From positions 1-42,019 of the forward strand of contig JACQYL010000019.1 in the NCBI GenBank assembly GCA_016208165.1: a DNA stretch of 42,019 nt, read 5' to 3'. Below the pieces are notes generated by a model. The model did no database searches. It was given only the letters and a program-made list of their open reading frames with translations, and was not told where the DNA came from. The translations under genes were made by a program, and so were the position numbers. This document shows positions 1 to 42,019 of this stretch, piece after piece. How positions within the stretch are numbered: the first letter of the stretch is position 1; each line of letters begins with the position of its first letter. The stretch comes from Deltaproteobacteria bacterium. GTDB lineage: Bacteria > Desulfobacterota > Desulfarculia > JACQYL01.

Positions 1-30
1 CGGGGAAACCTTTTGAAAAAGGTCTCCCCG
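1..30. repeat. Hairpin repeat, GGGGAAACC..GGTCTCCCC type
   Basis: This is a near-perfect inverted repeat running to the window edge. The arms CGGGGAAACCTTTT and AAAAGGTCTCCCCG pair with one mismatch around a very short loop. A closely related perfect hairpin lies at 5460-5492, downstream of cusB, so the two look like members of one dispersed family. It could act as a transcription terminator for a gene outside the window. Which strand it serves cannot be told from here. Confidence 0.6.
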
Positions 31-212
31 CACCCCTTCCCAAACCCTTTCATCAGCCGCCACACTGCGGGAGGCGGCCCTTCAATGAGGAATGTCCTGG
101 TACCGGTGGAATCCCTTTATACCTCATATTAAGGCTGATCTCATCTTCTTGAAGATCCGGGGTGTCTGTCAGGCTGTTTCCGGGGGAAACCCACTGAAAT
201 GATTCGTGGGGC

Positions 213-234
213 GGGGCGAATAATTATTCGCCCC
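213..234. repeat. 22-bp perfect palindrome (REP-like)
   Basis: The sequence GGGGCGAATAATTATTCGCCCC is a perfect palindrome followed by CTACGG. It has the same GGGGCG..CGCCCC frame as the palindrome at 1102-1122. Such short GC-armed palindromes are commonly dispersed in bacterial genomes, often moved by REP-associated transposases. No transposase is visible in this window. Confidence 0.6.
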
Positions 235-280
235 TACGGCATCGCGTGGAGGGAAGTCGGGAAATCCGCGCCGGCGCATA

Positions 281-312
281 GGTTGCGTTAGCGAGTAACA
301 CGAGCGTAACCC
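281..312. repeat. Imperfect inverted repeat GGTTGCGTTA..GCGTAACCC
   Basis: An imperfect inverted repeat with arms GGTTGCGTTA and GCGTAACCC lies in the gene-free stretch before the tRNA. Together with the palindromes at 1-30 and 213-234 and the repeat at 371-402 it accounts for most of bases 1-410. No protein-coding signal was seen in 1-486. Confidence 0.4.
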
Positions 313-370
313 AGCGTGTGCGTGTTGACAAAGCCAAGGTAATCTCATTCACCTCCACCCCCGCTTAAAC

Positions 371-402
371 CCATTCTCCCTATGGGAGAGGTGGGACGAG
401 GG
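371..402 (-). repeat. Dispersed CCCTCRTCCC..AGGGAGAA repeat, copy 1
   Basis: Read on the minus strand this segment gives CCCTCGTCCCACCTCTCCC followed by ATAGGGAGAA. It resembles the element at 1301-1340, and the 17-bp core CCCTCATCCCGACATTC is also found at 1207-1223. It is non-coding in both orientations as far as can be seen. Confidence 0.45.
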
Positions 403-486
403 CGTTCTCCTTTACGACGATGTAATGCGCATCACGCCGCACACCCCATGCCCCAACCTTTTCACCAGTCCACCCCCATTTTCATG

Positions 487-515
487 TTGCAGAGCACTCA
501 AACGTGTGATATTAA
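487..515 (+). promoter_or_regulatory. Sigma-70-like promoter of tRNA-Cys
   Basis: TTGCAG (487-492) and TATTAA (510-515) are separated by exactly 17 bp and end 23 bp before the tRNA. Spacing and distance fit a housekeeping promoter whose transcript starts shortly upstream of the mature 5' end. The call rests on the motifs only. Confidence 0.5.
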
Positions 516-538
516 ATTTCTTTACCATAAAGATCCAA

Positions 539-614
539 GGCGGCATAGCCAAGTGGCTAAGGCAGCGGTCTGCAAAACCGTTATTCACCGGTTCGAGTCC
601 GGTTGCCGCCTCCA
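539..614 (+). tRNA. tRNA-Cys (anticodon GCA)
   Basis: A full cloverleaf can be folded. The acceptor arm GGCGGCA (539-545) pairs with TGCCGCC (604-610), U611 is the discriminator, and CCA (612-614) is encoded. The anticodon stem encloses the loop CTGCAAA with anticodon GCA at 572-574. The T-arm contains GGTTCGAGTCC. GCA decodes cysteine codons, and U73 is the discriminator expected for tRNA-Cys. The gene stands alone, with a promoter-like element before it and a hairpin after it. Confidence 0.97.
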
Positions 615-624
615 TGCATATCCA

Positions 625-661
625 GGGGTTACGTCCAACGGCGTGACCCCTTTGTGATTTT
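625..661 (+). terminator. Hairpin terminator after tRNA-Cys
   Basis: A 9-bp stem (GGGGTTACG with CGTGACCCC, one G-U pair) is followed by TTTGTGATTTT. It starts 10 nt after the CCA end of the tRNA and lies just beyond the 3' end of the opposing tautomerase gene. The T tract is imperfect, so efficiency is uncertain. Confidence 0.5.
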
Positions 662-669
662 CGGGGTCA

Positions 670-1059
670 CTACACATCCACCTTGAACCCCAGCTCAACT
701 TCCGAAGCCGGAACGCCCCCACGAATGCCCCAATCGTCCCTCGGGACCTCGTGAAGTACGACGCGGATGTTGTTGGCGGGAACGCCCATTTGGGAGAGCT
801 TGGCCACCACGGTCTGGTACAGGGCCCGTTTGGCGTCGAGGGATCTTCCGGAGAACAGGGAGATTTCGATGAGAACGTAGTTCCCGGTGCAGGCGGGCGG
901 CGTCACGAAATCCTCGCGATCGTATTCCACCAGGCGGATGAGCTTGTCGTATTCCGGAATCTGGAGGCACGCTACCATGGATTCGTGCAGGGCCTGGATC
1001 AATCGGTCCTTTTCCTGCCGGGTCCAGCCTTTTCGTGTTTCGATTCGGACAATGGGCAT
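670..1059 (-). CDS. Tautomerase-superfamily protein
   Basis: A 129-residue cytoplasmic protein whose second residue is proline (MPIVRIETRKGW). After removal of Met, this Pro becomes the N-terminal catalytic base typical of the 4-oxalocrotonate tautomerase/MIF superfamily. The length fits the long, double beta-alpha-beta subgroup rather than the ~62-residue short forms, and the C-terminal half contains VVLHEVPRDDWGIRG. A Shine-Dalgarno-like AAGGA lies about 10 nt before the ATG. The substrate cannot be inferred. It is the last gene of the leftward series but is separated from cusA by about 250 bp of repeats, so it is probably an independent unit. Confidence 0.85.
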   Translation of the reverse strand: MPIVRIETRKGWTRQEKDRLIQALHESMVACLQIPEYDKLIRLVEYDREDFVTPPACTGNYVLIEISLFSGRSLDAKRALYQTVVAKLSQMGVPANNIRVVLHEVPRDDWGIRGGVPASEVELGFKVDV

Positions 1060-1101
1060 GTGGCAGTCCTTTCCTTAATGAGGTCGATCGACACCTGCTG
1101 A

Positions 1102-1122
1102 GGGCGGGTTTGAAACCCGCCC
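1102..1122. repeat. 21-bp perfect palindrome (REP-like)
   Basis: GGGCGGGTTTGAAACCCGCCC is a perfect palindrome upstream of the tautomerase gene. It shares the GC-rich arm pattern of the palindrome at 213-234. Its place between the tautomerase and cusA, among other repeats, suggests insertion into intergenic DNA. Confidence 0.6.
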
Positions 1123-1206
1123 CTCCGGCCGGAGAACCGTTAATCACAATTCACGCCTCTTTCTCGCTGCGAAAGCTGCGAAAGCTGCGACAGCGTGGAG
1201 CAAACG

Positions 1207-1340
1207 CCCTCATCCCGACATTCTTCCCCCTTCGACCGGTTCGACAGGCTCACGGCCTACGGCAAACTCGGGGTCTGCGACAGAGGGAGAAGAGTGGATA
1301 CCCTCATCCCGACATTCCCTCAAAGGGAGAAGGAGTTTTT
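1207..1340 (+). repeat. Direct copies of the CCCTCATCCCGACATTC repeat
   Basis: The 17-mer CCCTCATCCCGACATTC occurs at 1207-1223 and again at 1301-1317, the second followed by CCTCAAAGGGAGAAGGAG. The intervening segment holds another common-looking motif (TTCGACCGGTTCGACAGGCTC). The second copy overlaps the 3' end of cusA, so the last ~12 residues and the stop codon of that protein are read from repeat sequence. A related copy lies at 371-402. Confidence 0.6.
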
Positions 1341-4300
1341 TGTTGGACAACCAAGCGGGCGGGCACTTGGTCCCTCTCCAATTTCCGCTCTTTGACGGCG
1401 CAGTACAGCACGGGCACCACCAGCATGGTGATGACTTCGAGCAGCATTCCGCCGAAGGACGGAATGGCCATGGGCACCATGATATCCGCCCCCTTGCCCG
1501 TGGAGGACAGCACGGGGAGCAACGCCATAACGGTGGTCGCCGTGGTGATGAGGCAGGGCCGAATACGTCTCAGGCTGGCGGTCACGGTGGCCCGACGGAT
1601 TTCCTCGCGAGATCCGGTCGACCGTTCCGAGAAGGTCGTATTGAGGTACGTGGCCATGACCACGCCGTCGTCGGAGGCGATGCCGAAAAGCGCCAGGAAG
1701 CCCACCCACACGGCCACGCTCAAATTCATGGGATGCACCTGGAACAGGTCGCCCATGTGCGTTCCGAAGACGTGAAAATTCAGAAACCACGGCTGGCCGT
1801 ACAGCCAGATCATGATGAAACCGCCGGCCCAGGCTACAACGATGCCGGAGAACACGAGCAGGCTCGTGACCGCGGAATTGAAGTGCAGATACAGAATCAG
1901 GAAAACGATGAACAGGGCGAGGGGCAGAATCAGTCGAAGTTTCTTTTCGGAGCGCACCTGGTTCTGATAATTGCCCGTAAAACTGAAACTGATCCCTTCG
2001 GGAAGTTCCAGTTCCCCGTCCTCGATGGCTTGACGGAGGTATCGGCTTGCCTGTTCGACGGCTTCCACTTCCGCGTACTCGGGCACTTTGTCGAAGAGCA
2101 CATACCCGGTCAGAAACGTATCCTCGCTTTTGATGACCTGGGGGCCCTGGACGTAATTGATCCGGGCCAGTTGTCTCAAGGGGATCTGGACGCCGTCGGG
2201 AGCGGGAACGAGGATGTCTCCCAGGGTCTCGATGCTGTCCCGAAGCTCCCGCAGGTACCGCACCCGGATGTCGTAACGTTCCCGACCTTCCACTGTGGTA
2301 CTGATAGGCTTGCCGCCAATGGCCGCCTCGATGGTGTCCTGAACCCGTTTGATATCGATGGAATACTGGGCAATGATCTCCCGTTGGATGTCGATCTCGA
2401 CATAGGGCTTGCCGATGATCCGGTCCGCGATAACGGTATCCGGCTTGATGGAAGACACTTTTCTGAGATTTCTCTCGATGGCGAGCGCGGCTTGCTGAAT
2501 GCTTTCCAGATCGGACCCGCTGACCCTGATTCCCATGGAAGCGCGAATTCCGCTCTGCAGCATGACGATTCTCGCTGAAATCGGCTGCAGGATGGGAGCC
2601 GAGGTCGCACCGGGAATGTACGCCGCCTCGACGATGCGGTCCCAGATGTCCTCGGGCTTTCGAATGCCGGACCAGGCCTCTCGCTCGGGGTTGACGGCCG
2701 GGTCGAGGGGAAGTCTCCAGAGCCGGAACGGACGCCCTCCGGAATCCGGGATCAGTCGGTTGGATTCGTCGCGGACATAGCGACCCCGCACCCGGTAGCG
2801 CTTTCCGTCCGGGGCGAGCAACGGCGTTCCTTTTTCATCTCGAAACCAGTCCGTGCCTTCCGAATCGTATTTATAAAGGATCGGTTTATCTTTTTGGTCC
2901 AACAAATATTCGGACTTATAGTTTATCACGGTTTCGATCATGGAAAGCGGGGCCGGGTCCAGAGCCGAGTCGACGCGGCCCAGCTTGCCCACCACTTCTT
3001 CCACTTCCGGGATGGCCTGAATGGCTCGATCCTGTTTCTGTATGATATCCAATGCCTCCTCTATGGATGCGTGGGGCATGGTGGTCGGCATGAACAGGTA
3101 GGACCCTTCGTCCAGGAAGGGCATGAACTCTTTGCCCAGGCCCGGGAACTTGCGAGCCACGTACGACACGGGAGCGGACGAAATCCACGAGTTCGGCAAC
3201 CACCCCAGCATGGGATCAAAGCCTAGCCACACCAAAGCGCCGAGGAAAGTCGCCATCAAAGGGATGGACAGGAAGGCCCGTTTATGATCCAGACACCAGG
3301 TCAATATCCGTTCGTAGCGCCGTTGAAACAACAGGAACAGGACCAGAATGCCCCCCATGAGCACGCCTACAAAAACGATATTTCGAATCAAACCCTCGGC
3401 CGGACCGAGGGGAAGCCAGTGTTTGGCAAGCAGAAACAGCACGAACCCGGCCGCCGCAAAGGTCGCCCAGGAACGCAAACGCCTTTCCCACCGTTCGGAA
3501 ACCCTTCTCAGGATCAGGCGATACACGCCGACCAGCGCGATGATCACGCCCGCCTGCCAATTCAGGAGAAAGGCCACCACTGCTCCTACATAAATGAGGG
3601 ACTCGTACCAGATCCAACCGTAATTCCGAGGCTTGTGCTCTCGCGCGAAAAAAACGCGGGCCAGGGGCGGAATGAGGGTGAGGGCCACGATGACGGAGGC
3701 GAACAGGGCAAAGGTTTTGGTGAACGCGAGGGGTTGGAAGAGCTTTCCTTCCGGCCCCTCCATGGCGAACACGGGAAGGAAACCGACGATGGTGGTGGAA
3801 ACGGCTGTGACCACCGCGCCGCCCACTTCCCTGCAGGCTTGAAACAGCACTTTCACCCGGTCTTCGTCCCGAGTCGCCTGCTGCAGGTGTCGAACGATGT
3901 TCTCGCAGACAATCACCCCCATGTCCACGATGGTGCCTATGGCAATGGCGATCCCGGACAAGGCCACGATATTGGCGTCCACCCGAAAGATCTTCATAGC
4001 GATGAAACACATGAGAACCGCCAGAGGAAGGACGCTCGAAATGAGGACCGAACTCCAGAGATGAGCCAGAAGAACGAGTACGACCACAATCACCATCAGC
4101 ACTTCGCCGTTCAGCGCGGTTCGGAGGGTCTCCAGTGTCTCGTTGATCAGCTTTGTCCGGTCGTAGAACGGAACGATCCGAACCTGGCTCACAGTACCGT
4201 CGGGCAAGGTCTTTTTCGGCAATCCGATGGATACCTCTTGTATTTTCCTTTTAACCGCCTGGATGACGGCGAGCGGGTTTTCGCCGAAACGGGCCACCAC

Positions 4301-5218
4301 CACGCCACCCACGGCCTCCCTTCCCCCCTTGTCCAGCACGCCCCTTCGGGACGCGGGGCCATAGGTCACGTTGGCAATGCTGTCCAGAAAAACGGGAATG
4401 CCTTGATTCGTCTTGACTAAAACGCGCTTGAGATCCTCGAGGCTCTTGATAAAACCCAGCCCTCGAATCACGTATTCCACCCGATTGACTTCGATGGTCC
4501 TGGCTCCGACGTCCACGTTCGAGCGTTGCACCGCGGACACGACCTCTTCCAGCTTCACGTTGAAGGCCCGCATCAGGTCCGGATTCACGTCCACCTGGTA
4601 TTCCCTGACAAACCCGCCTATGGAGGCCACCTCGCTGACACCGTCGACACCGAGCAAGGCATACCGCACATACCAGTCCTGAATGGTTCTCAGCTCGTGC
4701 AGGTCCCACCCTCCCGTCGGGTTTCCCTCGGAGTCCTGAGTCTCGAGAGTGTACCAAAATACCTGCCCCAGGGTCGTGGCGTCCGGACCCAGCGAAGGCC
4801 GAACCCCTGCCGGCAGGCTGGAAGGGGGCAGACTGCTGAGGTTCTCGAGGACGCGGGTGCGCGCCCAGTAGAAATCCACGCCGTCTTCAAAAATGAGGTA
4901 GATGGTGGAAAAACCGAACATGGAATAGCTTCGAATGCTCTTAACGCCGGAGATTCCAAGGAGGGTTACGGAGAGAGGATAGGTGATCTGCTCGTTCACG
5001 TCCCTGGGAGAGCGACCTTCCCAGTTGGTGAACACGATCTGCTGATTTTCGCCGATATCCGGGATGGCGTCCACGGGAACGGGATCACGAACCAGGCCTT
5101 TGATGTTCCAATCAAAAGGCGCCACTATGACGCCCCATACGACAACGAAGGCCGCCAGCATGAAAACCACGGTTTTTCGCTCAATGCAGAACCGGGTAAT
5201 GTGGTCTATCCAGGACAA
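1304..5218 (-). CDS. cusA: CusA-type Cu(I)/Ag(I) RND efflux pump
   Basis: Inner-membrane proton-driven pump subunit of the heavy-metal RND family, moving metal from periplasm/membrane to the outside. Three methionines match the E. coli CusA copper site: FMPTTMP (about residue 709), MIETVINY (about 760) and MLQSGIR (about 885), favouring Cu(I)/Ag(I). The TM4 aspartate is in GTIVDMGVIVCEN; where E. coli CusA has RPKAMT this protein has RPCLIT. At about 1304 residues it is longer than the usual ~1050: a segment with several extra hydrophobic stretches sits between the two TM bundles (about 3330-3640), and an ~85-residue hydrophilic insert follows MIETVINY. The chosen start is TTG at 5218 (SWIDHITRFCIE aligns with family N-termini); TTG at 5257 is possible. 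CusB precedes it; no CusC is present. Confidence 0.93.
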   Translation of the reverse strand: MSWIDHITRFCIERKTVVFMLAAFVVVWGVIVAPFDWNIKGLVRDPVPVDAIPDIGENQQIVFTNWEGRSPRDVNEQITYPLSVTLLGISGVKSIRSYSMFGFSTIYLIFEDGVDFYWARTRVLENLSSLPPSSLPAGVRPSLGPDATTLGQVFWYTLETQDSEGNPTGGWDLHELRTIQDWYVRYALLGVDGVSEVASIGGFVREYQVDVNPDLMRAFNVKLEEVVSAVQRSNVDVGARTIEVNRVEYVIRGLGFIKSLEDLKRVLVKTNQGIPVFLDSIANVTYGPASRRGVLDKGGREAVGGVVVARFGENPLAVIQAVKRKIQEVSIGLPKKTLPDGTVSQVRIVPFYDRTKLINETLETLRTALNGEVLMVIVVVLVLLAHLWSSVLISSVLPLAVLMCFIAMKIFRVDANIVALSGIAIAIGTIVDMGVIVCENIVRHLQQATRDEDRVKVLFQACREVGGAVVTAVSTTIVGFLPVFAMEGPEGKLFQPLAFTKTFALFASVIVALTLIPPLARVFFAREHKPRNYGWIWYESLIYVGAVVAFLLNWQAGVIIALVGVYRLILRRVSERWERRLRSWATFAAAGFVLFLLAKHWLPLGPAEGLIRNIVFVGVLMGGILVLFLLFQRRYERILTWCLDHKRAFLSIPLMATFLGALVWLGFDPMLGWLPNSWISSAPVSYVARKFPGLGKEFMPFLDEGSYLFMPTTMPHASIEEALDIIQKQDRAIQAIPEVEEVVGKLGRVDSALDPAPLSMIETVINYKSEYLLDQKDKPILYKYDSEGTDWFRDEKGTPLLAPDGKRYRVRGRYVRDESNRLIPDSGGRPFRLWRLPLDPAVNPEREAWSGIRKPEDIWDRIVEAAYIPGATSAPILQPISARIVMLQSGIRASMGIRVSGSDLESIQQAALAIERNLRKVSSIKPDTVIADRIIGKPYVEIDIQREIIAQYSIDIKRVQDTIEAAIGGKPISTTVEGRERYDIRVRYLRELRDSIETLGDILVPAPDGVQIPLRQLARINYVQGPQVIKSEDTFLTGYVLFDKVPEYAEVEAVEQASRYLRQAIEDGELELPEGISFSFTGNYQNQVRSEKKLRLILPLALFIVFLILYLHFNSAVTSLLVFSGIVVAWAGGFIMIWLYGQPWFLNFHVFGTHMGDLFQVHPMNLSVAVWVGFLALFGIASDDGVVMATYLNTTFSERSTGSREEIRRATVTASLRRIRPCLITTATTVMALLPVLSSTGKGADIMVPMAIPSFGGMLLEVITMLVVPVLYCAVKERKLERDQVPARLVVQQKTPSPFEGMSG

Positions 5219-5459
5219 ACGACAGCGCGCCTCGAAATTTGGTGATCGATCCCTCAAACTTACGGGTGGATACGCCCCCTGGGGCCCTTTTCAAAGCTTT
5301 TCGCGCAGGTCTCACCCACAGTCACCCGTGCCGGAAAGATCCTGGACGAAAGCACATGTTCCGGACGCCGGCTCGGAAAGCACTCACACAGGGCTATTGC
5401 CCGGTGTGCGCGCCTCCCGAAGGGTGGCGCCCACCTAAAGGGTTTTGAAAGAGGGCCAA

Positions 5460-5492
5460 CGGGGGGAAACTTTTTTCAAAAGTTTCCCCCCG
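5460..5492. repeat. Perfect 15-bp-stem hairpin between cusB and cusA
   Basis: CGGGGGGAAACTTTT pairs perfectly with AAAAGTTTCCCCCCG around a TTC loop. It sits 29 bp beyond the cusB stop codon, where it could terminate or attenuate transcription into cusA or protect the cusB mRNA end. A diverged copy is at 1-30. The rest of 5219-5520 shows no gene. Confidence 0.7.
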
Positions 5493-5520
5493 TGACCGAT
5501 CTTCGCCGTACGAGGGGTGG

Positions 5521-6969
5521 TCATGGACGAGGGTCGGATTCCGCGTCGGCTCGATGGGAATTCATCATGCTCGGCTTGGCCAGGATCTGCATGGCGCTGT
5601 CGAGTTTGAAGTTGCCGTTGACCACCACGAGTTCTCCCTCTTCGAGCCCCTCGCGGACCAGATAATAGTCCTTCGCCTTGCAGCCCAGAACCACTTCGCG
5701 TCCCTCGAAGGTGATGTTTTCTCCGGGCACGGCCACGTACACAATGGCTCTTTCCCCGGTGATCAACGGCGCCGAAGCAGGAATCACCAAGGGAGCCTCA
5801 TCGTCTCCCGTGAAATCGGTTCTGACCTTGCCGTCCGCCGTCAACTCCGCGTATGCTTTGGCCCGCACGAGCATATTCGGCCTCAATTTTCGTTCCTCGT
5901 CCGGATACAGGGCGCCGATTTTGAACGTCCGTTTATTCGGATCGAAGGTCGGATCGATGAATACGATCTTGCCTGTAAACGTGACACCGGGATACGCGTC
6001 CGTCTCGAATTCCACCTTTTGCTCCCTGTGCAGCCACGGAAAATCCGATTCGTAAGCGTCCAGTCTCGCCCACACATATCGGGGGTCTCCGATGGTAAAA
6101 ATGGGAGTCCCCGTGTTCACAAAGGCGCCTTCATATGCGTTCTGCTCGATGACCACCCCGGCTTTTGTCGCGTATACGCCGGCGATCCCCGTAGGCTCTC
6201 CCAGTTTCATCAGCTCGTCGATATCCGCTTTAGGCAATCCGAGTATATGTAGCTTGTGCCGGATAGCGGCCAGTTTATCCATGGCTTCCTTGTATTCGGG
6301 GGAATCGGCCTTCGCGCCTTCTCCCGTGCTTCTGGATTGAGTCAGGGCTTTCCTGGCGGTGTACGGCGTCTTGGCCTGAAACGCAAGAAAACTGGGAATC
6401 GTCTTCATGACGCTCACCAGTTCCTGCTGGGTAAAATACAGATCCGACGAGTAGAGATCGAAAAGGCGGTCGTGCCAGCGCACCGTCTGCCCGGCCCGTT
6501 TCACGTAAACGCGATCTATGACGCCGGGCATGAAAGCCGATACGTAGCTCATGTGCGCGGGATCATATTCGATCTGTCCGAACATCCGGACCTCCGCCGA
6601 AACAAACTTCCGTTCGACAGGCTGAATACGCACTTCAGCCCGTCTAATAGCCTCCTCTCCCAACACCAGCTTCGCCTTATCCTGCTCCTCCTTGTCCCCC
6701 AGCAGCATAGGGATCAACTTCATACCGCACACCGGGCAATTCCCGGGCTCATTCGCGGGTGGCAAACAGCTCATCGAGCATACGTACACCGTCCTCACTC
6801 CTGGTGTTTCTTCGGCTGTGGTCTCCGAAAGCGGCCGGTTATCCTGTTTCGCCTGAACCCCGGAAGTCACATTCCTGAACGCGTAACCCAATACGAACGC
6901 CAGTATCACGACCCCAACCATCACCAGACCTCGGTTTTTGAGGCTGATGTTCCGGATGGGATATTTCAT
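5521..6969 (-). CDS. cusB: CusB-type periplasmic adaptor with metal-binding domain
   Basis: Membrane-fusion subunit of a CusCBA-like efflux system, linking CusA to an outer-membrane channel and feeding it metal. The 482-residue protein has an N-terminal membrane anchor (about 14-31), then a heavy-metal-binding domain with YVCSMSC (C64, C68) and NCPVCGMKLIPM (C78, C81), followed by the hairpin/lipoyl/beta-barrel adaptor region (PGVIDRVYVKRAGQTV, later GTPIFTIGDPRYVWARLDAY). The start is the ATG at 6969, preceded by GGAGG at 9 nt; an ATG 36 bp upstream lacks such a site. Gene order cusB-cusA is as expected, with a strong hairpin between them. The 276-bp gap upstream could hold a separate promoter. 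Confidence 0.92.
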   Translation of the reverse strand: MKYPIRNISLKNRGLVMVGVVILAFVLGYAFRNVTSGVQAKQDNRPLSETTAEETPGVRTVYVCSMSCLPPANEPGNCPVCGMKLIPMLLGDKEEQDKAKLVLGEEAIRRAEVRIQPVERKFVSAEVRMFGQIEYDPAHMSYVSAFMPGVIDRVYVKRAGQTVRWHDRLFDLYSSDLYFTQQELVSVMKTIPSFLAFQAKTPYTARKALTQSRSTGEGAKADSPEYKEAMDKLAAIRHKLHILGLPKADIDELMKLGEPTGIAGVYATKAGVVIEQNAYEGAFVNTGTPIFTIGDPRYVWARLDAYESDFPWLHREQKVEFETDAYPGVTFTGKIVFIDPTFDPNKRTFKIGALYPDEERKLRPNMLVRAKAYAELTADGKVRTDFTGDDEAPLVIPASAPLITGERAIVYVAVPGENITFEGREVVLGCKAKDYYLVREGLEEGELVVVNGNFKLDSAMQILAKPSMMNSHRADAESDPRP

Positions 6970-7245
6970 GTTTGTCTGCCTCCATTGTTCGGGACATGGT
7001 CCCAATCTAATGATTCCTTAGGCGGAAGCGCCTTTTGTTTCGTCCCAGTTACCCGCGGGCGGATATTTCAAAAGGCCGCATATATGAAAAAATTCAAGCA
7101 GATCGGCGAACGCACGTCAAGGCGTTCTGAATCACCCTCCGTCGAACGAGGGTTCGAATGCTACATGCGTGAAGGCCCTGATCCTGGTCACATCCATTCA
7201 ATTCCAACATCCCAGAGATCGCAAAAAAGCATCCCCGACCTTCGA

Positions 7246-8244
7246 TTATGACAGGAGTATGAAGTCCGACATAATCATTGGGTAAACGGAGATACCGGTA
7301 AATAGAACGAAACCCGCCATGGCGATAATACACAACCGCCTCTGAAGCGCGGGAATACTATCCTGGAGGGAAGGCGTTTGCCGATGCCGGCCAATTACCC
7401 GAACGGCCGTACCCGTTATCCCGGATCCCAAGAGGAAAAGATAAAGCGGGTAGCCGATATATCCATACTCTTTCTGAAGAACACAAAACGGGCAGTGATG
7501 AGTCGGAAGCTCGTAGTAATAAACAGAAATGAAAGAAATCAGTGAAACGATGCCCACCACGAACAGGAGAGAGCTGAGATAGGAGAAAAGCTTCCAACCG
7601 TTCCCGGTAATGAGGAAATGGAGCCCGGTCCTCGTGGTCACAACCACCGTGAGAAAGAAAAAAGCCATGGCCGCCGGCGGATACATACTCGTCAAAGTAC
7701 CGGTAATTGTGGGTGCGTCTTCGCTGAATAACGACCCGCAGCACGAGGTGATGACATCCGGCTCCAAGTCCAGGAAATAGGAAACCTCGAGAGCGCTGTC
7801 GGCCAGCAGAGCGGCAGTCACAAAGAACAGGAATTTATACTTCAATCGGATGAGGGGATAGTCGTAGCCCCGATGGTCCGTGTAGTTCAGTATTAACCAG
7901 ATGCCGCTCAGAAATACGCTCAGAATTTTGACCACGAGCGCGAGATATCCGAAGCTGTTGGCGTTCAGAGAACCCGCCGCGCACATGGCGCCTATGAACA
8001 GAGGATGAATACGATCCGCGGTATAGACAAACAGAAACAACAAAACCACCTGAAATCCCATCACGTAGGCCAGCACGGTCGAGACCAGATAGGTTTTGTG
8101 CTCGAGGGCCAGTTGGAGTTCGCTTCCGCTTTTCAGATTCCAGTGCTTCAGGATGCGAGCTCCGATCATGGACGAATACAGCGAAATGAAGGAAGTGAGC
8201 AGGGAGCCTACAATCAGCGCAATAATGGCGGGGTTCAGGATCAA
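7246..8244 (-). CDS. Polytopic membrane protein with DsbB-like CPFC motif
   Basis: A 332-residue inner-membrane protein with about 8 hydrophobic segments. Three cysteine features stand out: GAMCAAGSLNAN (C88), ITSCCGSLF (C168-C169) and HHCPFCVLQKEYGYIGYP (C251, C254). The last resembles the CxxC of DsbB/VKOR-type quinone-linked thiol oxidoreductases, so a thiol-redox role in the periplasm is a reasonable inference, but I cannot assign it to a named family. It starts at TTG (8244), 4 bp after the ATPase stop, with GGGAG upstream, so it is likely cotranslated with the ABC genes. Alongside NosL-type copper proteins it may keep copper-binding cysteines in the right state. Confidence 0.8.
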   Translation of the reverse strand: MILNPAIIALIVGSLLTSFISLYSSMIGARILKHWNLKSGSELQLALEHKTYLVSTVLAYVMGFQVVLLFLFVYTADRIHPLFIGAMCAAGSLNANSFGYLALVVKILSVFLSGIWLILNYTDHRGYDYPLIRLKYKFLFFVTAALLADSALEVSYFLDLEPDVITSCCGSLFSEDAPTITGTLTSMYPPAAMAFFFLTVVVTTRTGLHFLITGNGWKLFSYLSSLLFVVGIVSLISFISVYYYELPTHHCPFCVLQKEYGYIGYPLYLFLLGSGITGTAVRVIGRHRQTPSLQDSIPALQRRLCIIAMAGFVLFTGISVYPMIMSDFILLS

Positions 8245-8248
8245 TGGG

Positions 8249-8926
8249 TCAACGCTCCCGGCTTATCATTCCATCCCTGATATCGATCACGCGGTGAACG
8301 ATACTCGAACCAAACACCAGAGGATCGTGACTGGCCATGAGCACGGTTCTTCCCTTACTGCAAAGTCCTGAAATGATGGACATAAACTCTTCTCCAAGAG
8401 CGGTATCCAGATGAGCCGTCGGTTCGTCGGCAATGATGACCTCGGGATCGTTGATCAGCGCTCTGGCGATGGCCACTCGCTGCTTTTCCCCCCCCGAAAG
8501 ATGCTCCGTCGGCTCATTCGCCTTTGAGGCTATTTTCAACTGTTCCAGGAGCCCTTCGGCCTTCTTCTTAATCAACCCGTGTCTTGCGCCGATGGGATAG
8601 GCGGGGATCATTACGTTTTCAACGACGGATATGCCTCGGATCAGGTTGAACATCTGGAATATGAAGCCGAATGTCTTTCTCCGGATCTCGGACAGGAATC
8701 GCTCCGGCAGACTGGTCACTTCCGTTCCCGATACATGGACCCTGCCCGATGTAGGCCGGGTCATGCAGCCGATGATGCTCAGAAGCGTGGTCTTCCCCGA
8801 GCCGCTGGGACCTCGAATGACGGTGATCTCATTCGTGTTCAGGGCCAGCGTGACTCCCCGAAGCGCTCTGAATTCGTTCCGCCGCCCGGCGCTGTATGTC
8901 TTGCTGACTTCCTGCAGTTCGATCAT
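8249..8926 (-). CDS. ABC transporter ATPase, LolD/MacB type
   Basis: A 225-residue cytoplasmic ATPase. It shows Walker A GPSGSGKTTLL, Q-loop FIFQMFNL, signature LSGGEKQRVAIARAL, Walker B VIIADEPTAHLD and an H-loop MASHDP. Length and sequence type match LolD/MacB-like proteins that drive FtsX-fold permeases by mechanotransmission rather than classical import or export. It starts 2 bp after the permease stop and is followed 4 bp later by the CPFC membrane protein, so the three form a tight unit. NosF is the ATPase usually paired with NosL in nitrous-oxide reductase loci; this protein is the MacB/LolD type. Confidence 0.95.
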   Translation of the reverse strand: MIELQEVSKTYSAGRRNEFRALRGVTLALNTNEITVIRGPSGSGKTTLLSIIGCMTRPTSGRVHVSGTEVTSLPERFLSEIRRKTFGFIFQMFNLIRGISVVENVMIPAYPIGARHGLIKKKAEGLLEQLKIASKANEPTEHLSGGEKQRVAIARALINDPEVIIADEPTAHLDTALGEEFMSIISGLCSKGRTVLMASHDPLVFGSSIVHRVIDIRDGMISRER

Positions 8927-8928
8927 AT

Positions 8929-10065
8929 TTATATCTGTTTCATCACACTATCGGGTTCGGTCACCGACACCCGCCACGTGGGAATGACGGTAATCACCGT
9001 GTACGGGAGCACCGTCAGGCAGAACAATATGGCAAGCTGATACGCATCGATGGAAGGCGCGAGCGTGAATTCGGGATAGAGAACGGACCAGCCCTTGAAT
9101 GCATGAGAGAAAAGCGGAGCCGATAGAAGGAACACATGCATATAGGCCACAATGACGCCGATGAAAAAGGCGGTGAGCGAAATGACCACGCCTTCCCAGA
9201 ACTTCACGGCCAACACATCTCCCGTATCCCAGCCCAGGGCCTTCAGGATGCCGATTTCCTTCTTCTCTTCGTCGCTGAGCCCGGTGGCCTTATCCCATGC
9301 AAAAATAAAGAAGGCCATGCCCGCGCCTATGAGGAGAATGACGGCGTACCCGCTTCGCCAGTCAAACAAGGAGGCGTAGGTACGTTCGATCTCATCCCTG
9401 AGAATGGGGCGGGTATCGGGAAAAAGAGTGACGATTTTCTCTGCGATTACTTCATACTCGGCCGGATTTCGAATGATTACCGCCAGGTCGGTGAACAAGC
9501 CTTCACCCATCCCGAACAGGCGCCGAAACGCGTTTTCCGACATGAGGACCAGATCGCTCGTGACCAACTCGCTGGATGCGTCAAACGATTCCTTTACGTT
9601 CATGACCATCGTTTCCCCGTTGAAGGTCCTGAAGTAGAGCCCCGGATCTCGGCGAGTTTCCCAACTCCGGAGCACCCCGTTTCCCACAACGATATCCTGG
9701 TCTCCATAGCTGAATTCTTCGGGAACCATGATGGTGTAGTTCGCCCGATTCGCGGGATGATAGTAGTATCCCCACAACCTGCCGTGCACGGAACGGACCC
9801 CTCGAATCTCACCTATACCGTCCGCGTAGCCCAGAGGGATCAGATCGTGCCTGCCGGCCACCATCCGCTGAACAATCATCTCCGGAGCGTCTTTCAACAG
9901 TGACAACGCTTCCTTTCGGAGTGCGTTGGCCAGGAACACGACCGAGGACAGGAGAAACACGATCAGCGCGTACACCAGCGCCAGGGAGGCGTTCTTCCAC
10001 TTCCTCCTCAAGAGTGAGGACAGCGTGAATTCCAAAAAGTTTCTCTGCCTCTCAAGCCATCGCAT
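8929..10065 (-). CDS. FtsX/MacB-fold ABC permease
   Basis: A 378-residue membrane protein with the four-helix layout of the FtsX/LolC/MacB family: one N-terminal TM (about 26-48), a periplasmic domain of about 200 residues, then three TMs (about 242-262, 293-318, 345-365). The motif EEKKEIGILKALGWDTGDVLAVKFWEG between TM2 and TM3 is the family's coupling region. It partners the ATPase 2 bp downstream. Cargo is unknown; from the neighbours it may act on copper-protein assembly or on a lipoprotein in the periplasm. Confidence 0.92.
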   Translation of the reverse strand: MRWLERQRNFLEFTLSSLLRRKWKNASLALVYALIVFLLSSVVFLANALRKEALSLLKDAPEMIVQRMVAGRHDLIPLGYADGIGEIRGVRSVHGRLWGYYYHPANRANYTIMVPEEFSYGDQDIVVGNGVLRSWETRRDPGLYFRTFNGETMVMNVKESFDASSELVTSDLVLMSENAFRRLFGMGEGLFTDLAVIIRNPAEYEVIAEKIVTLFPDTRPILRDEIERTYASLFDWRSGYAVILLIGAGMAFFIFAWDKATGLSDEEKKEIGILKALGWDTGDVLAVKFWEGVVISLTAFFIGVIVAYMHVFLLSAPLFSHAFKGWSVLYPEFTLAPSIDAYQLAILFCLTVLPYTVITVIPTWRVSVTEPDSVMKQI

Positions 10066-10169
10066 TGCATTGTTCTTTCATAGTTCGGTGGACTTGACCG
10101 TCACCGGGGAAGCCGCTCTCCAAGTCCCGCTGCACAGGATGCGATTGAAAATCGCTTCCGATCATCCGT

Positions 10170-10541
10170 TCACTTCGGTGGGGGTCCTGCAACCGTGCCC
10201 AACGATGGGCCTGGGAGGGCTTCCGGTTCCGTACCGCTTCCCGTGTAGGCCCGGATCAAGCGAAACGGCGGTTGTACGATGGAGCCCGAGGGGAAATGCT
10301 CGAGCGACATGGGGTGGTCCTGAAACGGGGCATGCGTGTCCGCCTGGGACAGGTGCCGCGTATACCTGGCTTCGGTAAACAGGCACAGATCCGTGATCTG
10401 AAGTTCTCCCACCAATCGTCGTTCTCTTGCAATCCTCTCTTGATGGGCGTCCCCGACGATCCTTGGGTAAACCAAGGCGAGAAACGCGAGCACCAGCCCG
10501 CACCCAAGAATGAAGATTACATACAGGTCCGACTTCTTCAT
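10170..10541 (-). CDS. Small single-TM protein of the NosL/ABC unit
   Basis: A 123-residue protein with one N-terminal hydrophobic segment (YVIFILGCGLVLAFLALVYP) and a hydrophilic, presumably periplasmic remainder that ends in a proline/glycine-rich tail. No family was recognised. It begins 15 bp after the NosL-like gene and ends 104 bp before the permease gene, so it is probably part of the same transcript. The ribosome-binding site is weak. Overlapping open frames exist here, but this one has the TM segment and the operon spacing. Confidence 0.65.
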   Translation of the reverse strand: MKKSDLYVIFILGCGLVLAFLALVYPRIVGDAHQERIARERRLVGELQITDLCLFTEARYTRHLSQADTHAPFQDHPMSLEHFPSGSIVQPPFRLIRAYTGSGTEPEALPGPSLGTVAGPPPK

Positions 10542-10556
10542 TGGACTCGACTGAGT

Positions 10557-11051
10557 TCATTCATCTAATTTTCGGACCATTTCCGGCGTCACTTTGTCGA
10601 ACGTCAGAACGCGGTTGCCCCCATGGTCTTTCATGAATTCGTCCGCCTCTTCCTTGCTTTTCTGAGGAATCAATTCCCGCCCCATGGGTCCGTACACCGT
10701 GCTCCCCATCACATAGTAGGCCTTGAAACCATCGATAAGCCGAAGATCGTAGTATTCGGTTACCCAGATCGAAGCGACGTCGCTCCGGCTCTTTTTGGAA
10801 TCGTATTTATTGATATTGAAATAATATTTGAACAGGTCCTTGGCTCCGTCAAAGTACACCCGCGTACCGTCTTTGTGGACGATCTGAGCCGTCCAGTCCG
10901 GATACTTGGCCACAAACATACCGCAGACGGGACATTTGTCTTTAGCGGACGGCTTGGACGGCGCGAGGTCGGTCGGACTTTGACCTGAAGCTGCCGCTGA
11001 AAGACACAGGCACACAAGGAACAGCATGCAACGAACACTGAGTGCTTTCAT
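10557..11051 (-). CDS. NosL-like copper-binding protein (CPVCGM)
   Basis: A 164-residue exported protein of the NosL family, copper(I) chaperones best known for delivering copper to nitrous-oxide reductase. It has an N-terminal signal sequence (about 1-23) and the metal motif KCPVCGMFV (C40, C43, M45), followed by the conserved YFDGAKDLFKYY and LIDGFKAYYVMGS segments. Its ATG overlaps the TGA of the preceding NosL-like gene (ATGA), and GGAGG lies 7 nt upstream. With no nosZ in the window, the local multicopper-oxidase-like proteins are the obvious candidate recipients (inference). Confidence 0.9.
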   Translation of the reverse strand: MKALSVRCMLFLVCLCLSAAASGQSPTDLAPSKPSAKDKCPVCGMFVAKYPDWTAQIVHKDGTRVYFDGAKDLFKYYFNINKYDSKKSRSDVASIWVTEYYDLRLIDGFKAYYVMGSTVYGPMGRELIPQKSKEEADEFMKDHGGNRVLTFDKVTPEMVRKLDE

Positions 11052-11551
11052 GGGGTACGCCTCCCTTCCTTGTTGAGCTTCTGGAGGACGGTATCTTTCA
11101 TATCTTCAAAAGCCGCTTTGATCGCTTCGTCAAACGCGACCACTCGTCCTCCGGTCTGTTCCGCGTACAAACGAGCTTCGATTTCTCTGCCGAATGCGCT
11201 CTTGTCTCGTCCGGTTGTGGGATTTTTCTTGTCTTCTGAAATCACCCAATAGGCGGTTTCCGCATCGATGATTTCTTTGGTGTAGTAATCGCCCACGGCA
11301 ATTCCTTTGATCTGCCGATCAAATCGCATGGACAGATAGATGGCCAGACAATGGAGAGAGCGAGCGCCCATGGACTTGCCGTCCGTGAACTCAATGTAAA
11401 TCGGGGTCTGAAAGAGGTCCTGGAACGGACACTTCGGGAACTTGAATTTGAAATCCTGCGACCGTACCGGGTCCGGAACGGCGACGGGCCACATTCCGAG
11501 CATAAGAAATACGATCACAATCCGTTTAACGGTCGGGGGCACTATTGTCAC
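11048..11551 (-). CDS. NosL-like protein lacking the CxxCGM motif
   Basis: A 167-residue exported protein with a hydrophobic N-terminus (about 10-25). The fold pattern follows the two neighbouring NosL-like proteins: YIEFTDGKSMGARSLHC, GIAVGDYYTKEIIDAETAYWV and a C-terminal FDEAIKAAFEDM block that closely resembles the end of the protein at 11751-12269. The copper motif is altered to FPKCPFQDLF, with only C41 and C68 left. It appears to start at GTG (11551) with a weak ribosome-binding site, and it overlaps the next NosL-like gene by 4 bp. It may be a partner or regulatory paralog rather than a chaperone itself. Confidence 0.8.
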   Translation of the reverse strand: MTIVPPTVKRIVIVFLMLGMWPVAVPDPVRSQDFKFKFPKCPFQDLFQTPIYIEFTDGKSMGARSLHCLAIYLSMRFDRQIKGIAVGDYYTKEIIDAETAYWVISEDKKNPTTGRDKSAFGREIEARLYAEQTGGRVVAFDEAIKAAFEDMKDTVLQKLNKEGRRTP

Positions 11552-11702
11552 CTGGCCATCGATGGGGACGGAATTTTGAAATTCGCCTCCGGCGGATCCC
11601 CCGTGCTTCCCTTTCGAAAGGTTTCAAGCCGACGCCGGTACGAAGCAGTGTTGTCGGGCCGGATAGACCGGCCGCGCGTAACTCACCACGTGTGGGTTTG
11701 AC

Positions 11703-11728
11703 GGGGAACCCGCCGGTGGCGGGTCCCC
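11703..11728. repeat. GC-rich intergenic hairpin between NosL-like genes
   Basis: GGGGAACCCGCC and GGCGGGTCCCC form a stem with a GGT loop and one mismatch, 22 bp beyond the stop of the NosL-like gene at 11751. There is no T tract on the minus strand, so it is better read as an mRNA-processing or stability hairpin than a terminator. The rest of 11552-11750 is non-coding. Confidence 0.45.
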
Positions 11729-11750
11729 AACAACCCGTTGAGCGGATGCG

Positions 11751-12269
11751 CTACTTACCTTGTTTCATCCTCATCATAGCACGCTTCTTGCGGATCATCT
11801 GGGTGTCCTGGTACATGTCTTCAAACGCGGCTTTGACGGCCTCGTCAAACGTGGCCGGAGTTCCGCTGAACTCCTGAATGAACCCGTCGGCAGCCGATTT
11901 CTCCTCGAACGCCCATTTGGCCCTGGTAGTCATGACGCCCATCTTACTTCCGCCTAACACCCAGTAGGCCTTCTCGGCGTTAATCGGATTTTTGGTCGAG
12001 TAATCCCCGACCGTGATGGTAACGGGAGCTTTGTCGATATTCAAAGCCAGATCGATCGCGCCGCAGTGAATCGAACAGACTTCCGTTTTGGAGCCTCCAT
12101 CGTATTCAATGACCATCCATGTATGACCGAACTTGGATTTCATCATTCCGCAATAGTGACACGACTCCCCTTTCGCCATGGTGTCATCGGCCATCGCCCA
12201 CCCTCCGAATACGAAACCGAAGGATGCCAAGAAAATCACCATCAAAAACATGAAACAAGAACGCCTCAT
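11751..12269 (-). CDS. NosL-like copper-binding protein (CHYCGM)
   Basis: A 172-residue exported NosL-like protein. The signal sequence (about 1-27, ending AMA) is followed by ESCHYCGMMKSKFGHTW (C37, C40, M42) and by VCSIHCGAIDLAL (C65, C69), giving a second cysteine pair not seen in the CPVCGM paralog. The start is the ATG at 12269 behind AAGGAGG; a longer frame upstream lacks a signal-like N-terminus. It sits between the twin-CX3C protein and the other two NosL-like genes. A periplasmic copper-carrier role is inferred from the family. Confidence 0.88.
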   Translation of the reverse strand: MRRSCFMFLMVIFLASFGFVFGGWAMADDTMAKGESCHYCGMMKSKFGHTWMVIEYDGGSKTEVCSIHCGAIDLALNIDKAPVTITVGDYSTKNPINAEKAYWVLGGSKMGVMTTRAKWAFEEKSAADGFIQEFSGTPATFDEAVKAAFEDMYQDTQMIRKKRAMMRMKQGK

Positions 12270-12390
12270 CCATCTCCCTCCTTTGTGATTTGAGTACGAC
12301 TTTGGCCTCTGCTCCCTTTGGATATTCACGTCCGGCAAGTCAAAGCCTCCATAGGAAAGTCAGAGCACGATTACAGCGTCTTTGCCTGCG

Positions 12391-12705
12391 TTAGTTGTTT
12401 GCAGGCGAATTCCGCATGAGCTTATTGTACTCGATTTCTTTCCTATAATTGAATGCTTTTTCGCACTTTTCTTCGCATGACGCATCGGAGCCGCAATGTT
12501 CCAGACAGACGTTATAATCTTTCTGAAGGAAGCTCTGGATGTCCTCCCATGCCTGTTTCTGCTCTTGGGGGACCGCGAAGGCCTGTGATTCCGCCGCACG
12601 CATACCCTTATCCTTTGTCTCGGCAAGAGCTCCGGGCTGACGGCAAACAAACACCAAAGTCAACAGCGTCAATAAACCCCAGAAAAAAACAGAATTCCTT
12701 TGCAT
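12391..12705 (-). CDS. Small exported twin-CX3C protein
   Basis: A 104-residue protein with a signal sequence (about 7-28, GALA cleavage-like end) and a helical domain holding C67-x3-C71-x5-C77-x3-C81 (NVCLEHCGSDASCEEKC). Paired CX3C motifs on helices are the hallmark of disulfide-bonded helical hairpins, as in eukaryotic CHCH copper chaperones, although those use CX9C spacing; here the loop is only five residues. No bacterial family was recognised. The start is set at the second ATG (12705), which is 6 nt from AAGGA; an in-frame ATG 6 bp upstream is too close to it. Position among copper genes suggests a metal or redox role (inference). Confidence 0.75.
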   Translation of the reverse strand: MQRNSVFFWGLLTLLTLVFVCRQPGALAETKDKGMRAAESQAFAVPQEQKQAWEDIQSFLQKDYNVCLEHCGSDASCEEKCEKAFNYRKEIEYNKLMRNSPANN

Positions 12706-12755
12706 ATACATTCCTTAGTATAGAAGTAATATTGGAACGACTTCAAAAGACCGTC

Positions 12756-13199
12756 CTACTCCACTTTCAGATGCTCCGCCCGGAAGTCGCCGATGACTAC
12801 GGTCATGGTATCGCCTCTTCTTACCAGTCCCCCCGCGTTGGAAAACAGAATCACGTACACGCGGTTGATTATCGGTTTCACGGCGGAGCCGCGAAGAGGA
12901 CCAAGCTTGGTGACCGGGATGCTGTGGATAGCTCCCGTCCGCTCATGAACGGCATGAGCTTTGACCGGCCTTTTGGTGATCTTGGACGCTTTGTCCGGAT
13001 CCACAATGCGGTAACGGAAATCCAGCATCTGGTCCGACGCGGTGAGCCTCAGGCTTACGAATTCAATGCCCCATTCGTCCGCCCAGGAGGTCGGTGTAGC
13101 CTCAGGGACCTTCTCCGGAGTTGGTACTGGAGGGGTCGTTTGGCAGCCGGCCGTCCCAAACATGAAAACCAGAATGGAGATTAGAAGGATGGTTCGCAT
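12756..13199 (-). CDS. Predicted lipoprotein of unknown function
   Basis: A 147-residue protein with a lipoprotein-like N-terminus ending GTAGC (C19), then a proline-rich linker (about 22-37) and a compact domain with FRYRIVDPDKASKI and VYVILFSNAGGLVRRGDTMTVVIGDF. GGAGG lies 9 nt before the ATG. I do not recognise the domain; the pattern suggests an all-beta fold. It lies between the MCO-like genes and the copper-carrier genes and is probably an envelope accessory factor. Confidence 0.7.
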   Translation of the reverse strand: MRTILLISILVFMFGTAGCQTTPPVPTPEKVPEATPTSWADEWGIEFVSLRLTASDQMLDFRYRIVDPDKASKITKRPVKAHAVHERTGAIHSIPVTKLGPLRGSAVKPIINRVYVILFSNAGGLVRRGDTMTVVIGDFRAEHLKVE

Positions 13200-13398
13200 T
13201 CGCCCTTTCCTCCCTGTGGCTTGGATTTCCCGATTTCAAGCTCCAAAGGGTTCCTGGCCGTGGAAACATGCAGCCGGTCCGCTTCGGATACAAAACAGCA
13301 GCACTCCCATCTTACATGACGAGGTTCCTGTTCACAAACAGGGAAAAGAGAATGTTGCTACGACAAACGCTTCCTGCGGTTTTTCGGACCCAAGAAAC

Positions 13399-13438
13399 GA
13401 GAGCGGCCCCGAGCCTCATCGTCCCGGTCGCCGCTCTC
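13399..13438 (-). terminator. Hairpin downstream of the MCO-like genes
   Basis: A perfect 9-bp stem (GAGAGCGGC with GCCGCTCTC) around a 22-nt GC-rich loop is followed on the minus strand by GTTTCTTGGG. It lies 46 bp beyond the stop of the third MCO-like gene. The weak T run makes it a possible but leaky terminator, which would separate the oxidase genes from the copper-carrier genes. No gene was seen in 13200-13484. Confidence 0.4.
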
Positions 13439-13484
13439 AACAGGAAAATCGTTTCTTTCGTCGAAAGTCCTGATCTAGGATGCC

Positions 13485-14732
13485 CTAGGGGCAGACGGTA
13501 GGTATGAACGTACCGAAATTATTCGCGAATACAATAACGTCCGCATCGTTCACCAATGTGTCGCCGTTCAAGTCCGCGCTGGGCAAAGCGGCATTGTAGG
13601 CTGCAAAAAACGCTACCAGGTCTTCGCCGTCCGCATCTCCGTCTCCGTCGAAGTCCGCCAGGTCGTTCACGAGTCCGGTCGGATCCTCGACGCAAATGGT
13701 CAGGTAACCCATCATTCCGCCCGATAGGGAACTCCCGTCGTTGGTGAGAAACAATCTTCGATCAAAGACGGGGATATCGCCGGTCACGTCGGAGGTGGTC
13801 TGTAGAATCGCGTCCATGGTCTTGCCCGGCGCCAGCGTCAGCAGGTACGTCTGTAACGGATAATTTAATGGGATGCCATCTTCGGCCACCTGTGACATGT
13901 ACATCCCGTAAATCAGCGGTATGTGGGTCTCGAGACCCGCATTAAGAAACCGCAGGAGCGCCCGGCTTCCCGCCACCAGCGAATCGAGGATCAGGGGCGC
14001 GACGTCCGTAAACGCTTCCCCATTGATCAGAAAATACGTGGGATGGTAGTCGATGGTGCTCGTCAGCGTTTTTCCGGGGCCGTAGGTGTCCGCGGCCACA
14101 TGGCCATGGATCACCGGATCCACTTCGTGGAAAAGCATGATCGTCTCATCATCATATGCCGTGGCCGGCGCACCGTAAGCATTGAGGGGCCCGGCGTCTT
14201 TCTTCAATGCGCCGTAGAGGCCCATCTGCCCCTGGACGGCCATATTCGTACCGCTTCCATAGAGGTACGTTCCCATCTTGACTCCACTCCAGGTATAGGT
14301 CACCGTGGTCGTCGGGGCCGTTTCCTTATCGAAGGAACGCACCCGTCCCGTCACGTTTCCCGCCGGTCTGGATCCGGTCGACAGAACGGCGTCCGTAAGA
14401 CCGTCCGTCCACACGGGGACCGCGGGGTCCAAAGGGGACTTCATCTGACCGCGAATCAGCAGAGAGGTTGGAACCGGCAATTCGTTGGTCAGGTTAATGA
14501 TCAGTGTATCGTCACCGGGAGGTACTACCAGTACCGGACCCGGAACGGTCGCCGTACCGCCGTCCAGGGCGTAGGCCCACATCGTGACCGCCGGACCGCC
14601 TTCCGGCATATTCATGATCATCACTTTGGCGGTCAGGTTATAGGTAGCGGCGGAGGATATCCCGGGTATGCAAACCACCAGGGCAATGACCAGAAGAATC
14701 CGCCCGAATGAAATGGTTCGAGTGCTGCGCAT
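13485..14732 (-). CDS. MCO-like cupredoxin protein, ligand-poor, with dockerin (C)
   Basis: A 415-residue secreted protein: signal peptide (about 1-28), two cupredoxin-like domains, then a C-terminal dockerin-like pair of calcium loops (DFDGDGDADGEDL about 360-372 and DLNGDTLVNDADV about 387-399). It keeps multicopper-oxidase framework residues (MGTYLYGSGTNMAVQGQMG, EVDPVIHGH, RRLFLTNDG) but lacks the expected HxH and HCH ligands: where active enzymes have Y-H-S/C-H it has YGSGTN, and LLIRGQ stands where HWHG is expected. It is probably a structural or binding subunit, not an oxidase on its own. The ATG at 14732 follows AAGGAGG. It directly follows protein B. Confidence 0.8.
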   Translation of the reverse strand: MRSTRTISFGRILLVIALVVCIPGISSAATYNLTAKVMIMNMPEGGPAVTMWAYALDGGTATVPGPVLVVPPGDDTLIINLTNELPVPTSLLIRGQMKSPLDPAVPVWTDGLTDAVLSTGSRPAGNVTGRVRSFDKETAPTTTVTYTWSGVKMGTYLYGSGTNMAVQGQMGLYGALKKDAGPLNAYGAPATAYDDETIMLFHEVDPVIHGHVAADTYGPGKTLTSTIDYHPTYFLINGEAFTDVAPLILDSLVAGSRALLRFLNAGLETHIPLIYGMYMSQVAEDGIPLNYPLQTYLLTLAPGKTMDAILQTTSDVTGDIPVFDRRLFLTNDGSSLSGGMMGYLTICVEDPTGLVNDLADFDGDGDADGEDLVAFFAAYNAALPSADLNGDTLVNDADVIVFANNFGTFIPTVCP

Positions 14733-14750
14733 GTTCGCTGCCTCCTTCAT

Positions 14751-16094
14751 TTAATTGACCGGCATCTCCATGGCCACGTTCGGGGGTTCTACAATCATGA
14801 AGGTGACATAACCTCCCGGCCAAATGTCGTTGTTCGTCAGCTCTTTTTCCGTGTGAGAATGCCACATATAAAAGAAACCGCCATTGGCGTTCAAAGCCGG
14901 GTGACTGGGGGGCAAGACTCCCTCGGCTCCCATAAACGGGCTCCCGTGATAGAACTGCCCGAACGAGAGATCGTCCCGGGGAGGAATAATGACGGGAAAC
15001 GGTTTCCCATGGTCCGTGAGGGCCAGACGCGATCCCGCGGCCCAAGGCCGGATCGTCGTACCCTCCTGGCCTCTGAGCAGGCCGAAGGCGTTTCCGCCCA
15101 GGTATCTCATTTTTACGACTTCTCTAATCGGGTCCAGGTCCGGTGTGGCAAATGCCGCCCTCCAGATGATGGCCCTGAAATAGCGATATCTCTGCGGGAA
15201 CAGTTCCTTGCCGCTCCACGTCCAAATGAGATCCGCCGTCTGTCCCGGTTCGATGGTGAATGTCGTAGCCTTCCACCCCAAATCCGGCCCGTTTCCAGGC
15301 GCGCTTTCCAGCATCCTTCCGTTGATGGCGATCACGGTAAAGTCGTTCCCGTGATAGTGCATGGGGTGTCCGTCCCTGCCTGCGTTGATAAGTCTAATCA
15401 GGAACTTGTCTCCTGCACGCATCTTCGGCTGGCAATTGTACGGCTGATTCGGCAGCCACGGCACCCCGGCGTCCGTCATCACGTCCGGGAAGTTGCGTCC
15501 GTTGATGAACCACATCACCTCAAAATAGTCGTTGGTATTGACCGAATCGTATTGGCCGGCCTCGACGTAGTTGTGAATAACCGGGTCCATTTCCGTGAGG
15601 AAGTACAGCTCCTCGTGACCGTAGAAACTTCCCTCGTGCCCATACGCGGTGTAGGTGTCCGGGTCGGTGAAATCATATCCAAGGGGCCTCACGATGATGG
15701 CGCCCGCGAGACCCATTTCCACCATGAAGTCCGGCCTCGTGCCGCAGTGGTACTGATAGCTGCCGGGATGATCCACCGTAAAGGTGTAGGTAACCACGCT
15801 GACTCCGCCCGGTTCGGCTTCCCGGGTCAAAACACCCTGAACACCTCCGGTGGCCGTTACTTTGTGCCCGGGAAAAACCAGGGACACGTTTCCGGCAGGG
15901 GCCGGCAGATTGTTTCTGAGGTTAATCGTGACGGTTTGGATACTTGCGGTTTCAGCAACGAAACTAAAGACCGGATTGGGAGAAGTCCCCGTGATACCCT
16001 CGATCTGCGCCTGCGCCTGGAACGCCCAGAAGCAAAGCAGCAGCGTTGCCGCACAGAGAGCCATCGATCCTCTCCTGCTTATGAATCTGTACAT
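14751..16094 (-). CDS. MCO-like protein with trinuclear-type His motifs, no T1 Cys (B)
   Basis: A 447-residue secreted protein with a signal peptide (about 11-30) and at least two cupredoxin domains. The C-terminal domain carries HPMHYHGNDF (H243, H246, H248) and WHSHTEKELTNNDIWPGG (H412, H414), which match the third and fourth copper motifs of multicopper oxidases, except that the type-1 cysteine of HCH is serine (HSH). The N-terminal domain has YHCGTRPDFMVEMGLAG (H116, C117). The HSHTEKE..NND..PGG pattern is, from memory, that of large MofA/OmpB-like metal oxidases. GGGAGGAGG precedes the ATG, 15 bp after gene A. Alone it lacks a full ligand set; with protein A it could be complete. Confidence 0.85.
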   Translation of the reverse strand: MYRFISRRGSMALCAATLLLCFWAFQAQAQIEGITGTSPNPVFSFVAETASIQTVTINLRNNLPAPAGNVSLVFPGHKVTATGGVQGVLTREAEPGGVSVVTYTFTVDHPGSYQYHCGTRPDFMVEMGLAGAIIVRPLGYDFTDPDTYTAYGHEGSFYGHEELYFLTEMDPVIHNYVEAGQYDSVNTNDYFEVMWFINGRNFPDVMTDAGVPWLPNQPYNCQPKMRAGDKFLIRLINAGRDGHPMHYHGNDFTVIAINGRMLESAPGNGPDLGWKATTFTIEPGQTADLIWTWSGKELFPQRYRYFRAIIWRAAFATPDLDPIREVVKMRYLGGNAFGLLRGQEGTTIRPWAAGSRLALTDHGKPFPVIIPPRDDLSFGQFYHGSPFMGAEGVLPPSHPALNANGGFFYMWHSHTEKELTNNDIWPGGYVTFMIVEPPNVAMEMPVN

Positions 16095-16109
16095 GGAGCG
16101 CCTCCTCCC

Positions 16110-17339
16110 TCAAATTAACGGGCTGATTACGATTTCCGTGATCAGTCCACCGCGTTCCTCTTGATTGTTGCACATAAAATTCAGATTGGTCGTGTGGAGG
16201 AAATAGGTTCCCGGCTCGACCCCGGCGGTATCCACAATCACGTCGTAGGCCTGCCCCCCACCCACGTTCAGCACCTGCACCTCGTAGGACGTATCGATAC
16301 CCGTTTCTCCTCGCAGAAGTTCGGCGCCCCGGCCCACGATTTTCATGGGAACGCCCAAGGTCGTGGTTATGGCCCAGATATCCGTGGTGGAGACGTTGCT
16401 CACTCGAAGGAGGATCTTGTCGCCCGCGGCGGCCTGAATCAGACTGTGGTACCGCTGGGAGATGAACCCCTCTTTGTTCACAATGGCGTTGGGATCGGCC
16501 GGCATGGCGTCGGGATCGAAAGTATTAATGTTATACGGGTATCCCCTGCCGTTGATCATGGGATAGTTGTCTTTCATGGCCGCGAAGGGCAAGGGCTGGA
16601 TCGTTTCACTGGCGTCGTGGAAGTTGGAATCGAACCCCGTTAGCTGGACGGGATAGCCCACGTCGTAGTAGGTGGAGCCGTCTCCGTCGTTGTATGCATA
16701 GGTGTACCCCGTGTGATGCACGAACCCGCCCGCGAGAACGGTTCCATTGGGAAGGTCGTCCTGCGCGGGGGTCACCCACAGCGGGCCGATCATGCCCATT
16801 TGCATGTGCTCGCTGGCTTCAACGTGGCAGTGATAGAAGTAGTTGCCCGGCTGGGCCGCGAAATAGGCGTACGTAAAACTGGCTCCCATCACAGCCGTTG
16901 GCGAGGGTTCGGGCAATCCGTCGAAGATGGGCGCCGCATGAGGAAACCCGTGCCAGTGAATCGAATGTGGATCGAACAGATCCGTGCGAACCGCCATCCC
17001 CACGTTGGTCATGGTGAGGTATAGCTCGTGACCTTCCTTGACAACGATGAGCGGCGCCGGACACCACGACTTGAGCGTATAGTTGGCCACCACCTCCGTC
17101 TCGAGGGTGGACGGATCCACCAACCCAAAACCCAACATGTACTGGGAATACCCGTCCGCCATCCGCGCGAAACCGTCGGCGCCCGCCAGGTGAATGCACT
17201 GAATATTGGGATCGTCCGAAACGCCGTCCATGTCCACATCTCCGGGACATTGGACGAAAGCGCCCTGAGCGCTCCATGGCCCCAACAGACCCAACAACAG
17301 CGGCACGATCAACAGCGGGTAAATGATGCGCCTATTCAT
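16110..17339 (-). CDS. MCO-like protein with complete type-1 copper motif (A)
   Basis: A 409-residue secreted protein: signal peptide (about 1-27), a calcium-loop-like CPGDVDMDGVSDD (31-43), then two cupredoxin domains. The first has HSIHWHGF (H125, H128, H130) and YHCHVEASEHMQMGM (H170, C171, H172, H178, with M181/M183), giving a T1 copper site and half of a trinuclear cluster. The second domain ends FMCNNQEERGGLITEI and has lost HCH. The HxxHxH plus HCHVEASEHMQMGM combination resembles the T1-bearing domain of MofA/MnxG-type large oxidases (recollection of the family, not searched). AAGGAG precedes the ATG. It is the first of three adjacent cupredoxin genes. Confidence 0.88.
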   Translation of the reverse strand: MNRRIIYPLLIVPLLLGLLGPWSAQGAFVQCPGDVDMDGVSDDPNIQCIHLAGADGFARMADGYSQYMLGFGLVDPSTLETEVVANYTLKSWCPAPLIVVKEGHELYLTMTNVGMAVRTDLFDPHSIHWHGFPHAAPIFDGLPEPSPTAVMGASFTYAYFAAQPGNYFYHCHVEASEHMQMGMIGPLWVTPAQDDLPNGTVLAGGFVHHTGYTYAYNDGDGSTYYDVGYPVQLTGFDSNFHDASETIQPLPFAAMKDNYPMINGRGYPYNINTFDPDAMPADPNAIVNKEGFISQRYHSLIQAAAGDKILLRVSNVSTTDIWAITTTLGVPMKIVGRGAELLRGETGIDTSYEVQVLNVGGGQAYDVIVDTAGVEPGTYFLHTTNLNFMCNNQEERGGLITEIVISPLI

Positions 17340-17420
17340 TAGTTGCTCCTTTCCGTCCTTTGGGGCTCCGCCTCGGCATCCCGCAGCGGAGCCAATGCAT
17401 GCCGGCTATGATCCTGCTTT

Positions 17421-20400
17421 CTAATAGAATTCGTCGGCTCCGATATCGATGGTCCCGTTCTGCCTGCCCTGGCCGTCATAATCCTCAGGGACCGCAAAGG
17501 GCAGAGAAGCGGCATTCCCGCTGTTGTGCGGGAGTGAACCCGAGGTAATATGATAGTCACCGGTCACATAGAGCGGCTGGAAGGCGATATCGATGAAGTT
17601 GCCGCCTTCGTCCAACGCCGCCGCCGTATCAAACACCCTGTCCGGCAAATTGGGAGTCGCGACACTGTCGTTGAAATACGCACTAACGAAGGGATCGTCC
17701 CCGTCTCCGGGCGCGCCCGCACCGGGGTCTCCATCCACATTGGAAGCATGATAGCCCGTGGTGTCCGTCATGAAACAGTACCTCGGGTCGAGCATGGAGC
17801 CTGCCGGCGCGCCGAGCACGTCGAGGTCATTCCACGGAGGCGTCGTGAGCACCAACTCGCCGTTGGGGGCCATGCTCGCCGGATCCAGTTGCCATCTGAA
17901 CGACCGGTTTTTCCAGAGGATGTTGTTCAGCAGCAACGGATTCGAAAACGCGGCATACTCGGGCCCACTGGCGCCGCCTCCCACGGCCGTAGCGATGATC
18001 GAGGCCAATCCCGCGCTGTGCACCCTGGACAAAATACCCGCCGGTTGAGGCGTGGAGCTGGCCACCCCGTTCAAATCGGGCGGATTGAGCACCGTACCTT
18101 CCGTGGCGGTACTGTCATTGTAGGTGATCTGGTTATTAAAGAGCCTGGCGCCCGGGGAGTCCTGAAACGACACGGCCCCGGCCTTGCCCGTTACATTGTT
18201 CACGATCATGTTGTTATAGATATTCACCCGGTGCCAGGCGGAGGGCGTGACCGGCGAAGCCTGCACGTCCTGCCCGTTCACGTAGTACAGCCGGATTCCT
18301 CCGCCGTCCCCGGCGCCCGCGTAATTCCCCTGGATCAGATTGGCGTACACGTCCACGGAACCCGACCCCGGCGTCAGTTCTCCAGCAGCCGGCGAACTCC
18401 CGCCGATGGATATACCACCGCCGGCTTGTTCCCCGATGGTCTGGTGGAACTGGTGATTGAACACCACCTGGTTATTGGCGATCACGCCGCCCTCGCTCAG
18501 GCCTTCGTGAAGAATCCCGCCGGCTGATCCGGCGGAGAAATTAGCGCAGACGAAACAATCGGAAATGACGTAGTTGTCGGTTCCCGTATAGATTGCGATT
18601 CCTCCCCCGCCCCCTTCGTTGCCCGCCATTCCGGCGTTGAGGGCCCCGTTCTTGAATATCTCGTTATAGCGAACGGAAAGCCCGTCGTTTTGGGAGTCCA
18701 CCGGGGCCGCGAACGCAAAAGCGGTCACGGGATGCCCGGATCGAACGCCGCCTCCGTAGGTGCCCCAGTTGCCGTACAGACGGTTGTTACTGATCTCGAT
18801 GCCGGGCGCATAGCTGGCTACAAATATGGCGCCCCCTCGATCTCCCCCGGTAATCCCCAGACCGTCGATCAGGGCCGCGTTGGCGCCGCCGAATTCATTG
18901 GGTTGGGACAGGCTGATATCCGGCCCCAGCACCGTAATGCCGGCGCCCTGTTCCGTGGGAAAGAGTCCGGTGTTCGGGAACGGCGAGAAAGGAGTGTCCT
19001 GCCCCGGCAGTAGATCGATATCTCCCGAGGCTACCAGCGCGTCGATCTTATCGCGCCAAAGCTGGAGTTTGTTGGCCGGCGTGTTAAAGGCATTGATGAT
19101 GGCGCCTCGAGCGCCCGATCCCTGGAGAAGGACCGGCTTGTACATGATCACCTTTTCAAAATAAGCCCCCTGATGAATCAGTATGAGATCTCCGGGCGCC
19201 GCCGCGTCTATGGCGTCCTGGATGGGGGTGGCGTCCACGGCCGTTGGAGGCAGCACGTGACGAACCGTACCCGTGGCGCCCACGTGCACGGTGACCCCGA
19301 TCCTGGTGGAAACTCCGTTGTCGCCGCGGGTCACCACGAGCTGACCCGTTGAAACTCCGGCGCCGGGAACCTGGGCGGTAATCTGACTGTTTGTCCAGTC
19401 ACCCGGATTCACGGTAAGAGGCGCACCGTTCAGCGTGACCGTACCTTCCGTATCGCTGAATCCGAAGTCGCGATCGATCATCTGGGGTGGGGTCCCATCC
19501 CCGTCGTACAAGGGGTTCGGCACGCTTTCCGTGCCCCGGCTCGTGAAGATGAGTGCTCCGCCGCCGGCAGGTACGTAGGCCCCGCCAAAACCGTCGGACT
19601 GCACGTCCGGACCGCTGACGTAATCGATGACCGGCGTACCGTCGGGCGGCGCACAATCCACCGGAAACTCGTTCCTGGCCGCCCAGGCCGACGTGGGCAA
19701 CACCGGCGTATCAAGATACGTGGTCGTTCCCGGAGCAAACTGGAAGTCATAACAGGACTGCGTAAACTCCATACGGTAAAAGGGATCCACGACCAGTTCG
19801 AACGTGCCCGGATTCATGGGGTCTTCCTGGATTATCGGTCCCGCGTCGTTGATGCACACCGAGTAGATGGCCGGACTCATGCCGCTCTGCCAGGGCAGAT
19901 TCTGAGAATAGGTGGAAGGAACAAGCCCATTGTATTTGGAGAACTGATCCCCATAGATGCGCGCCACTTCCCGGCCCGTATGGTCCCGCATGGACACCGG
20001 GACGAAGGGTATGGACTTCTTTTCTCCGAAGCTCGGATTGATGGGGTCGCCTTCGCCTCCGAGATCGTTGTTGATGTTACCCACGAAATGGGCCGAGATC
20101 GGCACCGTGGTCTTCAGGTAAATATCCGCCGCCGCGTTGAGCGTGGACTTGACGGTGACCTGTTTGCGGTTGCACATTTTCACGGTCTGGCCCGCCAGGG
20201 CGCACGGCACGCCGGGAAACAGCTCGAGCTCCGCGTCCACCGGCACCGTATAGTCGTCCCCCGCACACGGAGGTGGAATGGCTCCGGGGACCGGCGCGTA
20301 TTCATCGCAGAAGTCCACGTTTTTGGACTCGGGCATCAGGTGCGAATAACCCGGAGGAGCCCAATCGACGGCGACAATATACGTACCCAGCTCGATCCCG

Positions 20401-22814
20401 CCGAATGCGTACCCTCCGTCAAAGACACCCGGCCGGACCTGGTTCCAACTCCGTAACCCGTCGAAACAATCGCCCGGATTAAGGCCGGGGGGCAAGTAGG
20501 GATCGCCCTCCAGCCCAGGGCAGTTCTCCGGCAGCGAGGCGTTCCAGTTGTCCGTGTGGGCGATCTGAACGGCGTCGCCCAGGTCGAACACGCCGTTCGT
20601 GTTCCAGTCTTTATCTTCGAGCCCCATGGCGCCGCCCGTTTCCCATCCGAAGGGGGCGTTGTCCACGTCCGCCAGGGTTACGCCGCCGCTCAGGTCGAGG
20701 TCGTCGATCTGTCCGTCGGGCGCGTCGTAAACGCCGTTACCGTTCGAGTCTATATCCTCGAGGCCTTTGGCGCCGCCCGTGGCCCATCCGTAAGGGGGAT
20801 TATCCACGTCGCCGTCTCGGTACAAGTTAACCTGTACGTCCGGAATGCCCGGTTCCCAAGGCTCGGCCGCGGCCAGTCGCGGATCGTCCTCCGCTCGGGT
20901 CGTAGCGTAAAACACAATTCCCGATATGCCGCCGTTGTTTCCGCCGGTATAGGCTTGTTTGCCCCACAGCAATACGTTGGTCTGGCCTGCATAGACCTGG
21001 AAAGCCTGGGTCAGCACCACACCCTCTTCCGTGCGGTCCATGCCGCCGCCGTCGAAAATCTGGGTCTGGGGAGTCACACGGCCGTATATGGGATGGGCCT
21101 GATTCGCCGTATCCACCGGTCCCCCCTCGTCCACCACCACTCGGAATCCCGTGGCGTTCAGGCGCGCGAAGTCGACTTCCGCCACCTGCCAGTGAAAAAA
21201 CGGAAAGATTTCATCGAAATTGGCGAAACCCGAAGAGTCCGTGGCGGCCGCCTGATAGATGGTGCCGTCACGAAATCGGAGATTTATGTTTTGTCCCGGG
21301 ATCGGGGTTTCGCCCGGATCCGGAACGCCGTTGTTGTTGTCGTCGTAGTACACATAGTTCCAGAGGTGGCTGAACCAGTCCGATACGGAAATCGTTCCCA
21401 GGTCCACGTCGCCGCCGCCGTCGGGCACCGTGACCGTGAGGAAACTGATGATCAGATCGAGGGCTTCGTCCCACATGACGAGCTGATACGATCCCGGAGG
21501 AACGCCCTCGATGGAGAATTCGGCCGTGTCCTGATTATCCGCAGGCTGGGCGTACACGCATTTACCCGAAGAGTCGTTCAGGCCCACCCAGGCGCCCGGG
21601 AAGGGCGCCCCGGGCGCGGTGGCCTGAAACAAGGGGGGCCGGTCCAGGTGCATATTGGCGATCCGGCCAGTGATCGTGGAGCCTCCGGGAGGACATACGG
21701 TGCCGTAAGCCGCCGTCACCACATTCAGGTCCAGACCGTCCACGTCTCCATCGCCGTCCGTGTCCGCGGGAAACACACCGCCGGTCTTCCCGAAATCCTG
21801 GGAGAACACATCGAGGTCCGCACCGTCGATCACACCGCTGCTCTCTCCGGTGGAGCTCACATCCGCGGGGCATGGGCCGAATCGGCTGAGGACGGTATCG
21901 TCGTACGTGGGACGAACAAATCCCATGAATATATGGGTGCTCGGTGTGCCGAACTCGACCAGAAGAGGCCCTCCGCCGACCGGTACCCACGCGTCGATGG
22001 TGGGGGTTCCCTCGATCGTGGTGGTTTGCTGCCAGTCCGTGCCTCCGGGAGGCACGCATCGTATCCCGTATTTCCCCGGCCCCATGTTCTTGATGAGGGC
22101 AAAACCGTTCGCGTCGGTGTATACGCTGCCGTCACCCATCTGGAGCACGGAGCCGTCGGGATTGTAGGTGGTGCCGATGGGGTTGCCGAAGGCGTCCGAT
22201 ATGGTCTGGCCGGCAGTGGCTCCGTATCTCCCACCCGCATCCTCGACGTACACCTTAAAACCCTGCAGGCCGCTCTCGGCCGGAAGGTTGGGGGAGTTGT
22301 TCACCGGGTGGTTGTCCTCAAAGACAAAGATGGAAAATTGGGCGGGCACTAACGCTTCGTTGGTGTAGAGGACTACTTCGATTCCCCAGGCGCCCGGTGT
22401 GCCGGTGTCCACCGTATCCGACCGGACCGCCGCTCCACCGATGGTGTAGCCCGCGACTTTGGACAGCACGGTGAGGGCATAGCGCTTGGTGTCGTCGATG
22501 ACGTACGTGGCCGTGCCCGTGTCCGTTTCTCCTTCCGCCACCACCGGGACATAGCTGGTGTGGAAATTCAAGGCAATCGATTCGGTATCGGGAGGCGGGC
22601 TTGTGGGATCGAAATGGCGCATGGTGTTTTCTTCCAGCAGCCAGCGGAAGCTGTCGATGGCGACGCCATTCTCATCCTTTACGGTGATTTCCAGAGTTAC
22701 CGGAGCTGCATACGCGGCGGAGCATAGGATGCATGCGCACGATACTAGTAGAATAGCCATGCGCGCACACCTGCTCACAAAACGGGAGCGGCGTTTCGGG
22801 GTCCCTGACTTCAT
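17421..22814 (-). CDS. Giant secreted dockerin/SdrD-like/beta-helix protein
   Basis: A 1797-residue exported protein, first gene of the leftward copper locus. The signal sequence (about 19-36, SAAYA) is followed by beta-rich regions; a dockerin-like calcium-loop pair (about 315-378, ..DTDGDGDVDGLDLNVV..); SdrD B-like modules (YYDDNNNGVPDPGETPIPG, about 490); two related acidic loops (GWATGGAKGLEDIDSNGNG and GWETGGAMGLEDKDWNTNG, about 680-740); an IPT/TIG-like domain (about 1065-1175); and a right-handed beta-helix (about 1180-1790) beginning IQDAIDAAAPGDLILIHQG and ending DIGADEFY. AAGGAG lies 7 nt before the ATG at 22814. It looks like a surface scaffold or adhesin. NosD is also a beta-helix protein, but size and modules differ, so I do not call it NosD. 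Confidence 0.85.
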   Translation of the reverse strand: MKSGTPKRRSRFVSRCARMAILLVSCACILCSAAYAAPVTLEITVKDENGVAIDSFRWLLEENTMRHFDPTSPPPDTESIALNFHTSYVPVVAEGETDTGTATYVIDDTKRYALTVLSKVAGYTIGGAAVRSDTVDTGTPGAWGIEVVLYTNEALVPAQFSIFVFEDNHPVNNSPNLPAESGLQGFKVYVEDAGGRYGATAGQTISDAFGNPIGTTYNPDGSVLQMGDGSVYTDANGFALIKNMGPGKYGIRCVPPGGTDWQQTTTIEGTPTIDAWVPVGGGPLLVEFGTPSTHIFMGFVRPTYDDTVLSRFGPCPADVSSTGESSGVIDGADLDVFSQDFGKTGGVFPADTDGDGDVDGLDLNVVTAAYGTVCPPGGSTITGRIANMHLDRPPLFQATAPGAPFPGAWVGLNDSSGKCVYAQPADNQDTAEFSIEGVPPGSYQLVMWDEALDLIISFLTVTVPDGGGDVDLGTISVSDWFSHLWNYVYYDDNNNGVPDPGETPIPGQNINLRFRDGTIYQAAATDSSGFANFDEIFPFFHWQVAEVDFARLNATGFRVVVDEGGPVDTANQAHPIYGRVTPQTQIFDGGGMDRTEEGVVLTQAFQVYAGQTNVLLWGKQAYTGGNNGGISGIVFYATTRAEDDPRLAAAEPWEPGIPDVQVNLYRDGDVDNPPYGWATGGAKGLEDIDSNGNGVYDAPDGQIDDLDLSGGVTLADVDNAPFGWETGGAMGLEDKDWNTNGVFDLGDAVQIAHTDNWNASLPENCPGLEGDPYLPPGLNPGDCFDGLRSWNQVRPGVFDGGYAFGGIELGTYIVAVDWAPPGYSHLMPESKNVDFCDEYAPVPGAIPPPCAGDDYTVPVDAELELFPGVPCALAGQTVKMCNRKQVTVKSTLNAAADIYLKTTVPISAHFVGNINNDLGGEGDPINPSFGEKKSIPFVPVSMRDHTGREVARIYGDQFSKYNGLVPSTYSQNLPWQSGMSPAIYSVCINDAGPIIQEDPMNPGTFELVVDPFYRMEFTQSCYDFQFAPGTTTYLDTPVLPTSAWAARNEFPVDCAPPDGTPVIDYVSGPDVQSDGFGGAYVPAGGGALIFTSRGTESVPNPLYDGDGTPPQMIDRDFGFSDTEGTVTLNGAPLTVNPGDWTNSQITAQVPGAGVSTGQLVVTRGDNGVSTRIGVTVHVGATGTVRHVLPPTAVDATPIQDAIDAAAPGDLILIHQGAYFEKVIMYKPVLLQGSGARGAIINAFNTPANKLQLWRDKIDALVASGDIDLLPGQDTPFSPFPNTGLFPTEQGAGITVLGPDISLSQPNEFGGANAALIDGLGITGGDRGGAIFVASYAPGIEISNNRLYGNWGTYGGGVRSGHPVTAFAFAAPVDSQNDGLSVRYNEIFKNGALNAGMAGNEGGGGGIAIYTGTDNYVISDCFVCANFSAGSAGGILHEGLSEGGVIANNQVVFNHQFHQTIGEQAGGGISIGGSSPAAGELTPGSGSVDVYANLIQGNYAGAGDGGGIRLYYVNGQDVQASPVTPSAWHRVNIYNNMIVNNVTGKAGAVSFQDSPGARLFNNQITYNDSTATEGTVLNPPDLNGVASSTPQPAGILSRVHSAGLASIIATAVGGGASGPEYAAFSNPLLLNNILWKNRSFRWQLDPASMAPNGELVLTTPPWNDLDVLGAPAGSMLDPRYCFMTDTTGYHASNVDGDPGAGAPGDGDDPFVSAYFNDSVATPNLPDRVFDTAAALDEGGNFIDIAFQPLYVTGDYHITSGSLPHNSGNAASLPFAVPEDYDGQGRQNGTIDIGADEFY

Positions 22815-23956
22815 TTCTATTCTCCTTGATCGAACCGAGTATCCGTTGAACGACCACATCCCCGGCCTGGATAGCCATTGTCGGATGGCCTTAACGGGTT
22901 TTATAGGTTTCGTGGATCAACCTTATTTTGTTTAGAACAGCATCGTTGTTACCATGGATGTGGCAGAAGCCGCACCGGTATTGCCGCCACCATCCGCCTC
23001 CGTCGCGCCCTTTTTCAGGTGTCCGATCTCCGACCCGGACCCCCAATGCATAGAAAGCCGTAATTTGTTGCCGAACAACAGCCTTCGCATGCGTTCAAAA
23101 CCTTTATGTGTTGGTGTGAATAGGGGATCTTTTCGAAAGCAAAAAGCCTGCTTTCCGGAACTATCGAGGGTTGTCCGCCACGCATTCGATTCAATTCATC
23201 CGATCTCTAATGCTAAGGGTCGTGTTTTGAATTGGACTTGAAATGATACTCAAATGATATTTATGAAGTTAAAGTCCTCTCCTGCGTACTTATCAGGAAA
23301 AACGGTCACCCATTCTAGGTGATGAACCTATTATCCAAACCATTTGTAATACATTTCCCATCGTTCTCTTTATCATGTCCCTAATCCTCCCTCCGTAGTG
23401 AGGGGCACCATGTTCCGGATGGCGAGTCGATTGCCCGCGACAGGCTTTTTATCTTTTGGCATGTGGGCTTTCATTATGCTTATATACACCTTAGAGGCTG
23501 TAAATGACTTTGTCAACCATTTCTGCGTCCTATCCGCCCAATTGGTTTCATTGCAAAATTTAACTCTAACGTTAGCAATAGGTTACGAACGAAACGGTCC
23601 GCAAGGATCTGATTTTTTTTGACAACCGACGCTTGGAAATATATAGTGACAAGTCAGAACCTGCTCGTGCAGATACTATCGCGTGTAGGACATTCTATAA
23701 GAGAATCTAGGAAATATCCTAGGGTTGGATAGGAAATATCTCAAAGCGCGCGCCGGTAATGCTATTGACTGTTCATTTTCTCCGACATCTTATGTATGAT
23801 CCGTCCGAATGAGAAGATCGAAAACGGAGGCGCCGCGCGCCCCAAACAGCAGCGAAAATACACGTTGGACCGAAAACATAGAATTTCGCTTTAACCTTTT
23901 TGAATGTTTCTGACTCACCTGTGGGATCGGTGAATTCCAACCAGGAGGAACAAGGC
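22815..23956. other. Divergent intergenic region, 1.1 kb
   Basis: This AT-richer stretch separates the leftward copper locus from the rightward cohesin-like gene and must hold promoters for both. A 74-codon open frame at 23398-23622 (+) has one hydrophobic stretch but no ribosome-binding site or recognisable motif, so I do not call it. The only clear structure is the operator-like element at 23707-23740. No consensus promoter was found with confidence. Confidence 0.6.
23707..23740. promoter_or_regulatory. Operator-like palindrome plus direct repeat
   Basis: CTAGGAAATATCCTAG (23707-23722) is a 6-4-6 perfect palindrome. Its core TAGGAAATATC recurs at 23730-23740, exactly 22 bp (two helical turns) downstream, which suits cooperative binding by a regulator. 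It lies 217 bp before the cohesin-like gene and 892 bp from the giant protein. Confidence 0.4.
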
Positions 23957-24649
23957 ATGACAATCCCGGGACGCGGAAGGATCCTCATCGGATCCATGGT
24001 CGTCGCACTGTCTCTGATCATTCCGTGCGGAGCCCTGGCGGCTATCCAGATCATTACGGAAGCCTCGTATGGCAACACGGAGGTGGTAGTAGAGGTATAC
24101 ATGAACACCACCGCCAGCGAGCAGATGCGAAGTTTCGGCATTAAACTGTTCTATGACCAGAACAAGCTAAGTATCGTAAGCGCCCAGCGGGCGGCGGCCT
24201 GGAGCCTCGCCGGGTATCCCTACCAGGAGCCTGAAACGCAGGTGCCCGGCCAGGTTACCGCGGTCGGAGGATTCATGAACCTGAGCAGCCCCGGCGCCGG
24301 GCTTTCCGGGCCCCGTATTCTTCTTTGCAGGATCCGCCTGGCGCGCATCGGAGCCGCCCTTCCGCCCTACGGAATCACCGGCGCCTTAGGCAAGGCGAAC
24401 CCCTACGCCAATTTTGTGAACACGGGCGGAGTAAACCTGGATGGATCCGCATCGTTCCCTGCCCCTGTGGTGGCCGCACGCGGGGACGCCAACGCGGATC
24501 AGGTGTTTACCAACGCCGATATGTTCAAGGCAAAGGATTATCTCAATGACGGTCAATACAGAGTATTTGCCGACTGCAACGAAGACGGAGTTCTGACGCA
24601 GGCGGACATACTTTGTATTCGCACAAAGATCATGGACGCGGCGAAGTAG
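23957..24649 (+). CDS. Secreted cohesin-like protein with C-terminal dockerin
   Basis: A 230-residue exported protein. The signal peptide (about 1-27, GALAA) precedes a cohesin-like beta-sandwich (about 30-160: VVVEVYMNTT, MRSFGIKLFYDQNKLSIVSA, PRILLCRIRLARIG) and a C-terminal dockerin-like pair of loops (RGDANADQVFTNADMFKAKD and DCNEDGVLTQADILCIR). Cohesins bind dockerins in extracellular assemblies; having both on one small chain is unusual and suggests polymerisation or cross-linking (inference). The start is set at the ATG at 23957, 8 nt from AGGAGG; the frame is open 57 bp further upstream but without a better site. Confidence 0.75.
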   Translation: MTIPGRGRILIGSMVVALSLIIPCGALAAIQIITEASYGNTEVVVEVYMNTTASEQMRSFGIKLFYDQNKLSIVSAQRAAAWSLAGYPYQEPETQVPGQVTAVGGFMNLSSPGAGLSGPRILLCRIRLARIGAALPPYGITGALGKANPYANFVNTGGVNLDGSASFPAPVVAARGDANADQVFTNADMFKAKDYLNDGQYRVFADCNEDGVLTQADILCIRTKIMDAAK

Positions 24650-24794
24650 GCGAGCAGGATTGGAACGTCCGATTCCTCGCTTCGATGAAGCCGGCGTTTC
24701 TGACACGGTACGATGTTCGGGTTTGATCTTTTCGAAGCACATCGGGCGACACATTTACCACCATACGAGAAATTGTATGGGTCGCGGGGGAGAC

Positions 24795-25322
24795 ATGGAG
24801 AAGAAGACACAAAAGTTCGTTATCATTAAAGTATGCATGGTGCTCGCATGCCTCGCTGTAGGAATCGCTCTTATGGCTTCGTCGGCGGGTGCGGTCACAT
24901 TTTCGATCGACCTCTCGAACCCATTTTCCATAGAGGCGTTCAGCTTCTATTTCAAGTTGTCTGTGGATCCCGGATTTTCTTTGATCAGTTTTGCATTTGG
25001 GGATGCCGTCACCAATCCCGGAGTCACATGGAACTGGGACGTGACGCCGACCCTGGTAGGCAATGAACTGATTATGTCCGGCAGCAACTGGGATGCCCTG
25101 AACCTGAACGACTTCAGCGCCCCGCTCAAAGAAGGGACCATCCTCACCATCGATTTTGCCGGAAGCGTCAACGACTTTACGTTTGTGGAGTTCTCGAATA
25201 AAGAGGGTGAGAACCTGTATCCCACTCCTGTCCGGTTGGCTTCCATAGACGCGAATCAGGCGATTTTCGATGTGCCGCCGGGATTCCTGCCGGGCGTTAT
25301 CACTCTCTTGTTGAATCCCTGA
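24795..25322 (+). CDS. Exported beta-sandwich protein, possibly cohesin-like
   Basis: A 175-residue exported protein with a signal sequence (about 10-31, SSAGA) and a single beta-rich domain. The pattern AFSFYFKLSVDPGFSLISFAF .. LKEGTILTIDFAG resembles the strand arrangement of cohesin-type domains such as the preceding gene, but identity is low and no dockerin follows. The ATG at 24795 is preceded by GGGGGAG. It follows the cohesin-like gene by 145 bp in the same direction. No function can be assigned. Confidence 0.65.
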   Translation: MEKKTQKFVIIKVCMVLACLAVGIALMASSAGAVTFSIDLSNPFSIEAFSFYFKLSVDPGFSLISFAFGDAVTNPGVTWNWDVTPTLVGNELIMSGSNWDALNLNDFSAPLKEGTILTIDFAGSVNDFTFVEFSNKEGENLYPTPVRLASIDANQAIFDVPPGFLPGVITLLLNP

Positions 25323-25482
25323 CGTCCTGTGGACACCACAGTAGTTAGCGGGTGTAGGGTCGGACGTCTCAACCCGGCGAATCGAGTCCCAAAGTGTGGA
25401 CGGCAGGCATTATATAGGATATAATGGATAAATTAGAAGAGACATCGGTAGTAAAAAGCTAATTTGTATGGGAGGATCTGTT

Positions 25483-25818
25483 ATGTTGAAGAAGAAAGTG
25501 GGAATCGCCCTCTGTTTCATGGCAGTGGCTTCGCTCCTGATCCCTGCGATGGCCCTCGCGGATGAGTGGTACGTTTGCACGGTGAGCTATGTCGGGAAAA
25601 ACGCCGTCGGCGAATTGGTGTTTCGACTTACCGAGGTCGGAGGCCGGTTTACGAGCCAGCTCTGCAAGATAGCCGACGCAACCCAAGCCAATCACTACAT
25701 GGCCATTCTGGTGACCGCTCAGGTCATGACCAGCAATGTCGGGGTTTGCACCCAGGCTGTGATCCCGGTCGGAGGCGGGGGCACCGCCACGGTTACCTGT
25801 ATTTACCTTCAGCAATAA
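25483..25818 (+). CDS. Small exported cysteine-containing protein
   Basis: A 111-residue protein with a clear signal peptide (about 5-26, AMALA) and a mature part of about 85 residues holding four cysteines (VCTVSY, LCKI, GVCTQ, VTCIY) that could form two disulfides, plus a glycine-rich loop (VGGGGTATV). GGAGGA lies 6 nt before the ATG at 25483. No family was recognised. It stands among other secreted-protein genes. Confidence 0.65.
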   Translation: MLKKKVGIALCFMAVASLLIPAMALADEWYVCTVSYVGKNAVGELVFRLTEVGGRFTSQLCKIADATQANHYMAILVTAQVMTSNVGVCTQAVIPVGGGGTATVTCIYLQQ

Positions 25819-26168
25819 TCTGGCATTCTGAAATTGGAATGTCGGCGAAGGGCCTTGCCGCGCCGTTTTTACGGGATGCGCGCAACAGGGCACGGGGTCC
25901 GCTGATAGATAAGCCTGAGAAGCGATGATAAGGGTAGGTATATGCCCACATAGGGGCACATACCTAGCCTGCTTGTAATCGGGTCGGCGTAAAGAGTAGC
26001 CCCTCCGAATGTGTCTGCTCGGTTGCAGCCCGGAAGGCTTCTACACTCGAAAATATCTTGGTTGGTCGTCCGACTATCCTTAGAGCGGCCTCGCCCCTCT
26101 GTAAGTCGAGGGAATCATCGAGATCGGGTTTATCTCGGGGGAACAGATCTTACTTACTCTAGGCAGGA
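25819..26168 (+). other. Structured non-coding leader, candidate RNA element
   Basis: This 350-bp gene-free segment ends at a strong intrinsic terminator only 11 nt before the protease start codon. It contains a long hairpin at 25933-25969: GGTAGGTATATGCCC pairs with GGGCACATACCTAGCC, with one bulge and a small internal mismatch. I could not match it to a known riboswitch class. It may be a regulatory leader (attenuator) for the protease gene, an independent small RNA ending at 26195, or the 3' UTR of the preceding gene. Confidence 0.35.
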
Positions 26169-26195
26169 GGCAGGGTGATCGCCCTGCCTTTTTTT
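26169..26195 (+). terminator. Rho-independent terminator before protease gene
   Basis: GGCAGGG (26169-26175) pairs with CCCTGCC (26182-26188) around a 6-nt loop and is followed by seven T residues. An upstream GGCAGG (26162-26167) could pair with the same 3' arm, so an alternative fold is possible. Only 11 nt separate it from the ATG at 26207. Confidence 0.8.
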
Positions 26196-26206
26196 CCGGA
26201 ACAACC

Positions 26207-27843
26207 ATGCGACCATATCGAATCGGAGGCGTATTCTACCTGTACTGCATGGTATGGGCCAGCGTCTGTATCTGCGCTCCCCCGTTGGTTGCCGGGACCG
26301 TGTCTCGGGAACTTGAGCAGGTCCTGAACTCCGCCGGTCCCGAGGATCTGATCCCGATCATTCTCACGTTTCGGGAACGCGTGGATACGACGCAGTTCCA
26401 GGATCGGGATCTAAAGGTCCGGCGAGTCCGGTTGGTCCAAGCTCTCCGACACCGGGCCTCCGGCTCGTTGAACTCCCTGTTGAATCTCTTCAGCTGGACG
26501 CACCACACTTCCGCCACCTCTGGCTCATCAACGGGTGCGCCTTGTCCGTGCCCCCTGCCGCCGTTCGCCTGCTGGCCGACGATCCGGCCGTAGAGGCCGT
26601 CAAATTTGACGCCCGGATCGCGGGGCCGTCCATTCAAGCGTCGGGGTTCGTTGAAAAGGAGTGGAACCTGCGCACGATATACGCCCATTTCCTCTGGGAC
26701 TTGGGATATACGGGGCAGAATGTGGTTCTCGGGAGTCTGGATACCGGAGTGGATCTCCAGCATCCCCTGTTGCAGGGTCAATGGCGCGGAGGCGAGAACA
26801 GCTGGTTCGACCCCAACGGCGAACATGATGCGCCTTCTGACAGGTCCGGCCACGGCACGCAGATCATGGGACTCATGGTTGCGGGCGAAACCCCCGACGG
26901 AACGGCCATTGGAGTGGCCCCGGGAGCGATGTGGATTGCTGCCAAAATCTTCAACGACGCGGGAGTCGCGCCCCTGAGTTCGATTCACGCGGCGTTTCAG
27001 TGGGTTCTGGACCCGGACGGCCAATCGGAAACCGACGATGCGCCGGATGTGGTGGTCAATTCCTGGGAGTTTGCCGCTGCGAACAAATGCGTGGACGAGT
27101 TTCAGAACGACATCGACACACTCCGGACCGCCGGCATTGCGCTGGTGTTCATTGCCGGCAATTTCGGTCCTAACGCGGCCACCAGCGCTTCCCCTGGGAA
27201 CAACGGCAACACGTTCTCCGTAGGTTCCGTGGACTTTTTCTCCGAGGTATCCGACTTCAGCAGCCGGGGGCCTTCCGCCTGTGACGGGCGGATCTTTCCG
27301 GATGTGACCGCTCCGGGAGAAAGCGTTGACACCACGGACCTGTCCCTGGGCGGCTTCCCGAACATCGTAACGGTGGACGGAACCTCTATGGCGGCCCCTC
27401 ACGCAGCCGGCGCCATGGCTTTACTGCTCAGCGCCTTTCGCGAAGCGAGCATCCCGCATCTTGAAAACGCGCTACGGGTCACCGCTTTTCATCCGCTTTG
27501 CGCGGCTCCTGATAACGATTACGGATACGGGATTCTCAATGTATTAGGCGCCTATCTCCGACTGATTCACACGGTGGGCTGTCCGGACGATCTGAACCGA
27601 GACGGAATCGTGGAGGAAGCGGACATCCAACTGCTGGCTCGGGAATTCGGGGAATCGGATTGCGCCGGTGTAGGAGGCTGCGCAGGAGATATGAACTTCG
27701 ACAACCGGCTGGACGGAATAGACCTGTCCGAATTTGCCCTCCGCTATGGCGAAATCGCGTGCCCGGTTTATCCTCTTCCGTATGACTTGCCGCAAGGTGA
27801 TAGCGCCCGGGACGGATGCACGCCCCTCCCGGATGATCTGTGA
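26207..27843 (+). pseudogene. Subtilisin-like (S8) serine protease, frameshifted
   Basis: Two overlapping frames together encode a secreted S8 protease. Frame 1 (from ATG 26207) gives a signal sequence and the start of an I9-like propeptide (LVQALRHRASGSLNSLLNLF); the coherent continuation (QLDAPHFRHLWLINGCAL) lies in the -1 frame, so the shift falls near 26490, at CTCTTCAG. Frame 2 has the whole catalytic domain, numbered from TTG 26542: D67 (GSLDTGVD), H104 (SGHGTQ), N207 (IAGNFG), S282 (GTSMAAPHAAG), then dockerin-like loops (DLNRDGIVEEADIQ, DMNFDNRLDGIDL). The break could be a mutation, a sequencing error or programmed slippage. Its last 76 bp overlap the convergent hydrogenase-protease gene. 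Confidence 0.85.
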
Positions 27844-28307
27844 TCTTTGAAACGCCCCCCTTCCCCGATCTCGTCTCGAAGGGTCCGCATCAAATCCGGA
27901 AACGTGGCTCTGACCTGGGGTGAGAGTTCCAGGGACCAGTCGATGGTCGCCGGTTCCACGCCCAGGACCGTAACTTCGGGGGGCGTGTTCCGTTGCGTCA
28001 GTGAAAGGACCCGGGTGATGTCGAAACCGTGCATGGACGGAATGCATTTCGCGGACTCGAAAGCCTCGATCGGCATCCGATAGATGGTCCCGGGCGGGTG
28101 TCCTCCTTTCACCGCATCGATCACAACGACCCGTTCGGCTTCCTCCAAAGCGGGTAACGCATCGAGGACCGCCGTGCCAATGTCCATGACCTCCACATGG
28201 TCCGGACACCCGTCTTCCAACAGGGAATGGGCTGCGTGCACCCCCACTCCCTCGTCCGCCAAAAGCAGATTTCCAAGTCCCAACACCAGGATCTTCATCT
28301 TGATCAT
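27768..28307 (-). CDS. [NiFe]-hydrogenase maturation protease (HycI/HyaD family)
   Basis: Cytoplasmic endopeptidase that removes the C-terminal tail of the hydrogenase large subunit after nickel insertion. Numbering from MKILVLGLGN, the nickel-sensing residues are E16 (LLADEGVGVHA), D61 (VVVIDAVKGG) and H90 (SMHGFDITRVL). The frame holds 179 codons from the ATG at 28307; the MKILV start 9 bp downstream is equally possible. It lies downstream of the large subunit, whose tail after DPCLSCAVH is the expected substrate. The last ~25 residues (from about KDHRSS) overlap the opposing S8 protease gene and look like a read-through extension beyond the normal family end. Confidence 0.93.
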   Translation of the reverse strand: MIKMKILVLGLGNLLLADEGVGVHAAHSLLEDGCPDHVEVMDIGTAVLDALPALEEAERVVVIDAVKGGHPPGTIYRMPIEAFESAKCIPSMHGFDITRVLSLTQRNTPPEVTVLGVEPATIDWSLELSPQVRATFPDLMRTLRDEIGEGGRFKDHRSSGRGVHPSRALSPCGKSYGRG

Positions 28308-28390
28308 TTCCACTCTCACATCCGTTCACAGAATACGGACGGGCGCCTCCCGCAGGATGACGCCGGTCCGTAACATGTTTAAGGAGGGTA

Positions 28391-28431
28391 CGGGGGGCCC
28401 GCCGTAGGCAGATTTAATAAGTGTCCCCCCG
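28391..28431. repeat. G/C hairpin between hydrogenase genes
   Basis: CGGGGGG (28391-28397) and CCCCCCG (28425-28431) form a 7-bp stem with a 27-nt loop, between the large-subunit stop and the maturation-protease start. The arms match those of the hairpin at 5460-5492, so it may be a decayed or insertion-split copy. It could modulate expression of the protease relative to the structural genes. Confidence 0.4.
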
Positions 28432-28442
28432 TCAACGACTAG

Positions 28443-29876
28443 CTACCTGCCGCCGGTCCGGACGACCACCGGTTTGCCGTCGGGTTTCATAATGTGAACG
28501 GCGCAGGACAGACACGGATCGAACGAGTGAATCACTCGTAGCGCCTCTACGGGAGCTTCCGCGTTTCGAATCGGTGTTCCGATTAACGCCTGCTCCATAG
28601 GTCCGGCTACGTGATTGCTATCCTTCGGGGATGCGTTCCAACACGTAGGCGTAACCACTTGGTAGTGCTGGATTTTTCCGCCGGAAATCTCCACCCAGTG
28701 CCCGAGGGCGCCTCTCGGCGCCTCGGAAAGCCCAACTCCGACGCCGGAGGAGGAAAACGGAAAATCCGAATAAACGCTGCCTCCCTCATTGAGCTGATCG
28801 AGCCAGCCCTGCATGGCCTCGGCGATCTTGAGGCATTCCTGGGCGCGCGCCGCGTGCCGGTCCATCACCGAGACGCCGTTTTGATAGTCTCCGTTGACCC
28901 ACATTCTGGCCAGCGGCCCTACTTCATAGGGCGCGCCCCGGTAACGCGGAGCCTTGAGCCAGGAATACGCTTCGCCTTTAGGGTAAGCCGCCACCGTATT
29001 GCCATTGGAAGGCTGAAGATTGTTCGTGCTATCCGCGTACCAGGAATGGGTAACGGATTCCGTGATATCGAGATCGCTCAGGCTGAGCGTCGGGGTTAGC
29101 GTCCCGTTTGCCGCGAACCCGGTCCTCAGGAGCTTGGAACCTCCCCCGTCGTTCAGGTCAAATACACCGTATGCGAGCAGATTTTCGCAGCCTCTTCCAA
29201 TATCGAAGTATTCGGAATAGACGTCGGCTACCGCCAGAACGTCCGGGACGTACACGTTCCGGATGAACTCGACGAGCCAGTCGAGGTGTGTTCGGAACTC
29301 GTTTTGGCCCTGCGTACTCGGAGGATTGGTGAAGCCCCCCGGTATGTATGCGTGAGTGGAGGGCATCCTGCCGCCGTATACCGCGCCAAGCTGGTGAGCT
29401 CTCCGACGTGCTTCCAGGGCCTGGGCCAGATGAGAGATCACGGTGGCGGTCCGCGGGTCGCTCTTAAAATCGTGATCCCATAGCGGCGACCAGGGGGCTG
29501 TTTGCGGTCCGGCTACGTAGTCGAGGGCCGCGAGCAGATAGAAATGCAGGATGTGCGACTGGACGAAATTCGCCCCGAGGGTGAGGTTCCTCAAGATCCG
29601 AGCATTGGCCGGAACGGTCATCCCCACGGCGTCTTCCAGAGCCATGACGGAAGTCATTCCGTGGGAAGTCGGGCAAACGCCGCATATACGCTGAGTGATC
29701 ACCGGCGCGTCCGCGGGGTGTCGCTGTTCGAGGATCTGTTCAAAACCGCGAAACAGGGTGCCGGTACAACGGGCATCAATGACCTGCTGCTGACCTCCCA
29801 CTGTTTCGACGGTCACTTCCACTTTCATATGTCCTTCGATCCGGGTAACCGGATCCATAATGGATATGGTAGCCAC
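28443..29876 (-). CDS. [NiFe]-hydrogenase large subunit
   Basis: Catalytic subunit binding the Ni-Fe(CN)2CO centre; with the Tat-exported small subunit it forms a periplasmic group-1-like hydrogenase, most often for H2 uptake. The nickel ligands are in RICGVCPTSHG (C65, C68) and DPCLSCAVH (C455, C458); the latter is followed by a 16-residue tail (462-477) to be cut after H461. N-terminal DPVTRIEGHMKVEV is the conserved start. It is 477 residues long, shorter than the ~550 typical of many group-1 enzymes. It starts at GTG behind AAGGAG. All four ligands are cysteine, so it is not a selenoenzyme. The partner gene ends 260 bp upstream; that gap is non-coding. Confidence 0.95.
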   Translation of the reverse strand: MATISIMDPVTRIEGHMKVEVTVETVGGQQQVIDARCTGTLFRGFEQILEQRHPADAPVITQRICGVCPTSHGMTSVMALEDAVGMTVPANARILRNLTLGANFVQSHILHFYLLAALDYVAGPQTAPWSPLWDHDFKSDPRTATVISHLAQALEARRRAHQLGAVYGGRMPSTHAYIPGGFTNPPSTQGQNEFRTHLDWLVEFIRNVYVPDVLAVADVYSEYFDIGRGCENLLAYGVFDLNDGGGSKLLRTGFAANGTLTPTLSLSDLDITESVTHSWYADSTNNLQPSNGNTVAAYPKGEAYSWLKAPRYRGAPYEVGPLARMWVNGDYQNGVSVMDRHAARAQECLKIAEAMQGWLDQLNEGGSVYSDFPFSSSGVGVGLSEAPRGALGHWVEISGGKIQHYQVVTPTCWNASPKDSNHVAGPMEQALIGTPIRNAEAPVEALRVIHSFDPCLSCAVHIMKPDGKPVVVRTGGR

Positions 29877-30136
29877 GTGCTACTCCTTTCAGACTGGAAT
29901 GTTCATGAGTGTTCGACTTGTCAATGTTGGCTCTCCTACAGGGCCAGGAGGCCGGGTCGTGTGCACGCACGCTTGCCGGAGCCGCCTCCGACGCTCTTTT
30001 CGCGTGACCCTCCGCCCGGTTCGTCCCTCATGGGACAGGGCGCGGAAACTCCGATTGAAGTCTTGATGGGCCACCTTCCGGCGCCGGTTTCCGTAAGGAA
30101 GTTCATCCTCTCCCCTGTGATAAAGAGCGTCACGTT

Positions 30137-31240
30137 TTAGGAGTTCCTCCCGCAGTCCACGGGCGCGTCCTTGACGGACTTTTCAAAGGTTTCGACTCCA
30201 CAGTCGGCGCGCACGCGGCAGGGCACCGGCCGCGGATCGTGCAGCGATAACTTCCACTTGCCGTCGGACGCCGCCTTGGCGGATCCAAGAAGATTGCCGG
30301 AATAGGCGTCAAACAGTCTCACATTGGAGCCCTGGGATGCATTTCCCTCTAATCTCAGCTCCTTGTTATCCTTGCGCCATTCCGCCTTTTTAAACTCGAA
30401 TGGAAGGGCGCCCGGACCGACGGATCCGCAGTTCGAGGGCGCATCCTTGACGGCCATTTCAAGGCTTGTGCTTCCACAATCGGCCCTTACGCGGCAGGGG
30501 ACCGGCCGCGGATCCTTCCGCGTTGACTTCCACTTGCCGTCGGAGGCTGCCACGGCGGATCCAAGAAGATCGCCGGAATAGGCGTCAAACAGTTGCACGT
30601 TCGAGCCCGGAGACGCCTTGCCTTCCAGTCTCAACTCCTTGGTGTCATTGCGCCATTCGGCTTTGATAAACTCAAACTGCAGTGCTCCCGGACCGACGGA
30701 CCCGCAGTCCGAGGGTGCATCCTTGACGGCCATCTCAAGGCTTGTGCTTCCACAATCGGCCCTTACGCGGCAGGGTACCGGGCGTGGATCGGGCAGCCTT
30801 AACTTCCACTTGCCGTCGGAGGCTGCCACGGCGGATCCAAGAAGATCGCCGGAATAGGCGTCAAACAGTTGCGCGTTCGAACCCGGAGACGCCTTGCCTT
30901 CCAGTCTCAACTCCTTGGTGTCACTGCGCCATTCCGCCTTGCTAAACTCGAACGGGACGGCGCCGGGACCGGGAGTTTCACTTCCGCAGCTCTCCGGCGC
31001 GTTGTCCACGTCCCGCTGGAACGTCTGACCCTCGGATTCGGCTCTGATACTACAGGGAATCGTCGAGGGCTGGGAAACGGTGATGTTCCACAAGCCGCTG
31101 GAAGCCACTACCGTGGCGCCGATTAAGGCCGATGATTGGCTGTCGAAGATCTGCGCGGAAGCACCGGGTTTGCCTTCTCCACCGATGATGAGTTCCGACC
31201 GGTCTCCTCGCCATTCGGCTCGAGTGAGAACGAAGTCTCT
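30137..31240 (-). repeat. 276-bp tandem repeats inside hydrogenase small subunit
   Basis: Coding repeats 2, 3 and 4 span about 30677-30952, 30401-30676 and 30137-30400, and are nearly identical over long stretches (for example GGCGTCAAACAGT, GGATCCAAGAAGAT). Repeat 1 (about 30953-31240) is diverged. High DNA identity points to recent amplification and makes the copy number likely to vary between strains. The assembly could also have collapsed or expanded here. Confidence 0.85.
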
Positions 31241-32176
31241 CTGCATCTCTTCGCCGCCGGAGGCGATGTCGTAAAAAGGAGAAAACTTGTCCGGGAATCC
31301 GTTTTCCGTACAAGCCAGGCACACGGCATTGGCTCCAATGCACCAGTTGGTTCCGTTGTTCCATAAATGTTTCGGGCAGTCGGCCTGGGTTCTGGGTCCA
31401 TTGCAGCCCAGCTCCTTCAAGCAGCCGCTCTGGGCGAAGTTCCTTGCCTCTCCGTTTCCCTTCCGGGGACAGTTCTTGTGGACGTTGTGGGTATCCCCCT
31501 CGAAAAGGAACGCAGGCCTCCCTTGCGAATCGAGAGAGAGAGAGGCGCCGGCCAGAAACCGGGCGATGGTGGAAACAATCCAATTGGGATGCGGCGGGCA
31601 GCCTGGAATGTTCACCGTGGGAAGTCCCGAAAGCTGGGACACACTCCGGATGCCCGTGGGATTCGGGTTGCCGCCCGGGATTCCTCCAAAAGAGGAACAC
31701 GTTCCAACGGCGAGAATGGCCTGGGCGCCTGGGGCAAGACGCTGCACCGCTTCCATGGCCGTAACTTCGTGGGACTGTCCTCCAGCGTTCTTTTCGGTCC
31801 ATAGGAGACATGCGTGCCCGTTGAATGCGGTCGGGATGCCTCCATCTACAGCCAGAATGTACGGCCGCGCGGTCGCCTCTTCCAGAACACGGACGGCGAG
31901 ATCGCCGGCTGCGCCCATAAGGTTCGGATGAAAGGCGAGATTAATGGTGTTGATGAGCAGATCGGCGATATCCGTTGGTGCGGAGGTACCGATCATATTA
32001 GCCAGCGACACGGTGCATCCCGTGCAGTTGGCTCCGTTCAGCCATACCACGGTTGCGAGCCCGTTCCCTTCAGCGGCGAGCGCTTTGCTCAGCTTACCGA
32101 CCACCGAGGCTTCGAGACCCAGCGTGGCCGCCGAACCAATGCAGAACTTTAGAAAATCACGTCTTCCTACTTTCAC
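30137..32176 (-). CDS. [NiFe]-hydrogenase small subunit with four Ig-like repeats
   Basis: Electron-transfer subunit carrying Fe-S clusters. A Tat signal (GRRDFLKFC) targets it and its partner to the periplasm. Cluster ligands are visible: C51, C54 (NCTGCT), C160 (GTCSSFGG) and C193 (GCPPHP) for the proximal; H233, C236, C252, C258 for the distal; C267, C286, C289 for the medial. CTGC rather than CTCC argues against the oxygen-tolerant type. The catalytic part ends near residue 305. Four tandem beta-rich repeats follow (about 313-398, 408-491, 500-583, 592-675), the last three with a 92-residue period and FEF.KAEWR..KELRLEG, LFDAYSG, PVPCRVRADCG. No membrane anchor is present. It starts at GTG behind AGGAGG. 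It is about 370 residues longer than the catalytic part needs. Confidence 0.94.
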   Translation of the reverse strand: MKVGRRDFLKFCIGSAATLGLEASVVGKLSKALAAEGNGLATVVWLNGANCTGCTVSLANMIGTSAPTDIADLLINTINLAFHPNLMGAAGDLAVRVLEEATARPYILAVDGGIPTAFNGHACLLWTEKNAGGQSHEVTAMEAVQRLAPGAQAILAVGTCSSFGGIPGGNPNPTGIRSVSQLSGLPTVNIPGCPPHPNWIVSTIARFLAGASLSLDSQGRPAFLFEGDTHNVHKNCPRKGNGEARNFAQSGCLKELGCNGPRTQADCPKHLWNNGTNWCIGANAVCLACTENGFPDKFSPFYDIASGGEEMQRDFVLTRAEWRGDRSELIIGGEGKPGASAQIFDSQSSALIGATVVASSGLWNITVSQPSTIPCSIRAESEGQTFQRDVDNAPESCGSETPGPGAVPFEFSKAEWRSDTKELRLEGKASPGSNAQLFDAYSGDLLGSAVAASDGKWKLRLPDPRPVPCRVRADCGSTSLEMAVKDAPSDCGSVGPGALQFEFIKAEWRNDTKELRLEGKASPGSNVQLFDAYSGDLLGSAVAASDGKWKSTRKDPRPVPCRVRADCGSTSLEMAVKDAPSNCGSVGPGALPFEFKKAEWRKDNKELRLEGNASQGSNVRLFDAYSGNLLGSAKAASDGKWKLSLHDPRPVPCRVRADCGVETFEKSVKDAPVDCGRNS

Positions 32177-32616
32177 AATATACTCCTCCTAAGGGGTTTT
32201 GAGTCGCCTCTCCCTTCTTGTCAGGCGGATTGAATGGACAATAGCGGATTCCCCGATCTGATTGCTGACCAGAAACATAAGATTTTGGACGGTGCTGCGT
32301 GGCCCTCATTGTCTTAAACCGGGGTTCTTCGGGAACGGCGGCTTTCCGTCCTGCCGAAGGGGAAAAAACTTCCGGAAGCGGCAATATGTTCTCTTCAGTA
32401 CTTGTTACGGACCGGAGGATTGAAGATGTTTTCGCGATGCGGATCAACGCGGTATGGATCCTGTTGGGCGTCGCATCGCGGGGTGCTCCATTATCGATAG
32501 ACCCCCAGCGATATAGAACCTTGCACGGTTGCCTAATTTTTTGTATAAACTAGGCTGCGAGGGAGTAAAGCAATTCCCGTACCAAACGGATTTTCCAGCT
32601 TTCAAATCTGTTTTCA

Positions 32617-32645
32617 CTTGCCGGCACAAGAGTTTTGCCGGCAAG
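32617..32645. repeat. Perfect 10-bp inverted repeat
   Basis: CTTGCCGGCA and TGCCGGCAAG flank a 9-nt spacer. No T tract follows directly on the plus strand, though TTTTTTT occurs 18 nt later. It may be an RNA hairpin or a protein-binding site in the hydrogenase/regulator intergenic region. Confidence 0.5.
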
Positions 32646-32667
32646 CCCGGTTAGGGAAACGGTTTTT

Positions 32668-32687
32668 TTCGTAATTCAGGTTACAAT
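32668..32687. promoter_or_regulatory. Operator-like site 1 (degenerate)
   Basis: TTCGTAATTCAGGTTACAAT matches the perfect palindrome 69 bp downstream at 13 of its 16 arm positions, with the same 8-4-8 layout. Two similar sites at a fixed spacing suggest binding by one dimeric regulator in this intergenic region. Confidence 0.4.
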
Positions 32688-32736
32688 ATGGTGTGCGGCG
32701 TGCTCACCGGGATTAAAACCGATGCCGATGCTCAAT

Positions 32737-32756
32737 TTCGTAACCAAAGTTACGAA
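32737..32756. promoter_or_regulatory. Operator-like site 2 (perfect palindrome)
   Basis: TTCGTAAC-CAAA-GTTACGAA is a perfect 8-4-8 palindrome. It could be the binding site of the adjacent response regulator or of a hydrogenase regulator; neither is proven. A GTTAACGTAAC palindrome upstream of the regulator at 39573 shares the GTAAC/GTTAC half-site. Confidence 0.5.
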
Positions 32757-33937
32757 TTCCCCGCGTCGTCAGCCGAAAGAATTAAACCCTATAACGAGCA
32801 TCGGAACTCGAAGGAGAGGCCGTAACCGTAGTGAAATAAGGTAGATACAAGGAAGTCGTAAAAGAGTAAGTCTTACGTGGGATCAACGGATGGAGGGCTC
32901 CGGCATTCGGATCGACCGGTAACAATCCTGTCGACGATGCACGGAGCAGGCCGGCGGTCGTTGATAAACGGCAGATGGAGCCTAGTGGAGGGCGTCTATC
33001 CGGACGACGATCCGGGGGTCTTTATTCACTTGGGTGCGACTTCTTATTTTTTCTAAACGACAACAATGAGTTAAGTAAGGAGAGCTCACGATAAGGTTCC
33101 TTGGATTGGACGCCATTGCACGCTGAAACAAAAAAACCCCTTACAAAATTGACATCCCAAAATACGATTTGGTAAGCGCCGACCCCTTCTATCGTTTGAC
33201 ATGGCTCGGCTCTTTCACTATTTTGTCGCCAAGACCAAGGTGTCATGTCCATGTCGAGATGTACATTAGATGAACTTCAGCCAAGAGAAAGCCCATCGAA
33301 AAACGAACACCCGGCGAGCCGGGATCTTTCGGCGCTTCGACCTCGAGGTCCCCGTCTTTCAAATCATGACAAAGGCGCGGCCTCGCATGACCAAGACCGT
33401 GTGATGAAACGCCCTGTCGCTTTCGCACTCCCAATTACACTTCGACTCAGGATCTTCATTCTTACCCAAGGCGAGACGGTTCCTATAAAGCCGGTCTTTT
33501 GAGGAAACGGGCGTAGCTACCCTTTACGGAACACTGATAAACGAATGCAACAAGATCAATAAGCTCCCGAACGAGCCTTAATGGCCCCTGCTGATACCCG
33601 ACGTGGGAGCGCTTCGTTTGGCAACGAAGGCGCCGCGAATCGGAAAAGGGACGAGCAAGGCTGTGGCCGAATGTATTGGCTGACAAACAAGGAAGGAAAC
33701 AGGTCTTGTTACCGAATCCATAAACAGGACCATCAGGTTCATGTGAGACAGAGGATAGAGAGAGGTTTCTCGGGCATTTCATTCAATCGTCACCCGGAAC
33801 GAACCGAAGAGCGAGCTTTTCGGGAAGAGATCGATCTAAGATTAAATTTGCGAAAGAGGGGAGACATGCCATGTCGCAGAGAGACGGAGAAACCTGACTG
33901 AAAAGGTTGACACATCGGGAGTGGAACTGGTCGTTCG

Positions 33938-35347
33938 ATGAGCAAAGTCCAAGAATACGCCATAAAGTGGCTCCTCGCAGGAGTTGACGACGAGGTATCT
34001 GTTTTGACGAACAAAGTATCCATATTGGTTGTTGATGACGATCCGGACATTCTCGGTATTCTGGAGTCCTGCCTATTGCCCCAAGGACATCAGGTTTTTA
34101 CGGCGTCCGGGGTGGACGAGGCTATGGGACTCCTGGGCGAGCATGAAATGGACCTCCTGATCTCGGACGTGCAGATGCCGGATAAAGGAGGTCTGCAACT
34201 GCTCGAGGAAGTTCGGAAGCGACAGCTCGGTCTCCCGGTGATTTTCTTGACGGGGTTCGGATCCATTCCGGAGGCAGTGCATGCGATCAAAGCGGGAGCG
34301 GTCGACTATTTGACCAAGCCGTTCAGCACCGAAGACCTGTTAAATATGGTCGAAAAGGTCCTCGATTCCGTAAGAGTTCCCGTAATGGAAGAAGCCTTTT
34401 CCTCTTTGAGCGAACGTTTCTATGGAGGGAACAGCCCGGCGATCCGGAAGCTGTATGACCTGATCGAGCGCGTGTCCTCGAGCGACGTAAATGTGTTGAT
34501 CCTGGGAGAAAGCGGCGTCGGCAAAGAAGTGGTCGCCCGCTTGATTCACGAAAGAGGGGTTCGCGCGGAAAAACCCCTGGTGGTGGTTGACTGCGGTTCG
34601 ATCCCCCGGGAACTCATGGAGAGCGAGCTGTTTGGACATTTAAAGGGTTCCTTTACCCACGCTGTTTCCAACAAGTGCGGTCTGATCGAAGCCGCTGAGG
34701 GAGGGACCCTATTGCTGGACGAAATCGGGAATATCTCTCCCGAGATGCAGGTGCGCCTGCTTCGGTTCCTGGAACAACGAAACATCCGTAAAGTAGGCGA
34801 TGTGAGGGAGATACCGGTGGACTGCAGGGTCATTTCGGCCACCAACACCGACCTTCCCCGCGAGGTGGAGGAAGGCCGTTTTCGCGAGGATCTATACTAC
34901 CGGCTCCGGGTTGTGATGCTCAAGATTCCCCCTCTGCGTGAAAGAAGAGAAGATATCCCACTGATTGCCGGCCGATTTGTCCGGGACATATGTAAGGAAC
35001 GAGGAGTGCCCGAGATCGAACTGCACCCCGCCGTGGTGGAGTGGCTTTGCTGTTACTCCTGGCCCGGTAATGTTCGTGAACTCAAGAACGCTTTGTCGGG
35101 CGCCATCGCGCTATGCGATCATCGCCTCCTGCTTCCCGAACATCTGCATCTGACGGGCCTTTCAGACGCGAAACTTCCGGACTCGGTGGCGGAAAATTGC
35201 CTTCACCTGGAAGAGAGTGAACGAAACCTGATTATCCGGGCATTGAAAGAGACGGGAGGCGTCCAGAAAGATGCAGCTCCGCTGCTGGGCATCAGTCCGA
35301 GGTCGCTCAACTATAAAATCAAGAAGCTCGGCATCAAACTCATGTAG
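33938..35347 (+). CDS. NtrC-type response regulator with GSFTHA loop
   Basis: A 469-residue cytoplasmic regulator: REC domain (about 26-140; acidic pocket VVDDDPD, phospho-acceptor D77, K127 in TKPFS), AAA+ sigma-54 interaction domain (Walker A GESGVGKE 190-197, Walker B LLLDEIG 258-264, arginine-rich RFREDLYYRLRV and PPLRERREDI), and a C-terminal Fis-type HTH (about 425-466). The sigma-54 contact loop, normally GAFTGA, reads GSFTHA (237-242); changes here often weaken or abolish sigma-54 activation, so it may work with sigma-70 or as a repressor (inference). GGGAGTGGA lies upstream of the ATG. No kinase gene is adjacent. The next gene, 194 bp downstream, encodes a secreted protein. Confidence 0.95.
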   Translation: MSKVQEYAIKWLLAGVDDEVSVLTNKVSILVVDDDPDILGILESCLLPQGHQVFTASGVDEAMGLLGEHEMDLLISDVQMPDKGGLQLLEEVRKRQLGLPVIFLTGFGSIPEAVHAIKAGAVDYLTKPFSTEDLLNMVEKVLDSVRVPVMEEAFSSLSERFYGGNSPAIRKLYDLIERVSSSDVNVLILGESGVGKEVVARLIHERGVRAEKPLVVVDCGSIPRELMESELFGHLKGSFTHAVSNKCGLIEAAEGGTLLLDEIGNISPEMQVRLLRFLEQRNIRKVGDVREIPVDCRVISATNTDLPREVEEGRFREDLYYRLRVVMLKIPPLRERREDIPLIAGRFVRDICKERGVPEIELHPAVVEWLCCYSWPGNVRELKNALSGAIALCDHRLLLPEHLHLTGLSDAKLPDSVAENCLHLEESERNLIIRALKETGGVQKDAAPLLGISPRSLNYKIKKLGIKLM

Positions 35348-35541
35348 CCGAAGCGGCGGAACCGGCGAGGAAGGCCGCTTTCGGGCGGAAGGGATTCTTA
35401 CGCAACAGAGACCGGCGTCGCCCGTTTGACGGACACGTCCGCGTCTTTACGTCCTCAAAAGAACAGGGCGTCATTTTACGAAATGTTCGTGGCTGCGTGG
35501 ACGCGATGACCGTTTCCCTAAATCTAATATAAGGATAAGCG

Positions 35542-37641
35542 ATGAAAACAACCGGCCGTGGGCTCGCTTCTTTGTTTTTCATGTGTACACTCATGTTCGG
35601 CAGCACCGTTGTTCTCGGAGCCGTGACGATAGGAAACGGGATCCAGGGAGACGGGAAATGGGAAGTGGTGGTCGACGTCGCGGGAGATTCGACTGGAGGA
35701 ACCCTCGATCCTTTAGGACCTACCGGCTTGACGAAGGTGGTTTTCTGGTTTTTCACGGCGGTGGAAGTGGGCGAAGAGGCGCCTTTTCAACTGATCGATA
35801 CCGACGTTACGACGCCGCCCACGTTGAAGTCGGGCACGAACGAAGTCGAATCCGCCGGGCTTTTTCCCGGACCCAACGGAACCGTGAACTGGAAAGCCGT
35901 ATCGTCCATCGAGCCCGATAGTAAGATTTACAGGGTTACACTGACGTTCGAGAGTATGGAGCCGCTCGGAGCGCTCCGGCTGATCAACTATCTGGACGGA
36001 GACTCCAGTGACAGTAGTAACGATCTCCTGGTGGTCCTCAACGGCTCGGAACCGGAAGACATCCGTCTGCTGGTCCTTGGTAAAAACGTGAATCACGGGG
36101 TGGCCCAGGCTACGGAATTCAGCTCGACCCTGAACGCCTCGTTTTTGGGCTGGGCGGCAGACAGGAACGCCGGTGAGGGAGAAGATCCTGATCTTCTTGA
36201 TGATATTGTAGATATATCCATCAGCAGCGACGAGATCTTTTCTCCAACCGGGAATGTCTATACGGAGAACCTGCCCGTGACTTCGGATTCCAGATATCCG
36301 GACAAGGCGGTTTACGGACCCAACGATGTGACTACGGCCATGGCGTTCGATCTGGATCCCACCGCGACCTCGGCCACCGTGACGTTTCTGCTGGGCGCTT
36401 CACCCGACGGCGATTCCCCGTTCTCCGATGGGCCGACGCAACAGGGACCCACCGCCCGGGCGGGAACGGACCAGACCGTGGTTCCGGGCGCTCAGGTTAC
36501 GCTGGACGGCTCGGCTTCTTCGGACCCGGACGACGGTATCGCCTCCTACGCTTGGGACCAGACTGAAGGCCCCGATGTCGTGCTGTCCGACGCTACGGCG
36601 GTTCAGCCTACATTCCCCGTTGCGGCCGGAGTGCCTGAAGGGACGGTGTACACTTTCAATCTGACCGTTATGGACCATACGGGATTGTCGTCCTCGGACA
36701 CGGTTTCCGTAGTCGTGCAGGCCTCTCAGGAGAACCGTCCTCCAGTCGCCGACGCCGGCGCGGACAAGACGGCCGTGGTAAACAGCCTCGTCACTCTCGA
36801 CGGTTCGGGTTCATCGGACCCGGATAACGATATCGCCTCTTACTCGTGGGTGCAGACCGGAGGACCGACGGTGGAGCTGTCCAACGCCGGGAACGTGATG
36901 AGCACGTTTACTCCCGTCGAAGGGACTCCGGAAGGCGTGCTTTTGACGTTTACGCTGACGGTAGCCGATTCGCACGGGCTCACGGACACGGACACCACAA
37001 CGGTCCGGGTGTTTCCACCGGATATCGAGACGAACATGCCTGACGGCATCTATAAGGACGAAGGACCTCAACCCGTCATCAGCGCTTACATCCAGACGTA
37101 TACCGTAGGTTCGATGCTGGTTATTCTTACACCGGACCTGCAAGACTGGTACGTGTTTATCGACGACGACTGGGAGGATGGACTGTCGAACGTTTCGGAC
37201 CTGGGTGGAATCGGCCATAGACTGAATATGTCGTTCGTTCCAGGGGGGAAGATTCTGACGGTCCTGTCCTATGCCGGCGGGGGAAGCGAAACCTGGACAC
37301 TGACGCGAACGTTTGCAGCCCTGGAAAATTCCCCTCCGGCGGACGGTATTTATAAGCAGGAACAGGAAAACGGGATGAACTTGTATCTTCAAACGTACAG
37401 CGCCGGGTCTTCTCTATTTATTTTCACTCCGAACCTGGTGGACTGGACCGTTTTTCTGGACGAAGACTATTCGAACGGGCTCGCAGTGTCCGGCGACCTG
37501 GCCGGTATGGGCAAGAGCCTGGTGATGACTCCCAACGGAGCCGGCTCATATCAATCCACCATTACGGGCTCTCAGGGAATGAACCTGACGTTTCAGCTGG
37601 ATTTAGTCTTCAGCGCCCCGGGCGGGACGGCAGGACAGTGA
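35542..37641 (+). CDS. Secreted PKD/REJ-domain protein with two novel C-terminal repeats
   Basis: A 699-residue exported protein. The signal peptide (about 1-27) precedes an unassigned region (about 30-290); two PKD/REJ-like domains (about 301-395 and 398-492, each with a VxLDGSxSSDPDxxIASYxW pattern); and two copies of an ~95-residue unit (about 501-595 and 600-690) with DGIYK, YxQTYxxGS, TPxLxDWxVFxDxDxxxGL and DLxGxGxxLxM in common. I do not recognise that unit. PKD-type domains serve in surface or extracellular proteins for binding. AAGGAT lies upstream of the ATG at 35542. It may belong to the regulon of the preceding regulator. Confidence 0.8.
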   Translation: MKTTGRGLASLFFMCTLMFGSTVVLGAVTIGNGIQGDGKWEVVVDVAGDSTGGTLDPLGPTGLTKVVFWFFTAVEVGEEAPFQLIDTDVTTPPTLKSGTNEVESAGLFPGPNGTVNWKAVSSIEPDSKIYRVTLTFESMEPLGALRLINYLDGDSSDSSNDLLVVLNGSEPEDIRLLVLGKNVNHGVAQATEFSSTLNASFLGWAADRNAGEGEDPDLLDDIVDISISSDEIFSPTGNVYTENLPVTSDSRYPDKAVYGPNDVTTAMAFDLDPTATSATVTFLLGASPDGDSPFSDGPTQQGPTARAGTDQTVVPGAQVTLDGSASSDPDDGIASYAWDQTEGPDVVLSDATAVQPTFPVAAGVPEGTVYTFNLTVMDHTGLSSSDTVSVVVQASQENRPPVADAGADKTAVVNSLVTLDGSGSSDPDNDIASYSWVQTGGPTVELSNAGNVMSTFTPVEGTPEGVLLTFTLTVADSHGLTDTDTTTVRVFPPDIETNMPDGIYKDEGPQPVISAYIQTYTVGSMLVILTPDLQDWYVFIDDDWEDGLSNVSDLGGIGHRLNMSFVPGGKILTVLSYAGGGSETWTLTRTFAALENSPPADGIYKQEQENGMNLYLQTYSAGSSLFIFTPNLVDWTVFLDEDYSNGLAVSGDLAGMGKSLVMTPNGAGSYQSTITGSQGMNLTFQLDLVFSAPGGTAGQ

Positions 37642-37975
37642 CGCATCGAGACCGGAATAGTGAGCGCGCTTCCGGCGCGAATTCATCCACGAACTCCGCC
37701 CGTTGCGGTCCGAAGAAGAGATGCGGAGACCGGCCGTACAGGGCCGACGGCCGGCACGGTAATGCTTTCCAACACCTTGGAGCAGTCGAGGAGCACCTAG
37801 ACCGAGTAATAGCCATGGACGCATACACAGGCGTTTTCACATACCCGGTTCGCATCCGAGGGGGGCCGGAGGGATATCTCCATTTTCGAGGGGAACCGCA
37901 GCCGGAAAACCCGGCTTCCCCGGGACTGGATTCAGGCCGGCGGTCACCCCTCTCCTCCGATGAAGTCACTGTGCT
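37642..37975. other. Intergenic region between convergent genes
   Basis: This 334-bp gap separates the secreted PKD protein from the convergent REC gene. It holds a hairpin at 37890-37921: GGGGAA/TTCCCC outer and GCCGG/CCGGC inner stems with a 5-nt bulge. The hairpin may end transcripts from either side, but it lacks a T tract. No gene was seen. Confidence 0.5.
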
Positions 37976-38473
37976 CTATTTCTCATCGTCGTCCAGATTC
38001 CGCAAGGACCGGAGAATGCCCATAGGACTCGATCCCATGGCCAAGAATTCGATTTCCTCCGATCGCTTCTTGTCCTGCTCGAATTTCTTCCTGAGTCGTG
38101 TGGCGTAAGCTTCCTTCAGCACTTCGAGGAGCTTTTCGAACTTATAAGGCTTTTCTAAATAGCCGAACGCCCCCAGCTTCGTACACTCTACCGCTGAATC
38201 GATGGAAGCATACCCGGTCAGGATGACGACCTCCAGGAATTTATGCTTTTCTTTCAGGATCTTCAGAAGTTCCATTCCGTCCATACCGGGCATTTTCAGG
38301 TCCAGTATGGCCACGTCGAACTTTCCTTTTTTCGCGACCTTGATGGCCTGAATGCCATCGTTGGCGGTGGCCACGTCGAAATCTTTCAGTCCGAGTCGTT
38401 CCGAGGTGACCTTGAGGAGTTTTTCATCATCGTCGACCATGAGAAGCTTGATCCGTTTCTCTTCATCCTTCAT
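37976..38473 (-). CDS. Single-domain REC response regulator
   Basis: A 165-residue protein with one receiver domain (KLLMVDDDEK at the N-terminus, phospho-acceptor in VAILDLKMPGMDGMELL, K in YLEKPYKFEKLLEVL) and a ~40-residue helical, charged tail (RKKFEQDKKRSEEIEFLA). No output domain is present, so it probably passes a signal by phosphotransfer or protein contact. The start is the ATG at 38473 behind AGGAGGG; a longer frame to 38533 would overlap the upstream gene. It lies 25 bp after the cytidylate-kinase-like gene and is likely cotranscribed with it. Confidence 0.92.
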   Translation of the reverse strand: MKDEEKRIKLLMVDDDEKLLKVTSERLGLKDFDVATANDGIQAIKVAKKGKFDVAILDLKMPGMDGMELLKILKEKHKFLEVVILTGYASIDSAVECTKLGAFGYLEKPYKFEKLLEVLKEAYATRLRKKFEQDKKRSEEIEFLAMGSSPMGILRSLRNLDDDEK

Positions 38474-38498
38474 GGGATACCCTCCTTGTGTCCATGCA

Positions 38499-39308
38499 TC
38501 AAAACGGTGCGTAGATGGATGGCGCCACTCCAATGTTCACGCGTTTGACTCCATCCATTTTGGCCATGATCTTCCTTGCTTTCTCTTCTATCAACTTTTC
38601 CTGCAAAATCGACCCTTTTACACTGACGAAGACCTCACCCTCCCTGACGACGGCTTCCACTTCAGGAAACACCTCGAGAAGCAAGGCTTCGGTCTTGGCC
38701 GCCAAAGCCATGTCCTTTAGCTTGCTTCGCATCATCTCCATGTGTCCGTTCGTGGACACTTGCGCCGTGCCGGCAATGATCGCCACGGCGGCGTCGATGC
38801 TGATGCGATGGAGATTGAGGTAAAGGTCATACAGACGAGGATCGTGATCGTCTTTGCCGTACAGCTGTTTCGTCCATCTGGCCCGCTCCTTGTCTTTTCG
38901 AATCAATCTTTTTCGAGCTTCCACGGAAGTAAGATTCTCCCGTCGCATTTCTTCGCGCACGCGCTCATCGAAGTCCGCGATCACACGCACTTTGACAACG
39001 TCGGGCATGTCCGCAAGAAAAATGTGTCCTGCAACGCCATGGTAAACAACGTTGCCCTGGCTCATGGTCTCGAAAAAAACCGCCCGGAACATGGCCAAGC
39101 AGCGTTCCTTCTGCGCGGCCAGTTGTTCAAGAAAAGTGGGCGCATCGTTCAACGCTTTTTCGACTGCGGTGAAGGAAAGATCCATGCAGTCGCAGGCGCG
39201 CTGAATGATTTCAGGGCCGATACAGGCATAGCCGAGCCTTTCAGCCACCTTTCGGGCAATTTCTTCGCCATGGCTGTATGAATCTCGAGAGATGGTGATG
39301 ATGGGCAT
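38499..39308 (-). CDS. Cytidylate-kinase-like protein with C-terminal BON-like domain
   Basis: A 269-residue cytoplasmic protein. The N-terminal ~190 residues match the cytidylate kinase-like family (ITISRDSYSHGEEIARKVAERLG at the start, GVAGHIFLADMPDVVKVRV, then LIRKDKERARWTKQLYG), which has a degenerate P-loop and unknown substrate. The C-terminal ~75 residues (FPEVEAVVREGEVFVSVKG .. KIMAKMDGVKRVNIG) resemble a BON-like alpha/beta domain. The start ATG at 39308 follows GGAG. Members of this family often sit beside response regulators, as here; a signalling role is inferred. Confidence 0.82.
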   Translation of the reverse strand: MPIITISRDSYSHGEEIARKVAERLGYACIGPEIIQRACDCMDLSFTAVEKALNDAPTFLEQLAAQKERCLAMFRAVFFETMSQGNVVYHGVAGHIFLADMPDVVKVRVIADFDERVREEMRRENLTSVEARKRLIRKDKERARWTKQLYGKDDHDPRLYDLYLNLHRISIDAAVAIIAGTAQVSTNGHMEMMRSKLKDMALAAKTEALLLEVFPEVEAVVREGEVFVSVKGSILQEKLIEEKARKIMAKMDGVKRVNIGVAPSIYAPF

Positions 39309-39523
39309 GGCACAATTCTCCGCGCACCGGGTTTGCAGAAGGGTTCCCTCTTCTAGACCCAAGATGGTTCAATTTTCGTGCCAACGTTCCACCAACCTGT
39401 ATCTCCTTGATATTGTTAGTTATTACTAAATCGGCCCGCGTTCGGAAAGTCGAGGATCTGTTGCACAATACGACGTTTCGCCTCGTTTTGTGTTCGATAA
39501 AGAACGATAAATCAAGATATTAC

Positions 39524-39556
39524 AATAAACATGGTTAATATTGCAACATGTTTATT
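39524..39556. repeat. AT-rich inverted repeat (terminator or operator)
   Basis: AATAAACATG and CATGTTTATT are perfect 10-bp arms with a 13-nt spacer, 17 bp beyond the stop of the sigma-54 type regulator and 215 bp before the kinase-like gene. It could end the regulator transcript or bind a protein controlling the kinase-REC pair. The rest of 39309-39572 is non-coding. Confidence 0.45.
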
Positions 39557-39572
39557 AATTAAACAGTCTGCC

Positions 39573-41069
39573 TTATGTTTCAAGGTCCATCTGCTTCAGT
39601 TTCCGCCAGAGAGAAGCCCGATTAATCCCCAGTATCCGCGCGGCCTCGCTTTTATTGCCCTTGGTGGCCTCCAAGACCTCTAAAATGTATTGCTCCTCGA
39701 GTTCGGCCAGGGTGGCGTAGGTCTTCTTCTCCAAGACGACGGATGGTCTGACTTTCACGAACCGTTGAGGGAGATGCTCCCTTCTCACCTCATCCCCCTC
39801 GCACACAATAACCGCGCGTTCAATGGCATTTTCCAGCTCGCGCACATTACCCGGAAACGCATAATTCTTAAAGATGGAAAGGACTTCGTCAGAGATCTTT
39901 TTTATGTCTTTTCCGTACTCCTTCCGGTACCTGTCCAAAAAATAGCTGCTCAAGAGAGGGATATCGTCCTTTCGCTCGCGAAGGGGCGGTATCCTCAATA
40001 TGAAAGCGTTCAGCCGGTAATACAGGTCTTCCCGGAATTCTCCCTGATCGATCTTTTTCTTGAGGCTCTGATTTGTGGCGGCCAACACCCTCACATCCGT
40101 TGAAACCTCGTCCGTTCCGCCGACTCGGACGATGGTTTTATTCTCCAGGACACGGAGCAATTTGATCTGCATGGAGAGCGGAGTATCTCCGATCTCGTCC
40201 AGAAGGATGGTTCCTCCGGACGCCGCTTCGAAAACCCCCCTCTTGAGATGATGCGCCCCGGTGAAGGCCTCTCGCTCGTGCCCGAACAATTCATTGCAGA
40301 GTAACTCCTCCGTGAAGGAACCGCAATTGACAGCCGTGAACTTCCGCTCCTTTCTTGGACTGAGCAGATGTATGGCCCTGGCTACCAGTTCCTTGCCCGT
40401 ACCGGTTTCCCCGAGGATGAGGACTGTGCAGTCCAGCGAGGCCACCTTGCGGATATTCCTTTTAATCTCTAGAATAGAGGGAGATTCCCCGATCAGTTTC
40501 TGTATCCTGGACTCTGAATAGAGGTTGGATACATCGATGTCCGTATATGAAAGTCTCCTCTCCAGCGTCTGCCGGGCGGCCTGCATTTCGATCTCTTCCG
40601 GCATGTACCCCTTGTCAAAAGCGCCGGCGTCGACATCCCTGTCTGAACCTGCCCCCTCCTCTTCCCCGAAAGACGGCTTGATGATAATCATCCCGCTTCT
40701 TGAACCGAACTGTCTCATGAAGCTCCAGAACTGCTTCATCTCATCCTTTTCGAAATAGTCCGATTCCAGCGCTTCAGCGGCCTCCTTGATCTTTTCGTTT
40801 CCATAGCCGGTCAGAAGCACCGTTTTGATTCCAGGACGGATCTCCTTCAGCTTGGTGATTGTGGTCAAACCGTCCATGCCCGGCATGTTCAGATCGACGA
40901 TCGCCATATCGATGCTCTTCTTCTTCGCGATGTCGATCGCCTCTTCACCGCTGAATACGGACAAGGGTTCGAAACCCTTCAGACGGATTCTTTCCGAGAT
41001 GGACTCCAAGAACTTCTTTTCATCATCCACCAGAAGGACTATGATGCCTTTGGAAGGGGCTCGCCTCAC
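39573..41069 (-). CDS. Sigma-54 type response regulator with EAFTGA loop
   Basis: A 498-residue regulator: REC domain (about 9-120; D59 in MAIVDLNMPGMDG), an acidic linker (about 130-185), AAA+ domain (Walker A GETGTGKE 220-227, Walker B TILLDEIG about 287-294) and a Fis-type HTH (KGNKSEAARILGINRASLWRKL). The receiver has DYFEKDEMKQFWSFM where the usual K-P pair would be (K-D here), exactly as in the neighbouring multi-REC protein. The sigma-54 loop is EAFTGA (267-272), a one-residue variant of GAFTGA. A good sigma-70-like promoter and a small palindrome lie just upstream, so it is probably transcribed on its own and may be autoregulated. Confidence 0.95.
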   Translation of the reverse strand: MRRAPSKGIIVLLVDDEKKFLESISERIRLKGFEPLSVFSGEEAIDIAKKKSIDMAIVDLNMPGMDGLTTITKLKEIRPGIKTVLLTGYGNEKIKEAAEALESDYFEKDEMKQFWSFMRQFGSRSGMIIIKPSFGEEEGAGSDRDVDAGAFDKGYMPEEIEMQAARQTLERRLSYTDIDVSNLYSESRIQKLIGESPSILEIKRNIRKVASLDCTVLILGETGTGKELVARAIHLLSPRKERKFTAVNCGSFTEELLCNELFGHEREAFTGAHHLKRGVFEAASGGTILLDEIGDTPLSMQIKLLRVLENKTIVRVGGTDEVSTDVRVLAATNQSLKKKIDQGEFREDLYYRLNAFILRIPPLRERKDDIPLLSSYFLDRYRKEYGKDIKKISDEVLSIFKNYAFPGNVRELENAIERAVIVCEGDEVRREHLPQRFVKVRPSVVLEKKTYATLAELEEQYILEVLEATKGNKSEAARILGINRASLWRKLKQMDLET

Positions 41070-41101
41070 TCCGATCCTCTTTCTTGTTGTGAATTAAAAC
41101 A

Positions 41102-41114
41102 GGTTAACGTAACC
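41102..41114. promoter_or_regulatory. Palindrome at the start of the regulator transcript
   Basis: GGTTAACGTAACC has GGTTA/TAACC arms around ACG and lies 7 bp downstream of the predicted -10 element, at or near the transcription start. This is a classic position for repression, possibly by the regulator itself. Half-sites resemble those of the palindrome at 32737-32756. Confidence 0.4.
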
Positions 41115-41120
41115 GTTAAA

Positions 41121-41149
41121 AAAATAAACAATCCACGGGCAAAAATCAA
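41121..41149 (-). promoter_or_regulatory. Sigma-70-like promoter of the sigma-54 type regulator
   Basis: On the minus strand TTGATT (41149-41144) and TATTTT (41126-41121) are exactly 17 bp apart. The element lies between the terminator of the multi-REC gene and the regulator ATG at 41069. Confidence 0.55.
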
Positions 41150-41171
41150 GGCGTAGCTCCCACTAAGCCAT

Positions 41172-41201
41172 AAAAAAGCGCTTTCCATGTGGAAGCGCTT
41201 C
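41172..41201 (-). terminator. Rho-independent terminator of the multi-REC gene
   Basis: On the minus strand AAGCGCTTCC pairs with GGAAAGCGCTT (one bulged base) around ACAT and runs into TTTTTT. It lies about 30 bp after the stop codon at 41231, so the multi-REC gene and the downstream regulator are separate transcripts. Confidence 0.8.
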
Positions 41202-41230
41202 TTGAAACCTACTCCCGGTATGAACCTGAA

Positions 41231-42019
41231 CTAAGGCTTTTTGCCTTTGTCCTGTTTGGTCTTGTCCTCATCGTCCAAGCCGCCGTAAGCAGACATGCCC
41301 GCATCCGCCATGCTGTCTTCCAGGTTCTTCTGGAGCTTTTTCATAAAACTCCAAAATCCTCCCATCTGGTCCTTTTCAAAATAGTCCGAATCCAGGGCTC
41401 CGGCCGCTTCCTTCACCTTCTCGTCCCCAAACCCGGTCAGGAGAACGGTCCTGATCTCAGGGTGTATCTCCTTCAGCTTGGTGATGGTGACAAGGCCGTC
41501 CATGTCCGGCATCTTCAGGTCCACGACCGCCGCATAGATCTTTTGCTTGCGGGCGATTTCAAGGGCCTCTTTGCCGCTGGACGCCGGCAACGGTTCGAAT
41601 CCTTTGAGGCGTATTCTGTCGGAGATGGTGTCCAGAAATTTCTTCTCGTCGTCCACCAAAAGAATGTGAATTTTCTTCTTTCCGAGGGTCTTCATGAAAT
41701 CCCAGAAGCCCCCCATTTCATCCTTTTCAAAGTAGGCCGTATCCAGAGCTCCGGCCGCTTCCTTCACCTTCTCGTCCCCAAACCCGGTCAGGAGCACGGT
41801 CCTGATCTCAGGGTGTATCTCCTTCAGCTTGGTGATGGTGACCAGGCCGTCCATGTCCGGCATCTTCAGGTCCACGACCGCCGCACGGATCTTGTGCTTG
41901 CGGGCGATTTCAAGGGCCTCTTTGCCGCTGGACGCCTGCAACGGCTCAAATCCTTTGAGACGTATTCTCTCGGAGATGGTATCCAGAAATTTCTTCTCAT
42001 CGTCGACTAAAAGGATATT
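41231..42019 (-). CDS. Tandem receiver-domain protein (5' part outside window)
   Basis: At least 262 residues of a cytoplasmic protein made of two near-identical REC domains; the N-terminus lies beyond the window edge, where the frame is open and begins in ILLVDDEKKFLDTI. Each unit has the acidic pocket, phospho-acceptor in AAVVDLKMPDMDGLVTITKL, LLTGFGDEKVKEAAGAL and a YFEKD.MGGFW.FM end in place of the usual K-P motif. A short charged tail follows (KTKQDKGKKP). There is no output domain in the visible part. It may act as a phosphate sink or multi-site relay. The same FEKD-FWxFM signature is in the regulator at 39573, so they share ancestry. Confidence 0.9.
   Translation of the reverse strand, partial: NILLVDDEKKFLDTISERIRLKGFEPLQASSGKEALEIARKHKIRAAVVDLKMPDMDGLVTITKLKEIHPEIRTVLLTGFGDEKVKEAAGALDTAYFEKDEMGGFWDFMKTLGKKKIHILLVDDEKKFLDTISDRIRLKGFEPLPASSGKEALEIARKQKIYAAVVDLKMPDMDGLVTITKLKEIHPEIRTVLLTGFGDEKVKEAAGALDSDYFEKDQMGGFWSFMKKLQKNLEDSMADAGMSAYGGLDDEDKTKQDKGKKP
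41341..42019 (-). repeat. 351-bp tandem duplication of REC domain
   Basis: Corresponding positions recur exactly 351 bp apart (for example CTCCGGCCGCTTCCTTCACC at 41398 and 41749), that is 117 codons. DNA identity is very high over most of the unit, showing a recent in-frame duplication. More copies may lie beyond the window edge. Confidence 0.88.

Follow-up and report, generated by a model that had tools for sequence, protein, structure and literature searches.

What do Cu(I) chaperones of the NosL type serve in a genome devoid of nosZ, where three of them lie in one gene run with an ABC unit and oxidase-like proteins? The window, i.e., the whole 42,019-nucleotide stretch analysed here, corresponds to contig C19 in an assembly of 5.7 Mb. 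Searches with clade II and clade III models gave no nosZ match above the cut-off anywhere in the genome, the locus included, so that the absence from the locus claimed by an earlier, sequence-only reading extends genome-wide. To our knowledge, the delivery of copper to enzymes beyond the inner membrane has been worked out for a handful of systems only, namely the NosDFYL, Sco/PCuAC, and CopA routes. The analysis described below suggests that a conserved gene set at this locus probably supplies copper to extracytoplasmic enzymes.

Every gene from 22859 to 1304 is oriented leftward (minus strand), and the gaps are mostly short: 81 bp between the giant protein and MCOa, 15 bp between MCOa and MCOb, 0 bp between MCOb and MCOc, 2 bp between the FtsX and ABC genes, and 4 bp between the ABC and CPFC genes, while NosL2 and NosL1 overlap by 4 bp. 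Promoter and terminator scans of the run remained near chance level. The open reading frames, Pfam, and NCBIfam recovered all the genes that the sequence-only reading had named in this closely packed run, although its list missed a small gene (10170–10541) and did not recognize that NosL2 is degenerate and MCOc ligand-free. The run begins with a giant secreted protein (17421–22859, probable start 22814) containing SdrD_B, dockerin-like repeats, and a C-terminal β-helix, followed by MCOa (16110–17339), MCOb (14751–16094), and MCOc (13485–14750), in all three of which Pfam detects Cu-oxidase domains. A lipoprotein-like protein (12756–13199), whose family adjoins the module in five other loci, and a small secreted protein (12391–12711) with a twin-CX3C pattern in its sequence come next; no relative of the latter was established in the neighbour loci. 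They precede the NosL genes and the core module. The run ends with a CusB-like membrane-fusion protein bearing a heavy-metal-binding domain (HMBD) (5521–7005; HlyD_D23, 169 bits) and a CusA-like RND heavy-metal efflux pump (1304–5257; ACR_tran, 574 bits), which lies beyond the range 5521–22814 considered earlier. Both components of CusBA are thus present, while neither CusC nor CusF was recognized in the run. Pfam gave no match for the CPFC protein, the product of the small gene, the twin-CX3C protein, or the lipoprotein.

All three NosL proteins pass the Pfam PF05573 cut-off of 24 bits. NosL1 (10557–11051; 111.5 bits) carries a CPVCGM motif, and its residues C40, C43, M45, and M123 are invariant in 88 of 88 sequences. 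NosL3 (11751–12338; 43.7 bits) carries CHYCGM together with a second motif, CSIHC, and both Cys pairs of this CxxCGM plus CSxHC arrangement are conserved in 98–100% of 59 sequences. The Cu(I) motif CXXCXM/CXM is found in both proteins; CXXCXM is the copper motif of clade II NosL (Bennett et al., PMC6530538). NosL2 (11048–11551; 31.5 bits), which matches the profile at positions 44–126 only, is a degenerate NosL without the CxxCxM copper motif. The product of the small gene is a membrane-anchored protein of 123 residues with conserved C53, H63, and H82. The ABC unit comprises an FtsX-type permease (8929–10065; FtsX, 36.3 bits against a cut-off of 25.5; lolCE, 24 bits) and a cognate ATPase with an ABC_tran domain (8249–8926). 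The ATPase best resembles LolD, MacB, and FtsE (179–194 bits), and the permease is LolCE-like; accordingly, no homologs of NosF or NosY were found at the locus. In its LolD/FtsE-like ATPase, FtsX permease, and large predicted periplasmic domain, the unit resembles the type VII (mechanotransmitting) ABC systems MacB, LolCDE, and FtsEX. It differs from them in that its partners are copper chaperones, and its scores fall far below the curated LolD, FtsE, and MacB cut-offs, none of which is reached. In the FtsX protein, no Cys/Met pattern of the kind expected for copper handling is conserved, which counts against a copper module.

To define the conserved unit, 120 loci encoding the CPFC protein were read, and profiles of the window genes were run on six-frame translations. 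Among the 93 non-redundant CPFC copies with at least 4.5 kb of upstream sequence, the ABC ATPase lies nearby in 89, FtsX in 86, the small protein in 84, and NosL in 77; before the removal of duplicates, NosL was absent nearby in 17 of 97 copies. All five parts occur together in 74 of the 93 copies, and 68 keep the exact order NosL, small protein, FtsX, ABC, CPFC. Within the phylum, CPFC is present in 44 of 297 genomes, and NosL is found in 39 of these 44, as compared with 13 of the 253 genomes without CPFC (Fisher p = 5e-32). The conserved order and this co-occurrence indicate that the module is a unit rather than an accident of one genome, and the earlier proposal that the genes belong together holds in dozens of genomes. 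CPFC also occurs in at least 559 stretches of a species-genome collection, the best 80 of which belong to Desulfobacterota, Nitrospirota, Methylococcaceae, and a few others; a plasmid search for CPFC gave no match. The combination of NosL, FtsX/LolD, and CPFC is therefore widely conserved, and it is previously undescribed: in the open literature covered, neither NosL with FtsX nor a NosL-like chaperone with an ABC transporter is described. Anaerobes and metal cyclers account for the hundreds of genomes that carry the module, at whose centre lies an unannotated membrane protein. Its conserved partners also bear on an explanation in which a MacB/Lol-type ABC exports a peptide, lipoprotein, or metallophore and the copper genes are merely neighbours. 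The ATPase and permease are indeed closest to MacB, LolD, LolCE, and FtsE, but what is conserved with them is NosL and Cys/His-bearing proteins, and neither a precursor peptide nor an outer-membrane channel is conserved with the module. Such an export function is very improbable.

The CPFC protein (7246–8244) has eight transmembrane segments and no relative in Pfam, NCBIfam, or the PDB sequences. Its AF2 model (pLDDT 90, pTM 0.89) contains eight long helices. A Foldseek search against the PDB gave a best E-value of 0.4, and VIA matches were at the level of a helix bundle; the lack of relatives does not in itself establish a new fold. C88, C168, and C169 are invariant, while C251 and H249 are conserved at 99% and 96%, respectively. 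The three Cys loops all have a net negative charge, and three of the four loops on the opposite face are positive, with one near neutral; from these charges, the Cys face is predicted to be periplasmic. Four near-invariant Cys residues in predicted periplasmic loops would also suit a thiol-redox module, in which CPFC acts as a DsbB/VKOR/CcdA-like oxidoreductase that keeps the Cys residues of NosL or the copper site reduced (or oxidizes them), leaving NosL as the sole copper carrier. The presence of Sco in 15 loci, TlpA in about 20, and DsbD among the module neighbours points in the same direction, as does the single CPFC member out of 47 that grazes the DsbB model (E = 0.0014). The other members match neither VKOR nor DsbB nor DsbD, however, and Foldseek gave no PDB fold relative below an E-value of 0.4. 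Furthermore, conservation of the second Cys in the CPFC motif reaches only 88% overall, with Asp in its place in one clade (4 of 25), which weakens the interpretation as a CXXC redox motif; the combination of a profile match and a conserved CXXC that characterizes DsbB/VKOR was not found. A redox role is unlikely. The Cys pattern would fit a metal site better than a CXXC oxidoreductase, and the Sco, TlpA, and DsbD neighbours fit copper-site assembly.

The client genes vary between loci while the core stays. The sequence-only reading regarded the gene set as one that occurs without nosZ; this applies to most genomes, but nosZ adjoins the module in G050 and G230, the two of 35 CPFC-containing genomes in which it exceeds the cut-off, an arrangement that this reading had itself named as grounds for refutation. 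The order in G050 is Rieske protein, cytochrome b, cytochrome c, nosZ, nosB, nosD, nosF, nosL, nosY, and tlpA, directly followed by NosL3, NosL1, a further NosL, the small protein, FtsX, ABC, and CPFC. The layout in G230 closely matches it, and both genomes hold a complete clade II nos cluster. Canonical NosDFYL is also encoded in these nos loci, and the task of the module there is not obvious. Since nosZ stands beside the module in these genomes, its absence was dropped as a defining trait, and a role in copper maturation becomes more likely. The module thereby bears on N2O reduction besides surface oxidases. Clade III L-NosZ, a conceivable hidden client, was rejected because it exceeds the cut-off only in G061 and G096 and on contigs other than those of the module. 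These lactonase-type enzymes (G061:C4:61442-62938 and G096:C220:345-1841), from two genomes of one family, coexist with a divergent CPFC module.

Upstream of the module, L091 encodes proteins with CuA motifs (CSVTCGSLHPFM and CTTMCGKCHCYM), and L130 has similar proteins; these CuA-type cupredoxins contain CxxxCxxxHxxM motifs. Of the 34 MCO loci in genomes with CPFC, 9 are no more than 17 kb from it, as compared with 0.34 expected (P = 1e-10). The association is looser genome-wide, with an MCO in about half of the CPFC-containing genomes and PF07732 unmatched in about half. The link to MCO pairs that had been proposed from the window is supported, often with CusBA alongside, but the module also occurs without any MCO, which makes the MCO one client among several. 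The factor common to the clients is the assembly of extracytoplasmic copper sites. At about 15 loci, a protein of ~1200 residues with Cu-oxidase motifs and FG-GAP repeats was observed (e.g., L113:15756-19373), repeatedly beside CusBA and the module.

The same neighbourhoods allow copper detoxification to be weighed, in which NosL, the ABC unit, CPFC, and CusBA would sequester and expel copper and the MCO would oxidize Cu(I) in the manner of CueO/CopA. An MCO with CusBA represents classic resistance parts, the window's run ends with an HMBD-bearing CusB and an RND pump as in CusBA efflux systems, and 37 of the 93 copies have RND/CusB genes no more than 10 kb from CPFC. The remaining 56 copies lack them nearby, so that CusBA is an optional partner in the relatives, and the run itself differs from CusBA efflux systems in having no recognizable CusC or CusF. 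The module moreover occurs in nos and CuA loci, split MCOs exist in genomes without CPFC, and we know of no MacB/Lol-type ABC that acts as a copper exporter. Detoxification thus appears improbable, even slightly more so than the redox role.

The oxidase-like proteins of the window differ from conventional MCOs in the distribution of their copper ligands. The nearest solved structures of MCOa are the type C two-domain MCOs 3g5w and 2zwn, which have two cupredoxin domains per chain, with the type 1 site in domain 1 and an HxH motif in domain 2. Domain 1 of MCOa aligns to domain 1 of these enzymes and retains HxxHWHG (as HSIHWHG) and YHCH...H...M (within YHCHVEASEHMQMGM), while its second domain aligns to their domain 2 and has lost the histidines. 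Conversely, MCOb has a blank first domain and retains the domain-2 motifs HPMHYHG and WHSHTEKELTNND (WHSH) when aligned to these enzymes. MCOc, with a dockerin-like tail, keeps no copper ligand in either cupredoxin domain. Hence, the type 1 site, HxH, and domain-2 HxH do not occur together in one chain; unlike in the type C enzymes, the ligands are spread over two chains, each half-blank, with a fully blank third paralog. The same division between a and b chains is found in L039, L121, and L148, where homologs of the giant protein adjoin them, and in 18 further tandem pairs of the phylum, including genomes without CPFC, giving about 20 in total. Judged from sequence alignment, two different proteins thus seem to share one oxidase active site.

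The trinuclear centre of known type C enzymes is formed at a subunit interface of the trimer, where domain 1 of one chain meets domain 2 of its neighbour. A complementary loss in duplicated chains can consequently leave a working a–b interface, and we infer from the ligand pattern that MCOa and MCOb form a heteromer. The single-chain AF2 model of MCOb, built from 5 sequences, has a pLDDT of 35. No heteromeric two-domain MCO is described in the part of the journal literature that was covered, and the split MCO offers a simple test case for the division of an active site between paralogs. Tandem pairs whose b chain carries a Tat-like signal (RREFIKYG) were observed in L158–L160, L166–L170, and L181–L182, with about five such pairs in G142. 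No signal peptide is visible at the start of their a chains, a pattern known from hitchhiker export, which suggests that the two chains of this subfamily are exported as a preformed pair.

Considering these findings together, we assign a probability of about 0.55 to the interpretation that the gene set is an envelope copper-maturation module, similar to NosDFYL in function but non-homologous, whose client in the window is a heteromeric surface MCO. NosL1 and NosL3 would bind Cu(I) through CxxCxM, and the MacB/Lol-type ABC unit of FtsX and the LolD-like ATPase would convert cytoplasmic ATP hydrolysis into movement in the periplasm. The predicted periplasmic face of CPFC, with four Cys and one or two His residues, may serve as a copper relay or handover platform, with the small anchored Cys/His protein as a helper. 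The co-encoded secreted cuproprotein that the module would then metallate is an MCO in many relatives, N2O reductase in two, and a CuA-type protein likewise in two. For the likely surface oxidase of the window, MCOa would provide the type 1 copper and half of the trinuclear ligands, MCOb the other half, and MCOc a ligand-free partner, with the giant protein as a putative surface scaffold and CusBA clearing surplus copper. Points against this interpretation are the copies with no NosL nearby, the CPFC-containing genomes without a PF07732 match, the presence of NosDFYL in the nos loci, and the missing FtsX/ABC genes at L039. The likeness to NosDFYL consists of a NosL-type Cu(I) chaperone with CXXCXM, an ABC unit, and an envelope cuproprotein client, possibly within the same cluster. 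In contrast, the module has an FtsX/LolD-type ABC in place of NosF/NosY, no NosD (the giant protein matches it at just 19 bits against a cut-off of 300), and the additional CPFC and small anchored proteins; it mostly occurs without nosZ, and in G050 and G230 it coexists with NosDFY rather than replacing it. A broader proposal is tentative, with odds somewhat short of even: the module would be a general ATP-driven copper-insertion machine with membrane parts unrelated to NosDFY and a new eight-transmembrane copper-handling family, and in several phyla it would supply N2O reductases, CuA proteins, and MCOs. Heteromeric MCOs whose duplicated chains have lost complementary active-site halves would form one class of client, perhaps with one active centre per surface a/b/c assembly.

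The full combination of giant protein, MCO pair, lipoprotein, and module, usually with CusBA, recurs in the Nitrospirota loci L121 and L148, the latter without CusBA on the stretch examined, and parts of it are seen in L039, L076, and L082. L039 (G020) contains the MCO trio, the giant protein, and CPFC, with no FtsX/ABC at the locus. The window's genome holds a second CPFC module (contig C15, L034) beside a conventional three-domain MCO and CusBA; of its three MCO loci, two thus have a module copy alongside. L148 (VEOY01000025.1), where the giant protein, MCOa, and MCOb adjoin the module, derives from the Nitrospirota genome MnB_6/Mn-Nitrospirae-1, a record name that suggests a Mn-related sample. 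Two novel MCOs have been reported as shared among Manganitrophaceae (PMC9040806), and the L148 pair could be these proteins. In the Methylococcaceae loci L126, L139, and L147, the module is followed by NosL, a TlpA-like protein, and a long NosL-bearing protein; DsbD or its N-terminal domain is also present in L126 and L147. Elsewhere in the window, positions 28443–32176 encode the large subunit of a NiFe hydrogenase and a small subunit with a C-terminal bacterial Ig (Big_6) domain, possibly an extracellular or surface-bound form. A PKD/REJ/Big_9 multi-domain surface protein (35542–37641) adjoins a sigma54 response regulator (33938–35347), and a second such regulator is located at 39573–41069.

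Follow-up and report, generated by a model that had tools for sequence, protein, structure and literature searches.

How a soluble periplasmic hydrogenase meets and keeps its electron acceptor is usually explained by diffusing c-type cytochromes. A different arrangement is raised by a locus of Deltaproteobacteria bacterium JACQYL01 (Desulfobacterota; Desulfarculia), in which the small subunit of a [NiFe] hydrogenase carries four C-terminal Ig-like (Big_6) modules: what does such a tail do on an electron-transferring subunit? The DNA analyzed, hereafter the window, comprises 42,019 nt (GCA_016208165.1, JACQYL010000019.1, 1 to 42,019). The small-subunit gene is a single ORF on the minus strand, from a GTG start codon at 32176 (AGGAGG ~8 bases upstream) to 30137; the coordinates assigned in a first-pass annotation, 30137-32176, are exact. 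That annotation knew of no described hydrogenase with this architecture, and full-text searches of open-access literature found no report of Ig-like domains on a hydrogenase small subunit. The window protein is almost certainly an exported hydrogenase with a genuine Ig-like tail, and the tail probably serves as a tether or docking module.

Table 1. Features of the hydrogenase locus in the window.
Feature	Coordinates	Strand	Evidence or remark
[NiFe] hydrogenase small subunit (679 aa), extended C-terminally by four Ig-like (Big_6) modules	30137..32176	-	profiles, repeats, model
Tat signal peptide (GRRDFLKF ... ALAA), residues 1-37 approx.	32066..32176	-	sequence
Catalytic small-subunit domain, residues 40-303, 12 Fe-S ligands	31268..32059	-	profiles, ligand alignment
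Ig-like module 1, residues 314-407 (identity with modules 2 to 4, 35-40%)	30956..31237	-	repeat comparison, model
Ig-like module 2, residues 408-499	30680..30955	-	repeat comparison, model
Ig-like module 3, residues 500-591, 91% DNA identity with module 2	30404..30679	-	repeat comparison
Ig-like module 4, residues 592-679, end of the protein	30140..30403	-	repeat comparison
[NiFe] hydrogenase large subunit, 477 aa	28443..29876	-	PF00374 1.4e-123
Maturation protease of the HyaD/HybD type, gene 3 of the hydrogenase operon	27768..28319	-	TIGR00072 1.8e-36
Possible sigma-54 promoter TGGTACGGGAATTGC	32570..32584	-	weak; 394 bases upstream of small-subunit start
Sigma-54-dependent response regulator, divergent from the operon	33938..35347	+	profile matches

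By its sequence the window enzyme is an unexceptional [NiFe] hydrogenase. The small subunit matches Oxidored_q6 (1.5e-24) and NiFe_hyd_SSU_C (6.4e-21) in Pfam, and scores above the cut-offs of TIGR00391 (203.8 bits; cut-off 179.5) and PF14720 (74.9; cut-off 27). All Fe-S ligands had been placed in residues 40-300 by the first-pass annotation, and 12 of 12 are indeed present, within residues 40-303; 10 are invariant across 31 aligned homologues, in which the RRxF of the Tat signal is almost invariant. By reference to the well-characterized D. gigas and D. baculatum enzymes, these ligands are assigned to a proximal cluster (residues 51, 54, 160, and 193), a distal cluster (233, 236, 252, and 258), and a medial cluster (267, 279, 286, and 289). 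The medial-site residue in [3Fe-4S] enzymes is Pro; the window protein has Cys279 at this site, as in NiFeSe enzymes, providing a fourth Cys ligand for a [4Fe-4S] medial cluster, and thus three [4Fe-4S] clusters are expected. The operon continues with the large subunit and then the maturation protease. The large subunit has two CxxC pairs as Ni-Fe ligands (RICGVC and DPCLSC) and a C-terminal extension beyond DPCLSCAVH; because DPCLSC is encoded by Cys codons in an open frame, a [NiFeSe] hydrogenase defined by selenocysteine (Sec) is rejected.

The best solved relative of the small subunit is the NiFeSe small subunit of D. baculatum. Soluble periplasmic [NiFeSe]/[NiFe] enzymes (Desulfomicrobium baculatum 1CC1/4KL8; [NiFeSe] 2WPN) resemble the window enzyme in having a Tat-type small subunit, no membrane anchor, and ligands for three [4Fe-4S] clusters, including the medial Cys279. 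They differ in that NiFeSe enzymes have Sec in the large subunit where the window large subunit has Cys, and in that the solved NiFeSe-type chains stop at about residue 303 of the query, without Ig modules; the window small subunit also falls below the cut-off of the NiFeSe model (266 vs. 470 bits). Membrane-anchored uptake hydrogenases of the Hya, Hup, and HoxK types likewise have a Tat-exported small subunit, but they possess a C-terminal transmembrane (TM) helix and a cytochrome b partner, neither of which is seen in the window. No TM segment is suggested in residues 300-679 (best 19-residue Kyte-Doolittle mean 1.35), and this region is modeled as beta modules, so that a membrane-anchored group 1 uptake hydrogenase is rejected. 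The first-pass proposal that the repeats replace a membrane anchor fails: the closest relatives by sequence are of the soluble periplasmic NiFeSe type, ending near residue 303, and because they are anchor-free the Ig tail is an addition rather than an anchor substitute.

Four tandem Ig-like repeats of ~92 residues had been recognized from the sequence, and four are found in residues 314-679 (94, 92, 92, and 88 residues for modules 1 to 4), with a Big_6 (PF17936) match on the whole protein of 2.1e-17 and 63.6 bits (gathering cut-off 27.6); at E 0.01, 13 of 17 single modules match Big_6. The structure prediction that the first-pass annotation had proposed gives beta-sandwich modules: AlphaFold, applied to one module together with 16 homologous modules, predicts a seven-strand sandwich (mean pLDDT 94.7), and the full-length model repeats it four times at high pLDDT, with low-confidence links between the modules and a low-confidence stretch (residues 301-312) preceding them. 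Among the folds listed by VIA-align, the module aligns with the C region of the biofilm-associated protein (Z 8.8, rmsd 1.9, 71 aligned); other close structural neighbors (all at Z 8.8 or lower) are a large adhesion protein and adhesin modules of the SiiE type, and the list also includes many unrelated Ig-like folds. Searched against the sequences of solved structures, the module profile returns short matches only, the best being to surface-protein regions. Big_6 and adhesin Ig-like modules (PF17936) belong to the same sequence family as the four repeats, and no report of them on a hydrogenase was found. Exported proteins often contain modules of the Big_6 type, and sharing a fold is no evidence of function.

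The first-pass annotation also described conserved Cys residues, which holds within the window protein (two Cys are common to all four repeats, and a third to repeats 2-4) but not across the family. The Cys at alignment columns 62 and 84 are either present together or both absent, and occur together in 6 of 17 modules, all in the window protein and two module-bearing cytochromes; they are absent from the Acidobacteriota, Omnitrophota, and single-module homologues. The pair is consistent, at the level of sequence, with a disulphide; as a hallmark of the family, a disulphide is rejected on that count.

The joint between hydrogenase core and modules is not peculiar to the window. A scan of 84,980 named species genomes identified full-length relatives with four modules in one Acidobacteriota genome (L042) and one Omnitrophota genome (L055), and a small subunit with one module in WY2.bin100 (L043/L077); whole-genome searches added Desulforhopalus (L071/L076) and G621 (L098), with one module each. 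The architecture search suggested at first pass thus yields five other genomes with one or four modules, and a misassembly of a lone genome is rejected. Beyond the window genome, no match running into the repeats was found in the phylum sample (394 further genomes) or among 62 other genomes of its class; module-profile matches occur in only 14 of the 395 phylum genomes, no further Ig-like modules were found elsewhere in the window genome by the profile search, and a scan of viral contigs returned nothing. A same-class relative, G436, has a 68% identical core that ends without a module in GGDSGGCFISTASKK, which resembles the CFI-box sorting motif (NF041763, E 0.04, narrowly missing the cut-off), and its genome has no match to the module profile. 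The tail of another related small subunit (L006, from G236) ends in GGTNLNCNSCHDDD, with a haem-binding-like CxxCH.

The tree, built from 56 small subunits, groups the six module-bearing proteins with three that lack modules in a single clade (SH-aLRT 99), nested in a starred set of 17. The three module-free members end in a Pro-rich tail, a CFI-box-like motif, or nothing. In six of the nine clade genomes (window, Acidobacteriota, WY2.bin100, Omnitrophota, Desulforhopalus, and G621), the module profile matches only this hydrogenase; the Desulfocapsa genome has one marginal match elsewhere than on the hydrogenase (E 9e-4). One gain followed by several losses, or repeated gains, would both fit this distribution; the Desulfocapsa protein, which has a similar linker and a Pro-rich stretch without a module, looks like a loss. 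In the Omnitrophota genome, tatC is located near the operon, in agreement with Tat export. Directly upstream of the Omnitrophota [NiFe] small subunit is a gene for a HydG-type radical SAM protein ([FeFe] maturase; L055, 6448-7977, plus strand; 427.6 bits, above the cut-off). Tat genes are also located near the operon for the extracellular MIC hydrogenase of the archaeon Methanococcus maripaludis OS7, which is reported to lie outside the four known groups and, by description, resembles the window enzyme in having a Tat-exported small/large pair with its own protease; Ig-like domains are unmentioned in the main text on that enzyme (PMC6181927).

By analogy with known Tat-exported hydrogenases, we infer that the folded small/large heterodimer would be exported on the Tat signal of the small subunit, that H2 would be oxidized in the large subunit, and that electrons would pass along the three Fe-S clusters and on to cytochromes of the c type. 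The Ig tail with its four beads would have no part in catalysis; as compact beads on a flexible linker (about residues 301-312), it could bind an envelope component, thereby holding in place an enzyme that would otherwise diffuse freely. A physical tether of this kind is suggested by the occurrence, in a multi-phylum clade, of a non-catalytic Ig tail on the subunit through which electrons exit. The most plausible setting would be a complex with a multihaem cytochrome, for example, the decahaem TIGR04315-like proteins of the same genome, although a decahaem cytochrome as the docking partner is proposed only tentatively.

Several observations point toward a decahaem partner. WY2.bin100 encodes, immediately upstream of its Ig-bearing small subunit and on the same strand, a 10-haem member of the octahaem tetrathionate reductase family (TIGR04315 score 273.9 bits, which does not reach the cut-off of 375), and the window genome encodes two tandem homologues of this cytochrome (65 and 63% identical) on another contig. 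In Desulfoferrobacter, the sole copy of the module is on a 10-haem homologue of the WY2.bin100 cytochrome, and the hydrogenase is without a module. Of the 395 phylum genomes sampled, 6 encode a near relative of the small subunit (E up to 1e-80), and 4 of these also encode the cytochrome (E up to 1e-60), vs. 12 of the 389 others (Fisher p 2.6e-5; p 0.007 when the window genome is dropped and one genus enters as a single count), with cut-offs that were picked after the lists were seen and sampled genomes that are related to each other. A clear decahaem homologue is absent from the draft genomes of the Acidobacteriota, Omnitrophota, and Desulforhopalus members (G436 and G621 left out); thus, a decahaem partner is not universal in the clade. 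Furthermore, the N-terminal extensions of these cytochromes are of many kinds (judged by eye, Ca-binding-like and Big_2-like, among others), so that the Desulfoferrobacter case may be chance. The N-terminal domain of the Desulfocapsa decahaem cytochrome (L094) gained no support as a second instance of swapping (hhalign probability 0.6%, HMM E 0.1). We consider it doubtful that the tail acts as a dedicated plug by which a soluble hydrogenase is docked to a decahaem cytochrome, with the plug carried by the hydrogenase or by the cytochrome depending on lineage. If true, this would amount to a modular H2-to-cytochrome complex in the envelope, for periplasmic or extracellular electron exchange, and the hint of plug swapping makes the tether directly testable.

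Alternatively, the tail could be an adhesin stalk or spacer for display of the hydrogenase on the cell surface or within the matrix, employing a second export system and no specific redox partner; we view this as rather unlikely. It would accord with the bacterial adhesin Ig modules among the fold neighbors, with the CFI-box-like C-terminal sorting motif that takes the place of the modules in the same-class relative, and with the abundance of exported modular proteins in the window. However, the window protein shows no sorting signal or anchor at its C-terminus, export by Tat alone leads to the periplasm in a diderm, and the single module of three homologues is short for a stalk. The first-pass annotation had suggested tethering either to the cell surface or to a redox partner; the cytochrome evidence leaves the latter plausible, and the former gains no support from the sequence, in which no C-terminal sorting signal is seen and hydropathy suggests no TM segment. 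A role of the tail in homo-oligomerization or in stabilizing the heterodimer, without binding to any other component, is improbable: compact, independent modules that vary in number (0, 1, or 4) are what structural add-ons would look like, but close clade members maintain intact cores without any module, and an interaction surface is not evident from sequence. Non-functional accretion of repeats by recombination, or a mis-joining of contigs, is highly improbable, given that the frame is open throughout with synonymous and non-synonymous differences and that the same core-module joint occurs in five other genomes of several phyla, even though the 91% DNA identity of modules 2 and 3 makes copy number uncertain from short reads.

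DNA identity between the remaining repeats is 78% (repeat 2 vs. 4 and 3 vs. 4) and 48-50% (repeat 1 vs. the rest), and many of the differences are synonymous; a repeat finder also detects the 276-base period. Because repeats 1, 2/3, and 4 are clearly distinct in DNA, they do not represent a single copied read; a collapse of the kind that the first-pass annotation had cautioned about could still have affected the copy number around the repeat 2/3 pair.

The divergently encoded sigma-54-dependent response regulator is a candidate regulator of the operon. The possible sigma-54 promoter (Table 1) was rejected: allowing up to 2 mismatches, the window contains 26 such matches, a frequency that does not exceed chance. 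The long gap between the divergent hydrogenase operon and the regulator contains a near-perfect hairpin, CTTGCCGGCACAA/TTTTGCCGGCAAG, at 32617-32645.

Elsewhere in the window, three consecutive genes on the minus strand (13485-17339) encode proteins of about 410-450 aa that match segments of multicopper oxidases, with a weak dockerin match in the first as well; two NosL-like genes (10557-11551) and a CusA/CzcA-type efflux system (1304-7005) are located nearby, and together these genes possibly constitute an exported copper-handling cluster. Adjoining the multicopper oxidase genes is a gene for an 1812-aa exported protein (17421-22859, minus strand) with SdrD_B-like and TIG-like parts and a weak NosD-like match. 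A subtilase with a dockerin type I domain is encoded at 26542-27843 (plus strand), convergent with the hydrogenase operon.
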